Part shown: positions 1-64,000 of the stretch, one piece after another
Position numbering within the stretch: the stretch's first letter is position 1
Layout: each line of letters opens with the position of its first letter
Source of the DNA: Jeotgalibacillus aurantiacus
Lineage (GTDB): Bacteria > Bacillota > Bacilli > Bacillales > Jeotgalibacillaceae
Assembly: GCF_020595125.1 (NCBI RefSeq)
Contig: NZ_JACNMS010000007.1
Coordinates: 1-64,000, forward strand
Length of the DNA stretch: 64,000 bases
Direction: 5' to 3'
Made by a program: the position numbers and the translations under genes
The notes under the pieces: generated by a model
What the model saw: only the letters and a program-made list of their open reading frames with translations
Databases searched by the model: none
What the model was told of the DNA's origin: nothing

Positions 1-97
1 ACATCCGAGAAGCAAGCTTCTCTTCCGTTCGCTCGACTTGCATGTATTAGGCACGCCGCCAGCGTTCGTCCTGAGCCAGGATCAAACTCTCCGTAAA
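1..97 (-). rRNA. 16S ribosomal RNA, 5' end only (partial)
   Basis: The reverse complement carries the universal 16S start: GAGTTTGATCCTGGCTCAG, then the GACGAACGCTGGCGGCGTGC segment and the first variable region. Only about the first 97 nt of the mature RNA lie in the window; the gene continues beyond base 1. The mature 5' end is placed near base 97 by analogy with Bacillus 16S. The variable stretch (hairpin around AGAAGCTTGCTTCT) fits Bacillales but does not identify the genus. Confidence 0.97.
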
Positions 98-226
98 GTG
101 TTTGAAAAGCTCATTGTCTTTTTTATTCGAAAAAGACTTAAAATCTTAAACGTTGACGTTTGGTTGTTTAGTTTTCAAGGTTCAATCTTGCAAAAGTGCT
201 TGTTTTTTTCAATCAAGCGACTTTAT
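98..226 (-). other. rrn leader with boxA-like antitermination/processing region
   Basis: The transcribed spacer between the promoters and 16S holds no protein gene. Reading on the minus strand, 162-185 gives a TTGAACCTTGAAAACTAAAC-type sequence, which resembles the boxA/processing region of Bacillus rRNA leaders. The rest is AT-rich. The small + strand ORF that crosses this leader and the 16S end is an artefact. Confidence 0.6.
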
Positions 227-227
227 C

Positions 228-256
228 ATCTTACATCCTGAAGCCTTTCGTGTCAA
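228..256 (-). promoter_or_regulatory. rrn promoter P2 (sigma-A)
   Basis: On the minus strand: TTGACA (251-256), a 17-bp spacer, TAAGAT (228-233). The -35 is perfect and the -10 near-consensus, as expected for a Bacillus rRNA P2 promoter about 130 bp upstream of mature 16S. Confidence 0.85.
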
Positions 257-326
257 CACTTTTTTCAACTTTTCAAGTTGTGTTTTTCAGTGTTGATGTT
301 GTCCGGCTTTCTTAAGGACAGGTAAT

Positions 327-355
327 AATATATCACGCATTTTTTTATCATGCAA
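327..355 (-). promoter_or_regulatory. rrn promoter P1 (sigma-A)
   Basis: On the minus strand: TTGCAT (350-355), 17-bp spacer, TATATT (327-332), lying about 100 bp upstream of P2. Tandem rRNA promoters at this spacing are the usual Bacillus arrangement. The -35 is weaker than in P2. Confidence 0.65.
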
Positions 356-474
356 TACTTTTATTATACTTTTTTAAAAAAACTTTTATCCCGATCAAAA
401 CTTTGAATAGATCCACTGTTAGGTCTCATTTTAGAAGAGTTTAATTATAAAACGAACATGACGATAACACCATA

Positions 475-1368
475 CTAATTTTCTATCGGCTTTTTTGTTT
501 TCCTCATTGATAGAATAAACGAACCAAGACCGGCTAAAATGATTGAACCACCAACTGCCTGGGACAGACTAACCCCTTCGTTTAATATCAGGTAGGCAAA
601 GATGGTTGCTCCCACAGGTTCAAATAGGATGGCCATTGAAATGACCGTTGTGCTCACCCACTTGATCGACCAGTTGAATAATGAATGACCGAGAAGTGTC
701 GGTAATATGGCTAAAGAGATAAACAATATCCATTCCTGTTGCGGGAAAGGTCCGAGAGATTCACCCTTTAAAAGAACGTAAACGAATAAGACCATAGAAC
801 TGATGCTGTAGAGAATAAATGTATATGTAAGCAGAGACAACCTCTTCCTTACACTTTGTCCGAAAAGTAAATACGCAGTAACAAGCGCACATGAAACAAG
901 AGCTAATACATCCCCCCACAACGCAAGTCCACTTACTCTAAAATCACCAAACCCGATCACCACACTGCCGGAGATTGCAATGACAGCTGCCACGACAGCA
1001 CCAGGTGTGAACCGTTCTCCAAAGAAAAAATAAGCACCGACAAAGGCAAACAGAGGCTGCATCGTAACAAGGACGGTAGAGCTTGCAACAGATGTATATT
1101 GAAGAGATTCGAACCATAAAATAAAATGGAAAGCCAAAAAGATTCCGGCGATGCATGTCAGCACCCAGTCTTTTCTGGTGAGATCCTTAAGTTTTGCGGC
1201 TTCTTTAACAAGGAAAAATGGCATCAAAATTAAAGCGCTGAAAAACATCCGGTAAAAAGCAATAACGCCCGGCTCACCGGCAGACAGTTTTACGAGAATG
1301 GCTGAAAATGAAACGGTTATGACACCGACGATGATTGCCAGTGATGCAAGACCTGCTTTGGGCGGCAT
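475..1368 (-). CDS. EamA/DMT-superfamily permease (drug/metabolite transporter type)
   Basis: A 297-residue polytopic membrane protein with about ten hydrophobic segments in two five-helix halves, as in EamA (DUF6) permeases. Seen: a first helix with SFSAILVKLS, the typical EPGVIAFYRMFFSAL segment after it, and the repeated second half (SISSMVLFVYV; STTVISMAILFEPVGATIFAYLIL). Family members export small metabolites or amino acids; the substrate cannot be told. The start is an ATG preceded by GGAGA. It is a single gene on the minus strand, facing the rRNA promoters at its 3' side and divergent from the mgtC-like gene. Confidence 0.9.
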   Translation of the reverse strand: MPPKAGLASLAIIVGVITVSFSAILVKLSAGEPGVIAFYRMFFSALILMPFFLVKEAAKLKDLTRKDWVLTCIAGIFLAFHFILWFESLQYTSVASSTVLVTMQPLFAFVGAYFFFGERFTPGAVVAAVIAISGSVVIGFGDFRVSGLALWGDVLALVSCALVTAYLLFGQSVRKRLSLLTYTFILYSISSMVLFVYVLLKGESLGPFPQQEWILFISLAILPTLLGHSLFNWSIKWVSTTVISMAILFEPVGATIFAYLILNEGVSLSQAVGGSIILAGLGSFILSMRKTKKPIEN

Positions 1369-1464
1369 AGTGAAATCTCCTTTGACGAGTTATAATAAGA
1401 GTAAGATATAACTTATATTACGCTGATTTCATTCCCGTTTCTATTAGAAAAGGAGGAATGTCCT

Positions 1465-2154
1465 GTGGTATATGATGAACTGATCTTCGTAAAGCTTGGA
1501 CTCACCGCTATACTTGGGCTTGTAATCGGAATTGAACGGGAATTAAAAAGAAAACCGGTCGGCATGAAAACATCGTTGGTTATATCAATCGTAAGCTGTT
1601 TACTGACGATTGTTTCCATCGAATCCGCCTATACATTTAGTGGTGACCCTGACGTAAATATAACAATGGATCCTCTGAGACTTGCAGCGCAGATCGTCTC
1701 AGGTATCGGTTTTCTCGGAGCTGGCGTTATTCTCCACAAAGGTAATGATACGATTTCCGGTCTTACGACTGCTGCGATTATCTGGGGTGCTGCCGGAGTA
1801 GGGATTGCCGTTGGTGCCGGATTTTTCATCGAGGCGATTCTCGGTGTGATCCTGATTATCATCAGCGTTGAATTTCTTCCCGTCATCTTCAAATGGACAG
1901 GTCCAGCTAGATTCAGGGAAAGAGAAATCTATCTGAAAGTCATGCTCAATGATGCTTCTAAAGGAAAACAAATTCTTGAAGCGTTAAGACAGCATCACGT
2001 TAAAATTGATCAGATCAGACTGAAGGATACGCGCGATCACCTTCACATGATTGAATTGCACGCTGCTATTTCGAGTAAAAGTACAGTTACTGAATTATAT
2101 GAATACATCGTTGCACTGGAGCATGTAGCAGGTGCTGAGATTGAGACCAGATAA
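1465..2154 (+). CDS. MgtC/SapB family membrane protein
   Basis: 229 residues. The N-terminal half holds four or five hydrophobic segments with the MgtC/SapB signature GLVIGIERELKRKPVGMKT near residue 15 and QIVSGIGFLGAGVI near residue 75. The C-terminal ~80 residues form a soluble ACT-like domain. MgtC proteins are linked to Mg2+ limitation and inhibition of F-type ATPase in pathogens; in soil bacilli the role is unclear. The start is GTG, chosen because a very strong AAAGGAGG lies 8 nt upstream. Monocistronic, ended by the hairpin at 2176-2211. Confidence 0.88.
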   Translation: MVYDELIFVKLGLTAILGLVIGIERELKRKPVGMKTSLVISIVSCLLTIVSIESAYTFSGDPDVNITMDPLRLAAQIVSGIGFLGAGVILHKGNDTISGLTTAAIIWGAAGVGIAVGAGFFIEAILGVILIIISVEFLPVIFKWTGPARFREREIYLKVMLNDASKGKQILEALRQHHVKIDQIRLKDTRDHLHMIELHAAISSKSTVTELYEYIVALEHVAGAEIETR

Positions 2155-2175
2155 GCAAATACAAACATCGCATAC

Positions 2176-2211
2176 AAAAAAGGCTTCAGGGGATTCCCTG
2201 AAGCCTTTTTT
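2176..2211 (+). terminator. Rho-independent terminator after the mgtC-like gene
   Basis: Eleven-bp stem AGGCTTCAGGG/CCCTGAAGCCT with a 4-nt loop, flanked by A and T runs, so it can work on either strand. Confidence 0.9.
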
Positions 2212-2249
2212 GTATTGAAAATCCTCAGACATCAATGCTGAGTCAGGTA

Positions 2250-2321
2250 TGGAGCTAAGGGGATTCGAACCCCTGACCTCTTCGCTGCCAGCGAAGCATT
2301 CTCCCGCTGAACTATAGCCCC
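2250..2321 (-). tRNA. tRNA-Ala (GGC anticodon)
   Basis: The minus strand folds as a full cloverleaf: acceptor GGGGCTA/TAGCTCC, D stem GTTC/GAAT, anticodon stem CTTCG/CGAAG with loop CTGGCAG (anticodon GGC, reads GCC), T arm GGGGTTCGAATCCCC, discriminator A. CCA is not encoded: TACC follows the discriminator. It is a lone tRNA, not in a cluster. Confidence 0.95.
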
Positions 2322-2418
2322 GCGACATTTTTTATTTTACCGCTCTGCCACCTGCCTTTCAAGTATTAATTGAAAGTTTTTTCACCTTCCAGGCAATACT
2401 GAACGTGAGGTGATTAAG

Positions 2419-3165
2419 TTGCACATTCCTGAGATCGGCAGAATGCCAAGATGGTTATTCTTACTGACATCCGTCATCCTGCTCGTGGCAGCTTCAGGTT
2501 CCATTATTCATTTAATCGAGCCCGAAACATTTCCAACGGTTACGGACGGATTCTGGTGGGTTTTCATTACCATTTCAACGGTTGGTTATGGAGACCTGGT
2601 CCCTTCCTCTGCACCCGGAAGAATGCTTGCTGTCTTTACGATGCTGATAGGGGCAGGACTGATCTCTGCCTATTTCTTTACTGCCGCTTCCTTTATGCTG
2701 AACAGGCAGACAAAGGTAGAATCAGGTTCACTGAAAACAAACTGCACAGACCATACGATCGTCATAGGGTGGAATGCAAGGTCCTATTATTTAATTGAAC
2801 AATTAGGCAATCAGCCCGTTGTGTTAATTGACTTTTCATTATCCGTACATCCTTTGCTTCATCTCCCACATGTGAGATTTATCCATGGCGTCCCTCATTC
2901 ACCCGGCGTATTGGAACGGGCAGGAATGCCACTCGCGAGATCAGTTGTCATTACGGCTGACCAGTATTTAAATGAGGAAGCGGCTGATGCACAGACAATT
3001 TTGACGATATTATCAGCAAAAAGGATGAACCCATCCGTCTTGTGCATCGCCGAGCTTGTTTCCGGCCATTTATCAGATCACGCCCTGGCAGCAGGAGCTG
3101 ATAAACTGATTGAATCAAAACAAGTGCTAGGGAACGCATTGGTCATGGAAGTAAGGGATACTTAA
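2419..3165 (+). CDS. yugO: Potassium channel protein with pore loop and RCK-like domain (YugO type)
   Basis: 248 residues. Two membrane helices flank a pore loop with the K+ filter TVGYGD (near residue 55); a cytoplasmic Rossmann/RCK-like domain follows (HTIVIGWNARSYYLIEQL). In B. subtilis YugO is the K+ channel behind biofilm electrical signalling, and the gene also neighbours yugN and pgi there. An in-frame GTG lies at 2410, but GAGGTGAT is ideally spaced for the TTG at 2419, so TTG is preferred. Its stop codon overlaps that of convergent yugN by 3-4 nt. Confidence 0.9.
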   Translation: MHIPEIGRMPRWLFLLTSVILLVAASGSIIHLIEPETFPTVTDGFWWVFITISTVGYGDLVPSSAPGRMLAVFTMLIGAGLISAYFFTAASFMLNRQTKVESGSLKTNCTDHTIVIGWNARSYYLIEQLGNQPVVLIDFSLSVHPLLHLPHVRFIHGVPHSPGVLERAGMPLARSVVITADQYLNEEAADAQTILTILSAKRMNPSVLCIAELVSGHLSDHALAAGADKLIESKQVLGNALVMEVRDT

Positions 3166-3563
3166 GAAAGTATATCCTCCACTTTTCTCAAAATACGCTC
3201 TCCTTCAGCCACATAAGCAGAAGAGAGCGTTGCATCTTCATCCACCGGTGACTGAAACTGATTAAATGAAGCCTGGATATTTCCCGAAGAACCCTCAATA
3301 TCAACATCATCCTGGTATTGGTGGGCAAGCAGAAAAGGCTGTCTGAATTCCACATACGCCTCCTGTCTGTCCAGCTCTCCTGAAACAGGCTTAAAAGGAA
3401 GCCTTAAATGAACATAAGTGCCTTCAAGCGCCAATGGATAATCAAAGCTTCCGTGGTCATAATCCCAGCCGCCTCCGATGGCGAACCCCTCAGGCTTCAA
3501 TTTTTCTTCAAGTAAATATAACGGAAACACTTTCCCTTCAAGATCAGATGAATAAGCATGCAC
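3162..3563 (-). CDS. yugN: YugN-like family protein
   Basis: About 133 residues, cytoplasmic, with the YugN-like pattern LEEKLKPEGFAIGGGWDYDH near the N terminus. Biochemical role unknown. The open frame extends to an ATG at 3611, but AAAGGAG sits 8 nt before the GTG at 3561-3563, and that start matches the remembered length of YugN, so it is chosen. The 3' end overlaps the yugO stop tail-to-tail. Confidence 0.8.
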   Translation of the reverse strand: MHAYSSDLEGKVFPLYLLEEKLKPEGFAIGGGWDYDHGSFDYPLALEGTYVHLRLPFKPVSGELDRQEAYVEFRQPFLLAHQYQDDVDIEGSSGNIQASFNQFQSPVDEDATLSSAYVAEGERILRKVEDILS

Positions 3564-3651
3564 AGCAACCACTCCTTTTTCACCTAGCTTACCCCGCATC
3601 CCCCAATTCATGTAACACCATCAGCCTAAGTACTTCCTCTTGAAAAAACAA

Positions 3652-3680
3652 AAAAACTGACCGAAGTCAGCTTTTTGTCA
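3652..3680 (-). terminator. Terminator downstream of pgi
   Basis: On the minus strand, a CTGAC-TTCG-GTCAG hairpin followed by a run of seven T. It lies between pgi and yugN, with a copy of the long palindromic element between it and pgi. Confidence 0.7.
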
Positions 3681-3733
3681 GGGTGTTCATTCTATCTTAA
3701 TTACATTTGATTGCGTTCCTTAAAAATTTAAAA

Positions 3734-3970
3734 GTGCCGGGCACATCCGGAGACTCCTGTGGCGGAAAGGGTCAGGTGAAACCGACTGGGCGAAGCTCAG
3801 GCGGGTTCACCGCCCGGCCTTGGAAAAGCGGAGGCGACTCGTCCAGCCCCGACAAGCATAAGGCGAAGATGAAAAGAGGGCTGACCTTTGCCCTCGTTCA
3901 GCTTTGACTTATGACCTCGAGGTGCTAGTCGCCGCAGCTAGACAAGGAAAACGAAGGAATGAACCGGCAC
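3734..3970 (+). repeat. Long palindromic element, composite A+B form (copy 1)
   Basis: About 237 bp. Left end GTGCCGGGCACATCC, right end GGAATGAACCGGCAC followed by GGTTTT. The outer module A has CTCCTGTGGC and a GGTTCACCGCCCGGCC segment. The nested module B runs from GGCGACTCGTCCAGCCCC to GCTAGTCGCCG. This copy is the most diverged: its terminal stem has mismatches and its A core differs (CCGACTGGGCGAAGCTCAGG). It fills the pgi-yugN spacer. A 66-codon ORF crosses it and is not a gene. Confidence 0.85.
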
Positions 3971-3986
3971 GGTTTTATAGCTTACA

Positions 3987-5336
3987 TTATTTCAAACGTT
4001 TCTCCAGCTCAGCTTTCTTCTCTTCAAAACCAGGCTTACCAAGAAGCGCAAACATATTGACTTTGTAAGCTTCAACTCCCGGCTGATCGAATGGATTTAC
4101 GCCAAGCAGATAACCGCTCATCGCACATGCTTTTTCAAAGAAATACACAAGGTAACCAAAATTGTAGGCATCCATTTCATTGATTTCCACAATCAGGTTC
4201 GGTACGCCCCCGTCATTATGCGCAAGCAATGTTCCCTGGAATGCTTTATTGTTTACAAAATCAACCGTCTCACCAGCCAGATAGTTCAGGCCGTCAAGAT
4301 CGCTGTCTGCTTCTTCAATGGTTAACTCATGACGAGGCTTCGCAACTTTTACAACGGTTTCGAACAGATCACGTCTGCCTTCCTGAACGTACTGTCCAAG
4401 AGAGTGCAGGTCTGTTGAGAAGTTGGCTGATGCAGGGAAAATTCCTTTCAGGTCCTTCCCTTCACTTTCGCCAAACAGCTGCTTCCACCACTCATTGAAA
4501 TATTGGAGACCCGGCTCATAGTTAATGAGCATCTCAATTGTTTTTCCTTTGTTGTAAAGGATATTACGGATTGCCGCGTACTGATAAGCACCGTTCTCAG
4601 AAAGCTCGGAAGAACTGTATTCTTCACGTGCATCTGCAGCACCTTTCATCATCGCTTCGATATCGATGCCGGCTGCTGCAATTGGCAGAAGACCTACTGC
4701 AGTCAGGACAGAGTAACGTCCACCCACATCATCAGGTACTACAAATGTTTCAAAGCCTTCTTCAGAAGCTAATGTTTTCAGTGCGCCTTTTGCTTTATCC
4801 GTTGTTGCATAAATGCGTGACTTCGCTTCTTCTTTTCCGTACTTTTCTTCAAGCAGCTTTCTGAAGATACGGAAGGCGATCGCAGGTTCTGTCGTTGTTC
4901 CTGATTTTGAAATGACGTTAATGGAGAAATCCTTGCCTTCAAGCAGGTCCATCAGATCTCTCATATAAGTGGAGCTGATATTGTTTCCAACAAACAGCAC
5001 CTGTGGAGATTTACGCTGCTTTTTAGACAGTGCATTGTAAAAGCTGTGGTTCAGCATTTCAAGTGCAGCACGCGCTCCAAGGTATGAACCGCCGATTCCA
5101 ACCACTAAAAGAACATCAGAGTCATTGCGGATTTTTTCAGCAGACTTTTGAATGCGGGCAAATTCTTCTTTATCATAATCAACTGGAAGATCAATCCATC
5201 CTAAAAAGTCACTTCCTGCACCCGTACCTTCATGAAGGGTGTGGTGAGCCTGTTTCACTGTATCCTGTAAATACGTTAATTCATGTTCGCCGAAAAAATC
5301 CAGCGCGTTTGAGTAATCAAAACGAATTGAAGTCAT
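3987..5336 (-). CDS. pgi: Glucose-6-phosphate isomerase
   Basis: 449 residues, full length for the bacillar enzyme. It interconverts glucose 6-phosphate and fructose 6-phosphate in glycolysis. Seen: the sugar-phosphate binding [14 protein letters not shown] near residue 80, [10 protein letters not shown] near residue 145 and a conserved C-terminal segment containing GVEAYKVNM. The ATG follows GGAGGATAAACGAT. In B. subtilis the pgi gene (yugL) lies in the same neighbourhood with yugN, yugO and yugJK. Transcribed alone on the minus strand; palindromic elements lie on both sides. Confidence 0.97.
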
Positions 5337-5464
5337 ATCGTTTATCCTCCGTTTTTTGTAGTTATCTGTTTACACTTTATATGATGTTGTTTTGATTATC
5401 AAGAAAGGTCCTGTATGTAAACGGATACAATTGAAAATCATCAATATTGATTGGTTTTGAAACC

Positions 5465-5704
5465 GTGCCAGGTCATCCCTTCGCTTTCCTTTGTCTAGCT
5501 CCGGCGACTAGCCCCTCGAGGTCATAAGTCAAAGCTGAACGAGGGTATAAGGCAACCCTCTTTTCATCTTCGCCTTATGCTTGTCGGGGCTGGACGAGTC
5601 GCCTCCGCTTTTCCGCGGCCGCGCGGTGAGCCAGCTAATGCTCCGCATTACGCTGTCTCACCTGTCGCTTTTCCGCCGCAGGAGTCTACGGAATGACCTG
5701 GCAC
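5465..5704 (-). repeat. Long palindromic element, composite A+B form (copy 2)
   Basis: About 240 bp, reverse orientation (begins AAACCGTGCC, ends GGCACTC). The terminal stem is GTGCCAGGTCATCCC against GGAATGACCTGGCAC: the pair that is G-C in copies 4 and 6 is A-T here, still complementary. Module B is nested between TTTGTCTAGCTCCGGCGACTA and GGACGAGTCGCCTCCGC. Lies between pgi and the alcohol dehydrogenase. Confidence 0.88.
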
Positions 5705-5810
5705 TCTTGATTTAAATTTTTTTCACTACTTTTTATAAATCAGTCAAAAACACAAATTGCTTTAGACATGATAAAATCATTACTTATTTAAAAAATTTCT
5801 ACACACACAA

Positions 5811-5848
5811 AAAGAGGGTATCACTTAAAAAGTGAAATACCCTCTTTC
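5811..5848 (-). terminator. Terminator downstream of the alcohol dehydrogenase
   Basis: Long stem AAAGAGGGTATCACTT paired with AAGTGAAATACCCTCTTT, flanked by A and T runs on both sides. Confidence 0.85.
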
Positions 5849-5902
5849 TTAAAACACACGGTGAGATTTTCTATCTTCACCAGCTTAATCATTACGTTGG
5901 TT

Positions 5903-7066
5903 TTATAGTGATGCTGTCAGAATCTGAACAACGTCATCTTTGTTCAGCTTTTTGAAGTTACCGAATTCCCCGTTTATCATTGCTTTGTCAGCCATGACGT
6001 CGATTTTGTCATCTCCGATTTCGTAATCAGCAAGTGTTGATGGTGCACCGATTTCAGTCCAGAACTGACGCAGACGCTCGATCCCTTCTTCACCGATCTG
6101 ACGGTCAGATTTACCTTCAGGGTCAACGCCGAATACACGAACTGCCATTTGAGCAAAACGCGCTTCGTTAACTTCAAGGTTGTGCTTCATCCAGTTCGGG
6201 AACAGGATCGCAAGGCCCCCGGCATGAGGAATATCATACACAGCAGATACCGCATGCTCAATGTTATGAGATGCCCAGTCTCCTCTGTAGCCCATCTGAA
6301 GCATTCCATTCAGTGCAAGTGTACCACTGTAAAGGATCGTTTCACGCAGCTCGTAATTTTCAAGGTCATTAACAAGCTTTGGTGCTGTTTCAATGACTGT
6401 ACGAAGTACACCCTCGATCAGCTGATCCTGCACAGGTGTATTTTTTGTGTTGTGGTAATATTGCTCGAACAAGTGGGACATCATATCCACAATCCCGTAA
6501 ATCGTCTGATCCTGTGGTACAGTAAATGTATTTTGAGGATCAAGAATAGAGAATTTCGGGAATGTTACAGGGCTTCCCCAGCCGTATTTTTCCTGTGTTT
6601 CGGCATTCGTAATAACGGATCCTGCATTCATTTCAGAACCAGTTGCCGCAAGCGTTAAGACCGTACCAAATGGCAGTGCTTCTTTAGCGAACGCTTTTTT
6701 CGTCACAAGATCCCACGCTTCTCCATCATACTTAGCACCGGCAGCAATCAGCTTCGTGCAGTCAATAACACTTCCGCCTCCTACCGCTAAAATGAATTCA
6801 ATTCCTTCTTCTTTACAAATCTTGATTCCTTTTTCAGCTGTCGTTAAGCGCGGGTTTGGTTCAACGCCTGATAATTCATGAACCTCAGCCCCAATTTCCT
6901 TAAGCAGGCCAGTAACCTGATCATATAATCCGTTTCTCTTAATGCTTCCTCCACCATAAACGAGTAGCACTTTATTTCCGTATTGCGGAACCTGTTCTTT
7001 TAATTGCTCCACCTGGTCTTTACCAAAGATCAGTTTTGTCGGGTTATAAAACGTAAATGTTTCCAT
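5903..7066 (-). CDS. yugJ: Iron-containing alcohol dehydrogenase, NADH-dependent butanol dehydrogenase type (YugJ/YugK)
   Basis: 387 residues. Group III iron-dependent alcohol dehydrogenase of the BdhA/YqhD type: NAD(P)-binding [16 protein letters not shown] near residue 38, cofactor loop [13 protein letters not shown] near 93, LAATGSEMN near 140, and metal-binding histidines in [21 protein letters not shown] and DIPHAGG. Probably reduces aldehydes at the expense of NAD(P)H. B. subtilis has a yugJ-yugK pair here and this window one copy, so J versus K is not resolved. ATG at 7066 is preferred over the TTG just before it because AGGAGG lies 8 nt upstream. Confidence 0.9.
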
Positions 7067-7237
7067 CAATTCCGCCTCCTAAAACATTTGTGCAAACAGT
7101 ATGACTGTTCGTCACATTTCCTTTTTCCATCCAATATTATCATCCATTCATACGATGAATGCAAAGAAGATGCTCGCGTATATTCTTACCCGCTCTGGAT
7201 AAACTACAAACGACCCTGATAAAAAGGAGGCGTTAAA

Positions 7238-7477
7238 ATGAGTGCCATTCAGCGAATTGCATTAGTGTTGACGATTATCGGTGCTTTAAACTGGGGACTT
7301 ATCGGATTCTTCCAATTTGATGCAGTAGCGGCCCTTTTCGGGGGACAGGACTCAGCTATTTCACGGGTTATTTACGGCCTGGTCGGAATCGCCGGTCTGA
7401 TCAACCTTGGCCTTCTGTTCAAAACGGATGATGAACGTGTGATCCGTACAGAACGCGAACCGGAACCTGTAAGATAA
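7238..7477 (+). CDS. yuzA: DUF378 small membrane protein (YuzA type)
   Basis: 79 residues with two membrane helices. The DUF378 pattern ALNWGLIGFFQFDAVAALFG is plain, with a charged tail (TEREPEPVR). Function unknown. AAGGAGG precedes the ATG by 8 nt, and a strong terminator follows. In B. subtilis yuzA also lies beside yugJ/yugK. Confidence 0.88.
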   Translation: MSAIQRIALVLTIIGALNWGLIGFFQFDAVAALFGGQDSAISRVIYGLVGIAGLINLGLLFKTDDERVIRTEREPEPVR

Positions 7478-7500
7478 TCAGTCAGTCACACTGCACAAAA

Positions 7501-7537
7501 AAACACCTCAAAATCGAAATCGATTTTGAGGTGTTTT
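7501..7537 (+). terminator. Terminator after yuzA
   Basis: Sixteen-bp perfect stem AAACACCTCAAAATCG/CGATTTTGAGGTGTTT with AAAT loop, A/T runs at both ends. Confidence 0.92.
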
Positions 7538-7551
7538 GAATTGTTGAAGAC

Positions 7552-7870
7552 AGTCCACCGCATACGCCGCTGAACGCTCGCCTCCGCTTTTCTTTATCCA
7601 GCTCCGTCGCCTAGCCCCTCGAGGTCATAAGTCAAAGCTGAACGAGGGCGAAGGTCAGCCCTCTTTTCATCTTCGCCTTAAGCTTGTCGGGGCTGAGCAA
7701 GGCGCCTCCGCTTTTCTTATGTCCAGCTCCGGCTCGCAACGGCTAGTGCGCTTCCCTCAGCTCATTTCGATAAGTCAACATCAGCTCACTTCGTTCGCTG
7801 TGTTTCCTTTATCTTAATCGCTTCAGTCCACCGCATACGCCGCTGAACGCTCGCCTCCGCTTTTCTTTAT
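7552..7870. repeat. Scrambled repeat block: free-standing module B plus a duplicated 47-bp segment
   Basis: A B module in reverse orientation (GTCGCCTAGCCCCTCGAGGTC ... GCTTGTCGGGGCTGAGCAAGGCGCC, about 7608-7706) without the outer A module. It is flanked by CGCCTCCGCTTTTCTT on both sides. A 46-47 bp segment starting CAGTCCACCGCATACGCC and ending GCTTTTCTTTAT occurs at 7552-7598 and again at 7824-7870. The second copy runs into the stop codon of the glutamate dehydrogenase gene. Between them are unrelated short inverted fragments (CAGCTCATTTCG, CAGCTCACTTCGTTCGCTG). Confidence 0.85.
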
Positions 7871-9111
7871 ACCCAGCCTCTGAATCGGCTGGCTTCGGCT
7901 GATTTTCTTACGCCGACCATGTAGGCTGCAAGGCGCATGTTGACGCGTCTGCTTTGGGCGAGGTCGTATACCTGGTTGAAGGAGTCAACGAGTTTCTTTT
8001 CGAGCTTTTCGTTCACTTCTTCTTCAGTCCAGTAGTAACCCTGGTTGTTTTGTACCCATTCGAAGTAGGATACGGTTACACCGCCGGCACTTGCCAGAAC
8101 GTCAGGTACAAGCAGGACTCCGCGCTCGTTTAGGCGGTTTGTTGCTTCGATGGTTGTTGGTCCATTTGCTGCTTCTACAATGATGCTTGCTTTGATGTTA
8201 TCAACGTTTTGAGACGTGATCTGGTTAGATACGGCTGCAGGAACGAGAATATCACATTCAATTTCAAGCAGTTCGTTGTTTGTCAGCGTGTTTTCAAACA
8301 GTGTTGTGACGGTTCCAAAGCTGTCGCGGCGGTCAAGAAGATAGTCAATATCAAGACCGTCCGGATCATGAATGGCGCCGTGTGCATCTGAAATCGCAAT
8401 GACTTTTGCGCCTGCATCATGCATGAATTTCGCGAGGAAGCTTCCTGCATTACCAAACCCCTGCACAACAACACGCGCGCCTTTAATATCAATTCCGCGT
8501 TTTTTAGCAGCCTGCTCAATACAGATGGTTACACCCTGGGCAGTCGCTTTTTCGCGCCCCTGTGATCCACCAAGTACGATCGGCTTCCCTGTGATAAATC
8601 CAGGGTTGTTAAATTCATCAATACGGCTGTATTCATCCATCATCCAAGCCATAATCTGAGAGTTTGTATACACATCAGGTGCAGGAATGTCCTTTGTAGG
8701 TCCTACAATCTGACTGATCGCGCGCACGTAGGCACGGCTCAGGCGCTCAAGCTCTCCCATAGACATCGTTCTCGGATCACAAATGATACCGCCTTTTCCT
8801 CCACCATACGGAAGGTCAACGATTCCACATTTTAATGTCATCCACATTGAAAGTGCTTTTACTTCTTCTTCATCCACATCCGGATGAAATCGCACCCCAC
8901 CTTTAGTCGGTCCGACAGAATCGTTGTGCTGTGCACGGTAACCCGTGAAAACACGTGTGCTTCCGTCGTCCATTCTGACAGGCATACGTACAGTCAGAAG
9001 ACGCATCGGTTCTTTCATTAATTCGTAAACAGCGTCATCATACCCCATTTTAGTCAGTGCTTCGTGAATAACCTCTTGCGTAGACGTAAAGAGATTCAAA
9101 TTTTCTGCCAT
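7867..9111 (-). CDS. NAD-specific glutamate dehydrogenase (catabolic, RocG/GudB family)
   Basis: 414 residues. It oxidatively deaminates glutamate to 2-oxoglutarate, the last step of arginine/ornithine/proline breakdown. Seen: substrate-binding PTKGGVRFHP near residue 85, catalytic lysine segment LPYGGGKGG near 115, GPTKDIPAPDVYT near 150 and the Rossmann motif VVQGFGNAGSFLAKF near 225. It lies downstream of rocA and rocD on the same strand, which favours a RocG role, but gudB cannot be excluded. The stop codon lies inside a duplicated repeat, so the last codons and 3' UTR are repeat-derived or were invaded. Confidence 0.95.
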   Translation of the reverse strand: MAENLNLFTSTQEVIHEALTKMGYDDAVYELMKEPMRLLTVRMPVRMDDGSTRVFTGYRAQHNDSVGPTKGGVRFHPDVDEEEVKALSMWMTLKCGIVDLPYGGGKGGIICDPRTMSMGELERLSRAYVRAISQIVGPTKDIPAPDVYTNSQIMAWMMDEYSRIDEFNNPGFITGKPIVLGGSQGREKATAQGVTICIEQAAKKRGIDIKGARVVVQGFGNAGSFLAKFMHDAGAKVIAISDAHGAIHDPDGLDIDYLLDRRDSFGTVTTLFENTLTNNELLEIECDILVPAAVSNQITSQNVDNIKASIIVEAANGPTTIEATNRLNERGVLLVPDVLASAGGVTVSYFEWVQNNQGYYWTEEEVNEKLEKKLVDSFNQVYDLAQSRRVNMRLAAYMVGVRKSAEASRFRGWV

Positions 9112-9202
9112 GATTATTGTTCGCCTCTTTTATTTCAATTAGTGTGAATCGGCATAATTGTAACATAACCCAACTCATTAGACGATGATTTTAAGAAGAA
9201 AG

Positions 9203-10399
9203 TTAGGAAAGAACAGCCGTGATTTTTTCGATCGCCCAATCCAGTTCTTCTTTAGAGATCACAAGTGGCGGTGCAAAGCGGATAACAGTCTCATGCGTCT
9301 CTTTGCAGAGCAGTCCCTGCTGCTTTAATTCCTCACAGTATTTACGTGCAGGCTCATTCAATTCCATCCCGATAAACAGTCCGCTTCCACGTACTTCCTT
9401 AATAACCGGGTTATCAATTTTACGAAGAGCTTCCATAAAGTAATTTCCAAGCTCCAGTGAACGATCTGCAAGATTCTCCTCACGCAGGACATTCAGTGAT
9501 GCGATAGATACAGCACACGCCATTGGATTTCCGCCAAATGTCGAGCCGTGTGATCCCGGATTAAATACGCCAAGTACTTCTTTATCCGCAACAACACAAG
9601 AAATCGGGAATACCCCGCCTCCAAGTGCTTTTCCGAGAATGTACATGTCAGGATCAACATCTTCCCATTCGCAGGCAAACATTTTTCCTGAACGGCAAAG
9701 GCCTGCCTGGATTTCGTCTGCAATAAATAAAACGTTGTGCTCTTTACACAGCTCACGCGCTGCTTTCAGGAAACCTTTTGGCGGAAATACAATTCCAGCT
9801 TCTCCCTGGATCGGCTCAATTAAAAAGGCTGCTGTGTTTGGTGTAATCGCTTCTTTTAAAGCATCAAGATCACCATATGGTACAAGCTTGATTCCTGGAA
9901 GCATCGGACCGAATCCGCGCTGGTACTCTGCTTCTGATGAAAGGGAAACGGCTGTCATCGTCCGGCCATGGAAATTACCGTGGCAGGCAATGATTTCTGC
10001 ACGATCCTTTTCTACACCCTTGACTTCATATGCCCAGCGTCTTGCTGTTTTAACAGCTGTTTCCACCGCTTCTGCTCCGGTATTCATTGGAAGTGCCATT
10101 TCTTTTCCTGACAATTCACAGATGAGTTCATACCATGGTGCAAGCTGATCATTATGGAATGCGCGGGATGTAAGCGTCACTTTGTCCGCCTGATCCTTCA
10201 GCGCCTGGATGATTTTCGGGTGTCTGTGCCCCTGGTTAACAGCCGAGTAGGCACTCAGCATATCCATATATTTATTGCCTTCCGGGTCCTTTACCCAGAC
10301 GCCTTCCGCCTCTGAGATGACGATTGGCAGCGGATGATAATTGTTTGCGCCGAAGCGTTCTGTTTTTTCAATAATTGACGTTGATGTAGATGTCACCAT
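9203..10399 (-). CDS. rocD: Ornithine aminotransferase
   Basis: 398 residues, class III PLP aminotransferase. It converts ornithine and 2-oxoglutarate to glutamate semialdehyde and glutamate. Seen: [21 protein letters not shown]-site [11 protein letters not shown] and [15 protein letters not shown], catalytic lysine in [18 protein letters not shown] at 10399 is chosen because AAAGGAG lies 8 nt upstream; the in-frame GTG at 10408 has no site. It sits between rocA and glutamate dehydrogenase, 91 nt from the latter. Confidence 0.95.
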
Positions 10400-10464
10400 G
10401 TTGCACACTCCTTTTGTTGTTCTTTACTCATTATATAACAAAGCCATTCTTTCCTGAATATGAG

Positions 10465-10545
10465 AAAAACCGGCTGGAAGAGAGTAAAAAGGCAGTTTCC
10501 CTTTTACGGGATCGCTCCCGCATCGTCGTCTCTTGCCGGCCGGCA
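10465..10545 (-). terminator. Branched hairpin between rocA and rocD, possible terminator
   Basis: On the minus strand GCCGGCAAGAGA pairs with TCTCTTCCAGCCGG and a TTTTT run follows. Between the arms are two smaller hairpins (GCGGGAGCGATCCCGT and AGGGAAACTGCCT), giving a multi-branch structure. It would separate rocA from rocD transcription, or act as a partial terminator. Confidence 0.6.
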
Positions 10546-10552
10546 TCATCCA

Positions 10553-12097
10553 TTACAGCATTTCTGAAGTTGTTTTTGCCTGCATGTGAAGCGTCAGATA
10601 ATCAGGACCACCTGCTTTTGAGTCTGTTCCTGACATGTTGAATCCGCCAAATGGCTGGTAGCCAACAATCGCACCTGTACATCCGCGGTTGAAATAAAGG
10701 TTTCCAACGTGGAAATCTTCACGTGCTTTTTCCTGATTCATGCGGTTATTTGTAATCACAGCACCTGTCAGGCCGTATTCTGTGTTATTTGCGATTTCAA
10801 GGGCATGATCAAAATCCTTCGCCTTTGTAAATCCAACAACCGGTCCGAAGATTTCTTCCTGCATCAGACGTGCGTCCGGTGCAAGATCAGCGAATACAGT
10901 CGGCTTTACGAAATAGCCCTTCTTGTCATCGCCTTCCCCACCTGCAACAAGGCGGCCTTCTTCTTTCCCGATTTCAATATAGCTCATGATTTTATCAAAT
11001 GCAGCCTGATCAATTACCGGCCCCATGAATGTATCCGGCGTCTTCGTTTCACCAACAGAAAGTTCTTTCGTCAGTTCAACTACGCGCTCAAGCACCTGGT
11101 CATATACTTCTTCCAACACAACGGCACGGGAACATGCTGAACATTTCTGACCGCTGAAACCGAATGCTGACTTCACGATTGATTGAGCCGCCAGTTCAAG
11201 ATCCGCATCCTTATCTACAACGATCGTATCTTTTCCACCCATTTCAGCAATCACACGCTTCAGCCAGATCTGGCCAGGGTGTACTTTTGCAGCGCGCTCA
11301 TAAATACGCGTTCCAACATCGCGAGATCCTGTGAAAGAGATGAAGCGAGTTTTCGGGTGGTCAACAAGATAGTCTCCCACTTCTTTTCCGCTTCCAGGAA
11401 TGTAATTTAAAACGCCTTTAGGAAGACCTGCTTCCTCCATGACTTCAACAAATTTTGCAGCGACAACCGGTGTCGTTGAAGCCGGCTTAAGAAGAACAGT
11501 GTTACCTGTTACGATTGCAGCCACAGCTGTTCCAGCCATAATCGCAAATGCGAAGTTCCATGGAGAGATGACAACACCTACACCTAAAGGAATGTAATCA
11601 TAACGGTTAAACTCACCTGGACGACTTTCCACTTTCTTACCGTCTTTCATTGCGCGCATTTCGCGGCCATAATATTCAAGGAAATCGATGGCTTCTGCTG
11701 TGTCAGCATCCGCTTCATTCCAAGGCTTACCCGCTTCCTTTACAAGCAATGCTGAGAATTCATGTTTGCGGCGGCGCACAATGGCAGCAGCACGGAACAG
11801 AATATCTGCACGGATTTCAGGTTTTACTTTTCTCCATGATTTGAACGCTTCTTCAGCAGCCTGCATCGCTTTTTCAGCAAGCTCCTGATTCGCTTTGGAT
11901 ACCCGTCCAACGACTTCATCTTTCTTTGCCGGGTTATAAGAGACAATTTTATCTTCAGTCACGACTCTCTGGCCATCAATCACCAGTGGATAATCCTGAC
12001 CTAAGTAACCTTCAACCGTTTTAAGACCCTCTTCAAATGCTTTTCTGTTTTCCTTTACGGAAAAATCAACGAATGGCTCATGCTTGTAAGGAATCAT
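10553..12097 (-). CDS. rocA: 1-pyrroline-5-carboxylate dehydrogenase
   Basis: 514 residues, aldehyde dehydrogenase superfamily. It oxidises glutamate semialdehyde/P5C to glutamate. Seen: [18 protein letters not shown], cofactor loop [13 protein letters not shown], catalytic glutamate in VIAEMGGKD and catalytic cysteine in [13 protein letters not shown]. The open frame extends 14 codons further, but AGGAGG 8 nt before the ATG at 12097 decides the start and gives the usual RocA length. It is divergent from the RocR-like gene, so their 190-bp spacer holds the control region. Confidence 0.96.
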
Positions 12098-12134
12098 AAG
12101 TAAACCTCCTATATATAAATGTGATTGGGTGCTA

Positions 12135-12151
12135 TGCAAAAAATATTTGCA
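12135..12151. promoter_or_regulatory. Inverted repeat 1 in the rocA/rocR intergenic region
   Basis: Perfect TGCAAA-N5-TTTGCA palindrome centred at 12143, between rocA and its candidate promoter. It resembles the AT-rich dyads bound by RocR in B. subtilis, but this is inference. Confidence 0.5.
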
Positions 12152-12174
12152 GTTAGAAAACCCTTACATATATA

Positions 12175-12203
12175 ATAATGCAAAAGATGATTGCATTTTT
12201 CAA
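12175..12203 (-). promoter_or_regulatory. Candidate rocA promoter (sigma-A) with inverted repeat 2 in its spacer
   Basis: On the minus strand TTGAAA (12198-12203), 17-bp spacer, CATTAT (12175-12180, 4/6). A perfect palindrome AATGCAA-N7-TTGCATT occupies 12177-12197, almost exactly the spacer. It is centred 44 bp (about four helical turns) from inverted repeat 1. A -24/-12 match (GG and GC at the right spacing) also exists nearer to rocA but is otherwise poor. Confidence 0.4.
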
Positions 12204-12286
12204 GTATTTTTTCTTTTCAGTCATTTAAAAATTCTTAATTTTATATAGATGAATACATGATCAATGATTTAACAAGGGGTGGTTAG

Positions 12287-13639
12287 ATGAAATCACACAG
12301 AGGGACCGTGATCAGCACCGATTTTGTTTCTGCCATGATGGATCAGATTGATCGCGGCATCCACGTGGTAGATCCGAACGGACGAACAATCTTTTACAAT
12401 CAGAAAATGCGTGAAATGGAAGCGATGAATGATATCGATCTTCTCGATAAACGGCTGCAGGATATTTTTCAGTTTCACCCGGATGAGCGGAGCACGCTTT
12501 TGCAGGCTCTTGCATCCAAAAAACCAATTTTGAACGTCAGACAGTCCTACTTTAATGTAAATGGGCATGAAATTATGACGCTGAATGATACATTCCCCAT
12601 CATCGTCAATGGGGACATTGCTGGCGCGATCGAGGTAGCAAGAGAGCTGAGGCCGGTGGACCAGACAAAAGATACGAAACCGCCGACGCTTTCTTCCTTT
12701 GACCACTGGACCGGGAGCTCGCCTTTAGTTGCACAAATGATTTTTGAAGGAAAAAAAGCTGCACACTCTAATGATTTTCTGCTGCTGTGCGGGGAAGCAG
12801 GGAGCGGCAAGGAGCTGCTGGCGCAAAGCATTCATCTCGAACGCGGCTATCAGCATGATGCGTTTCATGCGATTGATTTCAGAACCGCTTCCGCAGAAAG
12901 CATTGACCGTTTCTTCAGCGAAATGAATGAACCATCGAATGATCCGGTTACTTATTTTATGGGGCATGTTGAATATCTGGAGCTTAAATGGCAGGAGCTG
13001 CTGAATCAGCATCTTGTGGCTGAGAAACAAAAACGTGGCAGAGACAGCCTGAAACAGTATTATATTTTGACGCTGAGTCAGGATCCCATTGATGCTGTAC
13101 AAGATGGGTTGCTGAAGAAGGACCTTTATTACACCGTAAGCGAACGGACGATTTTTGTTCCTTCGCTCAGAGAACGGATAGAGGATATAAAAGAACTGAC
13201 GGATTATTTTATTGAGGATTTCAACGCCAGATTCCAGACATCTGTCAGGGACGTCAGTGAAGAAGTGCTTCATCTCTTTTCTTCCTACGATTGGCCGGGG
13301 AATGTCCGCGAACTTGAGCATGTCATGGAAGCCTCCATGTTCGCACTCGGGAATGACCAGCGGATTGAATTTACGCACCTTCCCCACTACTTCAGGCTGA
13401 AATTTGATGACCCGGCAAGTCCCGCTCCGGTCCTGGACAGCTCAGCTTTTATGGTCAAAGAAGGCAAAGCATCACAAACACTCGATGCTTTCCTGCAGGA
13501 AGCCGAATCCTACTATATTCAGAAATCACTGCAATATCATGACCACAACATCACCAAAACAGCAGACGCGCTCGGCATGAGCCGGCAGAACCTGCAATAC
13601 AGGATGAAAAAGAACGGGCTGCTGCGTCTCAAGAAATAG
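12287..13639 (+). CDS. rocR: RocR-like regulator with PAS and Fis-type HTH domains and a degenerate AAA+ domain
   Basis: 450 residues. PAS domain at about 15-115 (IDRGIHVVDPNGRTIFYNQKM), AAA+ domain at about 140-380, Fis-type HTH at the C terminus (ITKTADALGMSRQNLQYRMKK). It aligns throughout with B. subtilis RocR, the sigma-54 activator of arginine catabolism. Walker A (GEAGSGKE) and the C-terminal YDWPGNVRELEH are kept. The GAFTGA loop is absent, Walker B is TYFMGHVEY instead of TLLLDEI, and the arginine-finger segment reads LKKDLYYTVSE instead of RKDLYYRLSV. It probably cannot hydrolyse ATP or remodel sigma-54. The ATG follows AAGGGGTGG. Confidence 0.88.
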   Translation: MKSHRGTVISTDFVSAMMDQIDRGIHVVDPNGRTIFYNQKMREMEAMNDIDLLDKRLQDIFQFHPDERSTLLQALASKKPILNVRQSYFNVNGHEIMTLNDTFPIIVNGDIAGAIEVARELRPVDQTKDTKPPTLSSFDHWTGSSPLVAQMIFEGKKAAHSNDFLLLCGEAGSGKELLAQSIHLERGYQHDAFHAIDFRTASAESIDRFFSEMNEPSNDPVTYFMGHVEYLELKWQELLNQHLVAEKQKRGRDSLKQYYILTLSQDPIDAVQDGLLKKDLYYTVSERTIFVPSLRERIEDIKELTDYFIEDFNARFQTSVRDVSEEVLHLFSSYDWPGNVRELEHVMEASMFALGNDQRIEFTHLPHYFRLKFDDPASPAPVLDSSAFMVKEGKASQTLDAFLQEAESYYIQKSLQYHDHNITKTADALGMSRQNLQYRMKKNGLLRLKK

Positions 13640-13692
13640 GGGGACGGAGCGCCCGTTCCTTTTTGGAAAAAAGAACAGGCGCTCCGTCCCCC
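13638..13692 (+). terminator. Long GC-rich hairpin after rocR
   Basis: Stem of about 20 bp: GGGGGACGGAGCGCC... against ...GGCGCTCCGTCCCCC, beginning inside the rocR stop codon region. The following CGCTTTTC is a poor T-run, so termination is likely but not certain. Short palindromes of this GGGGACGG...CCGTCCCC type recur in bacillar genomes. Confidence 0.6.
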
Positions 13693-13703
13693 GCTTTTCA
13701 AGA

Positions 13704-13880
13704 TGTCGATAGCATCGCAATTTCTGTCGGTAGGCAAGCTATTTATGTCGTTAGACTGATTTAGTGGGCTTGATTTGTTGATAGCACAATCAAATATGTT
13801 GTTAGACGATTGATTTTTGTCGATCATTTTTCGATATTTGTTGTTAGCGCCTTTGAAAGTGTCAATAGATAGACGATAAG
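13704..13880 (+). repeat. 21-nt phased array of TGTYGNTAG nonamers (8 units)
   Basis: Units start at 13704, 13725, 13746, 13776, 13797, 13818, 13839 and 13860: steps of 21, 21, 30, 21, 21, 21, 21. Each begins TGTCGATAG, TGTTGTTAG, TGTCGGTAG or similar; the remaining 12 nt of each unit are not conserved. No ORF. It fills the spacer between rocR and yugI. Confidence 0.8.
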
Positions 13881-13902
13881 GATCATCTGACAACAAACAA
13901 AA

Positions 13903-13926
13903 AAACCGGAGCAGAGCCCCGGTTTT
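13903..13926 (-). terminator. Terminator after yugI
   Basis: AAAACCGG and CCGGTTTT arms with a short loop, flanked by A and T runs, just beyond the yugI stop. Confidence 0.75.
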
Positions 13927-13938
13927 TCAGAAAAAATA

Positions 13939-14322
13939 TTAGCGCTTCATGTCAGACTGATCGATCCACTCTTGAAGCTTGTCTTTCAGGCTGTTGAAGC
14001 CAGTTGTATCTTCTGTGTGAGATACAGCTTTTGAAGCCTGTGGTGCACGGCGTTCTTTACGCTGTGGCTTTTCAGGTGCTTCTTCAGTTGCACGGATTGA
14101 AAGGCTGTACTTTCCAGCTTTCTCGTCAACAGAAAGAACTTTTACGTTTACTTCCTGACCAACAGAAAGGTGGTCATTGATGTCGTTTACGTAACCGTGA
14201 GTAATTTCTGAAATGTGAACCAGACCTTGTGTATCTTCATCAAGTGCAACGAACGCACCGTATGCCTGAATGCCTGTTACTTTACCTTTTAGTTCTTGTC
14301 CTGCTTCGAATTTTGTAGACAT
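13939..14322 (-). CDS. yugI: S1-domain RNA-binding protein (YugI / general stress protein 13 type)
   Basis: 127 residues. A single S1 domain at residues 5-75 (GQELKGKVTGIQAYGAFVAL, GLVHISEI, VGQEVNVKVLSVDEKAGKYSLSI), then a charged linker and a C-terminal tail with FNSLKDKLQEWI. Family members bind RNA or ribosomes. The start ATG follows GGAGAG. yugI also lies near the kap/patB region in B. subtilis. Confidence 0.92.
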   Translation of the reverse strand: MSTKFEAGQELKGKVTGIQAYGAFVALDEDTQGLVHISEITHGYVNDINDHLSVGQEVNVKVLSVDEKAGKYSLSIRATEEAPEKPQRKERRAPQASKAVSHTEDTTGFNSLKDKLQEWIDQSDMKR

Positions 14323-14398
14323 GGAAATCTCTCCTATAACCGATTATTTTTTATCGTTTTCACGCAATTATTGATTATATCATAGTTGGGAGATTAAA

Positions 14399-16357
14399 TC
14401 AAAACCATGTCAAATGCGCCGGATCGAAAACGGGTTTCCAGCGACCCCCTTCCTGCACGAGTTCGAACGGATATTCAGAACCATCAGTGTGAACTGCCGT
14501 TACTCTTGCAGCATTGTCAGAATCATAATCTGTTTTAAATTGAATGATGCCATCCGCATGAAAGCTCGGAATCTGCCAATTAAGATTTTCAAATTCATCA
14601 TACGACAGAGAAGTGTCAGCGACAAAATATGCGGCTTCTTTCTCCGAAGTCAGGATCATTTGTATGTATACCTGGATAACCTGATCCGGAAGCAAGGGTT
14701 TGACATCGAATTCATCCTGGAAAGTAGCAATCATGTTGGCTTTTTCATACATGGGCTGCTGATCCAGCGGGAAGTACGCTTCATTTTCCCTCACGCGATA
14801 AACGGCCGGCGCCTGTGTATACCGGTGAATAATCTCACTCGTCTCCGGATTAATAACAAAATTTTGCGCCTCAAGCTCTTCATAAATGGCGGCTATATAT
14901 CTGGCCGTTGTTGATTTTTTAAGATTTTCAGTCGTGATCATACTTTCCCAGACAGCACGAACCTCTGACGAAAGCCGATTTTCGTCATCACTCAGTTCAC
15001 GCAAAAACGCGTAAAAAAGCTGTGTATGCTGCAGCAAATAGTCATCCGCTAATTTATTTCTGCCCGCCAGTCCTGATATGATGGCCTCTGAGCCGAGCAG
15101 TTTTTGAGCCATTTGTTCATAACTCAAGTCCGTCTCTCTTTCTTCAACATAAGGAAGAGATGTCTGTTCATAAAGTAAGGAAATAGATGCATCATTTAAT
15201 TGACCACCGGCAGCCTCCATGAATTTTTCCCCGCCATACTCTACTTTGTACTCTTTTTCTTCCGGAAGTATAACAACTTCAAAACCATTTTGAGTAATGA
15301 CATCAATCAAATCCTGAGTTTCCCGTGAAGGGGAATACTCGGACAGATTACCGCCTGAAAGCTGGTCCAGCTCATAAGTGTATCCGTCTATTTTCTCCTG
15401 ATATAATGCCCGCATTCCTTTAGTTGCATCGATAAAAATATTGAGGGCATCCCCCGCCTGCTTCTCCCTTTCAAAATCAGATTCCCCTTGTATGTCAGTT
15501 ATATTTTGGTCAAACCTTTCAATTGGTGTGTTGTACACATAATCACCAATTGTCATCAGACGCTCCATCTGCATCCTGACCCCTTCAAGCTCAAACTCTT
15601 CCTCTGCCTGCCCGATCGCGTTGACGATACTTTCATATTCGTTGTAAAAAGGGGCAAAAAAATCAATGGATTGCAACTCTGCCTCATTCAGCCCTGTTTT
15701 CGTCATATGAGATTGTAAAACAGATTCTTTTAACCTCGTCATCTCCTGCATTTCGCTTTCCATTGAATCAGGCACACGCAACGTTGCCAGTTGTATCGTT
15801 TGTCCACCAGGCTGATTCGTCAGCAACGCGATGACGATTGAAAACAGCAATATCGCCGCTCCCGTGAAGTAAACCAGTTTCTTTGATTTTTTCTCCTGTG
15901 GAGAATCTGTCCTGAGTTGATTAACTTCAAACGTCTCTGCCTCTCGATTCTTTATACCTTTTGCTAAAAGGAGCAGCATTTTTTCTACCTGGTCAACAGT
16001 AACTTCATAACCCCTGTTCACACGGAGCTGATCCATCAGCAACGATAAAGCTTCATCTTTATCTGCCGGCATTTCGCTGAAGTCATCTAGATCAGCTAAG
16101 TAAAATAAAACAATCGCCGCTCTCGCTTTAGTGGGCAGCGTGATGATCTCAAGCCACAGCTCCTGATCTTCATAATGGATAAACTCATCTTTTCCCTCTT
16201 GTGAAACAGGCACATCATATATCTGATTCAGAAGCCATTTACCCTTAGCGGTATCGGACTCATTCTGATCCATCTCACATAACAGCCGACCGCGATCTTC
16301 AAAGGAAATCCCCATTGCAAACAAAAAATCATTCAGTTCTTTTTGAGGTGTAAACAC
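14399..16357 (-). CDS. Single-pass membrane protein, paralogue 1 of a tandem pair, with possible degenerate sigma region 4-like segment
   Basis: 652 residues, not recognised as a named family. Residues 1-160 are cytoplasmic and include WLEIITLPTKARAAIVLFYL, like the first helices of a sigma region 4. One membrane helix lies at about 161-180 (VYFTGAAILLFSIVIALL); the remaining ~470 residues should be outside. It is collinear with the next upstream gene: NGFEVVILPEEKEYKVEYGGEKF here matches NGFDYEYDFDQNRFHVKIGGEKF there, and LLPDQVIQVYIQMI matches LLPPEEIAVLYLNSI. Start is GTG after GGGAG. Probably cotranscribed with the upstream paralogue, 66 nt away. Confidence 0.8.
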   Translation of the reverse strand: MFTPQKELNDFLFAMGISFEDRGRLLCEMDQNESDTAKGKWLLNQIYDVPVSQEGKDEFIHYEDQELWLEIITLPTKARAAIVLFYLADLDDFSEMPADKDEALSLLMDQLRVNRGYEVTVDQVEKMLLLLAKGIKNREAETFEVNQLRTDSPQEKKSKKLVYFTGAAILLFSIVIALLTNQPGGQTIQLATLRVPDSMESEMQEMTRLKESVLQSHMTKTGLNEAELQSIDFFAPFYNEYESIVNAIGQAEEEFELEGVRMQMERLMTIGDYVYNTPIERFDQNITDIQGESDFEREKQAGDALNIFIDATKGMRALYQEKIDGYTYELDQLSGGNLSEYSPSRETQDLIDVITQNGFEVVILPEEKEYKVEYGGEKFMEAAGGQLNDASISLLYEQTSLPYVEERETDLSYEQMAQKLLGSEAIISGLAGRNKLADDYLLQHTQLFYAFLRELSDDENRLSSEVRAVWESMITTENLKKSTTARYIAAIYEELEAQNFVINPETSEIIHRYTQAPAVYRVRENEAYFPLDQQPMYEKANMIATFQDEFDVKPLLPDQVIQVYIQMILTSEKEAAYFVADTSLSYDEFENLNWQIPSFHADGIIQFKTDYDSDNAARVTAVHTDGSEYPFELVQEGGRWKPVFDPAHLTWF

Positions 16358-16380
16358 CCAATCACTCCCTGTAAAGATAA

Positions 16381-16412
16381 GAGGTCACTTCATATTCAAT
16401 CGAAGTGACCTC
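16381..16412 (-). other. Hairpin between the two membrane-protein paralogues
   Basis: Eleven-bp stem GAGGTCACTTC/GAAGTGACCTC in the 66-nt spacer. On the minus strand it is followed by TTATCTTT, a poor T-run, so it may be a leaky terminator or an RNA stability/processing hairpin that lowers expression of the second gene. Confidence 0.6.
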
Positions 16413-16423
16413 CTCCTGCTCAA

Positions 16424-18577
16424 TTAATAACGATCAAACATTTGATCACTAGTGTATTTTACTTTATATCCTTCATCGGTTTTGACCATTGTCATGATCA
16501 ACATCGTGCCATCGCCTTTTTCTACATTTACAGACAGGTTATCATTCATACTATCTGAATTCACAAATACATTGTTTACTTGCTCGAGATTGATCTTTCC
16601 AAGAACGTCAGGTGTAACCAGGGCCTGAAATTCTTTCAATGAAGGCAGTTTATCACCTGGTTCTAAAAATGAGTACAGCACTTCCGTATCCTGCAGCTTG
16701 ATACTGTTCAGATAAAGTACAGCAATTTCTTCAGGCGGCAATAAAGATAACTTATTACGATTCTCCGGTGTTGTGTAAACTTCGTATACTTTCCCTAGAT
16801 AATGATCAAGAGGGAAATCAGAGAAAGTAGAATGGCCGTCGAAATGGTACCAGTACCTGATATCTGGATATAAAAGAAAGTCTGAATTCTCGATTCCTCT
16901 TAGCAGTTCAAACTGATTAGCTTTTAGTAATTCATATTGAAATTGAACCGCTTCGTAGATTTCCGTTTCTTTCAAGACGTGATCAGAAAGCACCTTTTCC
17001 CACGACTCTTTTACGTCCTGTTTTAAGACACCATCTTCAAATAGAGTTTGTTCATAGTTTCCGGAAATGTATTTAGCAAAAAGATTTTCAAAGTGATGTA
17101 GTTGATTATTTAACAGATTTGACCTTGCATACGGATCTGATTCGTTGGGCTGTGACGCTGTCAGCATTGAAATATTTTCATCGAGCTTCAATAATACCTG
17201 CAGTGTTTCGTCAGGCGATTGTGTATCATCCGGAACAGCTTGACCGTAAACCCCCACATCCAGTTCAGGCATGTTCTTCAGCACGTCCTGGAATACAGGT
17301 TCAAGTGGTAAAATTGCTTCCTCAAATTTTTCACCGCCGATTTTTACATGAAAACGGTTCTGATCGAAGTCATATTCATAATCAAATCCATTTTCCCTGA
17401 TTTTTTCTCTCAGCACTTTCTCATCTTCGGGTAACTCGCTTTCTTTATAGTAGGATCGGCTCCAAGGGGCCATCTCTTCCCTTTGGGCATTCAGTTTCTC
17501 TTCATAAATCTGACGGAGAGCCTGGGCATAATCACTGAAAAAGGCCGAGGCAGCATCCGATTTAGTATAAAGATCTTTTTCAGGAAACCACTGGTTATAC
17601 ATGGGTAGGTCAGGATTTAAAAACGAGAGTGGAGGTGCAATTGACAGTAATGCTGATTCCTTTACCATGTCTATCTCATGCTTTAAGTCCTCTTCACTTA
17701 AACTTGAATAATAAGGATCATTCTCTTCGTTAATCCACTTTAAATGAGCCAGCTGACTCTTAGCCATTTCAATTACTGGTAGCCGGTTCATTTCTTCAGG
17801 GGAAAGTCCTAACTGAACTAGCAATTCCTCTTTCTTTTTATCAAATTCCTGACTGACTGCATCAATTTCTTCCTCAGGAATAATCGGCTCTTTCTCTTCT
17901 TCCTGCTCTTCAGTTGCCGAAGCAGTTCTCTCTGTATCTTCCGGAATCGGATCATTCAGCGCAAATGCAAGTCCTCCAGCCAGCAGAATGACAGCTGCAG
18001 TCGTGACAGCGGGCCAGTTTTTACTCTTTGCTTTTTTATCAACTGAGCTGTGCGGTTGTTCAGCTATGGTGAAATCCTGCTGCTGTAAGGTCAAAGGCAC
18101 TTTATTATAGGCTTTATTTAAAAATGTCAGCATAGCCGGTATCTGATCCTGCTCTGTGTTCGTGCTTTTAGCCAGGGTATGATACGCTTCCTGCTTTTCA
18201 ACCTTCGCCTGTTCTTCAAAAATACCTAGAGAAGCAGCCGCATCAGCATCTGAAATGGAGTAAAATGAAGTTAGTAAAATAAGCACTTTCTGTTTGTAGG
18301 ACAATGATTGAATGGATTCATGAAGCTCCTGATCCTCTGCAAAAGCAGAAACTTTCACAGAAGGGCCCTCGGGAGGATTGGTCTCGCCATAACGGACAAA
18401 TGTCCCGATTACATCGCGCTCCTGACCTGACTTGTCCAGCACCTGACCTACTGCTTCTGATTTTTCTGCTTCACTATAACCCATCATAATGGAAAAGAGC
18501 TCTGCCTCTTTGATTTGGTCCACTTCATATAAAAACTCAGGCTGTTCCTGAGGCTGCTCTTTGGATTTCTCTCTCAA
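16424..18577 (-). CDS. Single-pass membrane protein, paralogue 2 of a tandem pair, with sigma region 4-like cytoplasmic segment
   Basis: About 717 residues, no recognised family. The cytoplasmic N terminus (1-185) includes ELHESIQSLSYKQKVLILL followed by SISDADAAASLGIFEEQAKV and EAYHTLAK, which reads like an ECF sigma region 4 in which the HTH is kept in outline. A membrane helix lies near 190-210 (WPAVTTAAVILLAGGLAFAL), then an acidic linker (TEEQEEEKEPIIPEEE) and a ~480-residue external domain paralogous to the downstream product. GTG at 18586 is in frame, but AGGTGG fits the TTG at 18577 better. Preceded by an ECF-type promoter. Confidence 0.8.
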   Translation of the reverse strand: MREKSKEQPQEQPEFLYEVDQIKEAELFSIMMGYSEAEKSEAVGQVLDKSGQERDVIGTFVRYGETNPPEGPSVKVSAFAEDQELHESIQSLSYKQKVLILLTSFYSISDADAAASLGIFEEQAKVEKQEAYHTLAKSTNTEQDQIPAMLTFLNKAYNKVPLTLQQQDFTIAEQPHSSVDKKAKSKNWPAVTTAAVILLAGGLAFALNDPIPEDTERTASATEEQEEEKEPIIPEEEIDAVSQEFDKKKEELLVQLGLSPEEMNRLPVIEMAKSQLAHLKWINEENDPYYSSLSEEDLKHEIDMVKESALLSIAPPLSFLNPDLPMYNQWFPEKDLYTKSDAASAFFSDYAQALRQIYEEKLNAQREEMAPWSRSYYKESELPEDEKVLREKIRENGFDYEYDFDQNRFHVKIGGEKFEEAILPLEPVFQDVLKNMPELDVGVYGQAVPDDTQSPDETLQVLLKLDENISMLTASQPNESDPYARSNLLNNQLHHFENLFAKYISGNYEQTLFEDGVLKQDVKESWEKVLSDHVLKETEIYEAVQFQYELLKANQFELLRGIENSDFLLYPDIRYWYHFDGHSTFSDFPLDHYLGKVYEVYTTPENRNKLSLLPPEEIAVLYLNSIKLQDTEVLYSFLEPGDKLPSLKEFQALVTPDVLGKINLEQVNNVFVNSDSMNDNLSVNVEKGDGTMLIMTMVKTDEGYKVKYTSDQMFDRY

Positions 18578-18614
18578 TTGTTCCACCTGCCTTTATATTT
18601 GCTACACATACCTC

Positions 18615-18644
18615 TTATACGTACTATGTTATCAGAATGTTTCA
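18615..18644 (-). promoter_or_regulatory. ECF sigma-type promoter for the paralogous membrane-protein pair
   Basis: On the minus strand TGAAAC (18639-18644), 17-bp spacer, CGTATAA (18615-18621), ending about 38 nt before the start codon. TGAAAC with CGTA is the signature of SigW/SigM/SigX-class envelope-stress promoters in Bacillus. Confidence 0.7.
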
Positions 18645-18823
18645 AAAAAGACAGAAGATGATCTGTTTTATTCTTATTTTAGTAAAACGTCCAGTATCTA
18701 ACAGGTTTGTATGCGGTTGGCCCCCTCCCGATTAACGGATTCGTTAAATTTTCAAAAAAGTCTTTTCTTATGATCCCGGTATGTAGTAGCATATACAAAT
18801 CATGAATTGAAGAGGTGAATGAA

Positions 18824-20167
18824 ATGAGTAATCAGCAATGGTCTTCAAAACTCGGGTTTGTCCTTGCTGCAGCCGGTTCTGCAATCGGTCTGGGGGCAAT
18901 CTGGAAGTTTCCTTATATGGCAGGCTCAAATGGAGGAAGTATTTTTCTTCTTTTGTTTATTCTGTTCACTGTTTTAATCGCAGGACCGATCCTGCTTGCT
19001 GAATTTGTCATTGGCCGCAGAGGAAAAGCGGATGCTGTGACAACGTTCAAAAAGCTTGCGCCGGGAACAGCCTGGCCGTTTATCGGGATTATCGGAACGA
19101 TTATCGCCATAATTATCTTATCTTTCTACAGTGTGGTCGGCGGCTGGATTTTATCTTATTTATGGAGAAGTATGACTGGTGGTTTGACCGGACTGACACA
19201 GGAGGAATATGGCGGATTATTTGAATCTATTATTGCTAACCCTGTTGAAGTACTGGTTGCACAGGCCCTGTTTATGATTATCACGATCTGGGTTGTCCAG
19301 AGCGGGATTCAAAACGGAATCGAACGCGCCAGCAAAATCATGATGCCGGCACTTTTCATCATGTTCATTGTGCTAGCCATTCGTTCTCTCACATTGGATG
19401 GCGCTATGGAGGGACTTGAATATCTATTCGTACCGGACTGGAGTTATTTTGACAGTAATACAATGCTGCTTGCACTAGGGCAGTCATTTTTCGCACTGAG
19501 TGTCGGTGTTTCCGTGATGATTACGTACGCTTCGTATTTAAAGGATCAGGATAACCTCGGGCGCTCTACTGCATCCGTTGCGATCCTGAATATCGTCATT
19601 TCACTTTTAGCAGGGATTGTGATTTTCCCTGCCGTGTTTGCTTTAGGATTTGAACCGGGAGAAGGACCGGGACTTGTATTTGTTGTGCTGCCTGCGATCT
19701 TTAACGAGCTGGCGTTCGGTGGCGTGTTTATGTTTGTCTTCCTTGTCCTGCTTTTGTTTGCAACACTAACGTCTGCGTTTTCGATTCTCGAAATCGTAAC
19801 AGCTACCTTTTCCCGCGGTCAGGATGATAAACGTAAAAAGTATGCCTGGATCTCCGGAATCATTATCTTTATCGTGGGACTTCCAAGTGCCTTGTCATTT
19901 GGCGTCTTCTCAGATGTAACGATTGCTGGCTATATCATGTTCGATTTTGCAGATTATATTACAAGCAGCTTCGGACTGCCGCTCGGCGCATTACTGATCA
20001 GTCTGTTTGTAGGCTATAAGCTGAAAAAAGAAGATGTGTTCGGGGAGCTCTCTAAAGGGGCTGGCGGCACATACGGCTGGATGACAGTCTGGTATACACT
20101 GATCAAGGTGGTCGCACCGGTTGGGATTATTTTAATCTTCTTGGACAAAATGAGAGAACTATTATAA
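18824..20167 (+). CDS. Neurotransmitter:sodium symporter family transporter (SNF/NSS, YocR type)
   Basis: 447 residues, about 11-12 membrane helices. The NSS signature GFVLAAAGSAIGLGAIWKFPY at the first helix carries the Na1/Na2-site residues; SFFALSVGVSVMITYASYL forms helix 6. It imports an amino acid or related solute with Na+; the substrate is unknown. ATG at 18824 is preferred over the GTG at 18815 because AGAGGTG lies 6 nt upstream. Monocistronic with a terminator. Confidence 0.93.
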   Translation: MSNQQWSSKLGFVLAAAGSAIGLGAIWKFPYMAGSNGGSIFLLLFILFTVLIAGPILLAEFVIGRRGKADAVTTFKKLAPGTAWPFIGIIGTIIAIIILSFYSVVGGWILSYLWRSMTGGLTGLTQEEYGGLFESIIANPVEVLVAQALFMIITIWVVQSGIQNGIERASKIMMPALFIMFIVLAIRSLTLDGAMEGLEYLFVPDWSYFDSNTMLLALGQSFFALSVGVSVMITYASYLKDQDNLGRSTASVAILNIVISLLAGIVIFPAVFALGFEPGEGPGLVFVVLPAIFNELAFGGVFMFVFLVLLLFATLTSAFSILEIVTATFSRGQDDKRKKYAWISGIIIFIVGLPSALSFGVFSDVTIAGYIMFDFADYITSSFGLPLGALLISLFVGYKLKKEDVFGELSKGAGGTYGWMTVWYTLIKVVAPVGIILIFLDKMRELL

Positions 20168-20178
20168 CTTTACGGAAA

Positions 20179-20206
20179 GGAACGGGCTGCTGCCCGTTCC
20201 TTTTTT
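20179..20206 (+). terminator. Terminator after the NSS transporter
   Basis: GGAACGGGC-TGCT-GCCCGTTCC followed by six T. Confidence 0.92.
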
Positions 20207-20212
20207 GTGAGG

Positions 20213-20330
20213 AATGTGAGGTTAGGGCGTTAATTTGTAAGGTTGCGGGCAGAGTTTGTGAGTTCCCCTCTCAGGTTCGTGAGTTTAACGGGAAAGTTCG
20301 TGAGCTTAATTAAAAATTCGTGAGTTCAGT
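20213..20330 (+). repeat. 21-nt phased array of TTYGTGAG octamers (6 units)
   Basis: Units start at 20213, 20234, 20255, 20276, 20297 and 20317 (steps 21, 21, 21, 21, 20). Each begins TTCGTGAG, TTTGTGAG or a close variant. This is a different word from the TGTTGATAG arrays but has the same period. No gene in the spacer up to 20490. Confidence 0.75.
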
Positions 20331-20490
20331 GACATTTGGACTACAGCATTTTTAGTGATCACGACTCTCCATACGCGTATTCAGCTAATGACAGGATACT
20401 GGTCGTCTTCGCGCATGGAAAGTCCTTTGTATCTGAAGTTACCAAACCCTACATAAAAAACCGCACTGCGATCAGTACGGTTTCACTTCA

Positions 20491-20751
20491 TTATTCCTCA
20501 TATACAGCATCCATTTTCACTGCAAGCAGCTTATAGGAAACTTTTGTACAATCCTGCAGCGGGATCCACTGGCCAAAGCCGGATTCATAGATTGCCTGGA
20601 TGTGTCTGGCCAGATCCGTCGGGTGATGCAGCTCATGAACAGCTTGAATGACTTCAGCAATTTCATGATCATACCCCTCTTCCCCTTTACCAAACGGGTC
20701 CCACTCCTGCAGAATGGACATGAGTTTTAAATCCATTTCACTTATATTCAT
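20491..20751 (-). CDS. yugE: DUF1871 family protein (YugE type)
   Basis: 86 residues, small acidic cytoplasmic protein of unknown function. The DUF1871 pattern (MSILQEWDPFGKGEEGYDHEI) is evident. ATG at 20751 is chosen over the GTG at 20760 because AGGTGG lies 5 nt upstream. Divergent from patB, as in the B. subtilis yugE-patB region. Confidence 0.87.
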   Translation of the reverse strand: MNISEMDLKLMSILQEWDPFGKGEEGYDHEIAEVIQAVHELHHPTDLARHIQAIYESGFGQWIPLQDCTKVSYKLLAVKMDAVYEE

Positions 20752-20827
20752 TTGTACCACCTAATCATTTTGAAAAATGCTTCATCTATCATACCATAGA
20801 ATAGAGAAATAGAAAGGAAGTGTTTGC

Positions 20828-21985
20828 ATGATTGATTTTGACCGCGAAACGCAAAGAACCGGATCACATTCCGTGAAGTGGGACATGATGAATGAACTGT
20901 TCGGAAAGAATGACTTGCTTCCGATGTGGGTGGCGGATATGGATTTTGCTCCGCCCGAAAGCGTCATGACTTCCTTAACGAAACGGCTCGAACAGCCTCC
21001 ATACGGCTATACCTTTGTACCACCTTCAACTGCCAGAACGATTGCGGACTGGCTTGAAAAACGGCACGGTTTTAAAACCAATGCATCATGGTATTTATAC
21101 TCAATCGGCGTAGTCCCTTCAATCGCAACCGCCATCAGAGCGTTAACAGCTCCCGGAGATCACATTTTAACCATGACTCCTGTCTATACCCCGTTTTTCG
21201 GCATGATTGAACAAAATGGACGGAACGTTGTGACGACTCAGTTAATCGAACAAGATGGCCGCTACGAAATAGACTGGGAAGACCTCAGTCAGAAACTGTC
21301 TGATGTAAAGATGTTTCTGCTATGCAGCCCACACAATCCATCAGGAAGAGTATGGAGTAGTGATGAGTTGAAGAAACTATCCGATTTATGTGCAGAGCAT
21401 AATGTCGTGCTAGTCTCAGATGAAATTCATTCAGATTTAATTTACAGACATGCGCGCCACGTCCCTACAGCAAAAGCAGCCGGTGATAAACACAGTCATA
21501 TTATTACGCTTGTTGCACCATCCAAAACCTTTAATCTTGCAGGGTTGCAGGCGTCGGCTATCATTTGTTCCGATGAAGAAATCCGCGAGAAAATCAAGGA
21601 AGAACAGGGCCGTCAGGGATTTTTCACCCTCTCCACATTTGGCATTACCGCGATGGAAGCCGCTTATTCTGAAGGAGAGAAATGGCTTGAATCACTGATT
21701 GATTATTTGACCGGAAACCTTAAGCTTGTCAGAAATACGGTCTCGGAAATGGATCAGATTGATCTCATGGAACCTGACAGCACCTACCTTCTCTGGCTGG
21801 ACGCACGAAAAACCGGCTTATCTGACGAGGAAATCAAAAAGAAACTCGTCGATGAGGCCGGACTCGCACTTGAACCGGGTGATAAATACGGAAAAGGTGG
21901 AGAAGGATTCATCAGAATGAACATCGCCTGCCCAAGATCCATGGTCGAAGAAGGATTAAGAAGGTTGCAGATGGTGTTTAAATAA
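20828..21985 (+). CDS. patB: Cystathionine beta-lyase / C-S lyase, MalY/PatB family aminotransferase
   Basis: 385 residues, fold-type I PLP enzyme. Seen: MWVADMDFAPP near the N terminus (typical of MalY/PatB), CSPHNPSGRVW and LVSDEIHSDLIY, and the PLP lysine in APSKTFNLAGLQ. It cleaves cystathionine to homocysteine, pyruvate and ammonia and is used in methionine synthesis. The ATG follows GGAAG at normal spacing. Monocistronic. Confidence 0.95.
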   Translation: MIDFDRETQRTGSHSVKWDMMNELFGKNDLLPMWVADMDFAPPESVMTSLTKRLEQPPYGYTFVPPSTARTIADWLEKRHGFKTNASWYLYSIGVVPSIATAIRALTAPGDHILTMTPVYTPFFGMIEQNGRNVVTTQLIEQDGRYEIDWEDLSQKLSDVKMFLLCSPHNPSGRVWSSDELKKLSDLCAEHNVVLVSDEIHSDLIYRHARHVPTAKAAGDKHSHIITLVAPSKTFNLAGLQASAIICSDEEIREKIKEEQGRQGFFTLSTFGITAMEAAYSEGEKWLESLIDYLTGNLKLVRNTVSEMDQIDLMEPDSTYLLWLDARKTGLSDEEIKKKLVDEAGLALEPGDKYGKGGEGFIRMNIACPRSMVEEGLRRLQMVFK

Positions 21986-22183
21986 TTTTTGGGGTGAGTT
22001 AGTTGTAATGACATCATACCTTGTCTGAATGGCAATAAGGAAATCACTGGGTCCTATATGCGGATTTCTCCATTTCGTTAACAGAACAGGGTTCACTTTC
22101 AACATAGTGAGTTGAGCTATCGACAGATTTAAGTTGATGATCAACATCACCGTCTCACATATCAGTTGAAGAATTCATGATAA

Positions 22184-22425
22184 GTGCCGGGTCATTCCGG
22201 AGACTCCTGCGGCAGTGAAGCGACAAGTGAGACAGCGTAGTGCGTAGCACTAGCTGGCTCACCGCGCGGCCACAGAAAAGTGGAGGCGACTCGTCCAGCC
22301 CCGACAAGCATAAGGCGAAGATGAAAAGAGGGCTGCCCTTTGCCCTCGTTCATCTTTGACTTATGACCTCGAGGGGCTAGTCGCCGCAGCTAGACACAAA
22401 GGAAAGCGCAGGAATGACCCGGCAC
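22184..22425 (+). repeat. Long palindromic element, composite A+B form (copy 4)
   Basis: About 242 bp with perfect 15-bp terminal inverted repeats GTGCCGGGTCATTCC/GGAATGACCCGGCAC, then GGTTTTT. Module A has GACTCCTGCGGC, GCGACAAGTGAGAC and GCTGGCTCACCGCGCGGCC. Module B is nested within the GGAAA/GGAAAGCG junction. It occupies the spacer between patB and a small membrane protein gene; 21986-22183 holds nothing recognisable. Confidence 0.92.
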
Positions 22426-22448
22426 GGTTTTTCATATTCATTAAACTC

Positions 22449-22480
22449 AAAAAAGACCGGGATTCATCCCGGCCTTTTTT
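22449..22480 (-). terminator. Terminator of the small membrane protein gene
   Basis: CCGGGAT/ATCCCGG stem with A and T runs on both sides; it can also stop transcription coming from patB. Confidence 0.85.
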
Positions 22481-22689
22481 TATTTAGATGAATGATTACG
22501 TTCATTCAACATTTTCTCTTCAAGCTTCTTCGTTTCCTCCGCCTGCCTTTTAGACACACGGATAATCCAGCGAAACGTAATATACGTCATAATTACAAAC
22601 AATAAGAGCCATAATGCAGCTGGAAGGTATTCGGACTTATCTTCCGGAAAATATAAAAAGAGCTGCAAGACAAACAAGTCAAAGATCAC
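22480..22689 (-). CDS. Small membrane protein, function unknown
   Basis: 69 residues: one or two hydrophobic segments (MIFDLFVLQLFLYF and YLPAALWLLLFVIMTYITF) and a charged, probably helical C terminus rich in K, E and R. GTG start with GAGGAGG 8 nt upstream, which supports a real gene. Not recognised. Confidence 0.7.
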   Translation of the reverse strand: MIFDLFVLQLFLYFPEDKSEYLPAALWLLLFVIMTYITFRWIIRVSKRQAEETKKLEEKMLNERNHSSK

Positions 22690-22770
22690 GGCGCAGCCTC
22701 CTCACTTACACAATTTTCTTTATTATAACAACGCTTCCCTCATACATCACGTGAACAATTCGTGTACAGC

Positions 22771-23997
22771 CTATTCAGTTGCCCAGTTCCCATTGCGAAA
22801 GACCGGTTCACGCGTTCCATCAGACCTGATCCCATCAATGTTCATCTGGGCAGATCCCATCATAAAATCTTCATGGACAATGCTGTCATTTAACCCTGCC
22901 TCAATCCGCTCTTCATCGTTCATCTCTGTTCCACCCTCAATACAGGTCGGATAACACGAGCCTAGCGCAAAATGGTTTGATGCATTTTCATCAAACAGCG
23001 TATTAAAAAACAGAATGCCTGAATCAGAAATCGGCGAACGATGTGGCACGAGTGCAATCTCGCCAAGGTACGGTGCCCCCTCATCCATTGTCAGGATTTT
23101 CTCAAGAAGCTCCTGTCCAACATCGGCTTTGAAATCAACGACTTTTCCCTCTTTAAATGTAAGTGTGAATCCGTCGATGATATTCCCCTGATAAGCAAGC
23201 GGTTTTGTATTTGTCACATAGCCGTTTACACCAAGTCTGTGAGGAACCGTATACACTTCTTCTGTCGGCAGATTGGCGATAAAGTTATACCCTTTTTTGT
23301 TTTTCGAGCCCCCTGTGAGCCATTTGTGTTGAGCGGGAAGCTCAATCGTGATGTCTGTCCCAGGCCCCTGATAATGGAGGGCCGCGTATTGCCTTTCAGT
23401 CAATGACGATGCTTTTTCTTTCAGGTTCTCCATATGATGTTCCCATTCAAGCACCGGGTCATCTTTAAGAATTCTTGTCACAGAGAAGATGGATTCCCAC
23501 AGCTTCTCCACTGCTTCCTCTTCAGAATTCTCCGGGAACAGCTTCAGCGCCCAGTCAGCAGAAGGCACTGCCACAATGGACCAGCTGATGCGGTCTGTTT
23601 CTATCGCTTCATAAAAAGCACCGAGCGCTTCTCCCCTTGCTTTTGCAAAAGCGGCAATCCGGTCAGAGGAAATTCCCTTTAACAGATCGGGATTATCTGA
23701 TTCGATGACAAGGAATGCCCCTTCGCGCTCAACGGTTTCTTCATGCGCCGTTGTCAGCCATTCCGGGTAATAGTCGAACTCTTCGTTTAGCGCCTTTTCA
23801 TAAAAAAGTCTGGTCACACGATCATCGTGCCATTGAACATGCACATTACCCGCTCCTGCGCGATACGCCTCTTCGACTACGAGTCTTGTAAATGCGGCAC
23901 TGTCAACTGAAGCGGCAATCCAAAGGAATTGTCCTTCCTGAATATTGACCCCTGTTCTAACAGCAAGTTTTGCGTATTTCAATAAAAGTTCATTCAT
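22771..23997 (-). CDS. ampS: M29-family aminopeptidase (AmpS type)
   Basis: 408 residues, thermophilic M29 metallo-aminopeptidase, cytoplasmic, releasing N-terminal residues from peptides. Seen: the helical N-terminal domain (LLLKYAKLAVRTGVNIQEGQ) and metal-ligand regions around VDFKADVGQELLEKIL, YLGEIALVPH and HFALGSCYPTCIEGG. The open frame runs 21 codons further, but ATG at 23997 has GGAGG 7 nt upstream and gives the usual length. Confidence 0.93.
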   Translation of the reverse strand: MNELLLKYAKLAVRTGVNIQEGQFLWIAASVDSAAFTRLVVEEAYRAGAGNVHVQWHDDRVTRLFYEKALNEEFDYYPEWLTTAHEETVEREGAFLVIESDNPDLLKGISSDRIAAFAKARGEALGAFYEAIETDRISWSIVAVPSADWALKLFPENSEEEAVEKLWESIFSVTRILKDDPVLEWEHHMENLKEKASSLTERQYAALHYQGPGTDITIELPAQHKWLTGGSKNKKGYNFIANLPTEEVYTVPHRLGVNGYVTNTKPLAYQGNIIDGFTLTFKEGKVVDFKADVGQELLEKILTMDEGAPYLGEIALVPHRSPISDSGILFFNTLFDENASNHFALGSCYPTCIEGGTEMNDEERIEAGLNDSIVHEDFMMGSAQMNIDGIRSDGTREPVFRNGNWATE

Positions 23998-24044
23998 ATT
24001 ACTTCCTCCATGTATGTAAAAAATGATCAGGTCAAGATTGTATG

Positions 24045-24074
24045 AAAAAAGCTGGAACAACTGACTGTTCCAGC
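24045..24074 (-). terminator. Terminator after the cyclophilin lipoprotein gene
   Basis: On the minus strand GCTGGAACA-N6-TGTTCCAGC followed by TTTTTT, lying between the cyclophilin stop and ampS. Confidence 0.9.
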
Positions 24075-24105
24075 CTCTACTCGAAATTGATAAACTTTAA
24101 ATCTG

Positions 24106-24870
24106 TTACTCCTGAACCTCAATGGATTCAATGACAACTTCCTCTACCGGACGATCATCACTGCCTGTTTCAACCGCTGCGATATTATCCACGATATTCA
24201 TACCTTTAATCACCTGTCCGAAAACGGTATGACGGTTATCAAGATATGGCGTGCCGCCTCTTTCCTGATACATCGCAATAAGCTCTTCAGGAAAACCGGC
24301 TGACTCCATTTGGGCAACGAGGTCCTCTGTCATAGTCTGGTTTTGCACGATGAAAAACTGGCTGCCGTTTGTAGCAGGACCGGAATTGGCCATTGATAAT
24401 GCGCCTCTGATATGAACAAGTTCAGGTGAAAATTCATCCTCAAACGGTTCTCCGAAAATACTTTCACCGCCGGCACCTGTTCCCTCTGGATCGCCACCCT
24501 GAATCATGAAGTCCTCGATCACTCTATGAAAAATTACACCATCATAATACCCTTCTTCAGCGTGTGTTAAAAAGTTTTCGACAGCTAGAGGAGCCTGTTC
24601 AGGGAAAAATTTCACTGTGATGTCCCCATAATTGGTTTTAATAGTTGCAACCGGCTCGTTTTCACCTGGTTCAGGATTTGTTTGTGGATATCCTTCCACT
24701 ACCGGCAATTCTTCAACCGGTTCCGCTTCAGCATACGTGTCTTCTGCCGTGTCTTCTGCCGTTTCTTCAGCAGGCTCTGTATTTTCAGTATCTGAGCCAC
24801 TGTCAGCATTTCCTCCGCAGGCTGCTAATAACAATACAAATAACAATGACAACATCCATTTCATTTTCAT
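24106..24870 (-). CDS. Lipoprotein peptidyl-prolyl cis-trans isomerase, cyclophilin family
   Basis: 254 residues. Signal peptide with lipobox LLAAC (cysteine about residue 18), an acidic linker rich in E, T and D, then a cyclophilin domain from about residue 75 (TIKTNYGDITVKFFPEQAP, GVIFHRVIEDFMIQGGDP, GSQFFIVQNQ, HTVFGQVIKGM). The active-site arginine in FHRV and the QFFI motif are present. It should fold proteins on the outer face of the membrane. The ATG follows GGAGGCGAG. Confidence 0.93.
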   Translation of the reverse strand: MKMKWMLSLLFVLLLAACGGNADSGSDTENTEPAEETAEDTAEDTYAEAEPVEELPVVEGYPQTNPEPGENEPVATIKTNYGDITVKFFPEQAPLAVENFLTHAEEGYYDGVIFHRVIEDFMIQGGDPEGTGAGGESIFGEPFEDEFSPELVHIRGALSMANSGPATNGSQFFIVQNQTMTEDLVAQMESAGFPEELIAMYQERGGTPYLDNRHTVFGQVIKGMNIVDNIAAVETGSDDRPVEEVVIESIEVQE

Positions 24871-24992
24871 TTTCTCGCCTCCACCTTATACTTTAGCCTA
24901 ATTTACAGAAAAAATCATTAAGTTACGTTAAACTAAATAATGAAGAATAACAAAAACTGGTGATGGCATCACATGTACAGGAGGCGTTAAGA

Positions 24993-25379
24993 TTGACTGA
25001 ATATGTAAAAGCATTTTATAAAACAGGCGCTTATATAGGCGTGGTGACAGAGGATAAAGACAGTGTAAAGGTCGTCCAGATTAAAGACGTATTGAAGCAT
25101 CCGATTCAGGGTGATCTGCACAATCCGAATCAGACAGATGTTCCGCTCTTTCATGAAAGAAAAGCATTAGCGTTTAATGAACGCGCAAATATTCCCGCAA
25201 CAATGGTAAAACCGTTTGACGGGAAACCGGGTGATTATTATGAGCACCTGGCTGAAGCTGTCATGGAGCTTGAATGGAGATTAAAGGAAGAGGATTCAGC
25301 TTTTAATCAGAAAAGCCTCGAGGCACTTGCAGGTGTCAAAAAAGAATATGAACTCATGTATAACATGAATTTTTCCTGA
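24993..25379 (+). CDS. kapB: KapB-like protein
   Basis: 128 residues, matching remembered KapB strongly (EYVKAFYKTGAYIGVV, LKHPIQGDLHNPNQTDVPLF, HERKALAFNERANIP). In B. subtilis KapB is needed for KinB input to the sporulation phosphorelay and kapB lies in an operon with kinB. Here no kinase precedes it: a cyclophilin gene lies divergently instead. TTG at 24993 is preferred over earlier GTG/ATG because AGGAGG lies 8 nt upstream and the length then equals B. subtilis KapB. Confidence 0.88.
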   Translation: MTEYVKAFYKTGAYIGVVTEDKDSVKVVQIKDVLKHPIQGDLHNPNQTDVPLFHERKALAFNERANIPATMVKPFDGKPGDYYEHLAEAVMELEWRLKEEDSAFNQKSLEALAGVKKEYELMYNMNFS

Positions 25380-25388
25380 CCAAAAATA

Positions 25389-25416
25389 AAAGCCCTTCTC
25401 AGGAGGGCTCTTTTTT
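25389..25416. terminator. Bidirectional terminator between kapB and kapD
   Basis: AGCCCT-N7-AGGGCT with flanking A and T runs between convergent genes. Confidence 0.85.
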
Positions 25417-26035
25417 ATTGAACCAGAAACTGGCGTAAAGCGGAAAAATCCACTCTGTCCCCAATCGTAGTTGGTTCGCTCTTGTTTAAATAGCGCTTAT
25501 CCTTTTCTACCAGCTGATAAATATGGTAGGTTGTCATCGCATCATCGAGGGCCTTATGGTGTTTACCCGTCCCATCCTTTCCATATTCCTGAACGGCTTT
25601 CCATAATCCTGTCTGATTCCGGTCTCCAAAAAAGCGTTTGTACTCCATGGATAAATCGACAAATTCACCGGTAAACGGAAAGATCAGCCCGGCCTTTTCA
25701 CAATTCTGTCTCAGCACCTTCATGTCCATGTTGCCCCAGGTCACAACTTTACAAAAGCCATCGTGGTTCAGCTCTGCTAACTTTTTGACAAGGGAATGAA
25801 CAGAGATGCCGCTGTCGACCTGCTCCTGACTGATATTCAGGAAGGATTTACACCTCCTGGACAGCCTCTTAAATTTTTTCGGTTTCACATAGCTTGAAAA
25901 TTGTTCTTTTTCTCCATTTCTGACGGCTACGAGACCTACTTCAATAATTTCAGGATAAAAACCTTTTGGTCCCCGTCCATCCGGCATGGAAAATTCAAAG
26001 TCCAGAAAAATAATTGTCTGATCAGCGCCGGCCAT
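25415..26035 (-). CDS. kapD: KapD-like 3'-5' exonuclease (DEDD family)
   Basis: 206 residues, DnaQ/ERI-1-like fold. The first motif FLDFEFSM gives the two metal-binding acidic residues, VVTWGNMDMKVL the second and HHKALDDAMTTYHIY the third (DEDDh). B. subtilis KapD inhibits the KinA sporulation pathway. AAAGGAGGAAAG precedes the ATG. Convergent with kapB, as expected for the kap locus. Confidence 0.92.
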   Translation of the reverse strand: MAGADQTIIFLDFEFSMPDGRGPKGFYPEIIEVGLVAVRNGEKEQFSSYVKPKKFKRLSRRCKSFLNISQEQVDSGISVHSLVKKLAELNHDGFCKVVTWGNMDMKVLRQNCEKAGLIFPFTGEFVDLSMEYKRFFGDRNQTGLWKAVQEYGKDGTGKHHKALDDAMTTYHIYQLVEKDKRYLNKSEPTTIGDRVDFSALRQFLVQ

Positions 26036-26203
26036 TTTCTTTCCTCCTTTCTCATGTGATTAATTATACCATGCAGTTGGGTAATCCACATATAAATGTC
26101 TGAATTTTCTTACGACATAATGTGAGAGATTTCAAGTTGCATCGTTTTTTTATTACGTTATACTTGTTACGACTCTCGAAATAATTCAGATGAATGTTAG
26201 AAG

Positions 26204-27421
26204 GTGTTTGTTATCAAAGTCGAAAAAAAGAATTTAATTATTATGTGGATCGCCAATTTCCTCGTGGCAGCGAGTGCTACTATGATCCTTCCATTTCTCT
26301 CTCTTTATATAGAAACAATGGGTGACTTTTCTGACGAGTATGTTCAGAGATGGTCCGGTCTTGTATTCGGTGTAACGTTTCTGACTGCATTTTTTGTCTC
26401 TCCGATCTGGGGACGTTTCGGTGACCGGTTTGGCTATAAGCCGATTCTGATGATCACCGGCTATGGCATTGCCTTCAGCATCTTTCTCATGGGATTCATT
26501 CAGTCTGTTGAAGGACTGTTTATCTTACGAATGGTGATGGGCGTTGTAACCGGCTTTATTCCTACTTCTCTTGCCCTTATCTCTTCACAGACACCAAAGC
26601 ATATTGCCGGCCGCACACTCGGCACCCTTCAAATGGGAACCGTGACCGGCGGATTATTCGGCCCACTCCTTGGGGGGCTGATGGCAGATACATTCGGTTT
26701 CAGCTACACCTTTATGATCACCGCGATTTCGATCTCAGTTGCAGCAACCGTTGTGATGTTTGGTATTTCAGAAAAGAAAAAAGATGCCGATAAAAAGAAA
26801 GAACGGACGTATACAAGAAAAGAAGTGTTCAGACATATTACGAGTCACCGCATGCTGATGACTGTGATGGTCTTATCCTTTCTTGTTCAGATGGCGAATT
26901 TCAGTATTCAGCCACTTTTAGCGCTGTATGTGGATGGACTGACGAGCGCAGCCAATATTGCCTTTCTTTCAGGGATGGCTTTTTCTGCAACAGGCTTTGG
27001 CAATCTCATTGCTACACGAAGCTGGGGCAGACTTGGTGACGCGATCGGCTATGAGAAAGTTCTTGTGATACTTCTCGTATTGTCAGCCCTCTTCATCATT
27101 CCACAGGCACTCGTAACCGAATTATGGCAGCTTGTGATTCTGCGATTCTTATTTGGGATCGCGATTGGCGGAATTATTCCGAGCGTGACAGCTTTTATCA
27201 GGCACGCTGCACCTGTATCCATGCAGGGTGAAGTGCTTGGTTATAATCAGAGCTTCCGTTTTCTCGGCAATGTGGCAGGCCCTGTTTTTGGCGGTGTGAT
27301 CTCCGGATTTATCGGAATTTCTTCCGTCTTTTATGTGACAGGCGCTTTATTTCTGGGAGCCTTTAGCCTCTTATGGTGGAGCCGCAGGCAAATAAGCGCA
27401 CAGCAAACGTCCGTGAACTAA
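26204..27421 (+). CDS. MFS transporter, multidrug/efflux type
   Basis: 405 residues, 12 membrane helices. The loop 2-3 motif GRFGDRFGYKPIL and the drug-antiporter motif C-like region in helix 5 (GTVTGGLFGPLLGGLMAD) place it with DHA1-type exporters. The substrate is unknown. Start is uncertain: GTG at 26204 directly overlaps the only Shine-Dalgarno-like AGAAGG; ATG at residue 14 has no clear site. It is followed after 22 nt by the PBP gene. Confidence 0.88.
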   Translation: MFVIKVEKKNLIIMWIANFLVAASATMILPFLSLYIETMGDFSDEYVQRWSGLVFGVTFLTAFFVSPIWGRFGDRFGYKPILMITGYGIAFSIFLMGFIQSVEGLFILRMVMGVVTGFIPTSLALISSQTPKHIAGRTLGTLQMGTVTGGLFGPLLGGLMADTFGFSYTFMITAISISVAATVVMFGISEKKKDADKKKERTYTRKEVFRHITSHRMLMTVMVLSFLVQMANFSIQPLLALYVDGLTSAANIAFLSGMAFSATGFGNLIATRSWGRLGDAIGYEKVLVILLVLSALFIIPQALVTELWQLVILRFLFGIAIGGIIPSVTAFIRHAAPVSMQGEVLGYNQSFRFLGNVAGPVFGGVISGFIGISSVFYVTGALFLGAFSLLWWSRRQISAQQTSVN

Positions 27422-27443
27422 CTTTAGAATGGAGACTCCTGCG

Positions 27444-29294
27444 ATGAGAATGACCATGGGGTTTATGGGTGTGTTTCTCCTCATCCCGTTATGTATTTTC
27501 TTCTGGCTTCAAACGAATAAAGAAATCCAGGCGCAGTCTGATTTTCAGCGGGCACTTGATGAAAAAGTTCAGCTTGATGAACAGACTGTTCAGCAGACAA
27601 GCTTTATTTATGACCGCAATGGTGCACAAATATCAAAAAGCGAACCCGGCATGAGAATGCACGCCACCTCAGAAGAGTTACCTCAATTTTTAAAGGATGT
27701 AACGGTTTATTCAGAGGACCGGAATTTTTATGACCATATCGGTTTTGATGCAGGGGCGATCATTCGGGCAGTTGTCAAAAACCTGGTTTTCACTCATATC
27801 GAGCAGGGTGGCAGTACGATTACCCAGCAGCTCGCAAGAAATCTGTATTTGACCCAGGAGAAAACGTATAACCGCAAAATGACGGAGCTGTTTTATGCAA
27901 GTGAAATTGAAAGCCAATGGTCAAAGGATGAGATTTTAACAGCCTATTTAAATATTATTTACTACAACAATGGTGTATACGGAATAAAGGCCGCATCGAA
28001 ATACTATTTTCAGAAGGATTTAAGTGAACTCACAAAAGCTGAGCTGGCTTTTCTGGCCGCCATCCCGAATAACCCGAGAAAATACGACCCTTTATCAAAC
28101 TTTGATCAGGCAAAGGAACGTCAGGAACGCCTGATTGACCTGATGGTAACGGAACAGAAAATCACTGCTGAAGAAGCGGCAGCCTTCAAAGCCGAGCCGA
28201 TCAAAATTAGTGTGACAGAATCCAATGATCTGCATCCCGACTATACGTTTTATGTGGAATATGAGCTGCGTCAGCTGATTGCTTACCAGGAAGGTTTTAA
28301 AGAACAGCTTAATAAGGCGAAGAAAACGTCTGAAAAAGCTTCGATTGAAGCACGGCTTGATGAGCGTGTTCAGCAGGTTTTAAAATCAGGCGTCAATATC
28401 CATACCGCGCTTGACCCTGCAATGCAAAATCAGACTGTGGCAGCAGTCAAGGCAAACCTCCCATATGATGGTGTGGAAGGTGCAGCAGTGGTGATCGAAA
28501 ATCAGACACGTGAAATTGTCAGTCTTTCCGGCGGCAAAAACTATCAGAAATACAATTTCAACCGGGCTTATCAGGCTGTCCGTCAGCCGGGTTCAGCCAT
28601 CAAACCGCTGCTCGTTTACGGGCCTTATATTGAGACATTTCAGCCTTATCTCACGCAAACAGTAAATTCGGATGCATACTGCTTTCAGAACTATTGTCCG
28701 GAGAATTACGGTGGAGTTGAATACGGGGACGTGTCTATTTCACGCGCTTTTCTGCTTTCCCTTAACACCCCTGCGATACGGATGATGGAAGAAACAGGTG
28801 TGGAACAATCCTTTGCCTATTTAAGTGCTTTTGATTTTAATCAGGTTGGTCCGAGTGATCAGACGCTCGCAGCCGCTGCTGGTGGATTCACATACGGTGT
28901 CTCCCCTCTTGAGCTGACAGATGCCTACACAAGCTTTATTGATGGAAATTACAGACAGGCACACGCAATCAGAAAAGTCACTGATTTTCAGGGGAACGTG
29001 CTTTATGAATGGCCAAAGGACTATATTCCTGTCTGGTCCGGGCAGACAACAGCTAAAATGCGTGAGCTCCTCGCAACAGCTGCCAGATCCGGAACCGGGT
29101 CCCCTGCCTATCTGGAGAAGCCATATATCGGGATCAAGACAGGCACAACCAATGAATACTTTGATTATTGGACCGTCGGGTTAACGAATGAGTACACAAG
29201 TGGTGTATGGGTGGGTCATGATTTACCGAAAAACATGCAGTCCATCGAACTCGACCGCCCTGCCCATTTGATTTGGAAGGATATTAATCGATGA
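27444..29294 (+). CDS. Class A penicillin-binding protein (transglycosylase/transpeptidase)
   Basis: 616 residues. N-terminal anchor helix, GT51 glycosyltransferase domain with EDRNFYDHIGFD, GGSTITQQLARNLYL, RKMTELFYASEIE and EILTAYLNIIYY, then a transpeptidase domain with SAIKP (SxxK, about residue 385), SLN and KTGTTN. It polymerises and cross-links peptidoglycan. It is shorter than many class A PBPs (no C-terminal extension), nearest in layout to B. subtilis PbpG/PbpF, but not assigned. Start chosen at the ATG 9 nt after GGAG rather than at 27429. Probably cotranscribed with the MFS gene. Confidence 0.92.
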   Translation: MRMTMGFMGVFLLIPLCIFFWLQTNKEIQAQSDFQRALDEKVQLDEQTVQQTSFIYDRNGAQISKSEPGMRMHATSEELPQFLKDVTVYSEDRNFYDHIGFDAGAIIRAVVKNLVFTHIEQGGSTITQQLARNLYLTQEKTYNRKMTELFYASEIESQWSKDEILTAYLNIIYYNNGVYGIKAASKYYFQKDLSELTKAELAFLAAIPNNPRKYDPLSNFDQAKERQERLIDLMVTEQKITAEEAAAFKAEPIKISVTESNDLHPDYTFYVEYELRQLIAYQEGFKEQLNKAKKTSEKASIEARLDERVQQVLKSGVNIHTALDPAMQNQTVAAVKANLPYDGVEGAAVVIENQTREIVSLSGGKNYQKYNFNRAYQAVRQPGSAIKPLLVYGPYIETFQPYLTQTVNSDAYCFQNYCPENYGGVEYGDVSISRAFLLSLNTPAIRMMEETGVEQSFAYLSAFDFNQVGPSDQTLAAAAGGFTYGVSPLELTDAYTSFIDGNYRQAHAIRKVTDFQGNVLYEWPKDYIPVWSGQTTAKMRELLATAARSGTGSPAYLEKPYIGIKTGTTNEYFDYWTVGLTNEYTSGVWVGHDLPKNMQSIELDRPAHLIWKDINR

Positions 29295-29337
29295 TCTCCG
29301 CTTAGTTTATGTGTAATAAACTTGGATTTCAGAAACC

Positions 29338-29579
29338 GTGCCTGGCCATTCCTTCGCTTTCCATTGTCTAGCTGCGGCGACTAGCCCCTCGAGGTCATAA
29401 GTCAAAGATGAACGAGGACGAAGGTCAGTCCTCTTTTCATCTTCGCCTTATGCTTGTCGGGGCTGGACGAGTCGCCTCCGCGCTTTTCCGCGGCCGCGCG
29501 GTGAGCCAGCTAGTGCTCCGCACTACGCTGTCTCACCTGTCGCTTCACTGCCGCAGGAGTCTACGGAATGACCAGGCAC
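29338..29579 (-). repeat. Long palindromic element, composite A+B form (copy 5)
   Basis: About 242 bp, reverse orientation. Terminal stem GTGCCTGGCCATTCC/GGAATGACCAGGCAC: CCTGG pairs with CCAGG, a compensated version of CCGGG/CCCGG, with one G-T pair. Module B nested as in copy 2, with an extra CGC at the right junction. The 68-codon ORF inside is not a gene. Confidence 0.9.
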
Positions 29580-29616
29580 TATTAGCATTTTTAACAATTG
29601 TAACGGGAAATTAAAA

Positions 29617-29670
29617 CGTTGATAGAGTAGGTAGTGTTATCGGTAGGCTAGAAAGTCCTGTTGATAGCAA
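29617..29670 (+). repeat. 21-nt phased nonamer array (3 units)
   Basis: CGTTGATAG at 29617, TATCGGTAG at 29638 and TGTTGATAG at 29659, exactly 21 nt apart, between the palindromic element and a terminator. Confidence 0.65.
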
Positions 29671-29715
29671 TGAAAAATCCGTGTATACGCTGACTTATCC
29701 ACTTCCTTATTCTAA

Positions 29716-29753
29716 CAAAAAAGGCGTTACACAATTTGTGTAACGCCTTTTTT
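29716..29753 (-). terminator. Terminator of the yufK-like gene
   Basis: AAGGCGTTACACA-ATT-TGTGTAACGCCTT with A and T runs on both sides. Confidence 0.92.
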
Positions 29754-30321
29754 ATATCTGCTCCAGGATCGGTAAGCTGCCGAGCAGTCCGTTGTAAAGA
29801 CTTAAGACTACGTAAAATACTGCTGACACAAGCGCTGACCATGTGACGATCTCGAATAGGATAACTCCGATCGTCCCGCCGGCGCTTAAGGTTGAGCTGA
29901 CTTTAATCACAAAATACATGAAATACACGACGGAAGTCAGGGCGAAGATGATCAGCAGGCCCACGATTGACTGCAGGCTGACGATCGTCGCCAGTGATCC
30001 GAAAAAATAAATGAGTGAACCCGCACGAACCTTCGTCAATGCCTCCCCTTCTTTATCACGGGAGAAAAACAGCAGCGACACTTCATTGATGGTTTCAGCT
30101 ATCAGTTTTAACGCTGCTAAAATCATAAAACAAATAATCATTAAAAGAATCAGGACAAACAGCTTCAGTTCAAGTTCTGACAGGAACTCCCTCATTCCTG
30201 CGTAAATGCCGATCCCTTTAAATAATTCCGTCAGCACTCCCACTCCATAAACAGAGAAAGAGAGACTGAACAGTAAGATTGAAAATAACGGTAAATATCC
30301 AGTAAGATATGTATTTTTCAT
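29752..30321 (-). CDS. Four- to five-helix membrane protein, YufK-like (probable DUF5366)
   Basis: 189 residues, mostly hydrophobic helices (YLPLFSILLFSLSFSVYGVG; LFVLILLMIICFMILAALKL; GLLIIFALTSVVYFMYFVI; EIVTWSALVSAVFYVVLSLY). The name rests on position upstream of mrp, as yufK in B. subtilis, and on topology; the family assignment is tentative. GGGAG precedes the ATG. Divergent from mrpA. Confidence 0.65.
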   Translation of the reverse strand: MKNTYLTGYLPLFSILLFSLSFSVYGVGVLTELFKGIGIYAGMREFLSELELKLFVLILLMIICFMILAALKLIAETINEVSLLFFSRDKEGEALTKVRAGSLIYFFGSLATIVSLQSIVGLLIIFALTSVVYFMYFVIKVSSTLSAGGTIGVILFEIVTWSALVSAVFYVVLSLYNGLLGSLPILEQI

Positions 30322-30676
30322 TTATTACGCTCCCAGCCAAATTTCTCTTTTAATCATAATCCTTTCATGATTTTTTTGGAAGGTCCTCCCGATAAAAGCT
30401 TGAAATTCTTTTCATCAGGCAACAAATTTCGACACCACTTATAAAATTTTTTCGGTTATTTATACCCGTTTCTACCTATATATAGTTTTTGATAAAGCCT
30501 GTAACCGTAAGTGTTACATTATGCACAGACCGTCATTTTACGTTATACTTTTGCTATACGTATAAAAAATGATCATGTCACAAAGGACTGGGTATGCACG
30601 GCTGGATGTATACAAATACAGTCCTTATTTAAATGCCAATTGTGATTGTGATAAATGTTCAAGGGAGGGATTTTCT
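30322..30676 (+). other. Upstream region and 5' leader of the mrp operon
   Basis: 355 nt without a supported gene. The part near 30530-30562 contains TTATACT and TATACGTATAAA, suitable for a -10, but no clear -35. The leader holds AAGGACTG (30583-30590) and CAGTCCTT (30619-30626), an 8-bp perfect stem enclosing 28 nt, about 50 nt before the mrpA ribosome binding site. The frame is open through this leader, but AAGGGAGGG points to the TTG at 30677. Confidence 0.6.
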
Positions 30677-33085
30677 TTGTCGCTGCTTCATATTGCCATC
30701 GTACTGCCATTTATTGCGGCAGTCTTCATCCCTTTTTTGTTTAAGGGATTCCGGAATATTCATACCGGATGGTTCGTTCTGCTTGTGCCGCTGGCGCTGT
30801 TTATTTATTTCATTCAGTACCTGCCGGTGACGAGTGGGGGGCAGACCGTTTCAAAGACGTTTGAATGGATACCATCACTTGGGATCAATTTCAATGCTCA
30901 TGTTGATGGTCTGGGGCTTTTGTTTGCCCTGCTAATTACGGGGATCGGCTCATTGGTCGTTCTCTATTCGATCTATTATCTTGCTAAAGAAAAAGAAGCA
31001 CTCCATAATTTTTATGTTTATTTACTCATGTTCATGGGTGCGATGCTTGGTGTCGTTTTATCTGACAACCTGATCGTCCTGTATATGTTCTGGGAGTTCA
31101 CTTCAATTTCCTCATTCCTCCTGATCGGTTACTGGTACGATAAAGAGCGTTCGAGATACGGGGCTCAAAAATCAATGCTGATCACCGTTTTCGGAGGACT
31201 TTCCATGCTTGGAGGGATTGTTCTTCTCTATATTATGAGTGGAACCTTCAGCATCCAGGAATTAATCGGTATGTCAGGATCACTCATGCAGGATCCAATG
31301 TTTATCCCAGCCATGCTTCTGATTTTACTCGGAGCATTTACAAAATCAGCACAATTTCCGTTTCACGTGTGGCTTCCGGATGCCATGGAAGCACCTACAC
31401 CTGTATCGGCTTATCTTCACTCTGCAACGATGGTTAAAGCGGGGATTTATCTTGTTGCCCGCATGAGTCCGGTATTTGCAGAGTCAGGTATCTGGCTCTG
31501 GCTTGTTGCAGGGTTCGGACTTTTCACCCTGTTCTGGGGTTCCTTTAATGCAGTTAAACAGACAGACTTAAAAGGAATTCTTGCATTCTCGACTATTTCA
31601 CAGCTCGGTTTAATTATGTCACTGCTCGGCCTTGGTGCTGCTGCTCTGCATTTTGATCAGCTGGATGAGAATATTTATATGGGTGCAACGATTGCCGCCG
31701 TATTCCACCTGATCAATCACGCAACCTTTAAAGGAAGCCTGTTCATGGTGGCAGGTATTGTGGATCACGAAACCGGTACACGTGATATTCGAAATCTCGG
31801 TGGACTCGTGAATCTGATGCCGATTACATTTACCATTGCATTAATTGGCACATTTTCGATGGCAGGATTACCGCCGTTCAACGGTTTCCTGAGTAAGGAA
31901 ATGTTCCTGCTTGCCACACTTGAAATTCTTGAATTTAATTTGTTCTCCATGGATACATGGGGCATTTTATTCCCTGTTATTGCCTGGATTGCAAGTGTGT
32001 TCACGTTTATCTACAGCATTATGTTGCTGTTTAAGACGTTCCTTGGCAAACTTCAGCTTGATAAGCTTCCAAAGAAGCCTCACGAAGCGCCAATCGGAAT
32101 GCTCATTTCACCAATCGTCCTTGGCGCACTGGTGGTTGTATTCGGATTTTTCCCGAATCTGCTGTCAAAAAGTATGATTAAACCTGCTGTAGAGGCTATT
32201 CTGCCAAGCCTTGTTGAATCGGGCCAGGAGGTATACGTAAACATTTATTTCTGGCACGGATTTACACCTGAACTTTTTATGACGCTCGGGATTGTGCTGT
32301 TCGGTACACTGTTGTACGCCACGCTTGGCAAATGGCAAGGTATTTATAACCGGATTCCTGAACAGTTTACAATCAATGGTGTGTATGACCGCGGGCTTGA
32401 AAAAGGGGAGTCCGGAAGCTTCAGGCTGACTGAAGGCGTTATGACAGGTTATATGAGAACCTATCTGCTTTATATTTTCGGATTTTTTGTCGCCATTTTG
32501 CTATCAACGCTAGTCGTGCGCGATGCATTTTCAATTGATACGTCCAACCTTGCGGAGATCCGGATTTATGAAGTCATTTTGGCTGTTGTGATGCTTGCAT
32601 CTGCCATTACGATTCTATTTGCTAAATCCAGACTGACGTCGATTGTTGCGTTAGGTGCAGTCGGTTACTCTGTTGCATTATTCTTTGTATTCTTCAGAGC
32701 ACCGGATCTGGCGTTAACACAACTCGTGATTGAGACTGTATCAGTTGCATTGTTCCTGCTGTGTTTCTATCATTTACCGGAAATCAGCCGGAAGGAAGAA
32801 CGTATGGGCTTCCGACTTGGAAATGCAGTCATTTCGATTCTTGTCGGTGTAACCATCACCCTGATTGCCATTTCTGCTTACAGTAACAGCTCTGTATTTG
32901 AATCTATTTCGCAGTATCATATTGATAATGTGTATAAGCTTGCTGCCGGCGGAAACATGGTTAACGTCATCCTTGTTGACTTCCGGGGCTTTGATACATT
33001 GTTCGAAATCTGTGTACTTGGAATTGCCGCTCTGGGCATTTATGCAATGGTTCACTTCCGTGGAGTAAGGAGGCAAAAAGGATGA
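30677..33085 (+). CDS. mrpA: Mrp Na+/H+ antiporter subunit A
   Basis: 802 residues, the usual length. NuoL-like proton channel domain in the N-terminal two thirds (GAMLGVVLSDNLIVLYMFWEFT; AFTKSAQFPFHVWLPDAMEAPTP; HLINHATFKGSLFMVAG), then the MrpA-specific C-terminal extension fused to an MrpB-like N-terminal part (RAPDLALTQLVIETVSVALF). It carries H+ in Na+/H+ exchange, needed for Na+ and alkali tolerance. TTG start with AAGGGAGGG 7 nt upstream. First gene of mrpABCDEFG. Confidence 0.96.
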   Translation: MSLLHIAIVLPFIAAVFIPFLFKGFRNIHTGWFVLLVPLALFIYFIQYLPVTSGGQTVSKTFEWIPSLGINFNAHVDGLGLLFALLITGIGSLVVLYSIYYLAKEKEALHNFYVYLLMFMGAMLGVVLSDNLIVLYMFWEFTSISSFLLIGYWYDKERSRYGAQKSMLITVFGGLSMLGGIVLLYIMSGTFSIQELIGMSGSLMQDPMFIPAMLLILLGAFTKSAQFPFHVWLPDAMEAPTPVSAYLHSATMVKAGIYLVARMSPVFAESGIWLWLVAGFGLFTLFWGSFNAVKQTDLKGILAFSTISQLGLIMSLLGLGAAALHFDQLDENIYMGATIAAVFHLINHATFKGSLFMVAGIVDHETGTRDIRNLGGLVNLMPITFTIALIGTFSMAGLPPFNGFLSKEMFLLATLEILEFNLFSMDTWGILFPVIAWIASVFTFIYSIMLLFKTFLGKLQLDKLPKKPHEAPIGMLISPIVLGALVVVFGFFPNLLSKSMIKPAVEAILPSLVESGQEVYVNIYFWHGFTPELFMTLGIVLFGTLLYATLGKWQGIYNRIPEQFTINGVYDRGLEKGESGSFRLTEGVMTGYMRTYLLYIFGFFVAILLSTLVVRDAFSIDTSNLAEIRIYEVILAVVMLASAITILFAKSRLTSIVALGAVGYSVALFFVFFRAPDLALTQLVIETVSVALFLLCFYHLPEISRKEERMGFRLGNAVISILVGVTITLIAISAYSNSSVFESISQYHIDNVYKLAAGGNMVNVILVDFRGFDTLFEICVLGIAALGIYAMVHFRGVRRQKG

Positions 33086-33507
33086 AGAAACCAAATGATG
33101 TCATCTTACAAACCGTTACAACAGTCATTTCATTTATCATCATTTTATTCTCCATCAACTTATTCTTTGCCGGACATTACACGCCCGGAGGAGGTTTTAT
33201 CGGCGGATTGATGACTGCAGCTGCACTCGTTTTATTATTGCTCGCCTATGATGTTAAAACGTTAAATAAAGTCCTGCCTTTTAATTATCAGGTCATGACA
33301 GCAGCAGGTTTACTGATTGCCGTTTTAACAAGTGCAGGGGCATTGTTATTCAATGAACCGTTTTTGACACATGCATATGATTACTTTGATCTTCCGTTAT
33401 TAGGGAAAACGTCTCTGCATACAGCCGTTTTGTTTGATACGGGAGTGTATCTGGTTGTAATTGGTATAACAATGACCATTATTCAAACGATTGGAGAGAG
33501 CGAATAA
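33082..33507 (+). CDS. mrpB: Mrp antiporter subunit B
   Basis: 141 residues, four membrane helices; MnhB/MrpB motif [19 protein letters not shown] near residue 25. Start overlaps the mrpA stop by 4 nt (ATGA), so translation is coupled; AAGGAGG lies in the mrpA end. Confidence 0.95.
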
Positions 33508-33848
33508 TGGAAATTTTAATGTCGATTGTGATTGGTGTGTTATTCACATCAGCCGTATATTTAATTCTTTCGAAAAGTCTATTGCGGGTTATTATCGGTA
33601 CAGGATTGCTCAGTCATGGCGCGCACTTGCTGATCCTTACAATGAGCGGGCTTAAAACTGGTGCTGCACCTGTGCTAAAGGATGGCGTGACTTCTTATAC
33701 AGATCCTCTTCCACAGGCACTTGTACTGACAGCGATTGTTATCAGCTTCGGGGTAACAGCATTTTTCCTGGTACTTGCCTACCGTGCTTATCAGGATCTT
33801 GGTACTGACAATATGGAAGAAATGAAAGGGAATGAATCAAATGATTAA
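33507..33848 (+). CDS. mrpC: Mrp antiporter subunit C
   Basis: 113 residues, three helices, NuoK-like ([41 protein letters not shown]). It overlaps mrpB by one base and mrpD by eight, so these are strictly coupled in the operon. Confidence 0.95.
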
Positions 33849-35322
33849 CTTACCGCTATTGCCGATTCTCATTCCGCTTTTAACCGCTGTGATTTTAATG
33901 TTTTTCCCGAAGCGTATTAAAGCACAGCGATTCATCTCACTGACCGCGATCGGTGCAACCATTGTTGCATCCATCGTTTTAGCTGCTGAGGTGAAAGCGA
34001 ATGGCATCCAAACCTTAAATCTGGGCAGCTGGCCTGCGCCATATGGGATCACACTGGTTTCAGATATGCTATCTGTATTACTTGTATTAACGTCAAGCAT
34101 TCTGACCTTCTTTGTTGTCTGGTATGCAATGATTTATATGGATGATAAGTATGAAAGCTTCTTTTTCTATATCGGTGTGATGTTTCTCCTTGTAGGAATT
34201 AATGGGGCTTTTACAACAGGCGATATTTTCAACCTGTTCGTATTTTTTGAAGTATTTCTGATTTCTTCTTACCTCTTAATTGTTTTAGGTGGTAAGAAAG
34301 CTCAGCTTCGTGAATCCATTAAATATGTGCTGATCAACGTCATTTCCTCAGCATTATTTGTAACAGCAGTAGCATACTTGTACGCTGTTGTCGGTTCACT
34401 GAACATGGCTGATATTTCCCAGCGCATCAGCGAACTTGGAAATTCAGGTATTATAACGGTCATTGCGATTTTCTTTCTTTTAGTATTTGGTCTAAAAGGC
34501 GCAATTGTACCACTTTATTTCTGGCTACCCGGCTCTTACAGTGCCCCGCCTATTCCGGTGCTCGCTTTATTTGGTGCTCTTTTAACAAAAGTCGGTGTCT
34601 ACTCTATTCTGAGAACGTATACGCTGTTTTTCACACAGGACACGGGATATACGCATGAAATATTAGGAGTCCTGGCGCTGTTAAGTATTGTTGTTGGCGT
34701 TATAGGTGCTGTAGCATACAGGGAAGTCAAAACGATTATTATTTACAACATTGTCGTGGCAGTCGGTGTCATCCTCTATGGAGTAGCAGCCATGACACCA
34801 GCTTCACTTGAAGGTGCAGTCTTCTATCTGCTGCATGATATGGTGATTAAAGCCGCACTCTTCCTGCTTGTCGGTATTATGATCGCAATCGCAGGATCCA
34901 GCCACCTGAAGGACATGGGGGGAATGATACGCGATTACCCAAGAATCGGCTGGACCTATTTTGTTGCTGCACTGGCGCTTGCAGGAATACCTCCTTTAAG
35001 CGGATTTATCGGGAAGCTGCTGATTGTTCAGGGAGGATTTGAAGCTGGAGATATTGTAGGACCACTACTTGTCCTCATTTCAAGTCTGCTCGTTTTATAT
35101 TCAGCCATGAAGATTTTCATGAATGGCTTCTGGGGAACACCAAAAGCGTATCACGGGGCAAAAGCCAAATTGGCAAATCGTCTATGGGTCCCGGCGGCTG
35201 CACTTGTTCTGATCGCCATTTTCTATGGCGTCGGAACAGAAGCAATACGCCCGTTTATTACCATGGCGGTAGAACCACTCATCGATCCTGCAATCTATAT
35301 TGAAGCAGTATTAAAGGAGTAA
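33841..35322 (+). CDS. mrpD: Mrp antiporter subunit D
   Basis: 493 residues, NuoM/N-like proton channel ([18 protein letters not shown] with the conserved TM5 glutamate; [21 protein letters not shown] with the TM7 lysine; [17 protein letters not shown]). ATG at 33841 is preferred over 33832 by spacing from AAAGGGA and by length. The start overlaps the mrpC stop. Confidence 0.95.
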
Positions 35323-35328
35323 TGTGAT

Positions 35329-35805
35329 ATGGCATTTCAAGTATTATTAAATTTCTTTTTAGCGTTCCTCTGGATGTTCCTGACGAGCTCTTTCACGTTA
35401 TCCAGCTTTATCATTGGATACTTCCTAGGTATTCTGGTGATTCTTGCTATGCGACGATTCTTTAAGGATAGAGTCTATTTGATCAGGGTATGGGCAGTAA
35501 TAAAACTGACAATCCTTTTTGTTATTGAATTGATCAAAGCAAATATTGAGGTTCTGGTTATCGTTCTCAGGCCGAAACTTGATTTAAAACCCGGTATATT
35601 TAAGTATGATACAAAGCTTGAAAGAGAATGGGAAGTAACTCTTCTCTCCCTGCTGATAACATTAACCCCAGGTACACTGGTTGTTGATGTCAGTGATGAT
35701 AACAGTACACTCTATATTCACGCTTTAAATGCAACCGATATAAAAGGAACTGTTGAATCGATTAAAAAAGGCTTTGAGAAAGCAATCATGGAGGTGAGCC
35801 GCTGA
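35329..35805 (+). CDS. mrpE: Mrp antiporter subunit E
   Basis: 158 residues: N-terminal helices (LLNFFLAFLWMFLTSSFTLS) and a soluble domain with LLSLLITLTPGTLVVDVSDD typical of MrpE. AAAGGAG lies upstream of the ATG; its stop overlaps the mrpF start (TGATG). Confidence 0.95.
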   Translation: MAFQVLLNFFLAFLWMFLTSSFTLSSFIIGYFLGILVILAMRRFFKDRVYLIRVWAVIKLTILFVIELIKANIEVLVIVLRPKLDLKPGIFKYDTKLEREWEVTLLSLLITLTPGTLVVDVSDDNSTLYIHALNATDIKGTVESIKKGFEKAIMEVSR

Positions 35806-36089
35806 TGCTGACTATTGCTATTTATATCGCGCTTGTTGGTGTTGCAGCAAGCATGATCGGAATCGTAATACGTGTAGTCAAAGGACCTTCTGCAGCTGAC
35901 CGCGTGGTTGCACTGGATTCTCTTGGCATCAGTCTGATTGCCATGACTGGTCTGTTTTCGATGCTGCTTGATTCAAGTGTCTTCTTGGAAGTCATTTTGC
36001 TGCTTGGTATTCTTGCCTTTATCGGCACCGTTGCTTTCTCCAAATATCTAGAGAAAGGAGCGATTGTGGACCGTGAACGACATAAGTGA
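35805..36089 (+). CDS. mrpF: Mrp antiporter subunit F
   Basis: 94 residues, three helices; MrpF motif VVKGPSAADRVVALDSLG near residue 25. It overlaps mrpE by one base and mrpG by 26 nt. Confidence 0.95.
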   Translation: MLTIAIYIALVGVAASMIGIVIRVVKGPSAADRVVALDSLGISLIAMTGLFSMLLDSSVFLEVILLLGILAFIGTVAFSKYLEKGAIVDRERHK

Positions 36090-36438
36090 ATATTTCGTAG
36101 CGGGCTTTATCCTGATCGGTGCGTTTTTTTCAGTTGTGACGGCAATCGGGCTGATCAGGTTACCTGACCTTTATACAAGAACGCATGCTGCATCTAAAAG
36201 CGCAACACTTGGGGTCATGTGTATCTTAATCGGAACGCTTATCTTCTTTCTGACAGAGGATGGTATGTTCAATTCAAGAATTGTACTGGGTATTTTCTTT
36301 GTCCTGATCACCGCTCCGGTTGGCGGTCATTTAATTGCCCGTGCAGCGTATAATATGGGAGTAAAACCGGCACCCGAAACCGTCGTAGATGATCTTGCTG
36401 ATAAAGAGAAACATGAAAAAGCGAAAAGTAGAAAGTAA
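36064..36438 (+). CDS. mrpG: Mrp antiporter subunit G
   Basis: 124 residues if read from the TTG at 36064; a GTG at 36073 is an alternative, since AAAGGAG is 3 nt from the former and 12 nt from the latter, neither ideal. Three helices with AIGLIRLPDLYTRTHAASKSATLG, the MrpG signature. The start lies inside mrpF. Last gene of the operon, followed by a strong terminator. Confidence 0.94.
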   Translation: MWTVNDISEYFVAGFILIGAFFSVVTAIGLIRLPDLYTRTHAASKSATLGVMCILIGTLIFFLTEDGMFNSRIVLGIFFVLITAPVGGHLIARAAYNMGVKPAPETVVDDLADKEKHEKAKSRK

Positions 36439-36471
36439 AAACATCCCGGGATCGCTCCCGGGATGTTTTTT
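36437..36471 (+). terminator. Terminator of the mrp operon
   Basis: ACATCCCGGGA-TCGC-TCCCGGGATGT followed by TTTTTT; A-run on the other side, so it also serves the convergent gene. Confidence 0.94.
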
Positions 36472-36835
36472 ATGTTTTATACAAAGTCTGTTCAACGGAT
36501 CCATCCGCTTTCAATACTTTGAGTATACCATTATGGTCTGTCACATAAGATTTGGCTTTGTCTTCAAGCGCAGACTTTGTTTCTTCCTTATAAATCGCTT
36601 TATGAGAACCCTCTTTGATCAGCTGCCATCCATCTTCATGCGGTCTGATCTCATACGTATCCTGGTCACCCTGCTGGATGGATTTTTTGGCACGGTCCGT
36701 TGCAATGGCGATGGCACGGCCTTCTTCATATCCCTCTTCTTCAACCAGCGCATTCCCAATCTCAATCGCTTTGTTACGTACAGCCGGCTCAAGATTTTTC
36801 CATGAATCAGGATAATCGTTTTTATTCCATGGCAT
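36470..36835 (-). CDS. YdaT-like DUF2188 protein
   Basis: 121 residues, cytoplasmic. The N-terminal half (MPWNKNDYPDSWKNLEPAVR; EEGYEEGRAIAIATDRAKK) is the YdaT/ChaB-like pattern; the C-terminal half (YEIRPHEDGWQLIKEGSHKA) is DUF2188. B. subtilis YdaT is a general-stress protein of unknown action. ATG start downstream of AAAGGGTGG, though spacing is long. Confidence 0.8.
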   Translation of the reverse strand: MPWNKNDYPDSWKNLEPAVRNKAIEIGNALVEEEGYEEGRAIAIATDRAKKSIQQGDQDTYEIRPHEDGWQLIKEGSHKAIYKEETKSALEDKAKSYVTDHNGILKVLKADGSVEQTLYKT

Positions 36836-36894
36836 TGGTCAAGCACCACCCTTTCGTTTAGTGGATATTTTCCACTAAACAGAAAAAGTAAACG

Positions 36895-37293
36895 TTACTT
36901 CTTTTTTGGTACGACTGCAACCGTACATCTGGAAATGCAGATCAGATCTCCTTCCTCATCCACAATTCTGATACTCCAGACCATCGTTGATTTTCCGCTA
37001 TGTATGACCTCTGCAATTGCCGTAACAACGCCATCCCTTTTTGCTTTAATATGATTGGCATTAATCTCGAGGCCAAAGCAATGGTTATGTTCAAGATCCA
37101 CAAGCGCGGCTGAACCGACACTCGCTACTGTTTCTGCAAGTGCCACAGATGCTCCACCGTGTAAAAATCCAAACGGCTGATGGGTTCTTCCGTCTACCGG
37201 CATTTCCGCAATGACTTTGCCCTTTCCTACTTCCTTCATTTCGATGCCTAAAGCATCCATCAGCGTATGCTGCGCCCAATTTTTCTGATCCAT
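36895..37293 (-). CDS. yuxO: Hotdog-fold thioesterase (YuxO/MenI-like, PaaI family)
   Basis: 132 residues, single hotdog domain. Signature HQPFGFLHGGASVALAETVAS with the catalytic region residues, then LEINANHIKAKRDG. B. subtilis YuxO acts as 1,4-dihydroxy-2-naphthoyl-CoA thioesterase in menaquinone synthesis and follows mrpG there too. ATG at 37293 has AGGAGG 7 nt upstream; the 19 extra upstream codons are dropped. Confidence 0.88.
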   Translation of the reverse strand: MDQKNWAQHTLMDALGIEMKEVGKGKVIAEMPVDGRTHQPFGFLHGGASVALAETVASVGSAALVDLEHNHCFGLEINANHIKAKRDGVVTAIAEVIHSGKSTMVWSIRIVDEEGDLICISRCTVAVVPKKK

Positions 37294-37383
37294 TTCATCG
37301 CCTCCTGATCTTATCGTGACGTATTTTTGTGAGTGACGCAAGAAAAACATGAATGACTATTCATAATATCAGGTTTTCCACAT

Positions 37384-37418
37384 AAAAACGGCTCCCTGAT
37401 CCTCCAGGAAGCCGTTTG
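37384..37418 (-). terminator. Terminator of yuiF
   Basis: AAACGGCT(C)CCTG ... CAGG(A)AGCCGTTT stem with a T-run on the minus strand. Confidence 0.85.
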
Positions 37419-37422
37419 ATTT

Positions 37423-38745
37423 TTATAATACCATTGCTGCAATCCAGCCGAATATAATCAGCGGAATGTTGTAGTGGATAAAGGTTGGAACACACGTATC
37501 CCAAATATGATTGTGCTGACCATCCGCATTCAAACCTGCTGTTGGCCCAAGCGTACTGTCTGAGGCCGGTGACCCAGCATCTCCAAGCGCACCAGCTGTT
37601 CCGATCAAAGCAATTGTAGCGAGCGGGCTGAATCCAAGCTCCAGCGACAGCGGTACAAATAGAACAGCAATAATCGGAACGGTCGCAAACGAGGATCCGA
37701 TCCCCATCGTCACGACAAGACCGACAACCAGCATTAATAGTGCAGCCAGTGCTTTATTGTCACCAATCACATCAGATGTACTGTTTACAAGGCTGTCAAC
37801 TGCTCCTGTTTCACCGATTACTTCGGCAAAACCGTTGGCGGAAATCATGACAAATCCAATAAAGGCCATCATCTTCATTCCATCAATCATCAGCTGATCC
37901 TGATCAGATAATTTAACTGTTCCTGAGATAAACAGAATCACAAGCCCGACCACTGCACTGAAGACCATAGACTGGAAGATAGACTGAATCACAAGTGCTG
38001 CAATGATTGCGATAATCGTAACGATTAGATCCTTTGTGGAAATGACCTTATTAGACATTTCATCAGCAGCTGATATTTTGCGGTTACGATATTCACGAGG
38101 CTTCCGGTAGCTGAAAAAGATTGCAATCAGTAAACCAAGTACCATGCCTGAAGTCGGGATGAGCATCGCAAAAGGAATATCACTCATATTAATCGCAAGA
38201 CCGCTCAGTTCCATATTTGTAGCAATTGTATCATGGAATATTTGTCCAAACCCATATGGCAGCAAAATGTATGGTGCCGTTAATCCGAATGTAATCACTG
38301 TTGCAATGAGTCGGCGGTCAATGCCTAACTCATTCATAACAAGTAATAATGGTGGAATTAATAACGGGATAAAAGCAATATGCACTGGAACAACATTTTG
38401 AGATAGACATGAGATGAACAGAATCGCCAGAATGATTAAAACTCTTGGCAGAACCTGTTCACGTGCTTCTCCTTTCCTGCTGACCATCTTGATAATCTTA
38501 TCCACCATCAGTTTAGGTAAACCTGTATAAGAAATCGCTACGGCAAAGCCACCGAGTAATGCATAGCTCAGGGCAATATTCGCACCGCCACCAACTCCTT
38601 CTGAAAATACAGCAACTGTCTCTTCAACGGATAAACCGCCTGCAAGTCCACCGACTGCCGCACCGGCAATCAGCGCAATCACTACATTTACACGAAGGAG
38701 ACTTAAAATAAGCATAACTAAAACCGCTATAATAACAGCATTCAT
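37423..38745 (-). CDS. yuiF: NhaC/Na+:H+ antiporter-like amino acid transporter (YuiF)
   Basis: 440 residues, 11-12 helices. Contains VVPVHIAFIPLLIPPLLLVM and the conserved C-terminal GTAGALGDAGSPASDSTLGPTAGL. Family members are annotated as Na+/H+ antiporters or amino acid permeases. ATG at 38745 is chosen because AGAGGAG lies 9 nt upstream; the frame is open 28 codons further. It lies downstream of pepA as in B. subtilis (yuiE-yuiF). Confidence 0.88.
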   Translation of the reverse strand: MNAVIIAVLVMLILSLLRVNVVIALIAGAAVGGLAGGLSVEETVAVFSEGVGGGANIALSYALLGGFAVAISYTGLPKLMVDKIIKMVSRKGEAREQVLPRVLIILAILFISCLSQNVVPVHIAFIPLLIPPLLLVMNELGIDRRLIATVITFGLTAPYILLPYGFGQIFHDTIATNMELSGLAINMSDIPFAMLIPTSGMVLGLLIAIFFSYRKPREYRNRKISAADEMSNKVISTKDLIVTIIAIIAALVIQSIFQSMVFSAVVGLVILFISGTVKLSDQDQLMIDGMKMMAFIGFVMISANGFAEVIGETGAVDSLVNSTSDVIGDNKALAALLMLVVGLVVTMGIGSSFATVPIIAVLFVPLSLELGFSPLATIALIGTAGALGDAGSPASDSTLGPTAGLNADGQHNHIWDTCVPTFIHYNIPLIIFGWIAAMVL

Positions 38746-38915
38746 GTATAAAATCTCCTCTAACGATAAGTTCTTTACTCTGCTAAACAGGTAACGTATT
38801 AAAACACCTTTAAAACCATACCAACTCAAGGTTTATCTGTCAACGCTTCAACAGAAAGTCTAATTTGCGTGAAAATTTTAAAGAATGGACCGGCACGCTT
38901 ACGATCCGCCAAATT

Positions 38916-38953
38916 AAAAAAGCCGGAACACAAAACATGTGTCCCGGCCTTTC
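38916..38953 (-). terminator. Terminator of pepA
   Basis: AAAGCCGG(A)ACAC ... GTGT(C)CCGGCCTTT imperfect stem with T-run on the minus strand. Immediately left, GAATGGACCGGCACG resembles one end of the long palindromic element. Confidence 0.75.
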
Positions 38954-38960
38954 AACTTGA

Positions 38961-40469
38961 TTATTCGTTATCTAACAAAAACTGCTCCGTCAGTAACGCC
39001 AGCGTTCTGGCCATGACACCCGTCGCTCCGGCCGGCCCTAATGAATGTGGCGCTTTTGTTGTTGCTGTTCCGGCAATATCAAGGTGAACCCACGGTGTTC
39101 CTTCTGTGAACTCCCCGATAAACGCGCCTGCAAACAACGCATGCCCATCACGGCCTGGTGAATTATTCAAATCAGCGACCGGACTGTTGCGAACACGCTT
39201 GCGATCTCCTTCAGTGTACGGCAGCTGCCAGATAAACTCTCCCGCCTCAGCAGACGCTTCCAGCACCTTTTCAAAGAAAGGCTCATTATTGGTCAGTGCC
39301 CCTGTCTTATCAAGACCGAGCGCTACGATGACACCGCCTGTAAGTGTCGCAACATCAACGAGATAATCGGCTCCATGCTGTTTTGCATACGTGACGGCAT
39401 CTGCAAGCACAAGCCTGCCTTCAGCGTCCGTATTCAGAATTTCGATCGTTTTTCCGCTGAGGGACGTAATGACATCATCCGGTTTAAATGCGGTATGGCT
39501 GACCATATTATCTGTTGCAGCAATGACAGCCATCACGTTCTGCTCAGGCTGCAGACGGCCAATGATCTCCATTGCACCAAGAACGGCTGCCGCTCCACCC
39601 ATATCTGCCTTCATGCCGACAATGCCATCCTTCGGTTTGATTGAATAGCCGCCTGTATCAAACGTAATTCCTTTTCCGACAAGGGCAAGTACGTCTTTCC
39701 ACTCTTCTTTTCCTTTATGCTTCAGAACAATCATTCTCGGCGGGATTTCAGAGCCCTGATTCACCGCTAAAAGCGCACCCATTCCAAGTGATTCAATTTC
39801 CTCTTTGCCAAGAATCTCTGCCTCAAAGCCGTGGCGGTCCGCAAGCTCCTGTGCGTACTCCGCCATTTTGACTGCGGTTAATAGATTGGACGGCATATTG
39901 ACAAGTGTACGGGCTTCGTTTGTCCCGATTGCCATTGCTTCTCCAACTTCCAGCGCCGCCTGTAATTCCTGAGCATCGTGATTGGAATAAATCGTGATGT
40001 TTTCAAGCCTTACATCCGCTACATTTGGCTTCTTTTTATATCCTTCAAATTCATATCCACCAAGGATCAGACCTTCTGATAAAGCCTGAGCTGCATCCGT
40101 AGCATCCACTTCATCCGTTGTAAATGAATCAAGTGCGATCGCAAGCGTATTGACCTTTTTCTTTTTCAGCTCTTTCGCAAGTGATCCAAACGCTTCCCGT
40201 AATAAATCAAACGTCAGCTTATTTTCTTTACCAAGACCTAAAAACACAACCCGTTTAGATTCAAGCGAACCAAGTGTCGGGAGAAAAGAAACGGCTTTCT
40301 TTTTTGTCTCGATGTCCCCTTCTTTAATGAGGTCAGTTAATTTACCTTCAAGAGCCTGATCAAGCTCTTTTGTAAATCCCTCAACCGTCGGGCGGTTCCA
40401 GACCGCAGTCAGCAGATAATCGTGCTGTGTGTTTAAAACTTCTTCTGTATTATGTATTGTCCATTTCAT
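38961..40469 (-). CDS. pepA: Leucyl aminopeptidase (M17, PepA type)
   Basis: 502 residues, two-metal cytosolic aminopeptidase. Macro-like N-terminal domain (1-165), then the catalytic domain with [15 protein letters not shown] (metal-binding), [15 protein letters not shown] and the [17 protein letters not shown] signature. Equivalent to B. subtilis yuiE. ATG start preceded by GGAGGTG. Likely transcribed with or just ahead of yuiF. Confidence 0.95.
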
Positions 40470-40614
40470 TAAAAAACACCTCCATTGTTAAGTATACGTT
40501 AAATATCTGTTTATTTCGAATAACGTGTGAACCATTGTCCGGCAAAGCTTTAAAATGTGTTATAATTTCAACAAAACTGTCGATTCCGGCCGCTAGAGAG
40601 GAATGAAACACTTC

Positions 40615-41094
40615 ATGGAAATCTTCACTAACTTCCCCCTCTGGGCATCCTTATTCGCTATTATATTTGCCCAGGTCGTCAAGGTGCCGATCCAATTCAT
40701 TGCTTCACGCAAGGTGGACTGGTCACTTGTCACATCAACTGGCGGTATGCCGAGCTCTCACTCTGCTGCCGTTACCGCACTTGCGACTGGAATTGCACTT
40801 GAATCAGGTCTTGCTTCGCCTATCTTCGCCCTGGCCACTGTTTTTGCAATTATCACGATGTTTGATGCAACCGGTGTGCGCTTTCAGGCTGGAGAGCAGG
40901 CAGCCGTGATTAACCAGCTGATGAGAGATTTCAACAAGCTCGTATCAGAGGCAAAAGGCTGGCAGAAAAAAGATGAAGAGGAAAAGAGAAAAGAATTAAA
41001 AACACTTCTTGGACATAAGCCGATTGAGGTTTTCTTCGGGGGTTTAACGGGAATTCTTCTGACACTGCTGCTTCATTATTTATTATCACTGTAA
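40615..41094 (+). CDS. yuiD: Divergent PAP2-family membrane protein (YuiD)
   Basis: 159 residues, three or four helices. Signature ASRKVDWSLVTSTGGMPSSHSAAVTAL with the SH phosphatase motif, and VRFQAGEQAAVINQL. Probably acts on a phosphate ester at the membrane; substrate unknown. ATG at 40615 matches the YuiD N terminus (MEIFTNFP); an ATG at 40603 directly abuts GAGAGGA and is less likely. Confidence 0.9.
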   Translation: MEIFTNFPLWASLFAIIFAQVVKVPIQFIASRKVDWSLVTSTGGMPSSHSAAVTALATGIALESGLASPIFALATVFAIITMFDATGVRFQAGEQAAVINQLMRDFNKLVSEAKGWQKKDEEEKRKELKTLLGHKPIEVFFGGLTGILLTLLLHYLLSL

Positions 41095-41112
41095 AAAGGA
41101 CGTGCCTGGCTC

Positions 41113-41910
41113 ATGAAAATCGTTTCACTTTGTCCGAGTAATACTGAACTGGTGGAAGCACTTGGACTGACAGAATCATTAATCGCAGTCGATGACTATT
41201 CTGATTTTCCGGAATCGGTTCGAACGCTCCCGAAGCTTGGACCGGATCTGTCTATCAATATTGATCTGGTAGAATCGCTTCAGCCTGATCTCGTATTATC
41301 TTCGCTGAGTGTCCCGGGCATGGAAAAGAATATTGAGGAGCTTGATCGCAGGGGGATTCCCCATACGATTTTCAACCCTCAGAGCATAGCTGATATGAAA
41401 GAAGACCTTCTGACACTGGGCAAGCTGACCGGAGCAGAGGAGCGTGCATTGAAGGTGTGTCAGGATATAGAAGATGTATTAACCGAATGTAAAAGGATCA
41501 GCGCACAGCTTACTGAAAAGCCCTCACTTTATTGGGAGTGGTGGCCAAATCCGATTTTCACACCAGGCAGCGTCAACTGGCTGACCGAGATCAGTGAGCT
41601 GGCAGGTGCCAGTAATGTGTTTCAGGATGTGGGGCTGGCAAGTGTGCAGACCGACTGGAATGACGTGTGTCTTCGCAACCCTGACCATATCTGCCTGGCA
41701 TGGGTAGGTGTTCAGACAAGCCGTGTAAATCCTGCCGTTATCAAAAAACGCCCCGGTTCATCAGAACTGGATGCGGTAAAAGAGAACCGCATTCATATTC
41801 TTGAAGAAGAATTATACTGCCGGCCATCACCACGTTTGATAGAAGGTTTAATTAAACTGGGTAAGCTGTTACATCCGGAAGCTTACGACCATCTAGAATC
41901 TCCTTATTAA
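41113..41910 (+). CDS. BtuF-like helical-backbone binding-fold protein without signal peptide
   Basis: 265 residues. The fold is that of cobalamin/siderophore ABC binding proteins (LCPSNTELVEALGLTESLIAV; LGPDLSINIDLVESLQPDLVL; YCRPSPRLIEGLIKLGKLLHP). It starts directly with MKIVSLCPS: no signal peptide, no lipobox, and no permease or ATPase genes nearby. It may bind a corrinoid-like ligand inside the cell or scavenge; function unknown. 18 nt after yuiD, so probably cotranscribed. Confidence 0.85.
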   Translation: MKIVSLCPSNTELVEALGLTESLIAVDDYSDFPESVRTLPKLGPDLSINIDLVESLQPDLVLSSLSVPGMEKNIEELDRRGIPHTIFNPQSIADMKEDLLTLGKLTGAEERALKVCQDIEDVLTECKRISAQLTEKPSLYWEWWPNPIFTPGSVNWLTEISELAGASNVFQDVGLASVQTDWNDVCLRNPDHICLAWVGVQTSRVNPAVIKKRPGSSELDAVKENRIHILEEELYCRPSPRLIEGLIKLGKLLHPEAYDHLESPY

Positions 41911-41916
41911 AAAATA

Positions 41917-41961
41917 AAAGAGCCGGAAACCTTTCAATATTTGAACGGTTTCCGGCTCTTT
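41917..41961. terminator. Bidirectional terminator between the BtuF-like gene and yuiC
   Basis: AGCCGGAAACC/GGTTTCCGGCT stem, loop of 15 nt, A and T runs outside; genes converge here. Confidence 0.92.
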
Positions 41962-41965
41962 TCAG

Positions 41966-42628
41966 TCAGGCACCCTGATTCAATTTATGAAGTTCCTCTT
42001 CGGTAAAGGTTCCATCGCCTTCTTTTAACACATAGACTTCAACCTTCTGCTTACCCCACTCATTAAATACTTCATCTACAGTATCATAATACAGATCAAT
42101 AATATTACCTTTAATTGCGCTGCCTGTATCCGCTACAACGCCATAGCCATAGCCGGGAATATATAAAATCGATCCAATCGGGAATACTTTCGGGTCAGCT
42201 GCAATGGTAGAATAGTGATCTCGTGTTACCTCAACACCTGAAAACGTAATACCATAAAGCGGATCTCCGGGATTTTTACCCGTAGATTCCTCACCGGCTG
42301 TATAACCCGTTGCAGTAACAACCTTTTTAGGGTTGTCCTTTACGTGTCGCGGGATCACCTTGTCCTCAGATGAAGCAAGCTTTGACGCGATAAACGTTGA
42401 AGCTGTATCATTCTGAACCAGCCTTTTTGACTCAAGTGATACCGTCCGGTTTTCCAAAAGACGCAGATCTTCAACAAGCGGCAGCTGTGCCTCTGCAATA
42501 TATTCCGGAGGTTCAATCCTCCAGGAAGATTCATAGGCTGCCTTTGTATCATTCACAAATAACAAGGAGATTACCCCTGCTAATAATACAAAAGCAGCGC
42601 TTCTAAACAGATTTATATTAACTTTCAC
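41966..42628 (-). CDS. yuiC: 3D-domain murein hydrolase-like protein (YuiC, Sps family)
   Basis: 220 residues, secreted or membrane-anchored: helix near residues 8-28 ([21 protein letters not shown]), then a linker and the 3D (Asp-Asp-Asp) domain at about 125-205 with [40 protein letters not shown] and [18 protein letters not shown]. It is likely a lytic transglycosylase related to MltA/Rpf-Sps proteins. GTG at 42628 has AAGGAG 8 nt upstream and gives the family length. Confidence 0.9.
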
Positions 42629-42768
42629 TACTTCCACTCCTTCCAATGTGTCCTTTTCCCCACGTTTCCACACTTTAATCATTTTATTTTTTGGAAACAT
42701 GATATATGCCTGGAAAAAGATCTGACAGAAGTGAGCTCATCAAGAAAAATCCAAATTGACTGACAATT

Positions 42769-42800
42769 AAAAAAGCTCCTCGTATCCCGGGGAGCTTTTA
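42769..42800 (-). terminator. Terminator of yuiB
   Basis: AAAAGCTCC ... GGGAGCTTTT stem with T-run on the minus strand. Confidence 0.85.
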
Positions 42801-43124
42801 GAACATTCGGTAACCCTGCTTACGAAGCCACATCATCACAAGTCCTGCAATGATCGCTCCAGCCATACCGCTTGATAATATTAAAATGTCCGCTGTTGCC
42901 AGCGAGGTAAATCGGTCACCAAGTGCTGTAAAAGATTCTCCAGGCGCACGGAAATATTCGATAAAGCGAACTTCATCGACAATTAAAATGGTAATAACCG
43001 GATAAATCACTGCCATGATCCAGGTCATGCGCAGAAGCATATTTAAAAGAAATCCAATCCCGAAAAACAGGACCAGAAACAACAGCATTGAAATTAATAA
43101 TTCAGCCAATCCAAATGATTCCAA
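42798..43124 (-). CDS. yuiB: Membrane protein YuiB
   Basis: 108 residues, three membrane helices (LLISMLLFLVLFFGIGFLLN; IMAVIYPVITILIV; ILILSSGMAGAIIAGLVMMW). Function unknown; position between yuiA and yuiC supports the name. TTG start: GGAGGTG sits 7 nt before TTG at 43124, while the earlier ATG at 43142 has none. Confidence 0.85.
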   Translation of the reverse strand: MESFGLAELLISMLLFLVLFFGIGFLLNMLLRMTWIMAVIYPVITILIVDEVRFIEYFRAPGESFTALGDRFTSLATADILILSSGMAGAIIAGLVMMWLRKQGYRMF

Positions 43125-43258
43125 AAAGAGACACCTCCACATTCACTAAAACAGTGTACCTTATTTCCTACACGGGTGCAATGCTGCATGTGGAAGGTTC
43201 GATTAGATGACACAAATGAATGGAGTTACTTCTCTTTAGTTTGCATATGTTGAAAATC

Positions 43259-43320
43259 GTGCCGTGTCATTTCTTCGCTTTACTTTGTCTAGCTGAGGCG
43301 ACTACGGAATGACCAGGCAC
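43259..43320 (-). repeat. Mini element: internally deleted palindromic element (copy 7)
   Basis: 62 bp: GTGCCGTGTCATTTCTTCGC, TTTGTCTAGCT, then GGCGACTACGGAATGACCAGGCAC. It keeps one outer end, the junction into module B up to GGCGACTA, and jumps straight to the other outer end (CTACGGAATGACC). Everything between is missing; CTA/CTAC is shared at the junction. Confidence 0.8.
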
Positions 43321-43390
43321 TAATGAAGTTTACTTTGACTAATCGGTTATATTAAAAATCCAATGATGTTTTAGAAAACATATTCAAAAT

Positions 43391-43422
43391 AAAAAGCGGA
43401 TGCGCGATGCATCCACTTTTCT
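43391..43422 (-). terminator. Terminator of yuiA
   Basis: Minus strand AAAAGTGGATGC-N5-GCATCCGCTTTTT. Confidence 0.85.
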
Positions 43423-43536
43423 TTATTTTTTACCGTTACCGCCACAGCTCGGGCAAGTTTCAGATCCGCCGAGACGAAGCTGAAAATAACCTTGACCTGA
43501 ACAGTAGTCGCACGTTTTATTTGAACGTTTTTTCAT
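43423..43536 (-). CDS. yuiA: YuiA, small zinc-finger-like protein
   Basis: 37 residues with CDYCSGQGYF and CPSCGGNGKK: two CxxCxGxG knuckles as in the DnaJ zinc finger, so it should bind one zinc. GAGAGGGTG precedes the ATG. Small enough to be missed by gene callers. Position upstream of yuiB matches B. subtilis yuiA. Function unknown. Confidence 0.88.
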   Translation of the reverse strand: MKKRSNKTCDYCSGQGYFQLRLGGSETCPSCGGNGKK

Positions 43537-43794
43537 GGGAAGCACCCTCTCTTGTGTTGTGTTGAGAGTACTATAGCACGGGCTGTTCATGACTGAAAAG
43601 CAGCAAAATCAGCGAAAAAAGCCCATGTAAGCGAATACATAACCTCCAAACGCCCTTTTTCTTTAATTATCAGAAAATTTAGAAGGTTGTATAAATTTCA
43701 TGGAATGTTCACATTCAATGTCAAAAATCATTCATAAACGAATAAGGAAACAACCGCTATATATCTCATAAGCTTTTACACGTTTAAGTGAGTA
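43537..43794. other. Intergenic spacer between yuiA and the NUDIX gene
   Basis: 258 nt, AT-rich, no ORF or repeat recognised; presumably holds the yuiA promoter. Confidence 0.5.
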
Positions 43795-44277
43795 TCAGAA
43801 AAATAGATGATACGTGGTGTAGCCGAATTGCGCGCCAGGATCTGAATTGCGATTGATTTCGAGTGTAGCGGCTTCTTCATGATCAATCATGACGGGGATC
43901 ATGGAAGAGACGTCCGGATGGTTTCTGAGATCTTTTTTGGGGATCCAGGCGGCTTCCTCAATTTCTTCAGCCGGGACCTGCAAAGACTGATTTTCGTCGC
44001 GGGCTTTCATGATGAAAATGATCATGTTATCACTGATGGTTTCTTTCAGAACACCACTGCGGAATCCACCTACCTTGATCACGTCTGCGATAATGCCCGT
44101 TTCTTCTCTGACTTCCCGCACGGCAGCCTGGTCAGCTGTTTCCCCCTGGTCCACAAAACCGGCCGGGATGGACCATTTTCCTTTTAATCCGCCGTATTTC
44201 TTTTTAACAACGAGCCATTCGCCTTTACTGTTTTCTATGAGTCCGGCTGCGCCGAGCCATACGTTGCCTCTTTTCAT
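43795..44277 (-). CDS. NUDIX hydrolase
   Basis: 160 residues. The Nudix box reads GFVDQGETADQAAVREVREETGI (residues 41-63; split here only by description: G-x5-E-x7-REVREETGI), with all catalytic glutamates. It cleaves nucleoside diphosphates linked to another group; substrate unknown. Start ATG with AAAGAGGAGGAT upstream. A module-A palindromic element begins 30 nt upstream. Confidence 0.9.
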   Translation of the reverse strand: MKRGNVWLGAAGLIENSKGEWLVVKKKYGGLKGKWSIPAGFVDQGETADQAAVREVREETGIIADVIKVGGFRSGVLKETISDNMIIFIMKARDENQSLQVPAEEIEEAAWIPKKDLRNHPDVSSMIPVMIDHEEAATLEINRNSDPGAQFGYTTYHLFF

Positions 44278-44307
44278 GGGGATCCTCCTCTTTAAATGGG
44301 TGAAGCC

Positions 44308-44420
44308 GGACCGGCCACACCCTGCGCTTTCCGTGGCCGGGCGGTGAACCCGCCTGCGCTTCGCGCCGTCGGTTTCACCTGTCCCTTTCCGCCACAGGAG
44401 TCTCCGGGTGTGGCCGGTCC
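44308..44420 (-). repeat. Palindromic element, A-only form (copy 8)
   Basis: 113 bp with perfect 15-bp ends GGACCGGCCACACCC/GGGTGTGGCCGGTCC, a sequence quite different from the GTGCCGGG type but equally complementary. The core is reversed: GGGCGGTGAACCCGCC, GGTTTCACCTGTC, GCCACAGGAGTCTCC. No module B. Confidence 0.88.
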
Positions 44421-44554
44421 TCTTTATAAGATGAATTGGTCATACAATCAATCTTACATGCTTTTGGTTGAATTTCAATCAGGATTACAGAATGTTTTTG
44501 GGAGGAACTTCTGTTAACTGGTGGTGGAGTGGCAAATCGACGGAAAGATTGCCT

Positions 44555-44677
44555 CTAACGACAGAAACACAGCGGCTATTCACATTTTCATCGCTCCTAT
44601 CAACATTTCTCGTCAGGATAGCGACATTAAGATCCAACCTAAGAATGCAATCAACAGATTTAATCCTGCTAACAACA
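44555..44677 (-). repeat. 21-nt phased nonamer array (reverse orientation)
   Basis: CTAACGACA 44555, CTATTCACA 44576, CTATCAACA 44597, ATAGCGACA 44618; then CAATCAACA 44648 and CTAACAACA 44669. Steps are 21, 21, 21, 30, 21. This is the reverse complement of the TGTTGATAG word. The step of 30 also occurs in the 13704 array. Confidence 0.75.
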
Positions 44678-44735
44678 ATAATTGAGCCTGTTCCGACAAA
44701 TTTTTCTGTCCGATCGACAGTTCTGCGCAACCCCC

Positions 44736-44767
44736 AAAAAAGGGACAGCCGATCGGCTGTCCCTTTT
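44736..44767 (-). terminator. Terminator of the NADH dehydrogenase gene
   Basis: Near-perfect palindrome AAAAAGGGACAGCCGAT/ATCGGCTGTCCCTTTTT. Confidence 0.94.
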
Positions 44768-44778
44768 TGATCTATCTA

Positions 44779-45993
44779 TTATAGTACGTTAAGTTTACCT
44801 TTTTTGAATACAAGTCCAGGTCCGCCGATGATGTAAAGGGCACGGTTATCGATGACCTTTTTCATGAATGCAGCCTGTTTACCTGTGATTTTGCGGCCGA
44901 ATACTTCACCAATCGCTTCTTTTTCACCAAGAGAACATACTGTTCCTTTAAGGTCTGGTGAGAATGGCTCAAGCTCGTCACCTTTTGCTAATGCGACAAG
45001 GTTGTGTGCTGTGTGAGCACCCTGCTGCATGGCGATTTGAGCTGTTGGTGGGTATGGACGGTCGTTCTCAGGATTGATCATGAGTGCGCAGTCTCCAACG
45101 ATGAATACGTTGTTGTGACCTGGCGCACGAAGGTCTGCATCAACCTTGATACGTGCACGCATGTTGTCAAAGCCTGCTTTTTCGATGATTGGGTTTCCGC
45201 GGACACCCGCTGCCCAAACAACTGTTTGTGCTTTAATTTCTTCGAAAGTATCTTCGCCTTTTTTGATTTTAACGCCTTCTGGAGTTGCTTCTACAACCGG
45301 CGTGCCGATTGAGAATTCAATTCCTTTGCTTTCAAGGTAAGAAACAGCGTAATCAACAAGCTCTTTATCGAAGCCTGGCAGTACCATTGGCGCAGCCTCT
45401 ACGCAAAGAACGCGAACGGCTTTCGGATCGATATCATATTCTTCACAAAGCTCAGGGACACGGTCAGCAAGCTCACCAAGGAACTCGATGCCTGTAAATC
45501 CAGCACCACCGACTACGATCGTCAGTCTTGAAGGATCTTTTGTTTCTTCAAGGCTGTATGTTGAGAATTGATATTCGATGTGGTCACGGATCTGACGGGC
45601 TGCCTTAATGTTGGCAATAGAGAATGCGTGCTCCTTCAGACCAGGAATGCCGAATGTTTCGCCTTCGAATCCTAAGCCGACTACAAGGTAGTCATACGCA
45701 ATTTCAGAGCGGTCAGTAATAACCTTTTGTGCTTTTGTATCAATGTTTTCAACTGTTGCTTTTACAAAGTTTACTTTACCTTTGTTAATAACGCCGTCGA
45801 TGTCGTAGCGTACTTTGTCATGGTGCATCGTACCAGCAGATGCTTCGTGTAACCATGTTGTTTCGTAATGGTAGTCATTCTTGTTTACAAGAATGATATC
45901 CATATCATCCGGATTAACTAGCTTCTGAAGTTTCGTGACAACGGATAAACCGCCATATCCTGCTCCTAAAACAACCACTGTTGGTCTTTTCAA
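44779..45993 (-). CDS. yumB: Type II NADH dehydrogenase (YumB/Ndh family)
   Basis: 404 residues, peripheral membrane flavoprotein passing electrons from NADH to menaquinone without pumping. Dinucleotide folds: [17 protein letters not shown] near the N terminus (FAD) and [19 protein letters not shown] near 155 (NADH); [10 protein letters not shown] near 290 is the second FAD motif. The frame is open to a GTG at 46008; TTG at 45993 is chosen from similarity of the N terminus and distance from AAGGTGG. Confidence 0.92.
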
Positions 45994-46008
45994 TTGGATC
46001 ACTTCCAC

Positions 46009-46303
46009 CTTTTTAATTTGAGATTACGATGCGATTAAGGCAGCAACGCATGCCTGAACATAAAGATTGTGAAATTCTTCACGAAAGAGAACATCATACG
46101 TGTAGTAACAATTCTTGTCTTTCACTATCATATTCTTTTTTTGTCACATTTTCAAGTTATTCAACGGAAATCAGAAAACTTTGTCAATACTGTTTCATCC
46201 AAAAGTCTGAAATATGTTTGAACGGAGTACCGGAATACATGTCAAAAGCCTGTGTGTGATACACTACAGGCAAGTTGAGAGATTGTTTGGAGGGATTATG
46301 GTG
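46009..46303. other. Divergent promoter region between yumB and yumC
   Basis: 295 nt without a gene. Besides the yumB promoter at 46127-46155, the minus strand has TTGACA near 46178-46183 without a good -10. No clear promoter for yumC was recognised. Confidence 0.5.
46127..46155 (-). promoter_or_regulatory. yumB promoter (sigma-A)
   Basis: On the minus strand TTGAAA (46150-46155), 17-bp spacer, TATGAT (46127-46132). Confidence 0.65.
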
Positions 46304-47299
46304 ATGAAAGAAGATACTGTTGTTTACGATATTACGGTCATCGGCGGCGGTCCTGTCGGGTTGTTCACAGCTTTTTACGGAGGGATGCGCCAGGCAAGTG
46401 TAAAACTGATCGAAAGTCTTCCGCACCTGGGTGGTCAGCTGACAGCTCTCTATCCGGATAAATATATTTATGATGTAGCCGGGTTTCCAAAAGTAAGAGC
46501 TCAGGAGCTCGTTGATAATCTGACTGAGCAGATGAGCCGGTTTGATACGGAGATCCGTTTAAGTCAGGAGGTTGTAAATGTTGAAAAGCGTGAGGATGGC
46601 GTCTTTATTTTAACAACAAATGAGGAAGTTCACTATTCACGCACGATCATTATTACAGCTGGAAATGGTGCGTTTCAGCCAAGAAAGCTCGACCTCGATG
46701 GATTACATGATTTTGAAGAAAAAAATCTTCATTATTATATCGATAACCTTGACCAATTTAAAGGGAAAAACGTGGTGTTACTTGGTGGCGGGGATTCCGC
46801 AGTTGATTGGGCGCTGATGCTCGAACCTGTAGCAGATACGGTAACACTTGTTCACCGTCGGGATTCGTTCCGTGCACACGAACACAGTGTTGAGCAGCTC
46901 AAAAATTCTTCGGTCAATGTCGTCACGCCATATGTGCCGGTCGGCTATCAGACGATGAACGATTATCTTCAGTCGCTGACAATACAAAAGGTACGCGAAG
47001 AGGATACTATGACGATTGACCTTGATCACCTTGTTGTTAATTACGGCTTCATTTCAAGTCTTGGTCCGATCAAAACGTGGAATCTCGATATTGAGAAAAA
47101 TTCCATTGTCGTCAATTCAAGAATGGAAACTAATATACCGGGCATTTATGCTGCGGGCGATATTTGCACGTATGATGGCAAGGTCAGACTGATTGCCGCA
47201 GGCTTTGGCGAAGCGCCAACTGCCGTTAACAATGCCAAGGCATCCATAGATCCGAAAGCACGTGTCCAGCCTATGCATAGTACGTCTATGTTCAGCTGA
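46304..47299 (+). CDS. yumC: Ferredoxin/flavodoxin-NADP+ reductase (YumC, thioredoxin reductase-like)
   Basis: 331 residues, FNR of the thioredoxin-reductase-like class, lacking the CxxC of true thioredoxin reductases. FAD motif [25 protein letters not shown] motif [19 protein letters not shown], and [15 protein letters not shown]. Very similar to remembered YumC throughout. Start: ATG at 46304, 9 nt after GGAGGG; ATG at 46298 is only 3 nt from it. Confidence 0.95.
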
Positions 47300-47367
47300 T
47301 CCGTTTATTCCCTCCCAATCCGGGTACGTTACACATAGGACCTACAATAATTGGGAGAGTGATTACG

Positions 47368-48015
47368 ATGCATGTATTAGTAATTGGAGCAAATGGTACA
47401 ACAGGACAAATGGTTGTTCAAAAACTGGCTGAAAGTGACCAGCATCTTGTCAAAGCAATGGTGCGTAAAACCGAGCAGGCACCAAAAATGGAAGAGCTCG
47501 GCGCACGTCCGATCATTGCGGATCTGGAAAAGGATTTTGATTATGCACTTGAGGATGTTAACGCAGTGATTTTTGCTGCGGGATCCGGTCCCAATACAGG
47601 CATGGATAAAACAACGTCAGTAGATGAAGAAGGCGCTAAAAAAGCAGTGGATTATGCCAAAGCTAAAGGAATCGAACGATTTATTATGCTCAGTTCCGTC
47701 GGCGCAGACGACCCTTCAGTCGCAGCGGATAATGAAACCTTCCACCATTATTTAAAAGCTAAGCACAATGCTGATGAACATCTGAAGGCGAGCGGTTTAA
47801 ATTATACAATCGTACGTCCAGGCGCATTAACGGATGACAGCGCTAAGGGAACGATTACTGCGGCCGCAAAACTCGATTCGCACGACGGAGACATTACGCG
47901 TGAAGATGTGGCAACAGTATTGGTTGAAGCGATTTTATATGAGAACCTTCATAATAAATCATTTGAGATGGTGAATGGTGAACATCCGATTGATCAAGCA
48001 CTTTCTTCTATTTAA
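47368..48015 (+). CDS. NAD(P)-binding atypical SDR protein (NmrA-like, YhfK type)
   Basis: 215 residues. GANGTTGQMVVQKLA nucleotide-binding motif at the N terminus, SSVGADDPSVA, and YTIVRPGALTDD. An extended-SDR oxidoreductase or NADPH sensor; substrate unknown. ATG at 47368 follows GGGAGAG by 9 nt; the GTG at 47359 lies inside that site. Confidence 0.88.
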   Translation: MHVLVIGANGTTGQMVVQKLAESDQHLVKAMVRKTEQAPKMEELGARPIIADLEKDFDYALEDVNAVIFAAGSGPNTGMDKTTSVDEEGAKKAVDYAKAKGIERFIMLSSVGADDPSVAADNETFHHYLKAKHNADEHLKASGLNYTIVRPGALTDDSAKGTITAAAKLDSHDGDITREDVATVLVEAILYENLHNKSFEMVNGEHPIDQALSSI

Positions 48016-48016
48016 A

Positions 48017-48059
48017 AGTAAAACCCTATTCGGATTTTGGATTTGGATAGGGTTTTACT
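48017..48059 (+). terminator. Terminator of the SDR gene
   Basis: AGTAAAACCCTAT/ATAGGGTTTTACT stem with a 17-nt loop that itself can pair weakly. Confidence 0.85.
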
Positions 48060-48070
48060 ATATATTAACC

Positions 48071-48310
48071 GTGCCGGGTCATTCCTTCGCTTTCCTTTGT
48101 CTAGCTCCGGCGACTAGCCCCTCGAGGTCATAAGTCAAAGCTGAACGAGGGTATAAGGCAACCCTCTTTTCATCTTCGCCTTATGCTTGTCGGGGCTGGA
48201 CGAGTCGCCTCCGCTTTTCCAAGGCCGCGCGGTGAGCCAGCTAATGCTCCGCATTACGCTGTCTCACCTGTCGCTTCTCTGCCGCAGGAGTCTACGGAAT
48301 GACCCGGCAC
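48071..48310 (-). repeat. Long palindromic element, composite A+B form (copy 6)
   Basis: 240 bp, reverse orientation, perfect ends GTGCCGGGTCATTCC/GGAATGACCCGGCAC. Module B is nearly identical to that of copy 2 (including GGGTATAAGGCAACCCTC), so these two copies are close relatives. Confidence 0.92.
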
Positions 48311-48450
48311 TAATTATGTAAATTCATAAGTAGTTCATTTTAAGTCGGACTGAAAGTATTTTAGAATGCCATAAATAATAAATTTCATTTATTAATAAGC
48401 AGGTTCCAACAAATGATATGATCATTCATTAGACTAATGATATTCAAAAG

Positions 48451-48483
48451 AAAAACCCATCCTCAGCAAGGATAGGGTTTTTG
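48451..48483 (-). terminator. Terminator of yutM
   Basis: AAAAACCCATCCT ... AGGATAGGGTTTTT imperfect stem. Confidence 0.8.
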
Positions 48484-48484
48484 T

Positions 48485-48847
48485 TTAACAGTTTTCAGGC
48501 GTTCCTGCCTTGGTTGCGGTTCTGAAAGATGATCCGCAGCCGCATGATGCAATGGCGTTCGGATTCTCAATTGTAAATCCTCCACCCATTAATGACTGCT
48601 TATAATCGATCTCCGTTCCATTTAAAATCGGCGCATCTTCTTTCTTGATCAGTACAGTGATTCCATGATGAGCTTCCTGCTGATCCTCATCTGTTACTTC
48701 ATGCTCAAATCCCATGCCATAAGATAATCCACTGCAACCGCCGCCTTTAACGGCAACTCTTAAAAAGGCATTCTGCTCTTCAGCCTGCTCCATCATATCT
48801 TTTACCTGAAGCGCTGCAGCTTCTGATAATTTAATCACGTTTGCCAT
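48485..48847 (-). CDS. yutM: Iron-sulfur cluster carrier, HesB/IscA/ErpA family (YutM)
   Basis: 120 residues, A-type carrier. The three conserved cysteines are in KGGGCSGLSYGMGF and ASCGCGSSF. It receives Fe-S clusters (from SUF or NfuA) and passes them to targets such as lipoyl synthase. ATG at 48847 with GGAGGTGCTGAA upstream; 29 upstream codons in the open frame are not used. Confidence 0.93.
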   Translation of the reverse strand: MANVIKLSEAAALQVKDMMEQAEEQNAFLRVAVKGGGCSGLSYGMGFEHEVTDEDQQEAHHGITVLIKKEDAPILNGTEIDYKQSLMGGGFTIENPNAIASCGCGSSFRTATKAGTPENC

Positions 48848-49033
48848 TTCAGCACCTCCTACGTTTATCGCTGATTTAAGTATAGCGTGTCCGGGTATTC
48901 TCCTCAACCATTTCAACTTGCGAAAGAATTGCAAATATGGTTTCTAAAGACCTATTAAAGGGGTATAATAATAAGTATCTTGAACTACCAAATTGAATCT
49001 TAAGTGATCATTTAACTAATTGAGGTGACAAAA

Positions 49034-49726
49034 ATGGAATTAACACCTTTGTACTCAAAAAAAATAAAATGTGGATTATGTGCGGCTCAATTTGAAACGA
49101 CCAAAATCAGAGGCCGCTTTGTCAGAGTAAAGGAACACGATACCGACTTAATGCCTGTCTACGAAAACCCTGAAATTAATCCAAGCCTTTATCACGTCCA
49201 TATCTGTCCCGATTGCGGATACGCTTTTACAGATGATTCCGCTCCTTACTTCCCTCCCGGTGCGCGTGAAGAAATTGATGCCAAAATCACAAAGCGATGG
49301 AGCGGTCAGGATTTTTCTGGAGAGCGATCGATTTCGGATGCAATCAAAGCTTACAAGCTTGCTGTGTATACAGGAACACTCAAAAAAGAAAAAAGCATTA
49401 CCATGGCCGGATTATACCTGAGGCTTTCCTGGCTGTATCGTGAATTAGGTAATGTCGAGCAGGAGAAACGTTTTCAGCGACTGGCTCATGCAAATTACCA
49501 GGACTCCTACTCCAAGGAAGACTATGCAGGCACTCAAATGTCAACAGAGCGGATTCTGTACATTCTGGCAGAACTATCCCTTCGTCTTGGCGAAGAAGAT
49601 CAGGCAACCCGCTACTTCTCAAAAATCATTGAAAAACAGCACAGCTCAACCGAACCGAAAATGGTCAAAATGGCTAAAGACCGCTGGCAGGCGCATCGGG
49701 AACAAAAACAAATGCAATCGAGTTAA
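49034..49726 (+). CDS. DUF2225 family protein
   Basis: 230 residues, cytoplasmic. N-terminal zinc-ribbon-like part (KIKCGLCAAQFETTKI and ICPDCGYAF, four cysteines) and a C-terminal TPR-like helical part (MAGLYLRLSWLYRELGNVEQEKRFQ; ILAELSLRLGEEDQATRYFSKII). Function unknown. ATG at 49034 follows GAGGTGACAAA; GTG at 49025 lies inside that site. Confidence 0.88.
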   Translation: MELTPLYSKKIKCGLCAAQFETTKIRGRFVRVKEHDTDLMPVYENPEINPSLYHVHICPDCGYAFTDDSAPYFPPGAREEIDAKITKRWSGQDFSGERSISDAIKAYKLAVYTGTLKKEKSITMAGLYLRLSWLYRELGNVEQEKRFQRLAHANYQDSYSKEDYAGTQMSTERILYILAELSLRLGEEDQATRYFSKIIEKQHSSTEPKMVKMAKDRWQAHREQKQMQSS

Positions 49727-49758
49727 AAGTGACTGCATATCAATCTTAGCAGCATACA

Positions 49759-49796
49759 ATCCTTCTCTTTCATGATTCCGGAGGAGGATTTTTTTA
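49759..49796 (+). terminator. Terminator-like hairpin overlapping a ribosome binding site
   Basis: AATCCT ... AGGATT arms and a seven-T run, with GGAGGAGG in the 3' arm region; an ATG follows the T-run at once (see the short ORF at 49796). Confidence 0.55.
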
Positions 49797-49867
49797 TGTT
49801 AAAACCTCTCAGTTCATGTTTGCAAACGAATGTCCAGGAGGAACCAATCATCTATCGACTCATTTAA
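49796..49867 (+). CDS. Possible 23-residue peptide
   Basis: ATG immediately after GGAGGAGGATTTTTTT, 23 codons (MLKPLSSCLQTNVQEEPIIYRLI) then TAA. The start signal is excellent, but there is no family support. It may be a relic or chance. Confidence 0.25.
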   Translation: MLKPLSSCLQTNVQEEPIIYRLI

Positions 49868-49872
49868 TGCTA

Positions 49873-49923
49873 GTATCAACAACTTGATAATAGCTATCAA
49901 CACCATTTGGGAGTCTATCAACA
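49873..49923 (-). repeat. 21-nt phased nonamer array (3 units, reverse orientation)
   Basis: GTATCAACA 49873, CTATCAACA 49894 and CTATCAACA 49915, exactly 21 nt apart. Confidence 0.7.
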
Positions 49924-50040
49924 TAAAAATAAAGACTTAATGGTTTATTCCATAACCTATACACTACTGCGAACTGAAGATAATTCCAATGATGTTTTAT
50001 TTATCTCTCTCCTAATATAAAGAGGTTATACATATTTAGA

Positions 50041-50155
50041 GGGCTGGACTCACCCGAAGACTCCTGTGGCAGAGAAGCGACAGGTGAGACAACGTAGCGC
50101 GAAGCGCAAGTTGGCTCACCGCGCGGCCGCGGAAAGCGAAGGGTGAGTCCAGCCC
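50041..50155 (+). repeat. Palindromic element, A-only form (copy 9)
   Basis: 115 bp, perfect 15-bp ends GGGCTGGACTCACCC/GGGTGAGTCCAGCCC. Core: GACTCCTGTGGC, GAAGCGACAGGTGAGACAA, CGTAGCGCGAAGCGCAAG, TTGGCTCACCGCGCGGCCGC, GGAAAGCGAAGG. No module B. Confidence 0.92.
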
Positions 50156-50205
50156 GGCTTCAAATTAAAAACGGACCTTCATCAGGCCCGTTCATCAAAA
50201 CGCAT

Positions 50206-50442
50206 TTAAAACATCGGATTCTCTTCCAAATACGTATAAATCTCATCCACCAGCTCTTTTGGCGAATCAGCCTCCACAATATCCCCGTTCACCAGTGCAA
50301 AGTGCGACGCCGCACAAATTCCGCAATAACCGAGACACCCATACTCGATCACATCCAGATTCGGATCCCGCTCAAGCGCCTCCAGTGCCTCCTGAGAACC
50401 ACTTGCAAGATTACTGATACAAAATTCTATTATTGGTTTCAT
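50206..50442 (-). CDS. yuzB: DUF1450 family protein (YuzB)
   Basis: 78 residues; four conserved cysteines ([30 protein letters not shown]), in the arrangement of a thioredoxin-like or Fe-S binding small protein. Function unknown. ATG at 50442 follows AGAGGTG by 6 nt and gives the same length as remembered for B. subtilis YuzB. Divergent from yutJ. Confidence 0.9.
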
Positions 50443-50686
50443 TATATTCACCTCTACCTGTAGTCAAATGTAACTTTTTTCTCAAAAAACGTCAACGATT
50501 GGTGCTTGTCCATTCTTCTGTCATTTTGACAAGTTTGTGAAAGAATTCTCTTATAATGATTGTACATTGTTCTCTATTCCGCTATACTTTTTAGTGAATG
50601 AAAACGTTATGATAAAACGTAATGTGCGAATTAATCATCCTATTGAAAGTGCTTACTATACGTTTATTGCAAAGAGAGGGCTATTC

Positions 50687-51754
50687 ATGAAACACTTAGT
50701 ATTATTGGGTGGAGGCTATGGGAACATGCGGGTTTTACTCCGTCTGTTACCTGATAAGCTTCCAGAAGACGTAACGATTACATTAATCGACCGGACACCT
50801 TATCACTGTCTGAAAACAGAATATTATGCGCTTGCTGCGGGAACCGTTTCAGATACTGAAATCCGGGTTGGCTTTCCAGAGCATGAGCGCCTTCATTTAA
50901 AATACGGAAAAGTAACTGAGATCAACACAGTTGACAGTAAGGTTATTCTTGGAGATGGATCTGAGGTTGAATACGATGATCTGATAGTCGGACTTGGCTG
51001 TGAAGATAAGTATCACAACGTTCCGGGAGCAGATGAATTCACGTACAGTATTCAATCGATCCAGCAATCAAGAGCTACCTATGAAAAGCTCTCCAACCTT
51101 CCATCCGGATCAGTGGTTGGTGTTGTTGGAGCAGGACTGAGTGGAATTGAACTGGCAAGTGAATTGCGCGAAAGCCGTTCAGATCTGACCATTAAACTGT
51201 TCGATCGTGGTGAACGGATTCTGCCCGCGTTCCCTCAGCGACTGAGTAACTATGTACAAAAATGGTTTGATGCCAACAATGTAGAAGTTGTCAGCAAATC
51301 CAACATCACGAAAGTAGAACCAACCATGCTGCACAATCACGAAGAATCGATTCCTGTTGATGTGTGTGTATGGACAGCCGGTATCCAGCCTGTTGAAGTA
51401 GTACGTAACCTGCCTGGTGAAAAAGATTCATCGAATCGCGTCGTATTATCCCAATACCACAACCTTCCTGACAATGAACACGTCTATGTTGTAGGAGACT
51501 GCGCAAGCCTTCCGTTTGCCCCAAGTGCTCAGCTTGCGGAAGAACAAGCTGAACAAATTGTAGACGTTCTTCTCACACGCTGGAAAGGCGGCACATTGCC
51601 AGCAGAAATGCCAAAGATCAAACTCAAAGGCTTTATGGGATCTCTCGGAAAGAAACAAGGCTTTGCCTATCTTGCCGACCGGACCATCACAGGCCGCATC
51701 GCCCGCCTCTTAAAATCAGGCGTGCTGTGGATGTATAAATATCATAATGGTTAA
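50687..51754 (+). CDS. yutJ: Type II NADH dehydrogenase-like flavoprotein (YutJ)
   Basis: 355 residues, related to YumB but more distant: HLVLLGGGYGNMRVLLRLL (FAD), VVGVVGAGLSGIELASEL (NADH), VYVVGDCASLPF (FAD). Oxidises NADH, acceptor unknown. The open frame starts 50 codons earlier, but ATG at 50687 has AAGAGAGGG and yields the B. subtilis length. Confidence 0.9.
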   Translation: MKHLVLLGGGYGNMRVLLRLLPDKLPEDVTITLIDRTPYHCLKTEYYALAAGTVSDTEIRVGFPEHERLHLKYGKVTEINTVDSKVILGDGSEVEYDDLIVGLGCEDKYHNVPGADEFTYSIQSIQQSRATYEKLSNLPSGSVVGVVGAGLSGIELASELRESRSDLTIKLFDRGERILPAFPQRLSNYVQKWFDANNVEVVSKSNITKVEPTMLHNHEESIPVDVCVWTAGIQPVEVVRNLPGEKDSSNRVVLSQYHNLPDNEHVYVVGDCASLPFAPSAQLAEEQAEQIVDVLLTRWKGGTLPAEMPKIKLKGFMGSLGKKQGFAYLADRTITGRIARLLKSGVLWMYKYHNG

Positions 51755-51761
51755 TTATAAC

Positions 51762-51794
51762 AAAACACGCTCACTCCTTTTGAGCGTGTTTTTA
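51762..51794. terminator. Terminator after yutJ
   Basis: AAAACACGCTCA ... TGAGCGTGTTTTT stem. Confidence 0.9.
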
Positions 51795-51803
51795 TTTGTC
51801 TCT

Positions 51804-51874
51804 AAGCTCACGATATTTTTAATAAGCTCATCAAATAGTCACTGAAAGCGTAGGATGAGTCCGGACCGGTTTTA
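51804..51874. repeat. Relics: two TTCGTGAG-type units and half a palindromic element
   Basis: AAGCTCACGA (51804) and AAGCTCATCA (51824) are two reverse-orientation units of the GTGAG family, 20 nt apart. At 51843-51870, GAAAGCGTAGGATGAGTCCGG is the right end of an A element lacking its left half. Confidence 0.55.
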
Positions 51875-52028
51875 AAAATCACTTCCCGTAAAAGTTTTTA
51901 TCATTAATAGAGAATAAATATACAAAATGAGTTTTATTTTAACAAACTGAGGGAATTAAAATTAAGTATATTGACCTAAAATAAAAATAAAATTAAAACT
52001 ATATACCCTAAATAGGATGGTGAAAAAG

Positions 52029-52343
52029 ATGAATTATACTGAGCCTGAGTTAAAAGAAGCGCTTATCCGTTTTGACAAACTGTTACGAACGTGTCCCGAT
52101 CGAAACGAGAATGTCCTTGCTTACAAACAGTTTATCACCTCATTCCTGCGTGTAAAAACGAAGAATCTGACCCTCCCGACCTCAGAAATTATGTCTGTAA
52201 TTCAGCATGAAAGGCCTTCAACCTTCTATCTGCTGAAAAAAAGTATGAGTTATGATCCTACCTTTGAGCTATTAACGAATATTGATTTGAATTATGAAAT
52301 GGCAAGTCTCCATTTATCTGCAATCAAAGAGCACCTTTCCTGA
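52029..52343 (+). CDS. Hypothetical protein, 104 residues
   Basis: Soluble, probably all-helical (ELKEALIRFDKLLRTCPDRNENV; FITSFLRVKTKNLTLPTSEIM). GGTGA at normal spacing before ATG at 52029, preferred over ATG at 52017. I do not recognise a family. It sits between yutJ and yuzD, where B. subtilis has no equivalent that I recall. Confidence 0.65.
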   Translation: MNYTEPELKEALIRFDKLLRTCPDRNENVLAYKQFITSFLRVKTKNLTLPTSEIMSVIQHERPSTFYLLKKSMSYDPTFELLTNIDLNYEMASLHLSAIKEHLS

Positions 52344-52431
52344 ACATCGCACATTCACAGCCGACTATTTCTTAATAAATACTGGAAAGCCAGTATACTG
52401 AAACCATCTTAATTTACAGGTGGTGGTGAAT

Positions 52432-52599
52432 ATGTCTTTACTTCCTTTCCATGAACGATATAACCTGGTTGAGGTTCCAGAGGATTATGAAAATACGAGT
52501 GATGACCATATCGTCATGCGCGATGAGCATAATACGTGTTATTTATGCGAAAAGAAAGACGTGGATATTTTAAAGGGACTGAATTTTAAAGAGCTTTAA
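52432..52599 (+). CDS. Hypothetical small protein, 55 residues, with CxxC
   Basis: MSLLPFHERYNLVEVPED... with CYLCEKKDVDIL. The single CxxC suggests metal or redox binding, perhaps as a dimer. GGTGGTGA precedes the ATG and a good terminator follows, so it is likely real. Not recognised. Confidence 0.65.
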   Translation: MSLLPFHERYNLVEVPEDYENTSDDHIVMRDEHNTCYLCEKKDVDILKGLNFKEL

Positions 52600-52602
52600 T
52601 CA

Positions 52603-52641
52603 AAAAATCCTTACCCGCCGGTCTGCGGGTAAGGATTTTTT
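52603..52641. terminator. Bidirectional terminator before yuzD
   Basis: AAAAATCCTTACCCGC-N6-GCGGGTAAGGATTTTTT between convergent genes. Confidence 0.94.
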
Positions 52642-52978
52642 ATTTCACTTGTGGAGCCGCTTCAAATCCATATTTCTCAAGTTCTTTATAGACCGCTTTC
52701 AACCTTGGATTTCCTTCTCCAACAATCTCATCCTCCACCAGTACAACAGGGTAGAATAAATCCTCTTCCCAGACTTTTTGGACAAAGGCTGCTTTTTTTG
52801 GATCCTCATGCTCTGTATTTAAATCGACGTAATCCATTTTAAATGTTTGTCCCGGGAATTTTCTCCCGATCGCGGCTTCAAGCCACTCATAAGTTTCTTT
52901 TGATGACGGTGCGCCAACGCAGCTTGCGCAGATGGTTTCAGCACCATATACAGTGATCGTAACGGGTTGTTGTGACAT
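52640..52978 (-). CDS. yuzD: YuzD family thioredoxin-like protein (DUF1462)
   Basis: 112 residues. CASC motif near residue 17 (YGAETICASCVGAPSSKETYEWLE) in the thioredoxin active-site position, then FYPVVLVEDEIVGEGNP with the cis-Pro-like segment. Likely redox or Fe-S related; neighbour of NifU-like yutI as in B. subtilis. ATG start, AAAGGGCTG upstream. Confidence 0.88.
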   Translation of the reverse strand: MSQQPVTITVYGAETICASCVGAPSSKETYEWLEAAIGRKFPGQTFKMDYVDLNTEHEDPKKAAFVQKVWEEDLFYPVVLVEDEIVGEGNPRLKAVYKELEKYGFEAAPQVK

Positions 52979-53080
52979 TCAAATCAGCCCTTTCATTTCA
53001 TTGAGAATCAATTGATAAAGATCAATGGATTTTTTTTGTTATCCTTATTATAATAGAAGACAGGAAGGGAGTCGATTCGA

Positions 53081-53317
53081 ATGACAGAAGTAGAAATGAA
53101 AGATTCAGTTCAAGAGGTACTTGATAAACTTCGTCCATTCCTTCTTCGTGATGGCGGGGACTGTGAACTCGTTGATGTGGAAGATGGAATCGTTAAATTG
53201 AGACTTCTTGGCGCATGTGGTACATGCCCAAGTTCAACGATCACGCTGAAGGCTGGTATTGAGCGTGCTCTATTAGAAGAAGTACCTGGCGTTGTAGAAG
53301 TAGAACAAGTATTTTAA
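53081..53317 (+). CDS. yutI: NifU C-terminal domain Fe-S scaffold (YutI/NfuA-like)
   Basis: 78 residues, just the NifU C-terminal domain: [20 protein letters not shown] and [20 protein letters not shown] with the cluster-binding CGTC. It assembles [4Fe-4S] clusters; with YutM and LipA in the same region it suits maturation of lipoyl synthase. GGAAGGGAG precedes the ATG. Confidence 0.94.
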
Positions 53318-53323
53318 TACACC

Positions 53324-53374
53324 GTGCCTGATCATTCCTGCGCTTTCAGTGAAATCGTGGAATTGATCGGGTAC
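53324..53374 (-). repeat. Mini/degenerate palindromic element (copy 12)
   Basis: 51 bp: GTGCCTGATCATTCC ... GGAATTGATCGGGTAC with a short interior CTGCGCTTTCAGTGAAATC. The ends are still largely complementary. Confidence 0.65.
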
Positions 53375-53397
53375 TTTTTAATTTTCACTGAAACTTA

Positions 53398-53436
53398 AAA
53401 AGGTGGTGAACCAATTTCCCGGTTCACCACCTTTTA
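53398..53436. terminator. Terminator between yutI and the 2-hydroxyacid dehydrogenase gene
   Basis: AAAGGTGGTGAACC-N8-GGTTCACCACCTTT stem. Confidence 0.92.
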
Positions 53437-54396
53437 TTATTTCACTTCAGTTAAAGCCTTTTTCCCCTGAAGCACTGCTGCAATGTTATCCGATGCAAGC
53501 TTCATCATCGTCAGGCGTGTTTCTCTGGAGGCGCTGCCGATATGCGGGATGGCGACTACATTTTTCATGCTGAGAAGCGGATGGTCAGCACTGATTGGTT
53601 CTTTTTCAAACACATCAAGTGCTGCTCCGGCAATTTCACCGGTTTGCAGTGCTTCGATCAACGCCTGTTCGTCCACTGTTGTACCACGGCCTGCATTAAC
53701 AAAAAACGCAGACTTCTTCATTAAGGCAAATTCCTTCTTACCCATCATCTGCTTTGTTTCTTCTGTAAAAGGAGCAAGCATCACAACATAATCAGATTCC
53801 TTCAGCAGTTCTTCAAGAGAAACGTGTTTAGCGTTAAATCGTTGTTCCGCCTCAGATTTTCTGGACCGCGTATGATAAAGCACATCCATATTAAATCCTT
53901 TGGCCCGTTGCGCGACGGCTTGTCCAATACTTCCCATTCCGATAATCCCGATCGTCTTATGATGAATATCAGTTCCCGCAAGCAGATAAGGGGACCATGA
54001 CGTCCACTTTCCCTGCTTTACATACTCAGCAGCCTCCGTGATTCTCCTGCCGACAGCCATGATCAGTGAAAATGTCAGATCCGCTGTTGTATCCGTCAGA
54101 ACATCAGGTGTATTCGTAACAATGACGCCTGCCTTTTTTGCAGCATCGAGATCGATGTTGTCATATCCGACTGCAAGGTTTGCCACTACTTCCAAATGTG
54201 GAGCCGCATCAAAAATCTCCTGATCAATTTTGTCAGATAACATCGTGAGAAGTGCATGACTGTCTTTTACCTGGTGAAGTAATTCATCTTTCGGTACAGC
54301 CGTATCTTCCTTGTTCCAAACCTGTACATCAAATCGCTCCTTTAATTGATCAATCACCTGATCATCAATTTTACGGGTAATATAAATCTTTTTCAT
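53437..54396 (-). CDS. D-2-hydroxyacid dehydrogenase (glyoxylate/hydroxypyruvate reductase type)
   Basis: 319 residues. NAD-binding GIIGMGSIGQAVAQRAKGF near residue 145, catalytic NAGRGTTVDEQAL with Arg, E in DVFEKEPI and the histidine of IPHIGSAS. It probably reduces glyoxylate or hydroxypyruvate. ATG at 54396 follows GAGGAGTG; GTG at 54405 overlaps it. 24 nt downstream of yutF, so probably cotranscribed with it. Confidence 0.92.
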   Translation of the reverse strand: MKKIYITRKIDDQVIDQLKERFDVQVWNKEDTAVPKDELLHQVKDSHALLTMLSDKIDQEIFDAAPHLEVVANLAVGYDNIDLDAAKKAGVIVTNTPDVLTDTTADLTFSLIMAVGRRITEAAEYVKQGKWTSWSPYLLAGTDIHHKTIGIIGMGSIGQAVAQRAKGFNMDVLYHTRSRKSEAEQRFNAKHVSLEELLKESDYVVMLAPFTEETKQMMGKKEFALMKKSAFFVNAGRGTTVDEQALIEALQTGEIAGAALDVFEKEPISADHPLLSMKNVVAIPHIGSASRETRLTMMKLASDNIAAVLQGKKALTEVK

Positions 54397-54419
54397 GTCA
54401 TACACTCCTCGCTGTTAAG

Positions 54420-55187
54420 TCAGATGATGTTCCATTCTGCTAATGAGTTGATTGAGTAAGTAGGCTGAAGTTCTTTCGTTTCCAGCAGGCTTTTAGGTGA
54501 AACGCCTGTATGAACCATCAATGTGTCCATGCCGGTATTGAAGCCTGCCTGAATGTCTGTATCATAATTGTCTCCCACCATCACGACTTCTTCTTTAGGC
54601 AGTCCAAGTACATGAAGTGCCTGTTCCATAATGACAGCTTCAGGCTTACCGATAAACATCGGTTCCGTTTGAGTAGAAACAGCAATCACCGAAGTCAGTG
54701 ATCCGTTACCTGGAAGGAGACCGCGTTCAGTCGGGATCGCAATATCTCCATTTGTAGAAATAAATTTCGCGCCGCCTCTGACAGCCAGGCAGCCGAGCGC
54801 CAGTTTTTCATACGTAATTTCCCGGTCAAGCCCGACTACAACGTAATCAGGATTTTCGTCTTTAATCGTCAAACCCTTGTCTGTCAGCGCTTGGCGAATA
54901 CCGTCTCCGCCAATCACATAGACAGATGCATCCGACTTTTCCCGGGAAATAACGGAGGCTGTAGCTAATGATGTCGTAAATACCTGCTCCGGCTCAGCGG
55001 GTACATCAAAACCTTTTAAGTGAGCTGCAACCTGCTCCTGTGTTTTTGAAGAATTATTCGTTACAAATAAATAAGGAATGCCTTTATCCTTCAATTTTTT
55101 CACAAAATCAACAGCTTCCGGAATCGCTTCCGTCCCTCTGTACATTGTTCCATCAAGATCAATTAAATATCCTTTATACTGCTTCAT
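54420..55187 (-). CDS. yutF: HAD-IIA sugar-phosphate phosphatase family protein (YutF, NagD-like)
   Basis: 255 residues. HAD motif I LIDLDGTMYRG, motif II VTNNSS, type IIA cap, motif III/IV MVGDNYDTDIQAGFNTGM. It hydrolyses small phosphate esters. GGAAG before the ATG. Confidence 0.93.
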   Translation of the reverse strand: MKQYKGYLIDLDGTMYRGTEAIPEAVDFVKKLKDKGIPYLFVTNNSSKTQEQVAAHLKGFDVPAEPEQVFTTSLATASVISREKSDASVYVIGGDGIRQALTDKGLTIKDENPDYVVVGLDREITYEKLALGCLAVRGGAKFISTNGDIAIPTERGLLPGNGSLTSVIAVSTQTEPMFIGKPEAVIMEQALHVLGLPKEEVVMVGDNYDTDIQAGFNTGMDTLMVHTGVSPKSLLETKELQPTYSINSLAEWNII

Positions 55188-55250
55188 TGTCTACTTCCTT
55201 TCAATCCATAAAAAAGAACCTATCCCAGTCGGAATAGAGCCCTTTTTAGC

Positions 55251-55688
55251 TTAATTTCTAAATGCTGAAACGGGGCCAAGCTCATTTGTCAGATAATCGC
55301 GTACAGCTGGTGCAAACGCCTGAAGTTCAGATAGATGATTTCTCAAGGTCTCCTCAAGGTGACTGTGTGACAGGGTTGTAAACTCCTGTACGAGCAGCTT
55401 CCTCAGCTGAATGACCTTTACAAGTGGAGGCTTCATGTCAGGTGTGATGACTTTCTCATCCTCTAAAATCTCAATAATATCCTCATAACTGCCCGGATCT
55501 CTCATAATAAACCCGTCAATCATCGAATTCCCAACATCAATGATGGATTCAATAATTACGTGGGTACAGCGCTCAAGCGCAAGCTCTGAAAGACGGGTCG
55601 ACCAGGATGTCTGTGCCTCAAAAAAAGCAATCTGTTCCTCCATATAAGAAAGCGTCGCATGAATCGTCTCGCGGTCAACAAAATACAT
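55251..55688 (-). CDS. yutE: DUF86/HepT-like protein (YutE)
   Basis: 145 residues, all-helical: DRETIHATLSYMEEQIAFFE, ALERCTHVIIESIIDVGNSM, VIQLRKLLVQEFTTLSHSHLEE. It is related to HepT toxins of minimal-nucleotidyltransferase pairs, but there is no MNT partner and the RNase R-x4-6-H motif is not evident, so probably a housekeeping homologue. ATG at 55688 is spaced from GGAG better than the GTG at 55697. Confidence 0.88.
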   Translation of the reverse strand: MYFVDRETIHATLSYMEEQIAFFEAQTSWSTRLSELALERCTHVIIESIIDVGNSMIDGFIMRDPGSYEDIIEILEDEKVITPDMKPPLVKVIQLRKLLVQEFTTLSHSHLEETLRNHLSELQAFAPAVRDYLTNELGPVSAFRN

Positions 55689-55808
55689 TTTTCTCACGCT
55701 CCATTTTACAACTTATACTCCTAGTGTACCATATAAAACGGCGAACTTTGGCATGCGGACTGTTAATCGGTATAATGGAAACAGAATTCTGCCACTGGAG
55801 GTTTTATT

Positions 55809-56078
55809 ATGAACGAACGTTTTTACCTTTATGATGATACAGAAGAAACCAAAACGCGATTTGTCAGCTTTATGGGCGAAAACCAGCGCTTTGATCTTGC
55901 CATTATGTATTCAGACCGCTACTACGGAAAAGCAGTCGTCTTTGATATTCAGGGAAGTCGATTCGCCATTCTGGGTCAGGACGACCTTGATGAACCCGGC
56001 TACCTCGAACATGCCTATCAGATCTCAGAAGAAGATGCATCAGAAATGCGCGACTTTCTCCAGGAAGTCATCCGCTGA
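55809..56078 (+). CDS. DUF3055 (SAV0927-like) cytosolic protein
   Basis: 89 residues, acidic, no membrane segment: YLYDDTEETKTRFVSFMGE and FAILGQDDLDEPGYLEHAY. Family assignment from memory; function unknown. ACTGGAGG precedes the ATG by 8-9 nt. The hairpin downstream contains the ribosome binding site of the next gene. Confidence 0.8.
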   Translation: MNERFYLYDDTEETKTRFVSFMGENQRFDLAIMYSDRYYGKAVVFDIQGSRFAILGQDDLDEPGYLEHAYQISEEDASEMRDFLQEVIR

Positions 56079-56090
56079 ATAAAAACACAC

Positions 56091-56126
56091 AACCTCCTCC
56101 ACACTAGATGCAGAGGAGGTTTTTAT
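56091..56126 (+). promoter_or_regulatory. Hairpin that both resembles a terminator and sequesters a ribosome binding site
   Basis: AACCTCCTC (56091-56099) pairs with GAGGAGGTT (56113-56121), then TTTATATG with the start codon at 56127. The GAGGAGG Shine-Dalgarno is wholly in the stem. Confidence 0.65.
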
Positions 56127-56354
56127 ATGAAACAATACAGCGACTTTTCAAACGTCGAAGTCCAGCGTGAATACCTGACCGTCGAAACACTGCCCGAAGG
56201 CCCATACGGCGCACCACGCGGCAAATATTCCATCGTCAAAAATAAAAGCGGCCCATGGCTACCCGGACAGCGCTACTACAGCGCCTTCAACTACGAAAAC
56301 AAAGGGCTCCACAAACACATACCACGCCTAGATCCCGGAGCTCATAAGCCTTAA
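56127..56354 (+). CDS. Hypothetical protein, 75 residues
   Basis: Basic, Tyr/Gly/Pro-rich, cytoplasmic (VQREYLTVETLPEGPYGAPR; GPWLPGQRYYSAFNYENKGLH). I think small conserved Bacillales proteins of this kind exist, but I do not recall a name. Ribosome binding site GAGGAGG lies in a hairpin stem (previous entry). Confidence 0.75.
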   Translation: MKQYSDFSNVEVQREYLTVETLPEGPYGAPRGKYSIVKNKSGPWLPGQRYYSAFNYENKGLHKHIPRLDPGAHKP

Positions 56355-56381
56355 ACCGGTAAATTTTGATCATAGATTAGA

Positions 56382-56436
56382 GGGCTCGAATCATCCGTAG
56401 ACTCCTGTGGCTGAAAGCGACAGGTGAGTCGAGCCC
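56382..56436 (+). repeat. Mini palindromic element (copy 10)
   Basis: 55 bp: GGGCTCGAATCATCC, GTAGACTCCTGTGGCTGAAAG, GCGACAGGTGAGTCGAGCCC. The left half is intact up to GCGACAGGTGAG and then joins the right end at GAGTCGAGCCC; the GGTGAG/GATGAG similarity suggests deletion by slippage. Confidence 0.85.
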
Positions 56437-56488
56437 GGTTTTTTACTCTCTATAAAAACAACAGGAATGAAGTTTTATATCACACGAA

Positions 56489-56603
56489 GGGCCGGACTCA
56501 TCCGTAGACTCCTGCGGCAGTGAAGCGACAGGTGAGACAGCGTAGTGCGTAGCACTAGCTGGCTCACCGCGCGGCCGCGGAAAGCGAAGGATGAGTCCGG
56601 CCC
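56489..56603 (+). repeat. Palindromic element, A-only form (copy 11)
   Basis: 115 bp, perfect 15-bp ends GGGCCGGACTCATCC/GGATGAGTCCGGCCC followed by GGTTTG. Core as in copy 9 with CGTAGTGCGTAGCACTAG in place of CGTAGCGCGAAGCGCAAG. Confidence 0.93.
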
Positions 56604-56613
56604 GGTTTGTAAA

Positions 56614-56895
56614 CTACTTCTTAACCGCAACCTTTTTCACAATAAAATAAGGACAACCAAAATTACAATGCTCATACAAATAATCCTTCACCGTCGAAAT
56701 CTTCGTATCAAACGACGACTTCTGGTTCTGATCATCAAAAAAACCCTTCAACCGGAGCTGTCCATATCCCCAGTCGCCTACTATGTAATCATACTTATGA
56801 AGAATCTCACTATATCTGCCCTCAAACGCTTCCTCATTAAAGCCTTCGCGGTACTCCTCAATAATCTCATACTGATGATTATAAATCGTAATCAT
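56614..56895 (-). CDS. yutD: YutD family protein (DUF1027)
   Basis: 93 residues; hallmark YDYIVGDWGYGQLRLKGFFDD and FNEEAFEGRYSEILHKYDYI. Function unknown, conserved in Firmicutes. ATG with AGGAGTGGTGGATA upstream. Three copies or parts of the palindromic family lie within 300 bp. Confidence 0.92.
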   Translation of the reverse strand: MITIYNHQYEIIEEYREGFNEEAFEGRYSEILHKYDYIVGDWGYGQLRLKGFFDDQNQKSSFDTKISTVKDYLYEHCNFGCPYFIVKKVAVKK

Positions 56896-57009
56896 TATCC
56901 ACCACTCCTGAATTTGTCTCTTCCTCCATTATACATGACAAAACCATCTTTTCCTAAGTAAAATCTCACGCTTTGTACATACTAACCATTAAAAACAGAG
57001 GTGCTTAAA

Positions 57010-57180
57010 ATGAGTAAAACCGCCATCCTATTCCTGACAGCTTTAATACTTGCAGCCTGCTCCCAGCCTGAACCACCTGAAGCAGCAGAAAATATAAAAC
57101 CACAAGCAACCGAAACCATGCACCTTGCGCCTGCTGCACCTGAAACGGATCACGAATCCGGGGAAACGTCCCAAAGATAG
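57010..57180 (+). CDS. Short lipoprotein, 56 residues (YutC position)
   Basis: MSKTAILFLTALILAAC: signal peptide and lipobox LAAC with Cys17, then a 39-residue Pro/Glu/Ala-rich tail without a folded domain. AGAGGTG 6 nt before the ATG. In B. subtilis the lipoprotein gene yutC, clearly longer, lies between yutD and lipA; this may be a shortened or unrelated counterpart. Confidence 0.75.
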   Translation: MSKTAILFLTALILAACSQPEPPEAAENIKPQATETMHLAPAAPETDHESGETSQR

Positions 57181-57186
57181 CAGATA

Positions 57187-57240
57187 CAAAAAAAGAGTGA
57201 AACATCCCTCTGCCATCAGAGTTCTGTTACACTCTTTATC
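57187..57240. terminator. Terminator between the lipoprotein and lipA
   Basis: AAAGAGTG(A)AACA ... TGTT(A)CACTCTTT imperfect stem with a large loop. Confidence 0.7.
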
Positions 57241-57244
57241 AAAC

Positions 57245-58165
57245 TTACTCGTTATCCTGTAATTCTCCCTGTGCCTGGCGTTCACGCGATGCAGCATTAA
57301 CCTGCTCATCTGCATGATACGAAGAACGGACAAGCGGCCCGGCTTCACAATGCTTAAATCCTTTATCCATGGCAATTTTGCGCAATTTACCGAATTCAAG
57401 CGGTGTATAGTATTTAATAACTGGAAGATGCTTACGTGTTGGCTGCAGATACTGACCGATTGTCATAATATCCACATCATGTGCACGTAAATCATCCATC
57501 GTCTGAATGATTTCTTCCTCTGTTTCACCTAATCCAATCATTAAACTCGACTTCGTTGGAATATCAGGCTGCAATTCTTTTGAGCGCTTCAGCAGTTCAA
57601 GAGAACGGTGATACTTTGCACGCGCACGCACTCTAGGCGTCAGACGTTCAACCGTTTCGATGTTATGGTTAAGTATATCAGGACGTGCATCCATAAGCGT
57701 TTGAATGTTTTCGTAAATGCCACCCATGTCAGATGGAAGGACTTCAATCGTCGTAAAAGGATTTTTTCTCTTAATAGCACGGACCGTTTCAGCAAATACG
57801 GCTGCACCGCCATCCTTCAAATCATCACGGGCTACAGCAGTAATAACGGCATGCTTTAAATTCATCAGCTTAACTGAATCCGCTACGCGTTCCGGCTCAG
57901 CCAGATCAAGCTCTGTCGGAAGGCCTGTTTTGATTGCACAAAAACGGCATGCACGTGTACAAACATCTCCAAGAATCATAAATGTTGCGGTTCTTCTCTC
58001 GCCCCAGCACTCATGAATATTCGGGCACCGTGCCTCTTCACATACGGTGTGGAGATTTTTCTCACGCATCATTTTCTTTAATCCTGTATAACTTTCATTC
58101 GTGTTCAGCTTAATTTTCAGCCACTCCGGCTTTCTGAGGAGGCCGTCCTTCGTCGTTGTACTCAT
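57245..58165 (-). CDS. lipA: Lipoyl synthase
   Basis: 306 residues, radical SAM enzyme inserting two sulfurs into octanoyl-lipoyl domains. Auxiliary cluster [12 protein letters not shown] near residue 45-60, radical SAM motif CTRACRFC near 75. ATG at 58165 follows GGAGG by 9 nt; the open frame is 7 codons longer. Context with yutI and yutM (Fe-S assembly) is the B. subtilis yut order. Confidence 0.97.
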
Positions 58166-58329
58166 TCCCACTTTCCTCCATTTCAAGGTTTACTTCTATA
58201 TAACAGGAGTTCAATAATCACTAGTACAGAACCTATTTACAGTCACTTTATCACACTAAAAAGATCATCACAAGAGGATGTCGTCAGAAAAAGTGTATGC
58301 GTTATCAGGACAGCCTCATGAAACCCTAA

Positions 58330-58366
58330 AAGAAAAAAGCCTGCAGCAGATCGCTACAGGCTTTTC
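58330..58366 (-). terminator. Terminator of the metP-metS-type operon
   Basis: AAAAGCCTG ... CAGGCTTTT with T-run on the minus strand. Confidence 0.88.
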
Positions 58367-58375
58367 ATCAGTGAA

Positions 58376-58483
58376 TTACACTTCTTTTTTTGATTTACTT
58401 ACTGCATTTACAATACTGGCTGCGAGTCCGCCCCAAAGGAGGACAATACCAACAACCATCATAAAAATCGCACTGCCTGTCAT
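58376..58483 (-). CDS. metS: Small subunit of NSS amino acid transporter (MetS-like)
   Basis: 35 residues, one membrane helix: MTGSAIFMMVVGIVLLWGGL then AASIVNAVSKSKKEV. It matches the MetS-type small subunit that Corynebacterium glutamicum MetPS needs for methionine and alanine uptake. Perfect AAAGGAGG upstream, overlapping the end of the large-subunit gene (15 nt between ORFs), so coupled. Easily overlooked by annotation. Confidence 0.88.
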   Translation of the reverse strand: MTGSAIFMMVVGIVLLWGGLAASIVNAVSKSKKEV

Positions 58484-58498
58484 ATTCAACTACCTCCT

Positions 58499-60022
58499 TT
58501 AGTCTTTGTCCGGAAGCTCAACAGGTGTTGAACGGCTCCATTTTCCAAGTGAGAACAAGAGACCTACAACAAGCGCTCCTACAGCTACAGATACACCACC
58601 AGCTAAGATAAAGTCTGTCGCATATCCTTCGTAGTTTCCTGTGTCATTATCAAACTGCTGAAGAATATTCTGAGCAAGTAGCTGGAACATCATAAAACCA
58701 AGTACAATTGGCGTAACGATTCCAAGACAGATTTTCCACCAGCCGCCAAGACGGATTTGAGAAGTCAGGTTTGCATGGTCTCGAAGCAGATCTGCTTTTC
58801 GAAGAATCCATATAACCATTACGACTTCTACCAGGCCGACTGCTGCTACACCAAACTGGTTGATAAAGTAGTCAGCTACGTCCAGGAAGTACAATCCACC
58901 CTGAGTGGCGAACAGAACAGAAATAAGTGCTGCAAGTCCACCGCCAAATAAAATGGCCATGTTACGGGATACACCGAACTTCTCTGTGATACCTGCTACA
59001 TACGTTTCTGTAATAGACATGAGTGAAGTTAGTCCTGCTAACGTCAATGATAAAAAGAATAGAGCACCGAAAAGCCCGTTTAAGCCCGGAAGCTGATTAA
59101 TGATCTGCGGGAATACAACAAATGCAAGTCCAACTCCTGCAGTCGCAACTTCTGAGACAGGAACGTCTAGCTGAGACGCCATATATCCAAGTGCTGCGAA
59201 TACCCCGATTCCTGCTAGAAGCTCAAAGCCAGAGTTCGCAAAACCTGTAATGAAGGCGTTATTCGTGATATCTGATTTTTTTGGCAGATAACTTGAATAA
59301 GTAATCATGATCGCAAAAGCAATCGATAAACTGAAGAAAATATGACCGTATGCGGCTACCCAGACATCCGGATCAAGTATGTTTTCAAAATTCGGCTGGA
59401 AGAAAGCGTTCAGGCCTTCAGTAGCGCCTTCAAGTGTTACTGCACGAATTACAATAATTAAGAATAAGATCACAAGCGTTGGAATAAAAATGCGGTTCGC
59501 ATACTCAATTCCTTTTTTAACACCAGCTACAAGAATACCAAGTGTGATAACCCAAACGAGGATAAGCGGAATTAGAATCCCCCATACGATACCACCTGTT
59601 TCACCTGGAGCTACATCAAGCTGTAGAAATTCTCCGAATAAAAATGCCTCTGTGTCCTCACCCCAGGCCTGATTAAACGAAAAGATTGTATAACGCATGG
59701 CCCAGGCAATAATGACGGCGTAATAGGTGGATATCACGAAGGCGACAAATACTCCCCACCATCCTAACCATTCCGCCTTTTTTCCGCTCATACGGAAGAA
59801 TGACAGCGGCGCTGATCCTCTGTACTTATGACCGATGGTGAATTCCATAACAAGAATAGGAATACCGGCAGTTAAGAGTGCAAATAAATATGGAATAAAG
59901 AATGCTCCTCCACCGTTCTCATAAGCAACATACGGAAAACGCCAGATGTTTCCGAGTCCGACTGCAGAACCTACAGCGGCCAAAATAAAGCCGGCACGAG
60001 TTCCCCACTGTTGACGATTCAT
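58499..60022 (-). CDS. NSS-family amino acid transporter, MetP-like
   Basis: 507 residues, 12 helices. NSS signature AGFILAAVGSAVGLGNIWRFPY, HIFFSLSIAFAIMITYSSYL for helix 6. Longer than the NSS protein at 18.8 kb, with a C-terminal tail. Presence of a MetS-like partner predicts Na+-coupled uptake of methionine or alanine; the substrate is inferred only. ATG preceded by a GGGGGG-rich site. Confidence 0.92.
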   Translation of the reverse strand: MNRQQWGTRAGFILAAVGSAVGLGNIWRFPYVAYENGGGAFFIPYLFALLTAGIPILVMEFTIGHKYRGSAPLSFFRMSGKKAEWLGWWGVFVAFVISTYYAVIIAWAMRYTIFSFNQAWGEDTEAFLFGEFLQLDVAPGETGGIVWGILIPLILVWVITLGILVAGVKKGIEYANRIFIPTLVILFLIIVIRAVTLEGATEGLNAFFQPNFENILDPDVWVAAYGHIFFSLSIAFAIMITYSSYLPKKSDITNNAFITGFANSGFELLAGIGVFAALGYMASQLDVPVSEVATAGVGLAFVVFPQIINQLPGLNGLFGALFFLSLTLAGLTSLMSITETYVAGITEKFGVSRNMAILFGGGLAALISVLFATQGGLYFLDVADYFINQFGVAAVGLVEVVMVIWILRKADLLRDHANLTSQIRLGGWWKICLGIVTPIVLGFMMFQLLAQNILQQFDNDTGNYEGYATDFILAGGVSVAVGALVVGLLFSLGKWSRSTPVELPDKD

Positions 60023-60328
60023 CTTTTTCCCCCCAATTAGTTTCTTCCATATTATGCTGGAAGTTTTTATATATTCAGATTATTTCTCATAATCTAAAAA
60101 CAGTATAGCACTTGCTTCCTAAATGTAAAAGCACTATTTTTAAAATTCTGATATTATAGCAAAAAAATTTATTCCCGATTAAAAACCTTGTATTTACAAC
60201 GTTTAGATAAAATACCATGCAATTTTATTCAAAAATTGAATAATGGAAATGAAAAGAACCGCAGTCAGAAAGTCCCGTGTTATATTTCACTCACAACAAC
60301 TGCTTTTAATTGGAAAAACCATAAAAAA
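60023..60328 (-). other. Upstream region of the MetP-like gene
   Basis: 306 nt, very AT-rich. It contains the promoter at 60102-60129 and two leader hairpins (AGATTAT/ATAATCT near 60078-60098 and TTCCA/TGGAA near 60046-60063). No SAM riboswitch or T-box was recognised despite the likely methionine link. Confidence 0.55.
60102..60129 (-). promoter_or_regulatory. Promoter of the MetP-like gene
   Basis: On the minus strand TTTACA (60124-60129), 16-bp spacer, TATACT (60102-60107). Confidence 0.6.
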
Positions 60329-60360
60329 ACTGTTCAGAGAATCCCCTGAACAGTTTCAAA
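60329..60360 (-). terminator. Terminator of the NhaC-family gene
   Basis: AAACTGTTCAG ... CTGAACAGTTT with a T-run on the minus strand. Confidence 0.9.
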
Positions 60361-60364
60361 AAAA

Positions 60365-61987
60365 TTATTTTTCCAAGCTCTCTTCCGCTGAAACCACACG
60401 TGCTTTTTCCGGATTCCGACCCATAATGACAGCAAACAGCACCAGCAATACGATCACTAACCCAAGTGCAAGCCACGTACTACCAGAGAAGCCAAGCAGA
60501 ATATAACCTGCTGCTGCAATCGCAGCACCTGTCACTGCATATGGAATCTGAGTCGTTACGTGATCAATATGATTGCTTCCCGCTCCCGTAGAAGACAGGA
60601 TCGTCGTATCTGAAATCGGTGAACAGTGGTCACCAAACACCGCTCCAGCCAGAACCGCTGCAAGTGCAGGAAGAAGTAACGATACATCTGTCGTTGCTGC
60701 AATCTGACCTGCGATCGGTAGCAGAATACCAAATGATCCCCATGATGTTCCTGTAGAAAATGCCATAATACCGGCAACAAGGAATAACAGTACCGGCAGC
60801 CATCCGATTGGAAGATTGGACTGCTCTACCAAGCCTGCAAGGTAAACACCCGTGCCAAGGCTGTCAATCAAACCAACAATCATCCAGGCAAAGACAAGAA
60901 TATAAATGGCTGGCAGCATTGATTTAACACCTTCTGTTAAGCCTAACACAAACTCAGATCCACCAATCTTACTGGAACGGTTCACCTGACGGATAAACAG
61001 AATAATGGCAACAGCCAGTCCGACCAGTGCACCCCAGACAAGTGATTTTGCTACATCGGTATATTCGAACATCTGTAACAGTGAGGCGGCTTGTCCTGTT
61101 TCATCCTGATACGCCTGAGCACCTGTATACATCATGGATGCAACAGTTCCCACAACAAGCGCAATAATTGGCCAGATTAAATCTCCAACCGTACCATGAC
61201 TTGATGTAGGCAGATCATTTTTTAATTCACCAGGAATGTCTTTATTTTTATCATAGACTTCTCCTGTTTCAATTGCACGATTTTCATGCACACGCATCTG
61301 TCCGAAATCAACACCACGCAGTGCCACAATAAATACGATGCCAAGTGCTGCCCAGACATACAGATTCATCGGCACCATCTGAATAAATGCTGAGAACGCT
61401 GTGTATTCCGTAATAGAGTGTGTCGCTAAAATTCCTCCGATTACGGCAATGATGTAGGCGCCCCAGCTTGATACAGGGGATACAACACAGACAGGAGCTG
61501 CAGTTGAGTCAATCAGATAAGCAAGCTTCGCCCGTGATACACGGTGGCGGTCTGTAATCGGACGGGCCACCTGTCCTACAGCAAGACTGTTAAAGTAATC
61601 ATCGATAAAGATGATTACCCCAAGACAAGCTGTAACAAGCTGGGCCCCTGCACGCGTTTTCACGCGCTTCATTGCCCACTCCCCGAACGCTCTTGCTCCA
61701 CCTGAAATATTAATAAATGCTGTAATCACACCAAGTATAAGTAAGAATAGCATGATAAAGATATTCCAAAGATTCAGCGCACCCGGTTCACCATCAGAAC
61801 CATATTCCCAAAATACGCCGCTGAACGACATCCATAATTCCTGAAGCGTTCCAACCGGAGAAAAGCTTGTCAACAGCAATGCCGCTGCAACAATCCCTGC
61901 CCCGAGTGATAATAAAACTCGCCGAGTCAGTACAACCATTAAAATCGCAATAATCGGCGGTAAAAGTGATAACCATGAACCTTCCAT
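60365..61987 (-). CDS. NhaC-family transporter, probable lysine transporter
   Basis: 540 residues, about 12 helices. NhaC-superfamily hallmarks: GVIIFIDDYFNSLAVGQVAR, DSTAAPVCVVSPVSSWGAYI and GAVFGDHCSPISDTTILSST. Sequence alone says Na+/H+ antiporter family. The lysine riboswitch in its leader indicates lysine as substrate, as proposed for other L-box controlled NhaC-like genes. ATG at 61987 with GAGGAGGG 8 nt upstream; the open frame runs back into the leader but is not used. Confidence 0.92.
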   Translation of the reverse strand: MEGSWLSLLPPIIAILMVVLTRRVLLSLGAGIVAAALLLTSFSPVGTLQELWMSFSGVFWEYGSDGEPGALNLWNIFIMLFLLILGVITAFINISGGARAFGEWAMKRVKTRAGAQLVTACLGVIIFIDDYFNSLAVGQVARPITDRHRVSRAKLAYLIDSTAAPVCVVSPVSSWGAYIIAVIGGILATHSITEYTAFSAFIQMVPMNLYVWAALGIVFIVALRGVDFGQMRVHENRAIETGEVYDKNKDIPGELKNDLPTSSHGTVGDLIWPIIALVVGTVASMMYTGAQAYQDETGQAASLLQMFEYTDVAKSLVWGALVGLAVAIILFIRQVNRSSKIGGSEFVLGLTEGVKSMLPAIYILVFAWMIVGLIDSLGTGVYLAGLVEQSNLPIGWLPVLLFLVAGIMAFSTGTSWGSFGILLPIAGQIAATTDVSLLLPALAAVLAGAVFGDHCSPISDTTILSSTGAGSNHIDHVTTQIPYAVTGAAIAAAGYILLGFSGSTWLALGLVIVLLVLFAVIMGRNPEKARVVSAEESLEK

Positions 61988-62044
61988 AATATTCCCTCCT
62001 CTATTGTTTGATAGGGTAAGTAATGAGGCAAAATCGTAAAAAAC

Positions 62045-62083
62045 GCAAAAAAGGGCAATGATAGAGGACTCTACCATTACCCT
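62045..62083 (-). terminator. Riboswitch expression-platform terminator
   Basis: On the minus strand AGGGTAATGGTAGAG pairs with CTCTATCATTGCCCT, then TTTTTT. It lies between the lysine aptamer and the NhaC gene, about 60 nt before the start codon. Confidence 0.9.
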
Positions 62084-62305
62084 TGTATGTGTCAGTAATG
62101 TTATGCTCCATCACGATCTGTAGCTCCTCAACCCGCAAAAACGTTGTGTTTCTGCGGCAAGAGAGTGTTATCCCTATTAAAGATAACCCCAATGATAAAA
62201 CCTTTGACCGATTATTACCATTTCGGCAGACATCCCCTTTCACCTGTGATCAACGTTGTCATCCTCACACAGCTTACTCTTGAATACTGCACCTCTACCC
62301 CATCG
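62084..62305 (-). ncRNA. Lysine riboswitch (L-box) aptamer
   Basis: The minus strand shows the L-box core: AGAGGTGCAG near the 5' end, GAGTAAGCTG, GGATGACAACGTTGATCAC, AGGTGAAAGGGGATGTCTGC, CGAAATGG, GGGGTTATC, and closing ACTGACAC near the 3' end. The aptamer is followed by a terminator and its leader begins at a good promoter. Lysine binding should favour the terminator and shut down the transporter gene. Confidence 0.88.
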
Positions 62306-62340
62306 GATTATGATGTGGTGATTATTCATTTTACTAGCCT

Positions 62341-62369
62341 ACTATAGCAGGATTTCATTTCGATTTCAA
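62341..62369 (-). promoter_or_regulatory. Promoter of the lysine riboswitch-NhaC unit
   Basis: On the minus strand TTGAAA (62364-62369), 17-bp spacer, TATAGT (62341-62346). Its -35 lies 3 nt from the yunB stop codon. Confidence 0.75.
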
Positions 62370-62372
62370 GAC

Positions 62373-63113
62373 TTATGGTGAAGGAATTGGCACTTCGAGT
62401 GAAGGTGACATTCCATCACCCATGTTATATATTTCAGGAACCTGCCCCTGAATCAGCCCCATTGCGACAGGAATATCCTGTTGAATGGTCGTAACCTCTG
62501 TGGCAAAAGGAACAATAATTTGCACCTGAACCTTAAGGTCAATATTAATTTCAACAAATGCATTGTTAATGCCAAACTCCGTAATATCAGATCTGATATT
62601 GGAGGTCACACTGCCTACTGCATGAAATCGGATTGGCACTCTCGGACCAAGGTTTCCAAGTAATGCATTTCCGGTCGCCTGCCCAAGCGGAACCGTGTAG
62701 ACAATTCCCTCCATATCCCCGGCATCCTCCACTTCGATATCAAGCTCTGTCAGGGATTTAAGGACACTTGTATCTCCGCGTTCTATTGCGCGCAGCTGCC
62801 CCTGAACGAGCTCGGTCGTTTCAGACATGACACGGTTTATGATTTCTGTATTAAATTTGGTTGTAATCATTTCAGATGAGTCAGTTGGGACATTCTCGAT
62901 AATTTCGTTAATATCCATTACGTTGGCAATTTCTTTATTAACAGCCTTACTAATCACCAGCGCACCGATTTTTTGTGTCTGCGATTCTGCATAAACCATC
63001 AGTGTCGGTTTAATCCCTGTATTGATGAGAAAAAGTCCCGTGATGGTCATCACGCCAAACAGGACAAAAGATATGACCCAGACTGCACGTACAGATAACG
63101 GTTTTATGCGCAT
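62373..63113 (-). CDS. yunB: Sporulation protein YunB
   Basis: 246 residues: short cytoplasmic N terminus, one membrane helix (AVWVISFVLFGVMTITGLFLI), and an external domain with GALVISKAVNKEIAN, TTKFNTEIINRVMSETTELVQ and GNLGPRVPIRFHAVGSV. YunB is a mother-cell-expressed spore formation protein of unknown activity, so the organism should sporulate. Its Shine-Dalgarno GGAGG lies within a terminator-like hairpin (63114-63156). Confidence 0.92.
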   Translation of the reverse strand: MRIKPLSVRAVWVISFVLFGVMTITGLFLINTGIKPTLMVYAESQTQKIGALVISKAVNKEIANVMDINEIIENVPTDSSEMITTKFNTEIINRVMSETTELVQGQLRAIERGDTSVLKSLTELDIEVEDAGDMEGIVYTVPLGQATGNALLGNLGPRVPIRFHAVGSVTSNIRSDITEFGINNAFVEINIDLKVQVQIIVPFATEVTTIQQDIPVAMGLIQGQVPEIYNMGDGMSPSLEVPIPSP

Positions 63114-63156
63114 AAAAAAGCCCTCCTCCCTGCATTGTATGCAAGAAAAAAGGGCT
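63114..63156 (-). terminator. Terminator of the HD-GYP gene overlapping the yunB ribosome binding site
   Basis: Minus strand AGCCCT (63151-63156) pairs with AGGGCT (63119-63124), inner TTGCAT/ATGCAG pairing, then TTTTTT directly before the yunB ATG. GGGAGGAGGG lies inside the structure. Confidence 0.7.
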
Positions 63157-63162
63157 CATTAA

Positions 63163-64000
63163 CTAATGAACAGTTTCTGTACTGAAATCAATATCTGTTG
63201 CAGAAATAGCAGATTCAGGATTCAAACTCAGATCGAGCTCATATGTAGCTGTCAGAAGACGACCGTTTTCCTCGACCACCCTGATTACAGGCCTTGCAGA
63301 CATCCCTGTATTTTGCCGTGCCACAATACCCTTCCTTCCATCGTTAAGGCCCACAGAAAGTCCATTCGGGTAGATCGCAATAGACTGAGTAAAAGCTTTA
63401 ATCACAGTCGGGTCAAATAACGTTCCTGAGCCATCCTGTAGGATATCTAGCGCATCGGATGGCAGCATTTTTTCACGGTACACCCTGTTTGAAGTACAGG
63501 CATCGAATACATCAGCAACAGCGATAATTTTAGCGTAAGGATGAATGTCCGGTCCCTTTAAACCCCTGGGATACCCAGAGCCATCTATTCGTTCATGATG
63601 CTGAAAGGCACAATGCGCACTTAACAGCGAAACATTATGAAGGTTTCGAAGAATTTCAAAACCGTTTGAAGCATGTTTTTGTATTTCGAGAAACTCCTCC
63701 TCTGTCAAAGGAGTGGATTTCATCAAAATCTGCTCATCAACCATAATCTTACCAATATCATGCAGCATCGCACCCATTCCAAGATATTCAAGCTGGATAT
63801 TCGGAAGCTTTAACTGTTTCCCAATCGCAAGCGTATAAAGTGTCACATTAAATGAATGATGGAAAATATACGAATCATACAGATAAGCATCAGATAAAAT
63901 CATCAGCAGGTCCTTATTGCTATTCATTTCAGCCATAATATTCTTTAAGGTTGACTGAATCGCCTGTGTCTTTTTTTCCAGCATGGCAGATATATTGTTT
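63163..64000 (-). CDS. HD-GYP domain protein (partial, 5' end beyond window)
   Basis: At least 278 residues; the frame is still open at base 64000. The ATG at 63984 has no ribosome binding site, so the gene probably starts further right. HD motif MLHDIGKI, HHERIDGSGYP and ADVFDACTSNRVYR define an HD-GYP phosphodiesterase, likely for c-di-GMP or a related cyclic dinucleotide. A C-terminal ~80-residue beta-rich part follows (NDGRKGIVARQNTG). No membrane segment in the visible part. Confidence 0.92.
   Translation of the reverse strand, partial: NNISAMLEKKTQAIQSTLKNIMAEMNSNKDLLMILSDAYLYDSYIFHHSFNVTLYTLAIGKQLKLPNIQLEYLGMGAMLHDIGKIMVDEQILMKSTPLTEEEFLEIQKHASNGFEILRNLHNVSLLSAHCAFQHHERIDGSGYPRGLKGPDIHPYAKIIAVADVFDACTSNRVYREKMLPSDALDILQDGSGTLFDPTVIKAFTQSIAIYPNGLSVGLNDGRKGIVARQNTGMSARPVIRVVEENGRLLTATYELDLSLNPESAISATDIDFSTETVH

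Follow-up and report, generated by a model that had tools for sequence, protein, structure and literature searches.

Interspersed elements in the window

The window, which is the whole 64-kb stretch of Jeotgalibacillus aurantiacus DNA analysed, carries repeated copies of a palindromic element, here called element A. Element A is ~115 nt long, and consists of a 15-bp terminal helix that encloses a near-uniform core. Its sense strand is the one ending in GGCNC-GGTTTT. The A tract before the terminal helix and the GGTTTT after it both keep their sequence, and one internal site sometimes holds a ~125- or ~150-nt cassette (B, C). The type copy lies at positions 56489-56603 (+ strand) and its terminal helix is fully paired (15/15), as are those of the copies without a cassette at 50041-50155 (+) and, with a variant core, at 44308-44420 (-). 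Copies with a B cassette are located at 22184-22425 (+; B at about 22272-22400) and 48071-48310 (-), both with 15/15 pairs, at 5465-5704 (-) and 29338-29579 (-), and at 3734-3970 (+; B at about 3820-3945), where 5 of the 15 terminal pairs are broken. A stand-alone B cassette, unattached to any A element, is found at 7581-7716 (-).

The first-pass annotation of this DNA had listed eleven sites, and all of them hold the element or a remnant of it. Eight are full length. The remnants are a truncated element at 43259-43320 (-), in which both arms are present, partly mismatched, and the core is lost; a truncated, decayed element at 53324-53374 (-); and a core-deleted derivative at 56382-56436 (+), from which most of the core is gone and in which the outer stem and GGTTTTTT are retained. 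A 3′ fragment of the element (3′ arm) at 51841-51867 (+) had been overlooked. Six ends had been quoted as complementary to their partners: four pair perfectly, and those at 5465 and 29338 have 14 Watson-Crick pairs and one mismatch each, a G.U on the GGTTTT-ending strand.

A covariance-model search revealed at least 150 copies of element A in the J. aurantiacus genome (G000). The weakest of the 150 matches listed had an E-value of 5.5e-9, and chance is excluded as their origin; the copy at 3734 is absent from these 150. The copies analysed below are the 136 that were placed by core anchors, and the 14 left out had either no recognisable anchor (10) or odd spacing or weak anchors (4). Three full copies gave folding z-scores of -8.1, -6.9 and -6.3. 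GGTTTT, said to follow one end consistently, is the consensus there, though not the sequence of every copy: its six positions hold G in 85% and 74% of the 136 copies and then T in 72%, 91%, 79% and 61%.

Selection for pairing in the terminal helix

The terminal helix was perfect (15/15) in 84 of the 136 copies, and contained one non-Watson-Crick pair in 33. Since the model ranking rewards paired arms, 84/136 may overstate pairing; in sets selected blind to the helix, 33/67 helices (G000) and 34/55 helices (the close relative G004) were perfect. The 5′ arms of the 136 copies comprise 104 different sequences. At arm positions 9 and 10 all four bases are widely used with complementarity kept, and a consensus is retained at the first arm position and at the inner positions 11-15.

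Compensated ends had been taken in the first-pass annotation to imply selection for pairing, with covariation above phylogenetic expectation as the proposed check and its absence as the refutation. As a null we used a home-made, tree-preserving imitation of an R-scape-type test. With 118 distinct arm pairs, 12 of the 15 terminal pairs covaried at E<0.05, and none of 420 non-pairs did. The helix-blind sets gave 7/15 terminal pairs (BLAST-selected, 62 distinct) and 10/15 (G004, 50 distinct), with 0/420 non-pairs in both. The refuting outcome was not seen, and we conclude that the element is a structured nucleic acid under selection. For 79 copies from other species the folding energy was -22.2 kcal/mol with their own arms and -13.0 kcal/mol with swapped arms. 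In the alignment of these copies column covariation was significant for 0/14 predicted pairs, where the arms are probably misregistered and several pairs are invariant by pattern choice, and three pairs lying outside the predicted structure were significant.

Exchange of cores and turnover of sites

Rates at orthologous loci were obtained from 28 of 56 pairs. A pair was dropped if an arm differed at >3 positions, if its flanks were one-sided or if the offset exceeded 5 nt, a filter that leaves out chimeric and replaced elements. Divergence was 3.7% in the arms, 6.7% in the flanks and 2.1% in the core, and the constraint on the arms is modest. Six double-sided changes in the arms left pairing intact; among 19 single-sided changes, six involved G.U and four C.A (three of these from one decayed copy). 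All 28 loci have conserved arms; at 13 of them the orthologues are distinguished by core length, core type or cassette, and in nine of these cases by a cassette. Within the window, the G004 orthologue of the 56489 copy has identical arms and a core of another type, and that of the 48071 copy lacks the cassette. Conversely, 60 copy pairs whose cores are at most 2.5% apart differ by 32% in their arms. Core and arms are decoupled and cores are exchanged between copies, which explains in part why the core is uniform and the ends are varied.

It could be argued that element A is a classical MITE mobilised by a DDE transposase, and that its differing ends represent subfamilies for different transposases. 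Some arms indeed recur across copies (e.g., GTGCCGGGTCATTCC), the ends are inverted, and the sites are tandem or convergent. However, the fixed, shared terminal inverted repeats of a MITE are not found here, the 136 copies having 104 different 5′ arms, positions 9 and 10 use all four bases and yet stay complementary, and the 60 pairs with near-identical cores have diverged arms. We regard this explanation as very improbable indeed.

The first-pass annotation had also argued that a transposon needs the same ends in every copy. This excludes sequence-specific terminal repeats, but not mobility, which may still have occurred because element sites were gained or lost between species. At the 44308 site no element is present in the three congener spacers compared, and at the 48071 site the spacer is short and free of the element in six more distant congeners. 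The suggested comparison of empty and occupied spacers thus yielded empty congener spacers at these two sites, which are too diverged for a target-site duplication to be read, but no clean empty site among 47 loci orthologous with G004 (loci >60 nt longer in G004 left out).

Probable strand asymmetry of non-Watson-Crick pairs

Pairing had been attributed to either RNA or a cruciform. On the sense strand, the G.U:C.A ratio was 26:3 among 126 model-selected copies with ≤3 non-Watson-Crick pairs, a set chosen by a covariance model which itself favours G.U and paired arms, and 40:10 when all 136 copies were summed. The helix-blind, BLAST-selected copies of G000 gave 16:1 and 17:3 in two counts. 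In G004 the ratio was 14:4 by one count, and 5:3 in a fixed register, or 11:11 with all copies included. The 79 copies from other species gave 10:5 (p=0.30), or 15:14 in a cruder count, and 32 further copies gave 4:2. The G.U excess therefore reaches significance in G000 and, in one of the counts, in its near relative G004, but not in other species. The sense duplex was the more stable in 54 of the 79 copies and the less stable in 13, an advantage that might stem from purine-rich internal loops. Rare core substitutions on the sense strand (93 copies, three core lengths) were G>A in 29 cases and C>T in 12, which is the wrong direction to create G.U. The strand asymmetry is supported, if less than settled.

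Because G.U exceeds C.A on one strand, the evidence leans, short of proof, to a single-strand fold, probably of RNA, over a cruciform. If no single strand were selected, and either quasipalindrome (template-switch) correction kept the arms identical or a DNA cruciform was selected, the arms would change jointly without strand preference. The weak or absent G.U excess in some sets (5:3 in G004; 10:5 and 15:14 in other species) is in line with this, but the helix-blind 16:1 and 17:3 of G000 and the 14:4 of G004 are not, and the consensus at the first arm position and positions 11-15 is unlike a copied flank. This alternative is decidedly improbable.

Single-stranded DNA also forms G.T wobbles. 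Strand-specific wobble tolerance is hence compatible with a mobile element moved as ssDNA (IS200/IS605-, RAYT- or attC-like), whose folded DNA strand would be the recombinase substrate; a structure better conserved than the end sequence and a fixed internal site for cassettes also fit such an element. Nevertheless, replication-strand bias was absent (74:62, with 22:30 for convergent copies; strand inferred from GC skew), and a link to ssDNA at replication was rejected. The Y1 transposase (Y1_Tnp) is missing from the element-bearing genomes G001, G005, G007, G017 and G024, an element match was present at only 2 of the 16 Y1 loci retrieved, and TnpB is missing from G000 and G004. Movement as ssDNA is distinctly unlikely, and both a REP/REPIN-RAYT partner and a TnpB partner were rejected on these grounds. 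A reverse transcriptase partner was likewise rejected, as none is encoded in the element-bearing G003, G004, G005, G006, G008, G009 and G010.

Gene context and terminator-like features

By naive ORF calls, on which the gene context rests, the claim that all copies are intergenic is nearly correct, 4 of the 136 being overlapped by a larger ORF. Tandem or convergent spacers hold 126/136 copies, and the tandem copies are sense in 50 cases and antisense in 24. Of the sense copies, 22/52 in convergent and 27/50 in tandem spacers are located past a predicted terminator. A T run of ≥4 occurs within the first 12 nt downstream in 59/136 copies and on the antisense side in 40/136, against a background of about 12%. 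Two non-pairing purines (GG) are placed between the helix and the T tract, and core-deleted derivatives retain the stem and the T run. A promoter of the element's own was rejected, since an approximate sigma-A matrix showed no enrichment at the copies, and a shared upstream motif was rejected, since only AT-rich words and pieces of the element were found.

The T runs on both sides, the tandem and convergent sites, and the survival of stem and T run without the core would all suit elements maintained because they act on neighbouring genes as intrinsic terminators in both directions, or as barriers to transcription, with helix pairing selected for termination in cis. Their G.U preference also resembles that of real terminators: for B. 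cereus, PMC5381666 gives 68 G.U versus 8 A.C inferred intermediates, a different quantity from our G.U:C.A counts although similar in proportion, and describes compensated stem changes, G.U as the main intermediate and a helix followed by a T tract, as in element A. Unlike intrinsic terminators, however, element A has a conserved core, which a terminator does not need, exchangeable cassettes and at least 150 homologous copies. In addition, many copies are beyond an existing predicted terminator, two unpaired purines part the helix from the T tract, and congener spacers that already have a terminator have empty sites. In antisense contexts the G.U excess follows the element's own sense (6:0, small numbers of model-selected copies). 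We consider this explanation rather unlikely.

Distribution and relation to known repeats

Element matches are present in 44 of the 61 Bacillales genomes tested, and no Rfam family matched any element at the loci scanned (gathering score for the window and for 18 loci with relatives; E up to 1 for three loci). A role of the GGA motifs as a CsrA sponge was rejected: 59/61 genomes encode CsrA, and there are 15 element matches in G045, which lacks it. A phage or plasmid origin was also rejected, the window copy having no match in plasmid or phage records; among 72,556 plasmids, a Peribacillus version of the element matched 15, and it had no phage match. The bcr1-bcr18 repeats of B. cereus have reportedly been surveyed. 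In the open literature, as represented by titles, the starts of abstracts and part of PMC2864571, no description of the element family was found, subscription papers such as that survey being outside this scope; an 11-nt core string occurred in six papers, all unrelated by title.

We favour, at about an even chance, a BOX-like interspersed family of Bacillales in which the sense fold is selected. One strand, that ending in GGCNC-GGTTTT, would be selected to fold into a ~115-nt rod, most probably as RNA. The terminal helix would need pairing only, with sequence kept in the core, the A tract and GGTTTT, and it would drift via G.U intermediates and double changes, as terminator stems do. Riboswitch P1 helices drift in the same manner. 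Recombination between copies swaps cores, so that cores are alike and ends are not, and the B and C cassettes are gained or lost at the single internal site. The selected strand may act as RNA, and the helix and T tract may block read-through between neighbouring genes; past spread could have depended on a mobilising function now absent or unrecognised. A more specific proposal is an undescribed, order-wide structured-RNA family, SINE-like or protein-binding, in which selection would act on the sense transcript of the element itself, with a clamp helix of free sequence, a conserved core, exchangeable RNA cassettes and homogenisation by recombination; we judge it unlikely.

Small interspersed bacterial repeats are commonly regarded as transposon debris. 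Here, a single genome offers >100 naturally occurring versions of the same helix and so amounts to a mutational scan already performed, in which pairing and not end sequence is retained while recombination homogenises the core. The closest in kind are the pneumococcal BOX and SPRITE repeats. According to PMC3049150, BOX of Streptococcus pneumoniae is, like element A, a small interspersed repeat with slow current movement, an optional inner module in variable number and terminal repeats that pair in the predicted RNA; that text does not use "covariation" or "compensatory". The boxA-(boxB)n-boxC order and the inner cassettes and pairing ends of element A are set side by side by description only, and element A differs in its hypervariable yet covarying terminal helix and its host order. 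SPRITE shares with it a terminator-like stem and a T-rich tract near convergent 3′ ends, but is an 18-bp duplex (PMC3049150), in contrast to a ~115-nt rod with conserved core and cassettes. REP/RAYT palindromes are also multi-copy and extragenic (PMC3733652), and element A departs from them in its ~115-nt length, its variable ends and the lack of a tie to a Y1 transposase among the genomes and loci searched. Bcr1 (167 nt) and Bhal-1 (74 nt) of Bacillus, according to PMC2267715, are interspersed folding repeats like element A, and Bhal-1, compared by description only, could be a relative. Bhal-2, according to the same paper, contains CRISPR repeats.

Architecture and distribution of the element

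The window carries eight full-length copies, three shortened copies and one fragment of an element of ~115 nt; copy 3734 is full-length, with a damaged helix. We defined the sense strand as the strand that ends in GGTTTT. Read 5′ to 3′, it consists of an A tract, a 15-nt arm (consensus about GKGCYGGNNNCATCC), a core that starts with GNAGACTCCTGYGGC and ends with GCGGAAAGCGNA, the complementary arm and GGTTTT, and it is predicted to fold into a long rod (z-scores of -8.1, -6.9 and -6.3 for three full copies). Many copies contain an extra module, B (~125 nt) or C (~150 nt), between GGCC and GGAAAGCG, with GGAAA(A)GCGNAGG-like motifs on both sides of each module. A stand-alone B cassette and a further stretch are flanked by a 47-nt exact direct repeat (7551-7597 and 7824-7870), apparently as part of a separate composite repeat.

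R1, a covariance model derived from 22 copies, gave at least 150 matches in the 3.5-Mb J. aurantiacus genome, and matches at E ≤0.001 in 44 of 61 genomes of the order, this genome counted among them. The order was taken to be Bacillales because of the genus names in a pattern scan of named genomes, which returned at least 118 stretches; the matches listed comprise 80 loci, and among them are Oceanobacillus, Sporosarcina, Neobacillus, Psychrobacillus, Virgibacillus, Halobacillus, Pontibacillus, Fictibacillus, Jeotgalibacillus and others. No element had an Rfam match, either within the window or at the scanned loci.

Covariation of the terminal arms

The arms were positioned by means of fixed core anchors, without use of complementarity, and 136 of the 150 hits could be placed. 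The first-pass annotation had claimed that the ends differ between copies and yet remain complementary. This was borne out: 84 of the 136 helices are perfect (15/15 Watson-Crick pairs), despite 104 distinct 5′ arms. Of the imperfect ones, a single non-Watson-Crick pair is seen in 33, two or three in nine, and at least four in 10. Covariation, the test proposed there for selection on pairing, was assessed with a home-made script imitating R-scape, in which the tree derived from the arms themselves was kept and the inferred substitutions were reshuffled among columns. It agreed with that proposal: in the model-selected copies 12 of the 15 terminal pairs covaried significantly, against 0 of 420 other column pairs, the remaining three terminal pairs being nearly invariant. 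Because R1 rewards paired arms, the test was redone on copies found without regard to the helix. Significance was reached by 7/15 pairs in the BLAST-selected loci plus the window (67 copies, 33 perfect) and by 10/15 in stretches of the close relative G004 (55 copies, 34 perfect), and by 0/420 non-pairs both times. In 79 copies from other genomes, the mean pairing energy was -22.2 kcal/mol for own arms versus -13.0 kcal/mol for swapped arms; the own partner was better than all 40 swaps in 35 copies, and than all but at most two in 58.

The strand under selection

On the sense strand, G.U outnumbered C.A by 26:3 (p = 1.5e-5) among the 126 model-selected copies whose helix has no more than three non-Watson-Crick pairs, and by 40:10 over all 136 placed copies. 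Since R1 prefers G.U, the helix-blind counts weigh more. By two counting methods these were 16:1 (p = 0.0003) and 17:3 (p = 0.003) in the J. aurantiacus genome, and 5:3 or 14:4 (p = 0.03) in G004. Outside these two genomes the excess was not significant, with 10:5 (p = 0.30), or 15:14 by a cruder count, in the 79 copies and 4:2 in 32 further ones. The lean is the same in every count except the cruder 15:14 and the all-copies count in G004 (11:11). Mutation bias as its source was ruled out, as rare core substitutions on the sense strand are 29 G>A and 12 C>T. A duplex cruciform, or copying by template switch, would also keep the arms matched, but either predicts equal G.U and C.A, and most counts lean to G.U. 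The selected fold could be single-stranded DNA, for which the same G.U preference is possible; against this, the copies show no bias in orientation relative to replication (74 leading and 62 lagging, strands assigned by GC skew; 22 and 30 at convergent sites), whereas between tandem genes 50 copies are sense and 24 antisense. The sense duplex was more stable than the antisense one in 54/79 copies and less so in 13/79, for which purine-rich internal loops may be the cause.

The element appears to work like a structural RNA with a clamp helix of free sequence. Its G.U preference resembles the excess in B. cereus terminators, where PMC5381666 reports 68 G.U to 8 A.C intermediates. Nearest in kind are two S. 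pneumoniae repeats, BOX and SPRITE (PMC3049150); the likeness is one of kind, and membership is not claimed.

Exchange of cores and change of arms

Copies of the main core length differ from one another at 39.7% of arm sites and 8.6% of core sites. At loci orthologous between J. aurantiacus and G004, picked for conserved arms, the values are 3.7% (arms), 2.1% (cores) and 6.7% (flanks). Even in paralogues whose cores are no more than 2.5% apart, the arms differ by 32%; therefore, either cores are homogenised or arms are renewed at the birth of copies. Core exchange between copies is seen directly at arm-conserved orthologous loci. Core length differs at 13 of 28: a cassette accounts for nine of these, and a change of core type or a small indel for the other four. 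At C4:259001 and C2:528879 the two genomes share arms and near flanks but have different cores, and copy 56489 and its orthologue have identical arms and different core types. Three chimeras with non-matching arms (C4:116556, C5:126835 and C2:809547) are the product of recombination through the core. Six double-sided arm changes were found between the orthologues, all still paired, where ~0.6 are expected by chance from 31 differences in 840 arm sites; C6:109600, with three of the six, is less certain because its near flanks differ.

Genomic context and gain or loss of sites

By naive ORF calls, 52 of the 136 copies lie between convergent genes, 74 between tandem and 10 between divergent ones. 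The element itself may terminate transcription; about half of the sense-oriented copies are already separated from the upstream gene by a predicted terminator (22/52 convergent, 27/50 tandem). In congeners (~76% identity) the 48071 spacer is short, with just a terminator, in six and longer in four others; that of 44308 is short, with just a terminator, in the three shown, and the 50041 spacer is short in three congeners, with an element-like insert there in two. Elsewhere, congeners have occupied spacers that are empty in J. aurantiacus. Sites have therefore been gained or lost over longer times. In the comparison of empty and occupied spacers suggested in the first-pass annotation, gain or loss among congeners was found, but no clean empty site relative to G004 was seen among the compared orthologous loci. 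The element may also be simply a dormant selfish element.

Two similar terminator-like hairpins (GGATAGGGTTTT; ~48018-48058 and 48450-48483) bracket the 48071 insertion, where congeners have one terminator only; the pair may be a target duplication. At L142, a locus in the C4:150705 region of J. aurantiacus, two elements lie side by side at one site; ~30 nt of flank plus element are apparently in tandem duplicate, one unit with different arms and core. Upstream of copy 50041, TATC(A/G)ACA words occur at 49874, 49895 and 49916 with an exact 21-nt spacing, and a similar word is found at 44598. A lysine riboswitch (62113-62305, minus strand) precedes a 570-aa ORF.

Candidate partners and replicons

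As mobilisation partners, Y1 transposase, reverse transcriptase and TnpB were rejected, each being absent from some element-rich genomes; of 16 Y1 loci retrieved, only two had an element match. TnpB-type genes occur in 11 of 17 genomes without element matches versus 10 of 44 with them, a comparison confounded by relatedness. The window copy had no match among plasmids or phages, and a Peribacillus version matched 15 of 72,556 plasmids. On plasmids of B. subtilis (L407) and Paenibacillus urinalis (L408), an element relative lies downstream of gnd, between it and a small ORF, this gnd being part of a zwf-gnd-pgi block; on the P. urinalis plasmid, a Tn3-family transposase adjoins the element relative.
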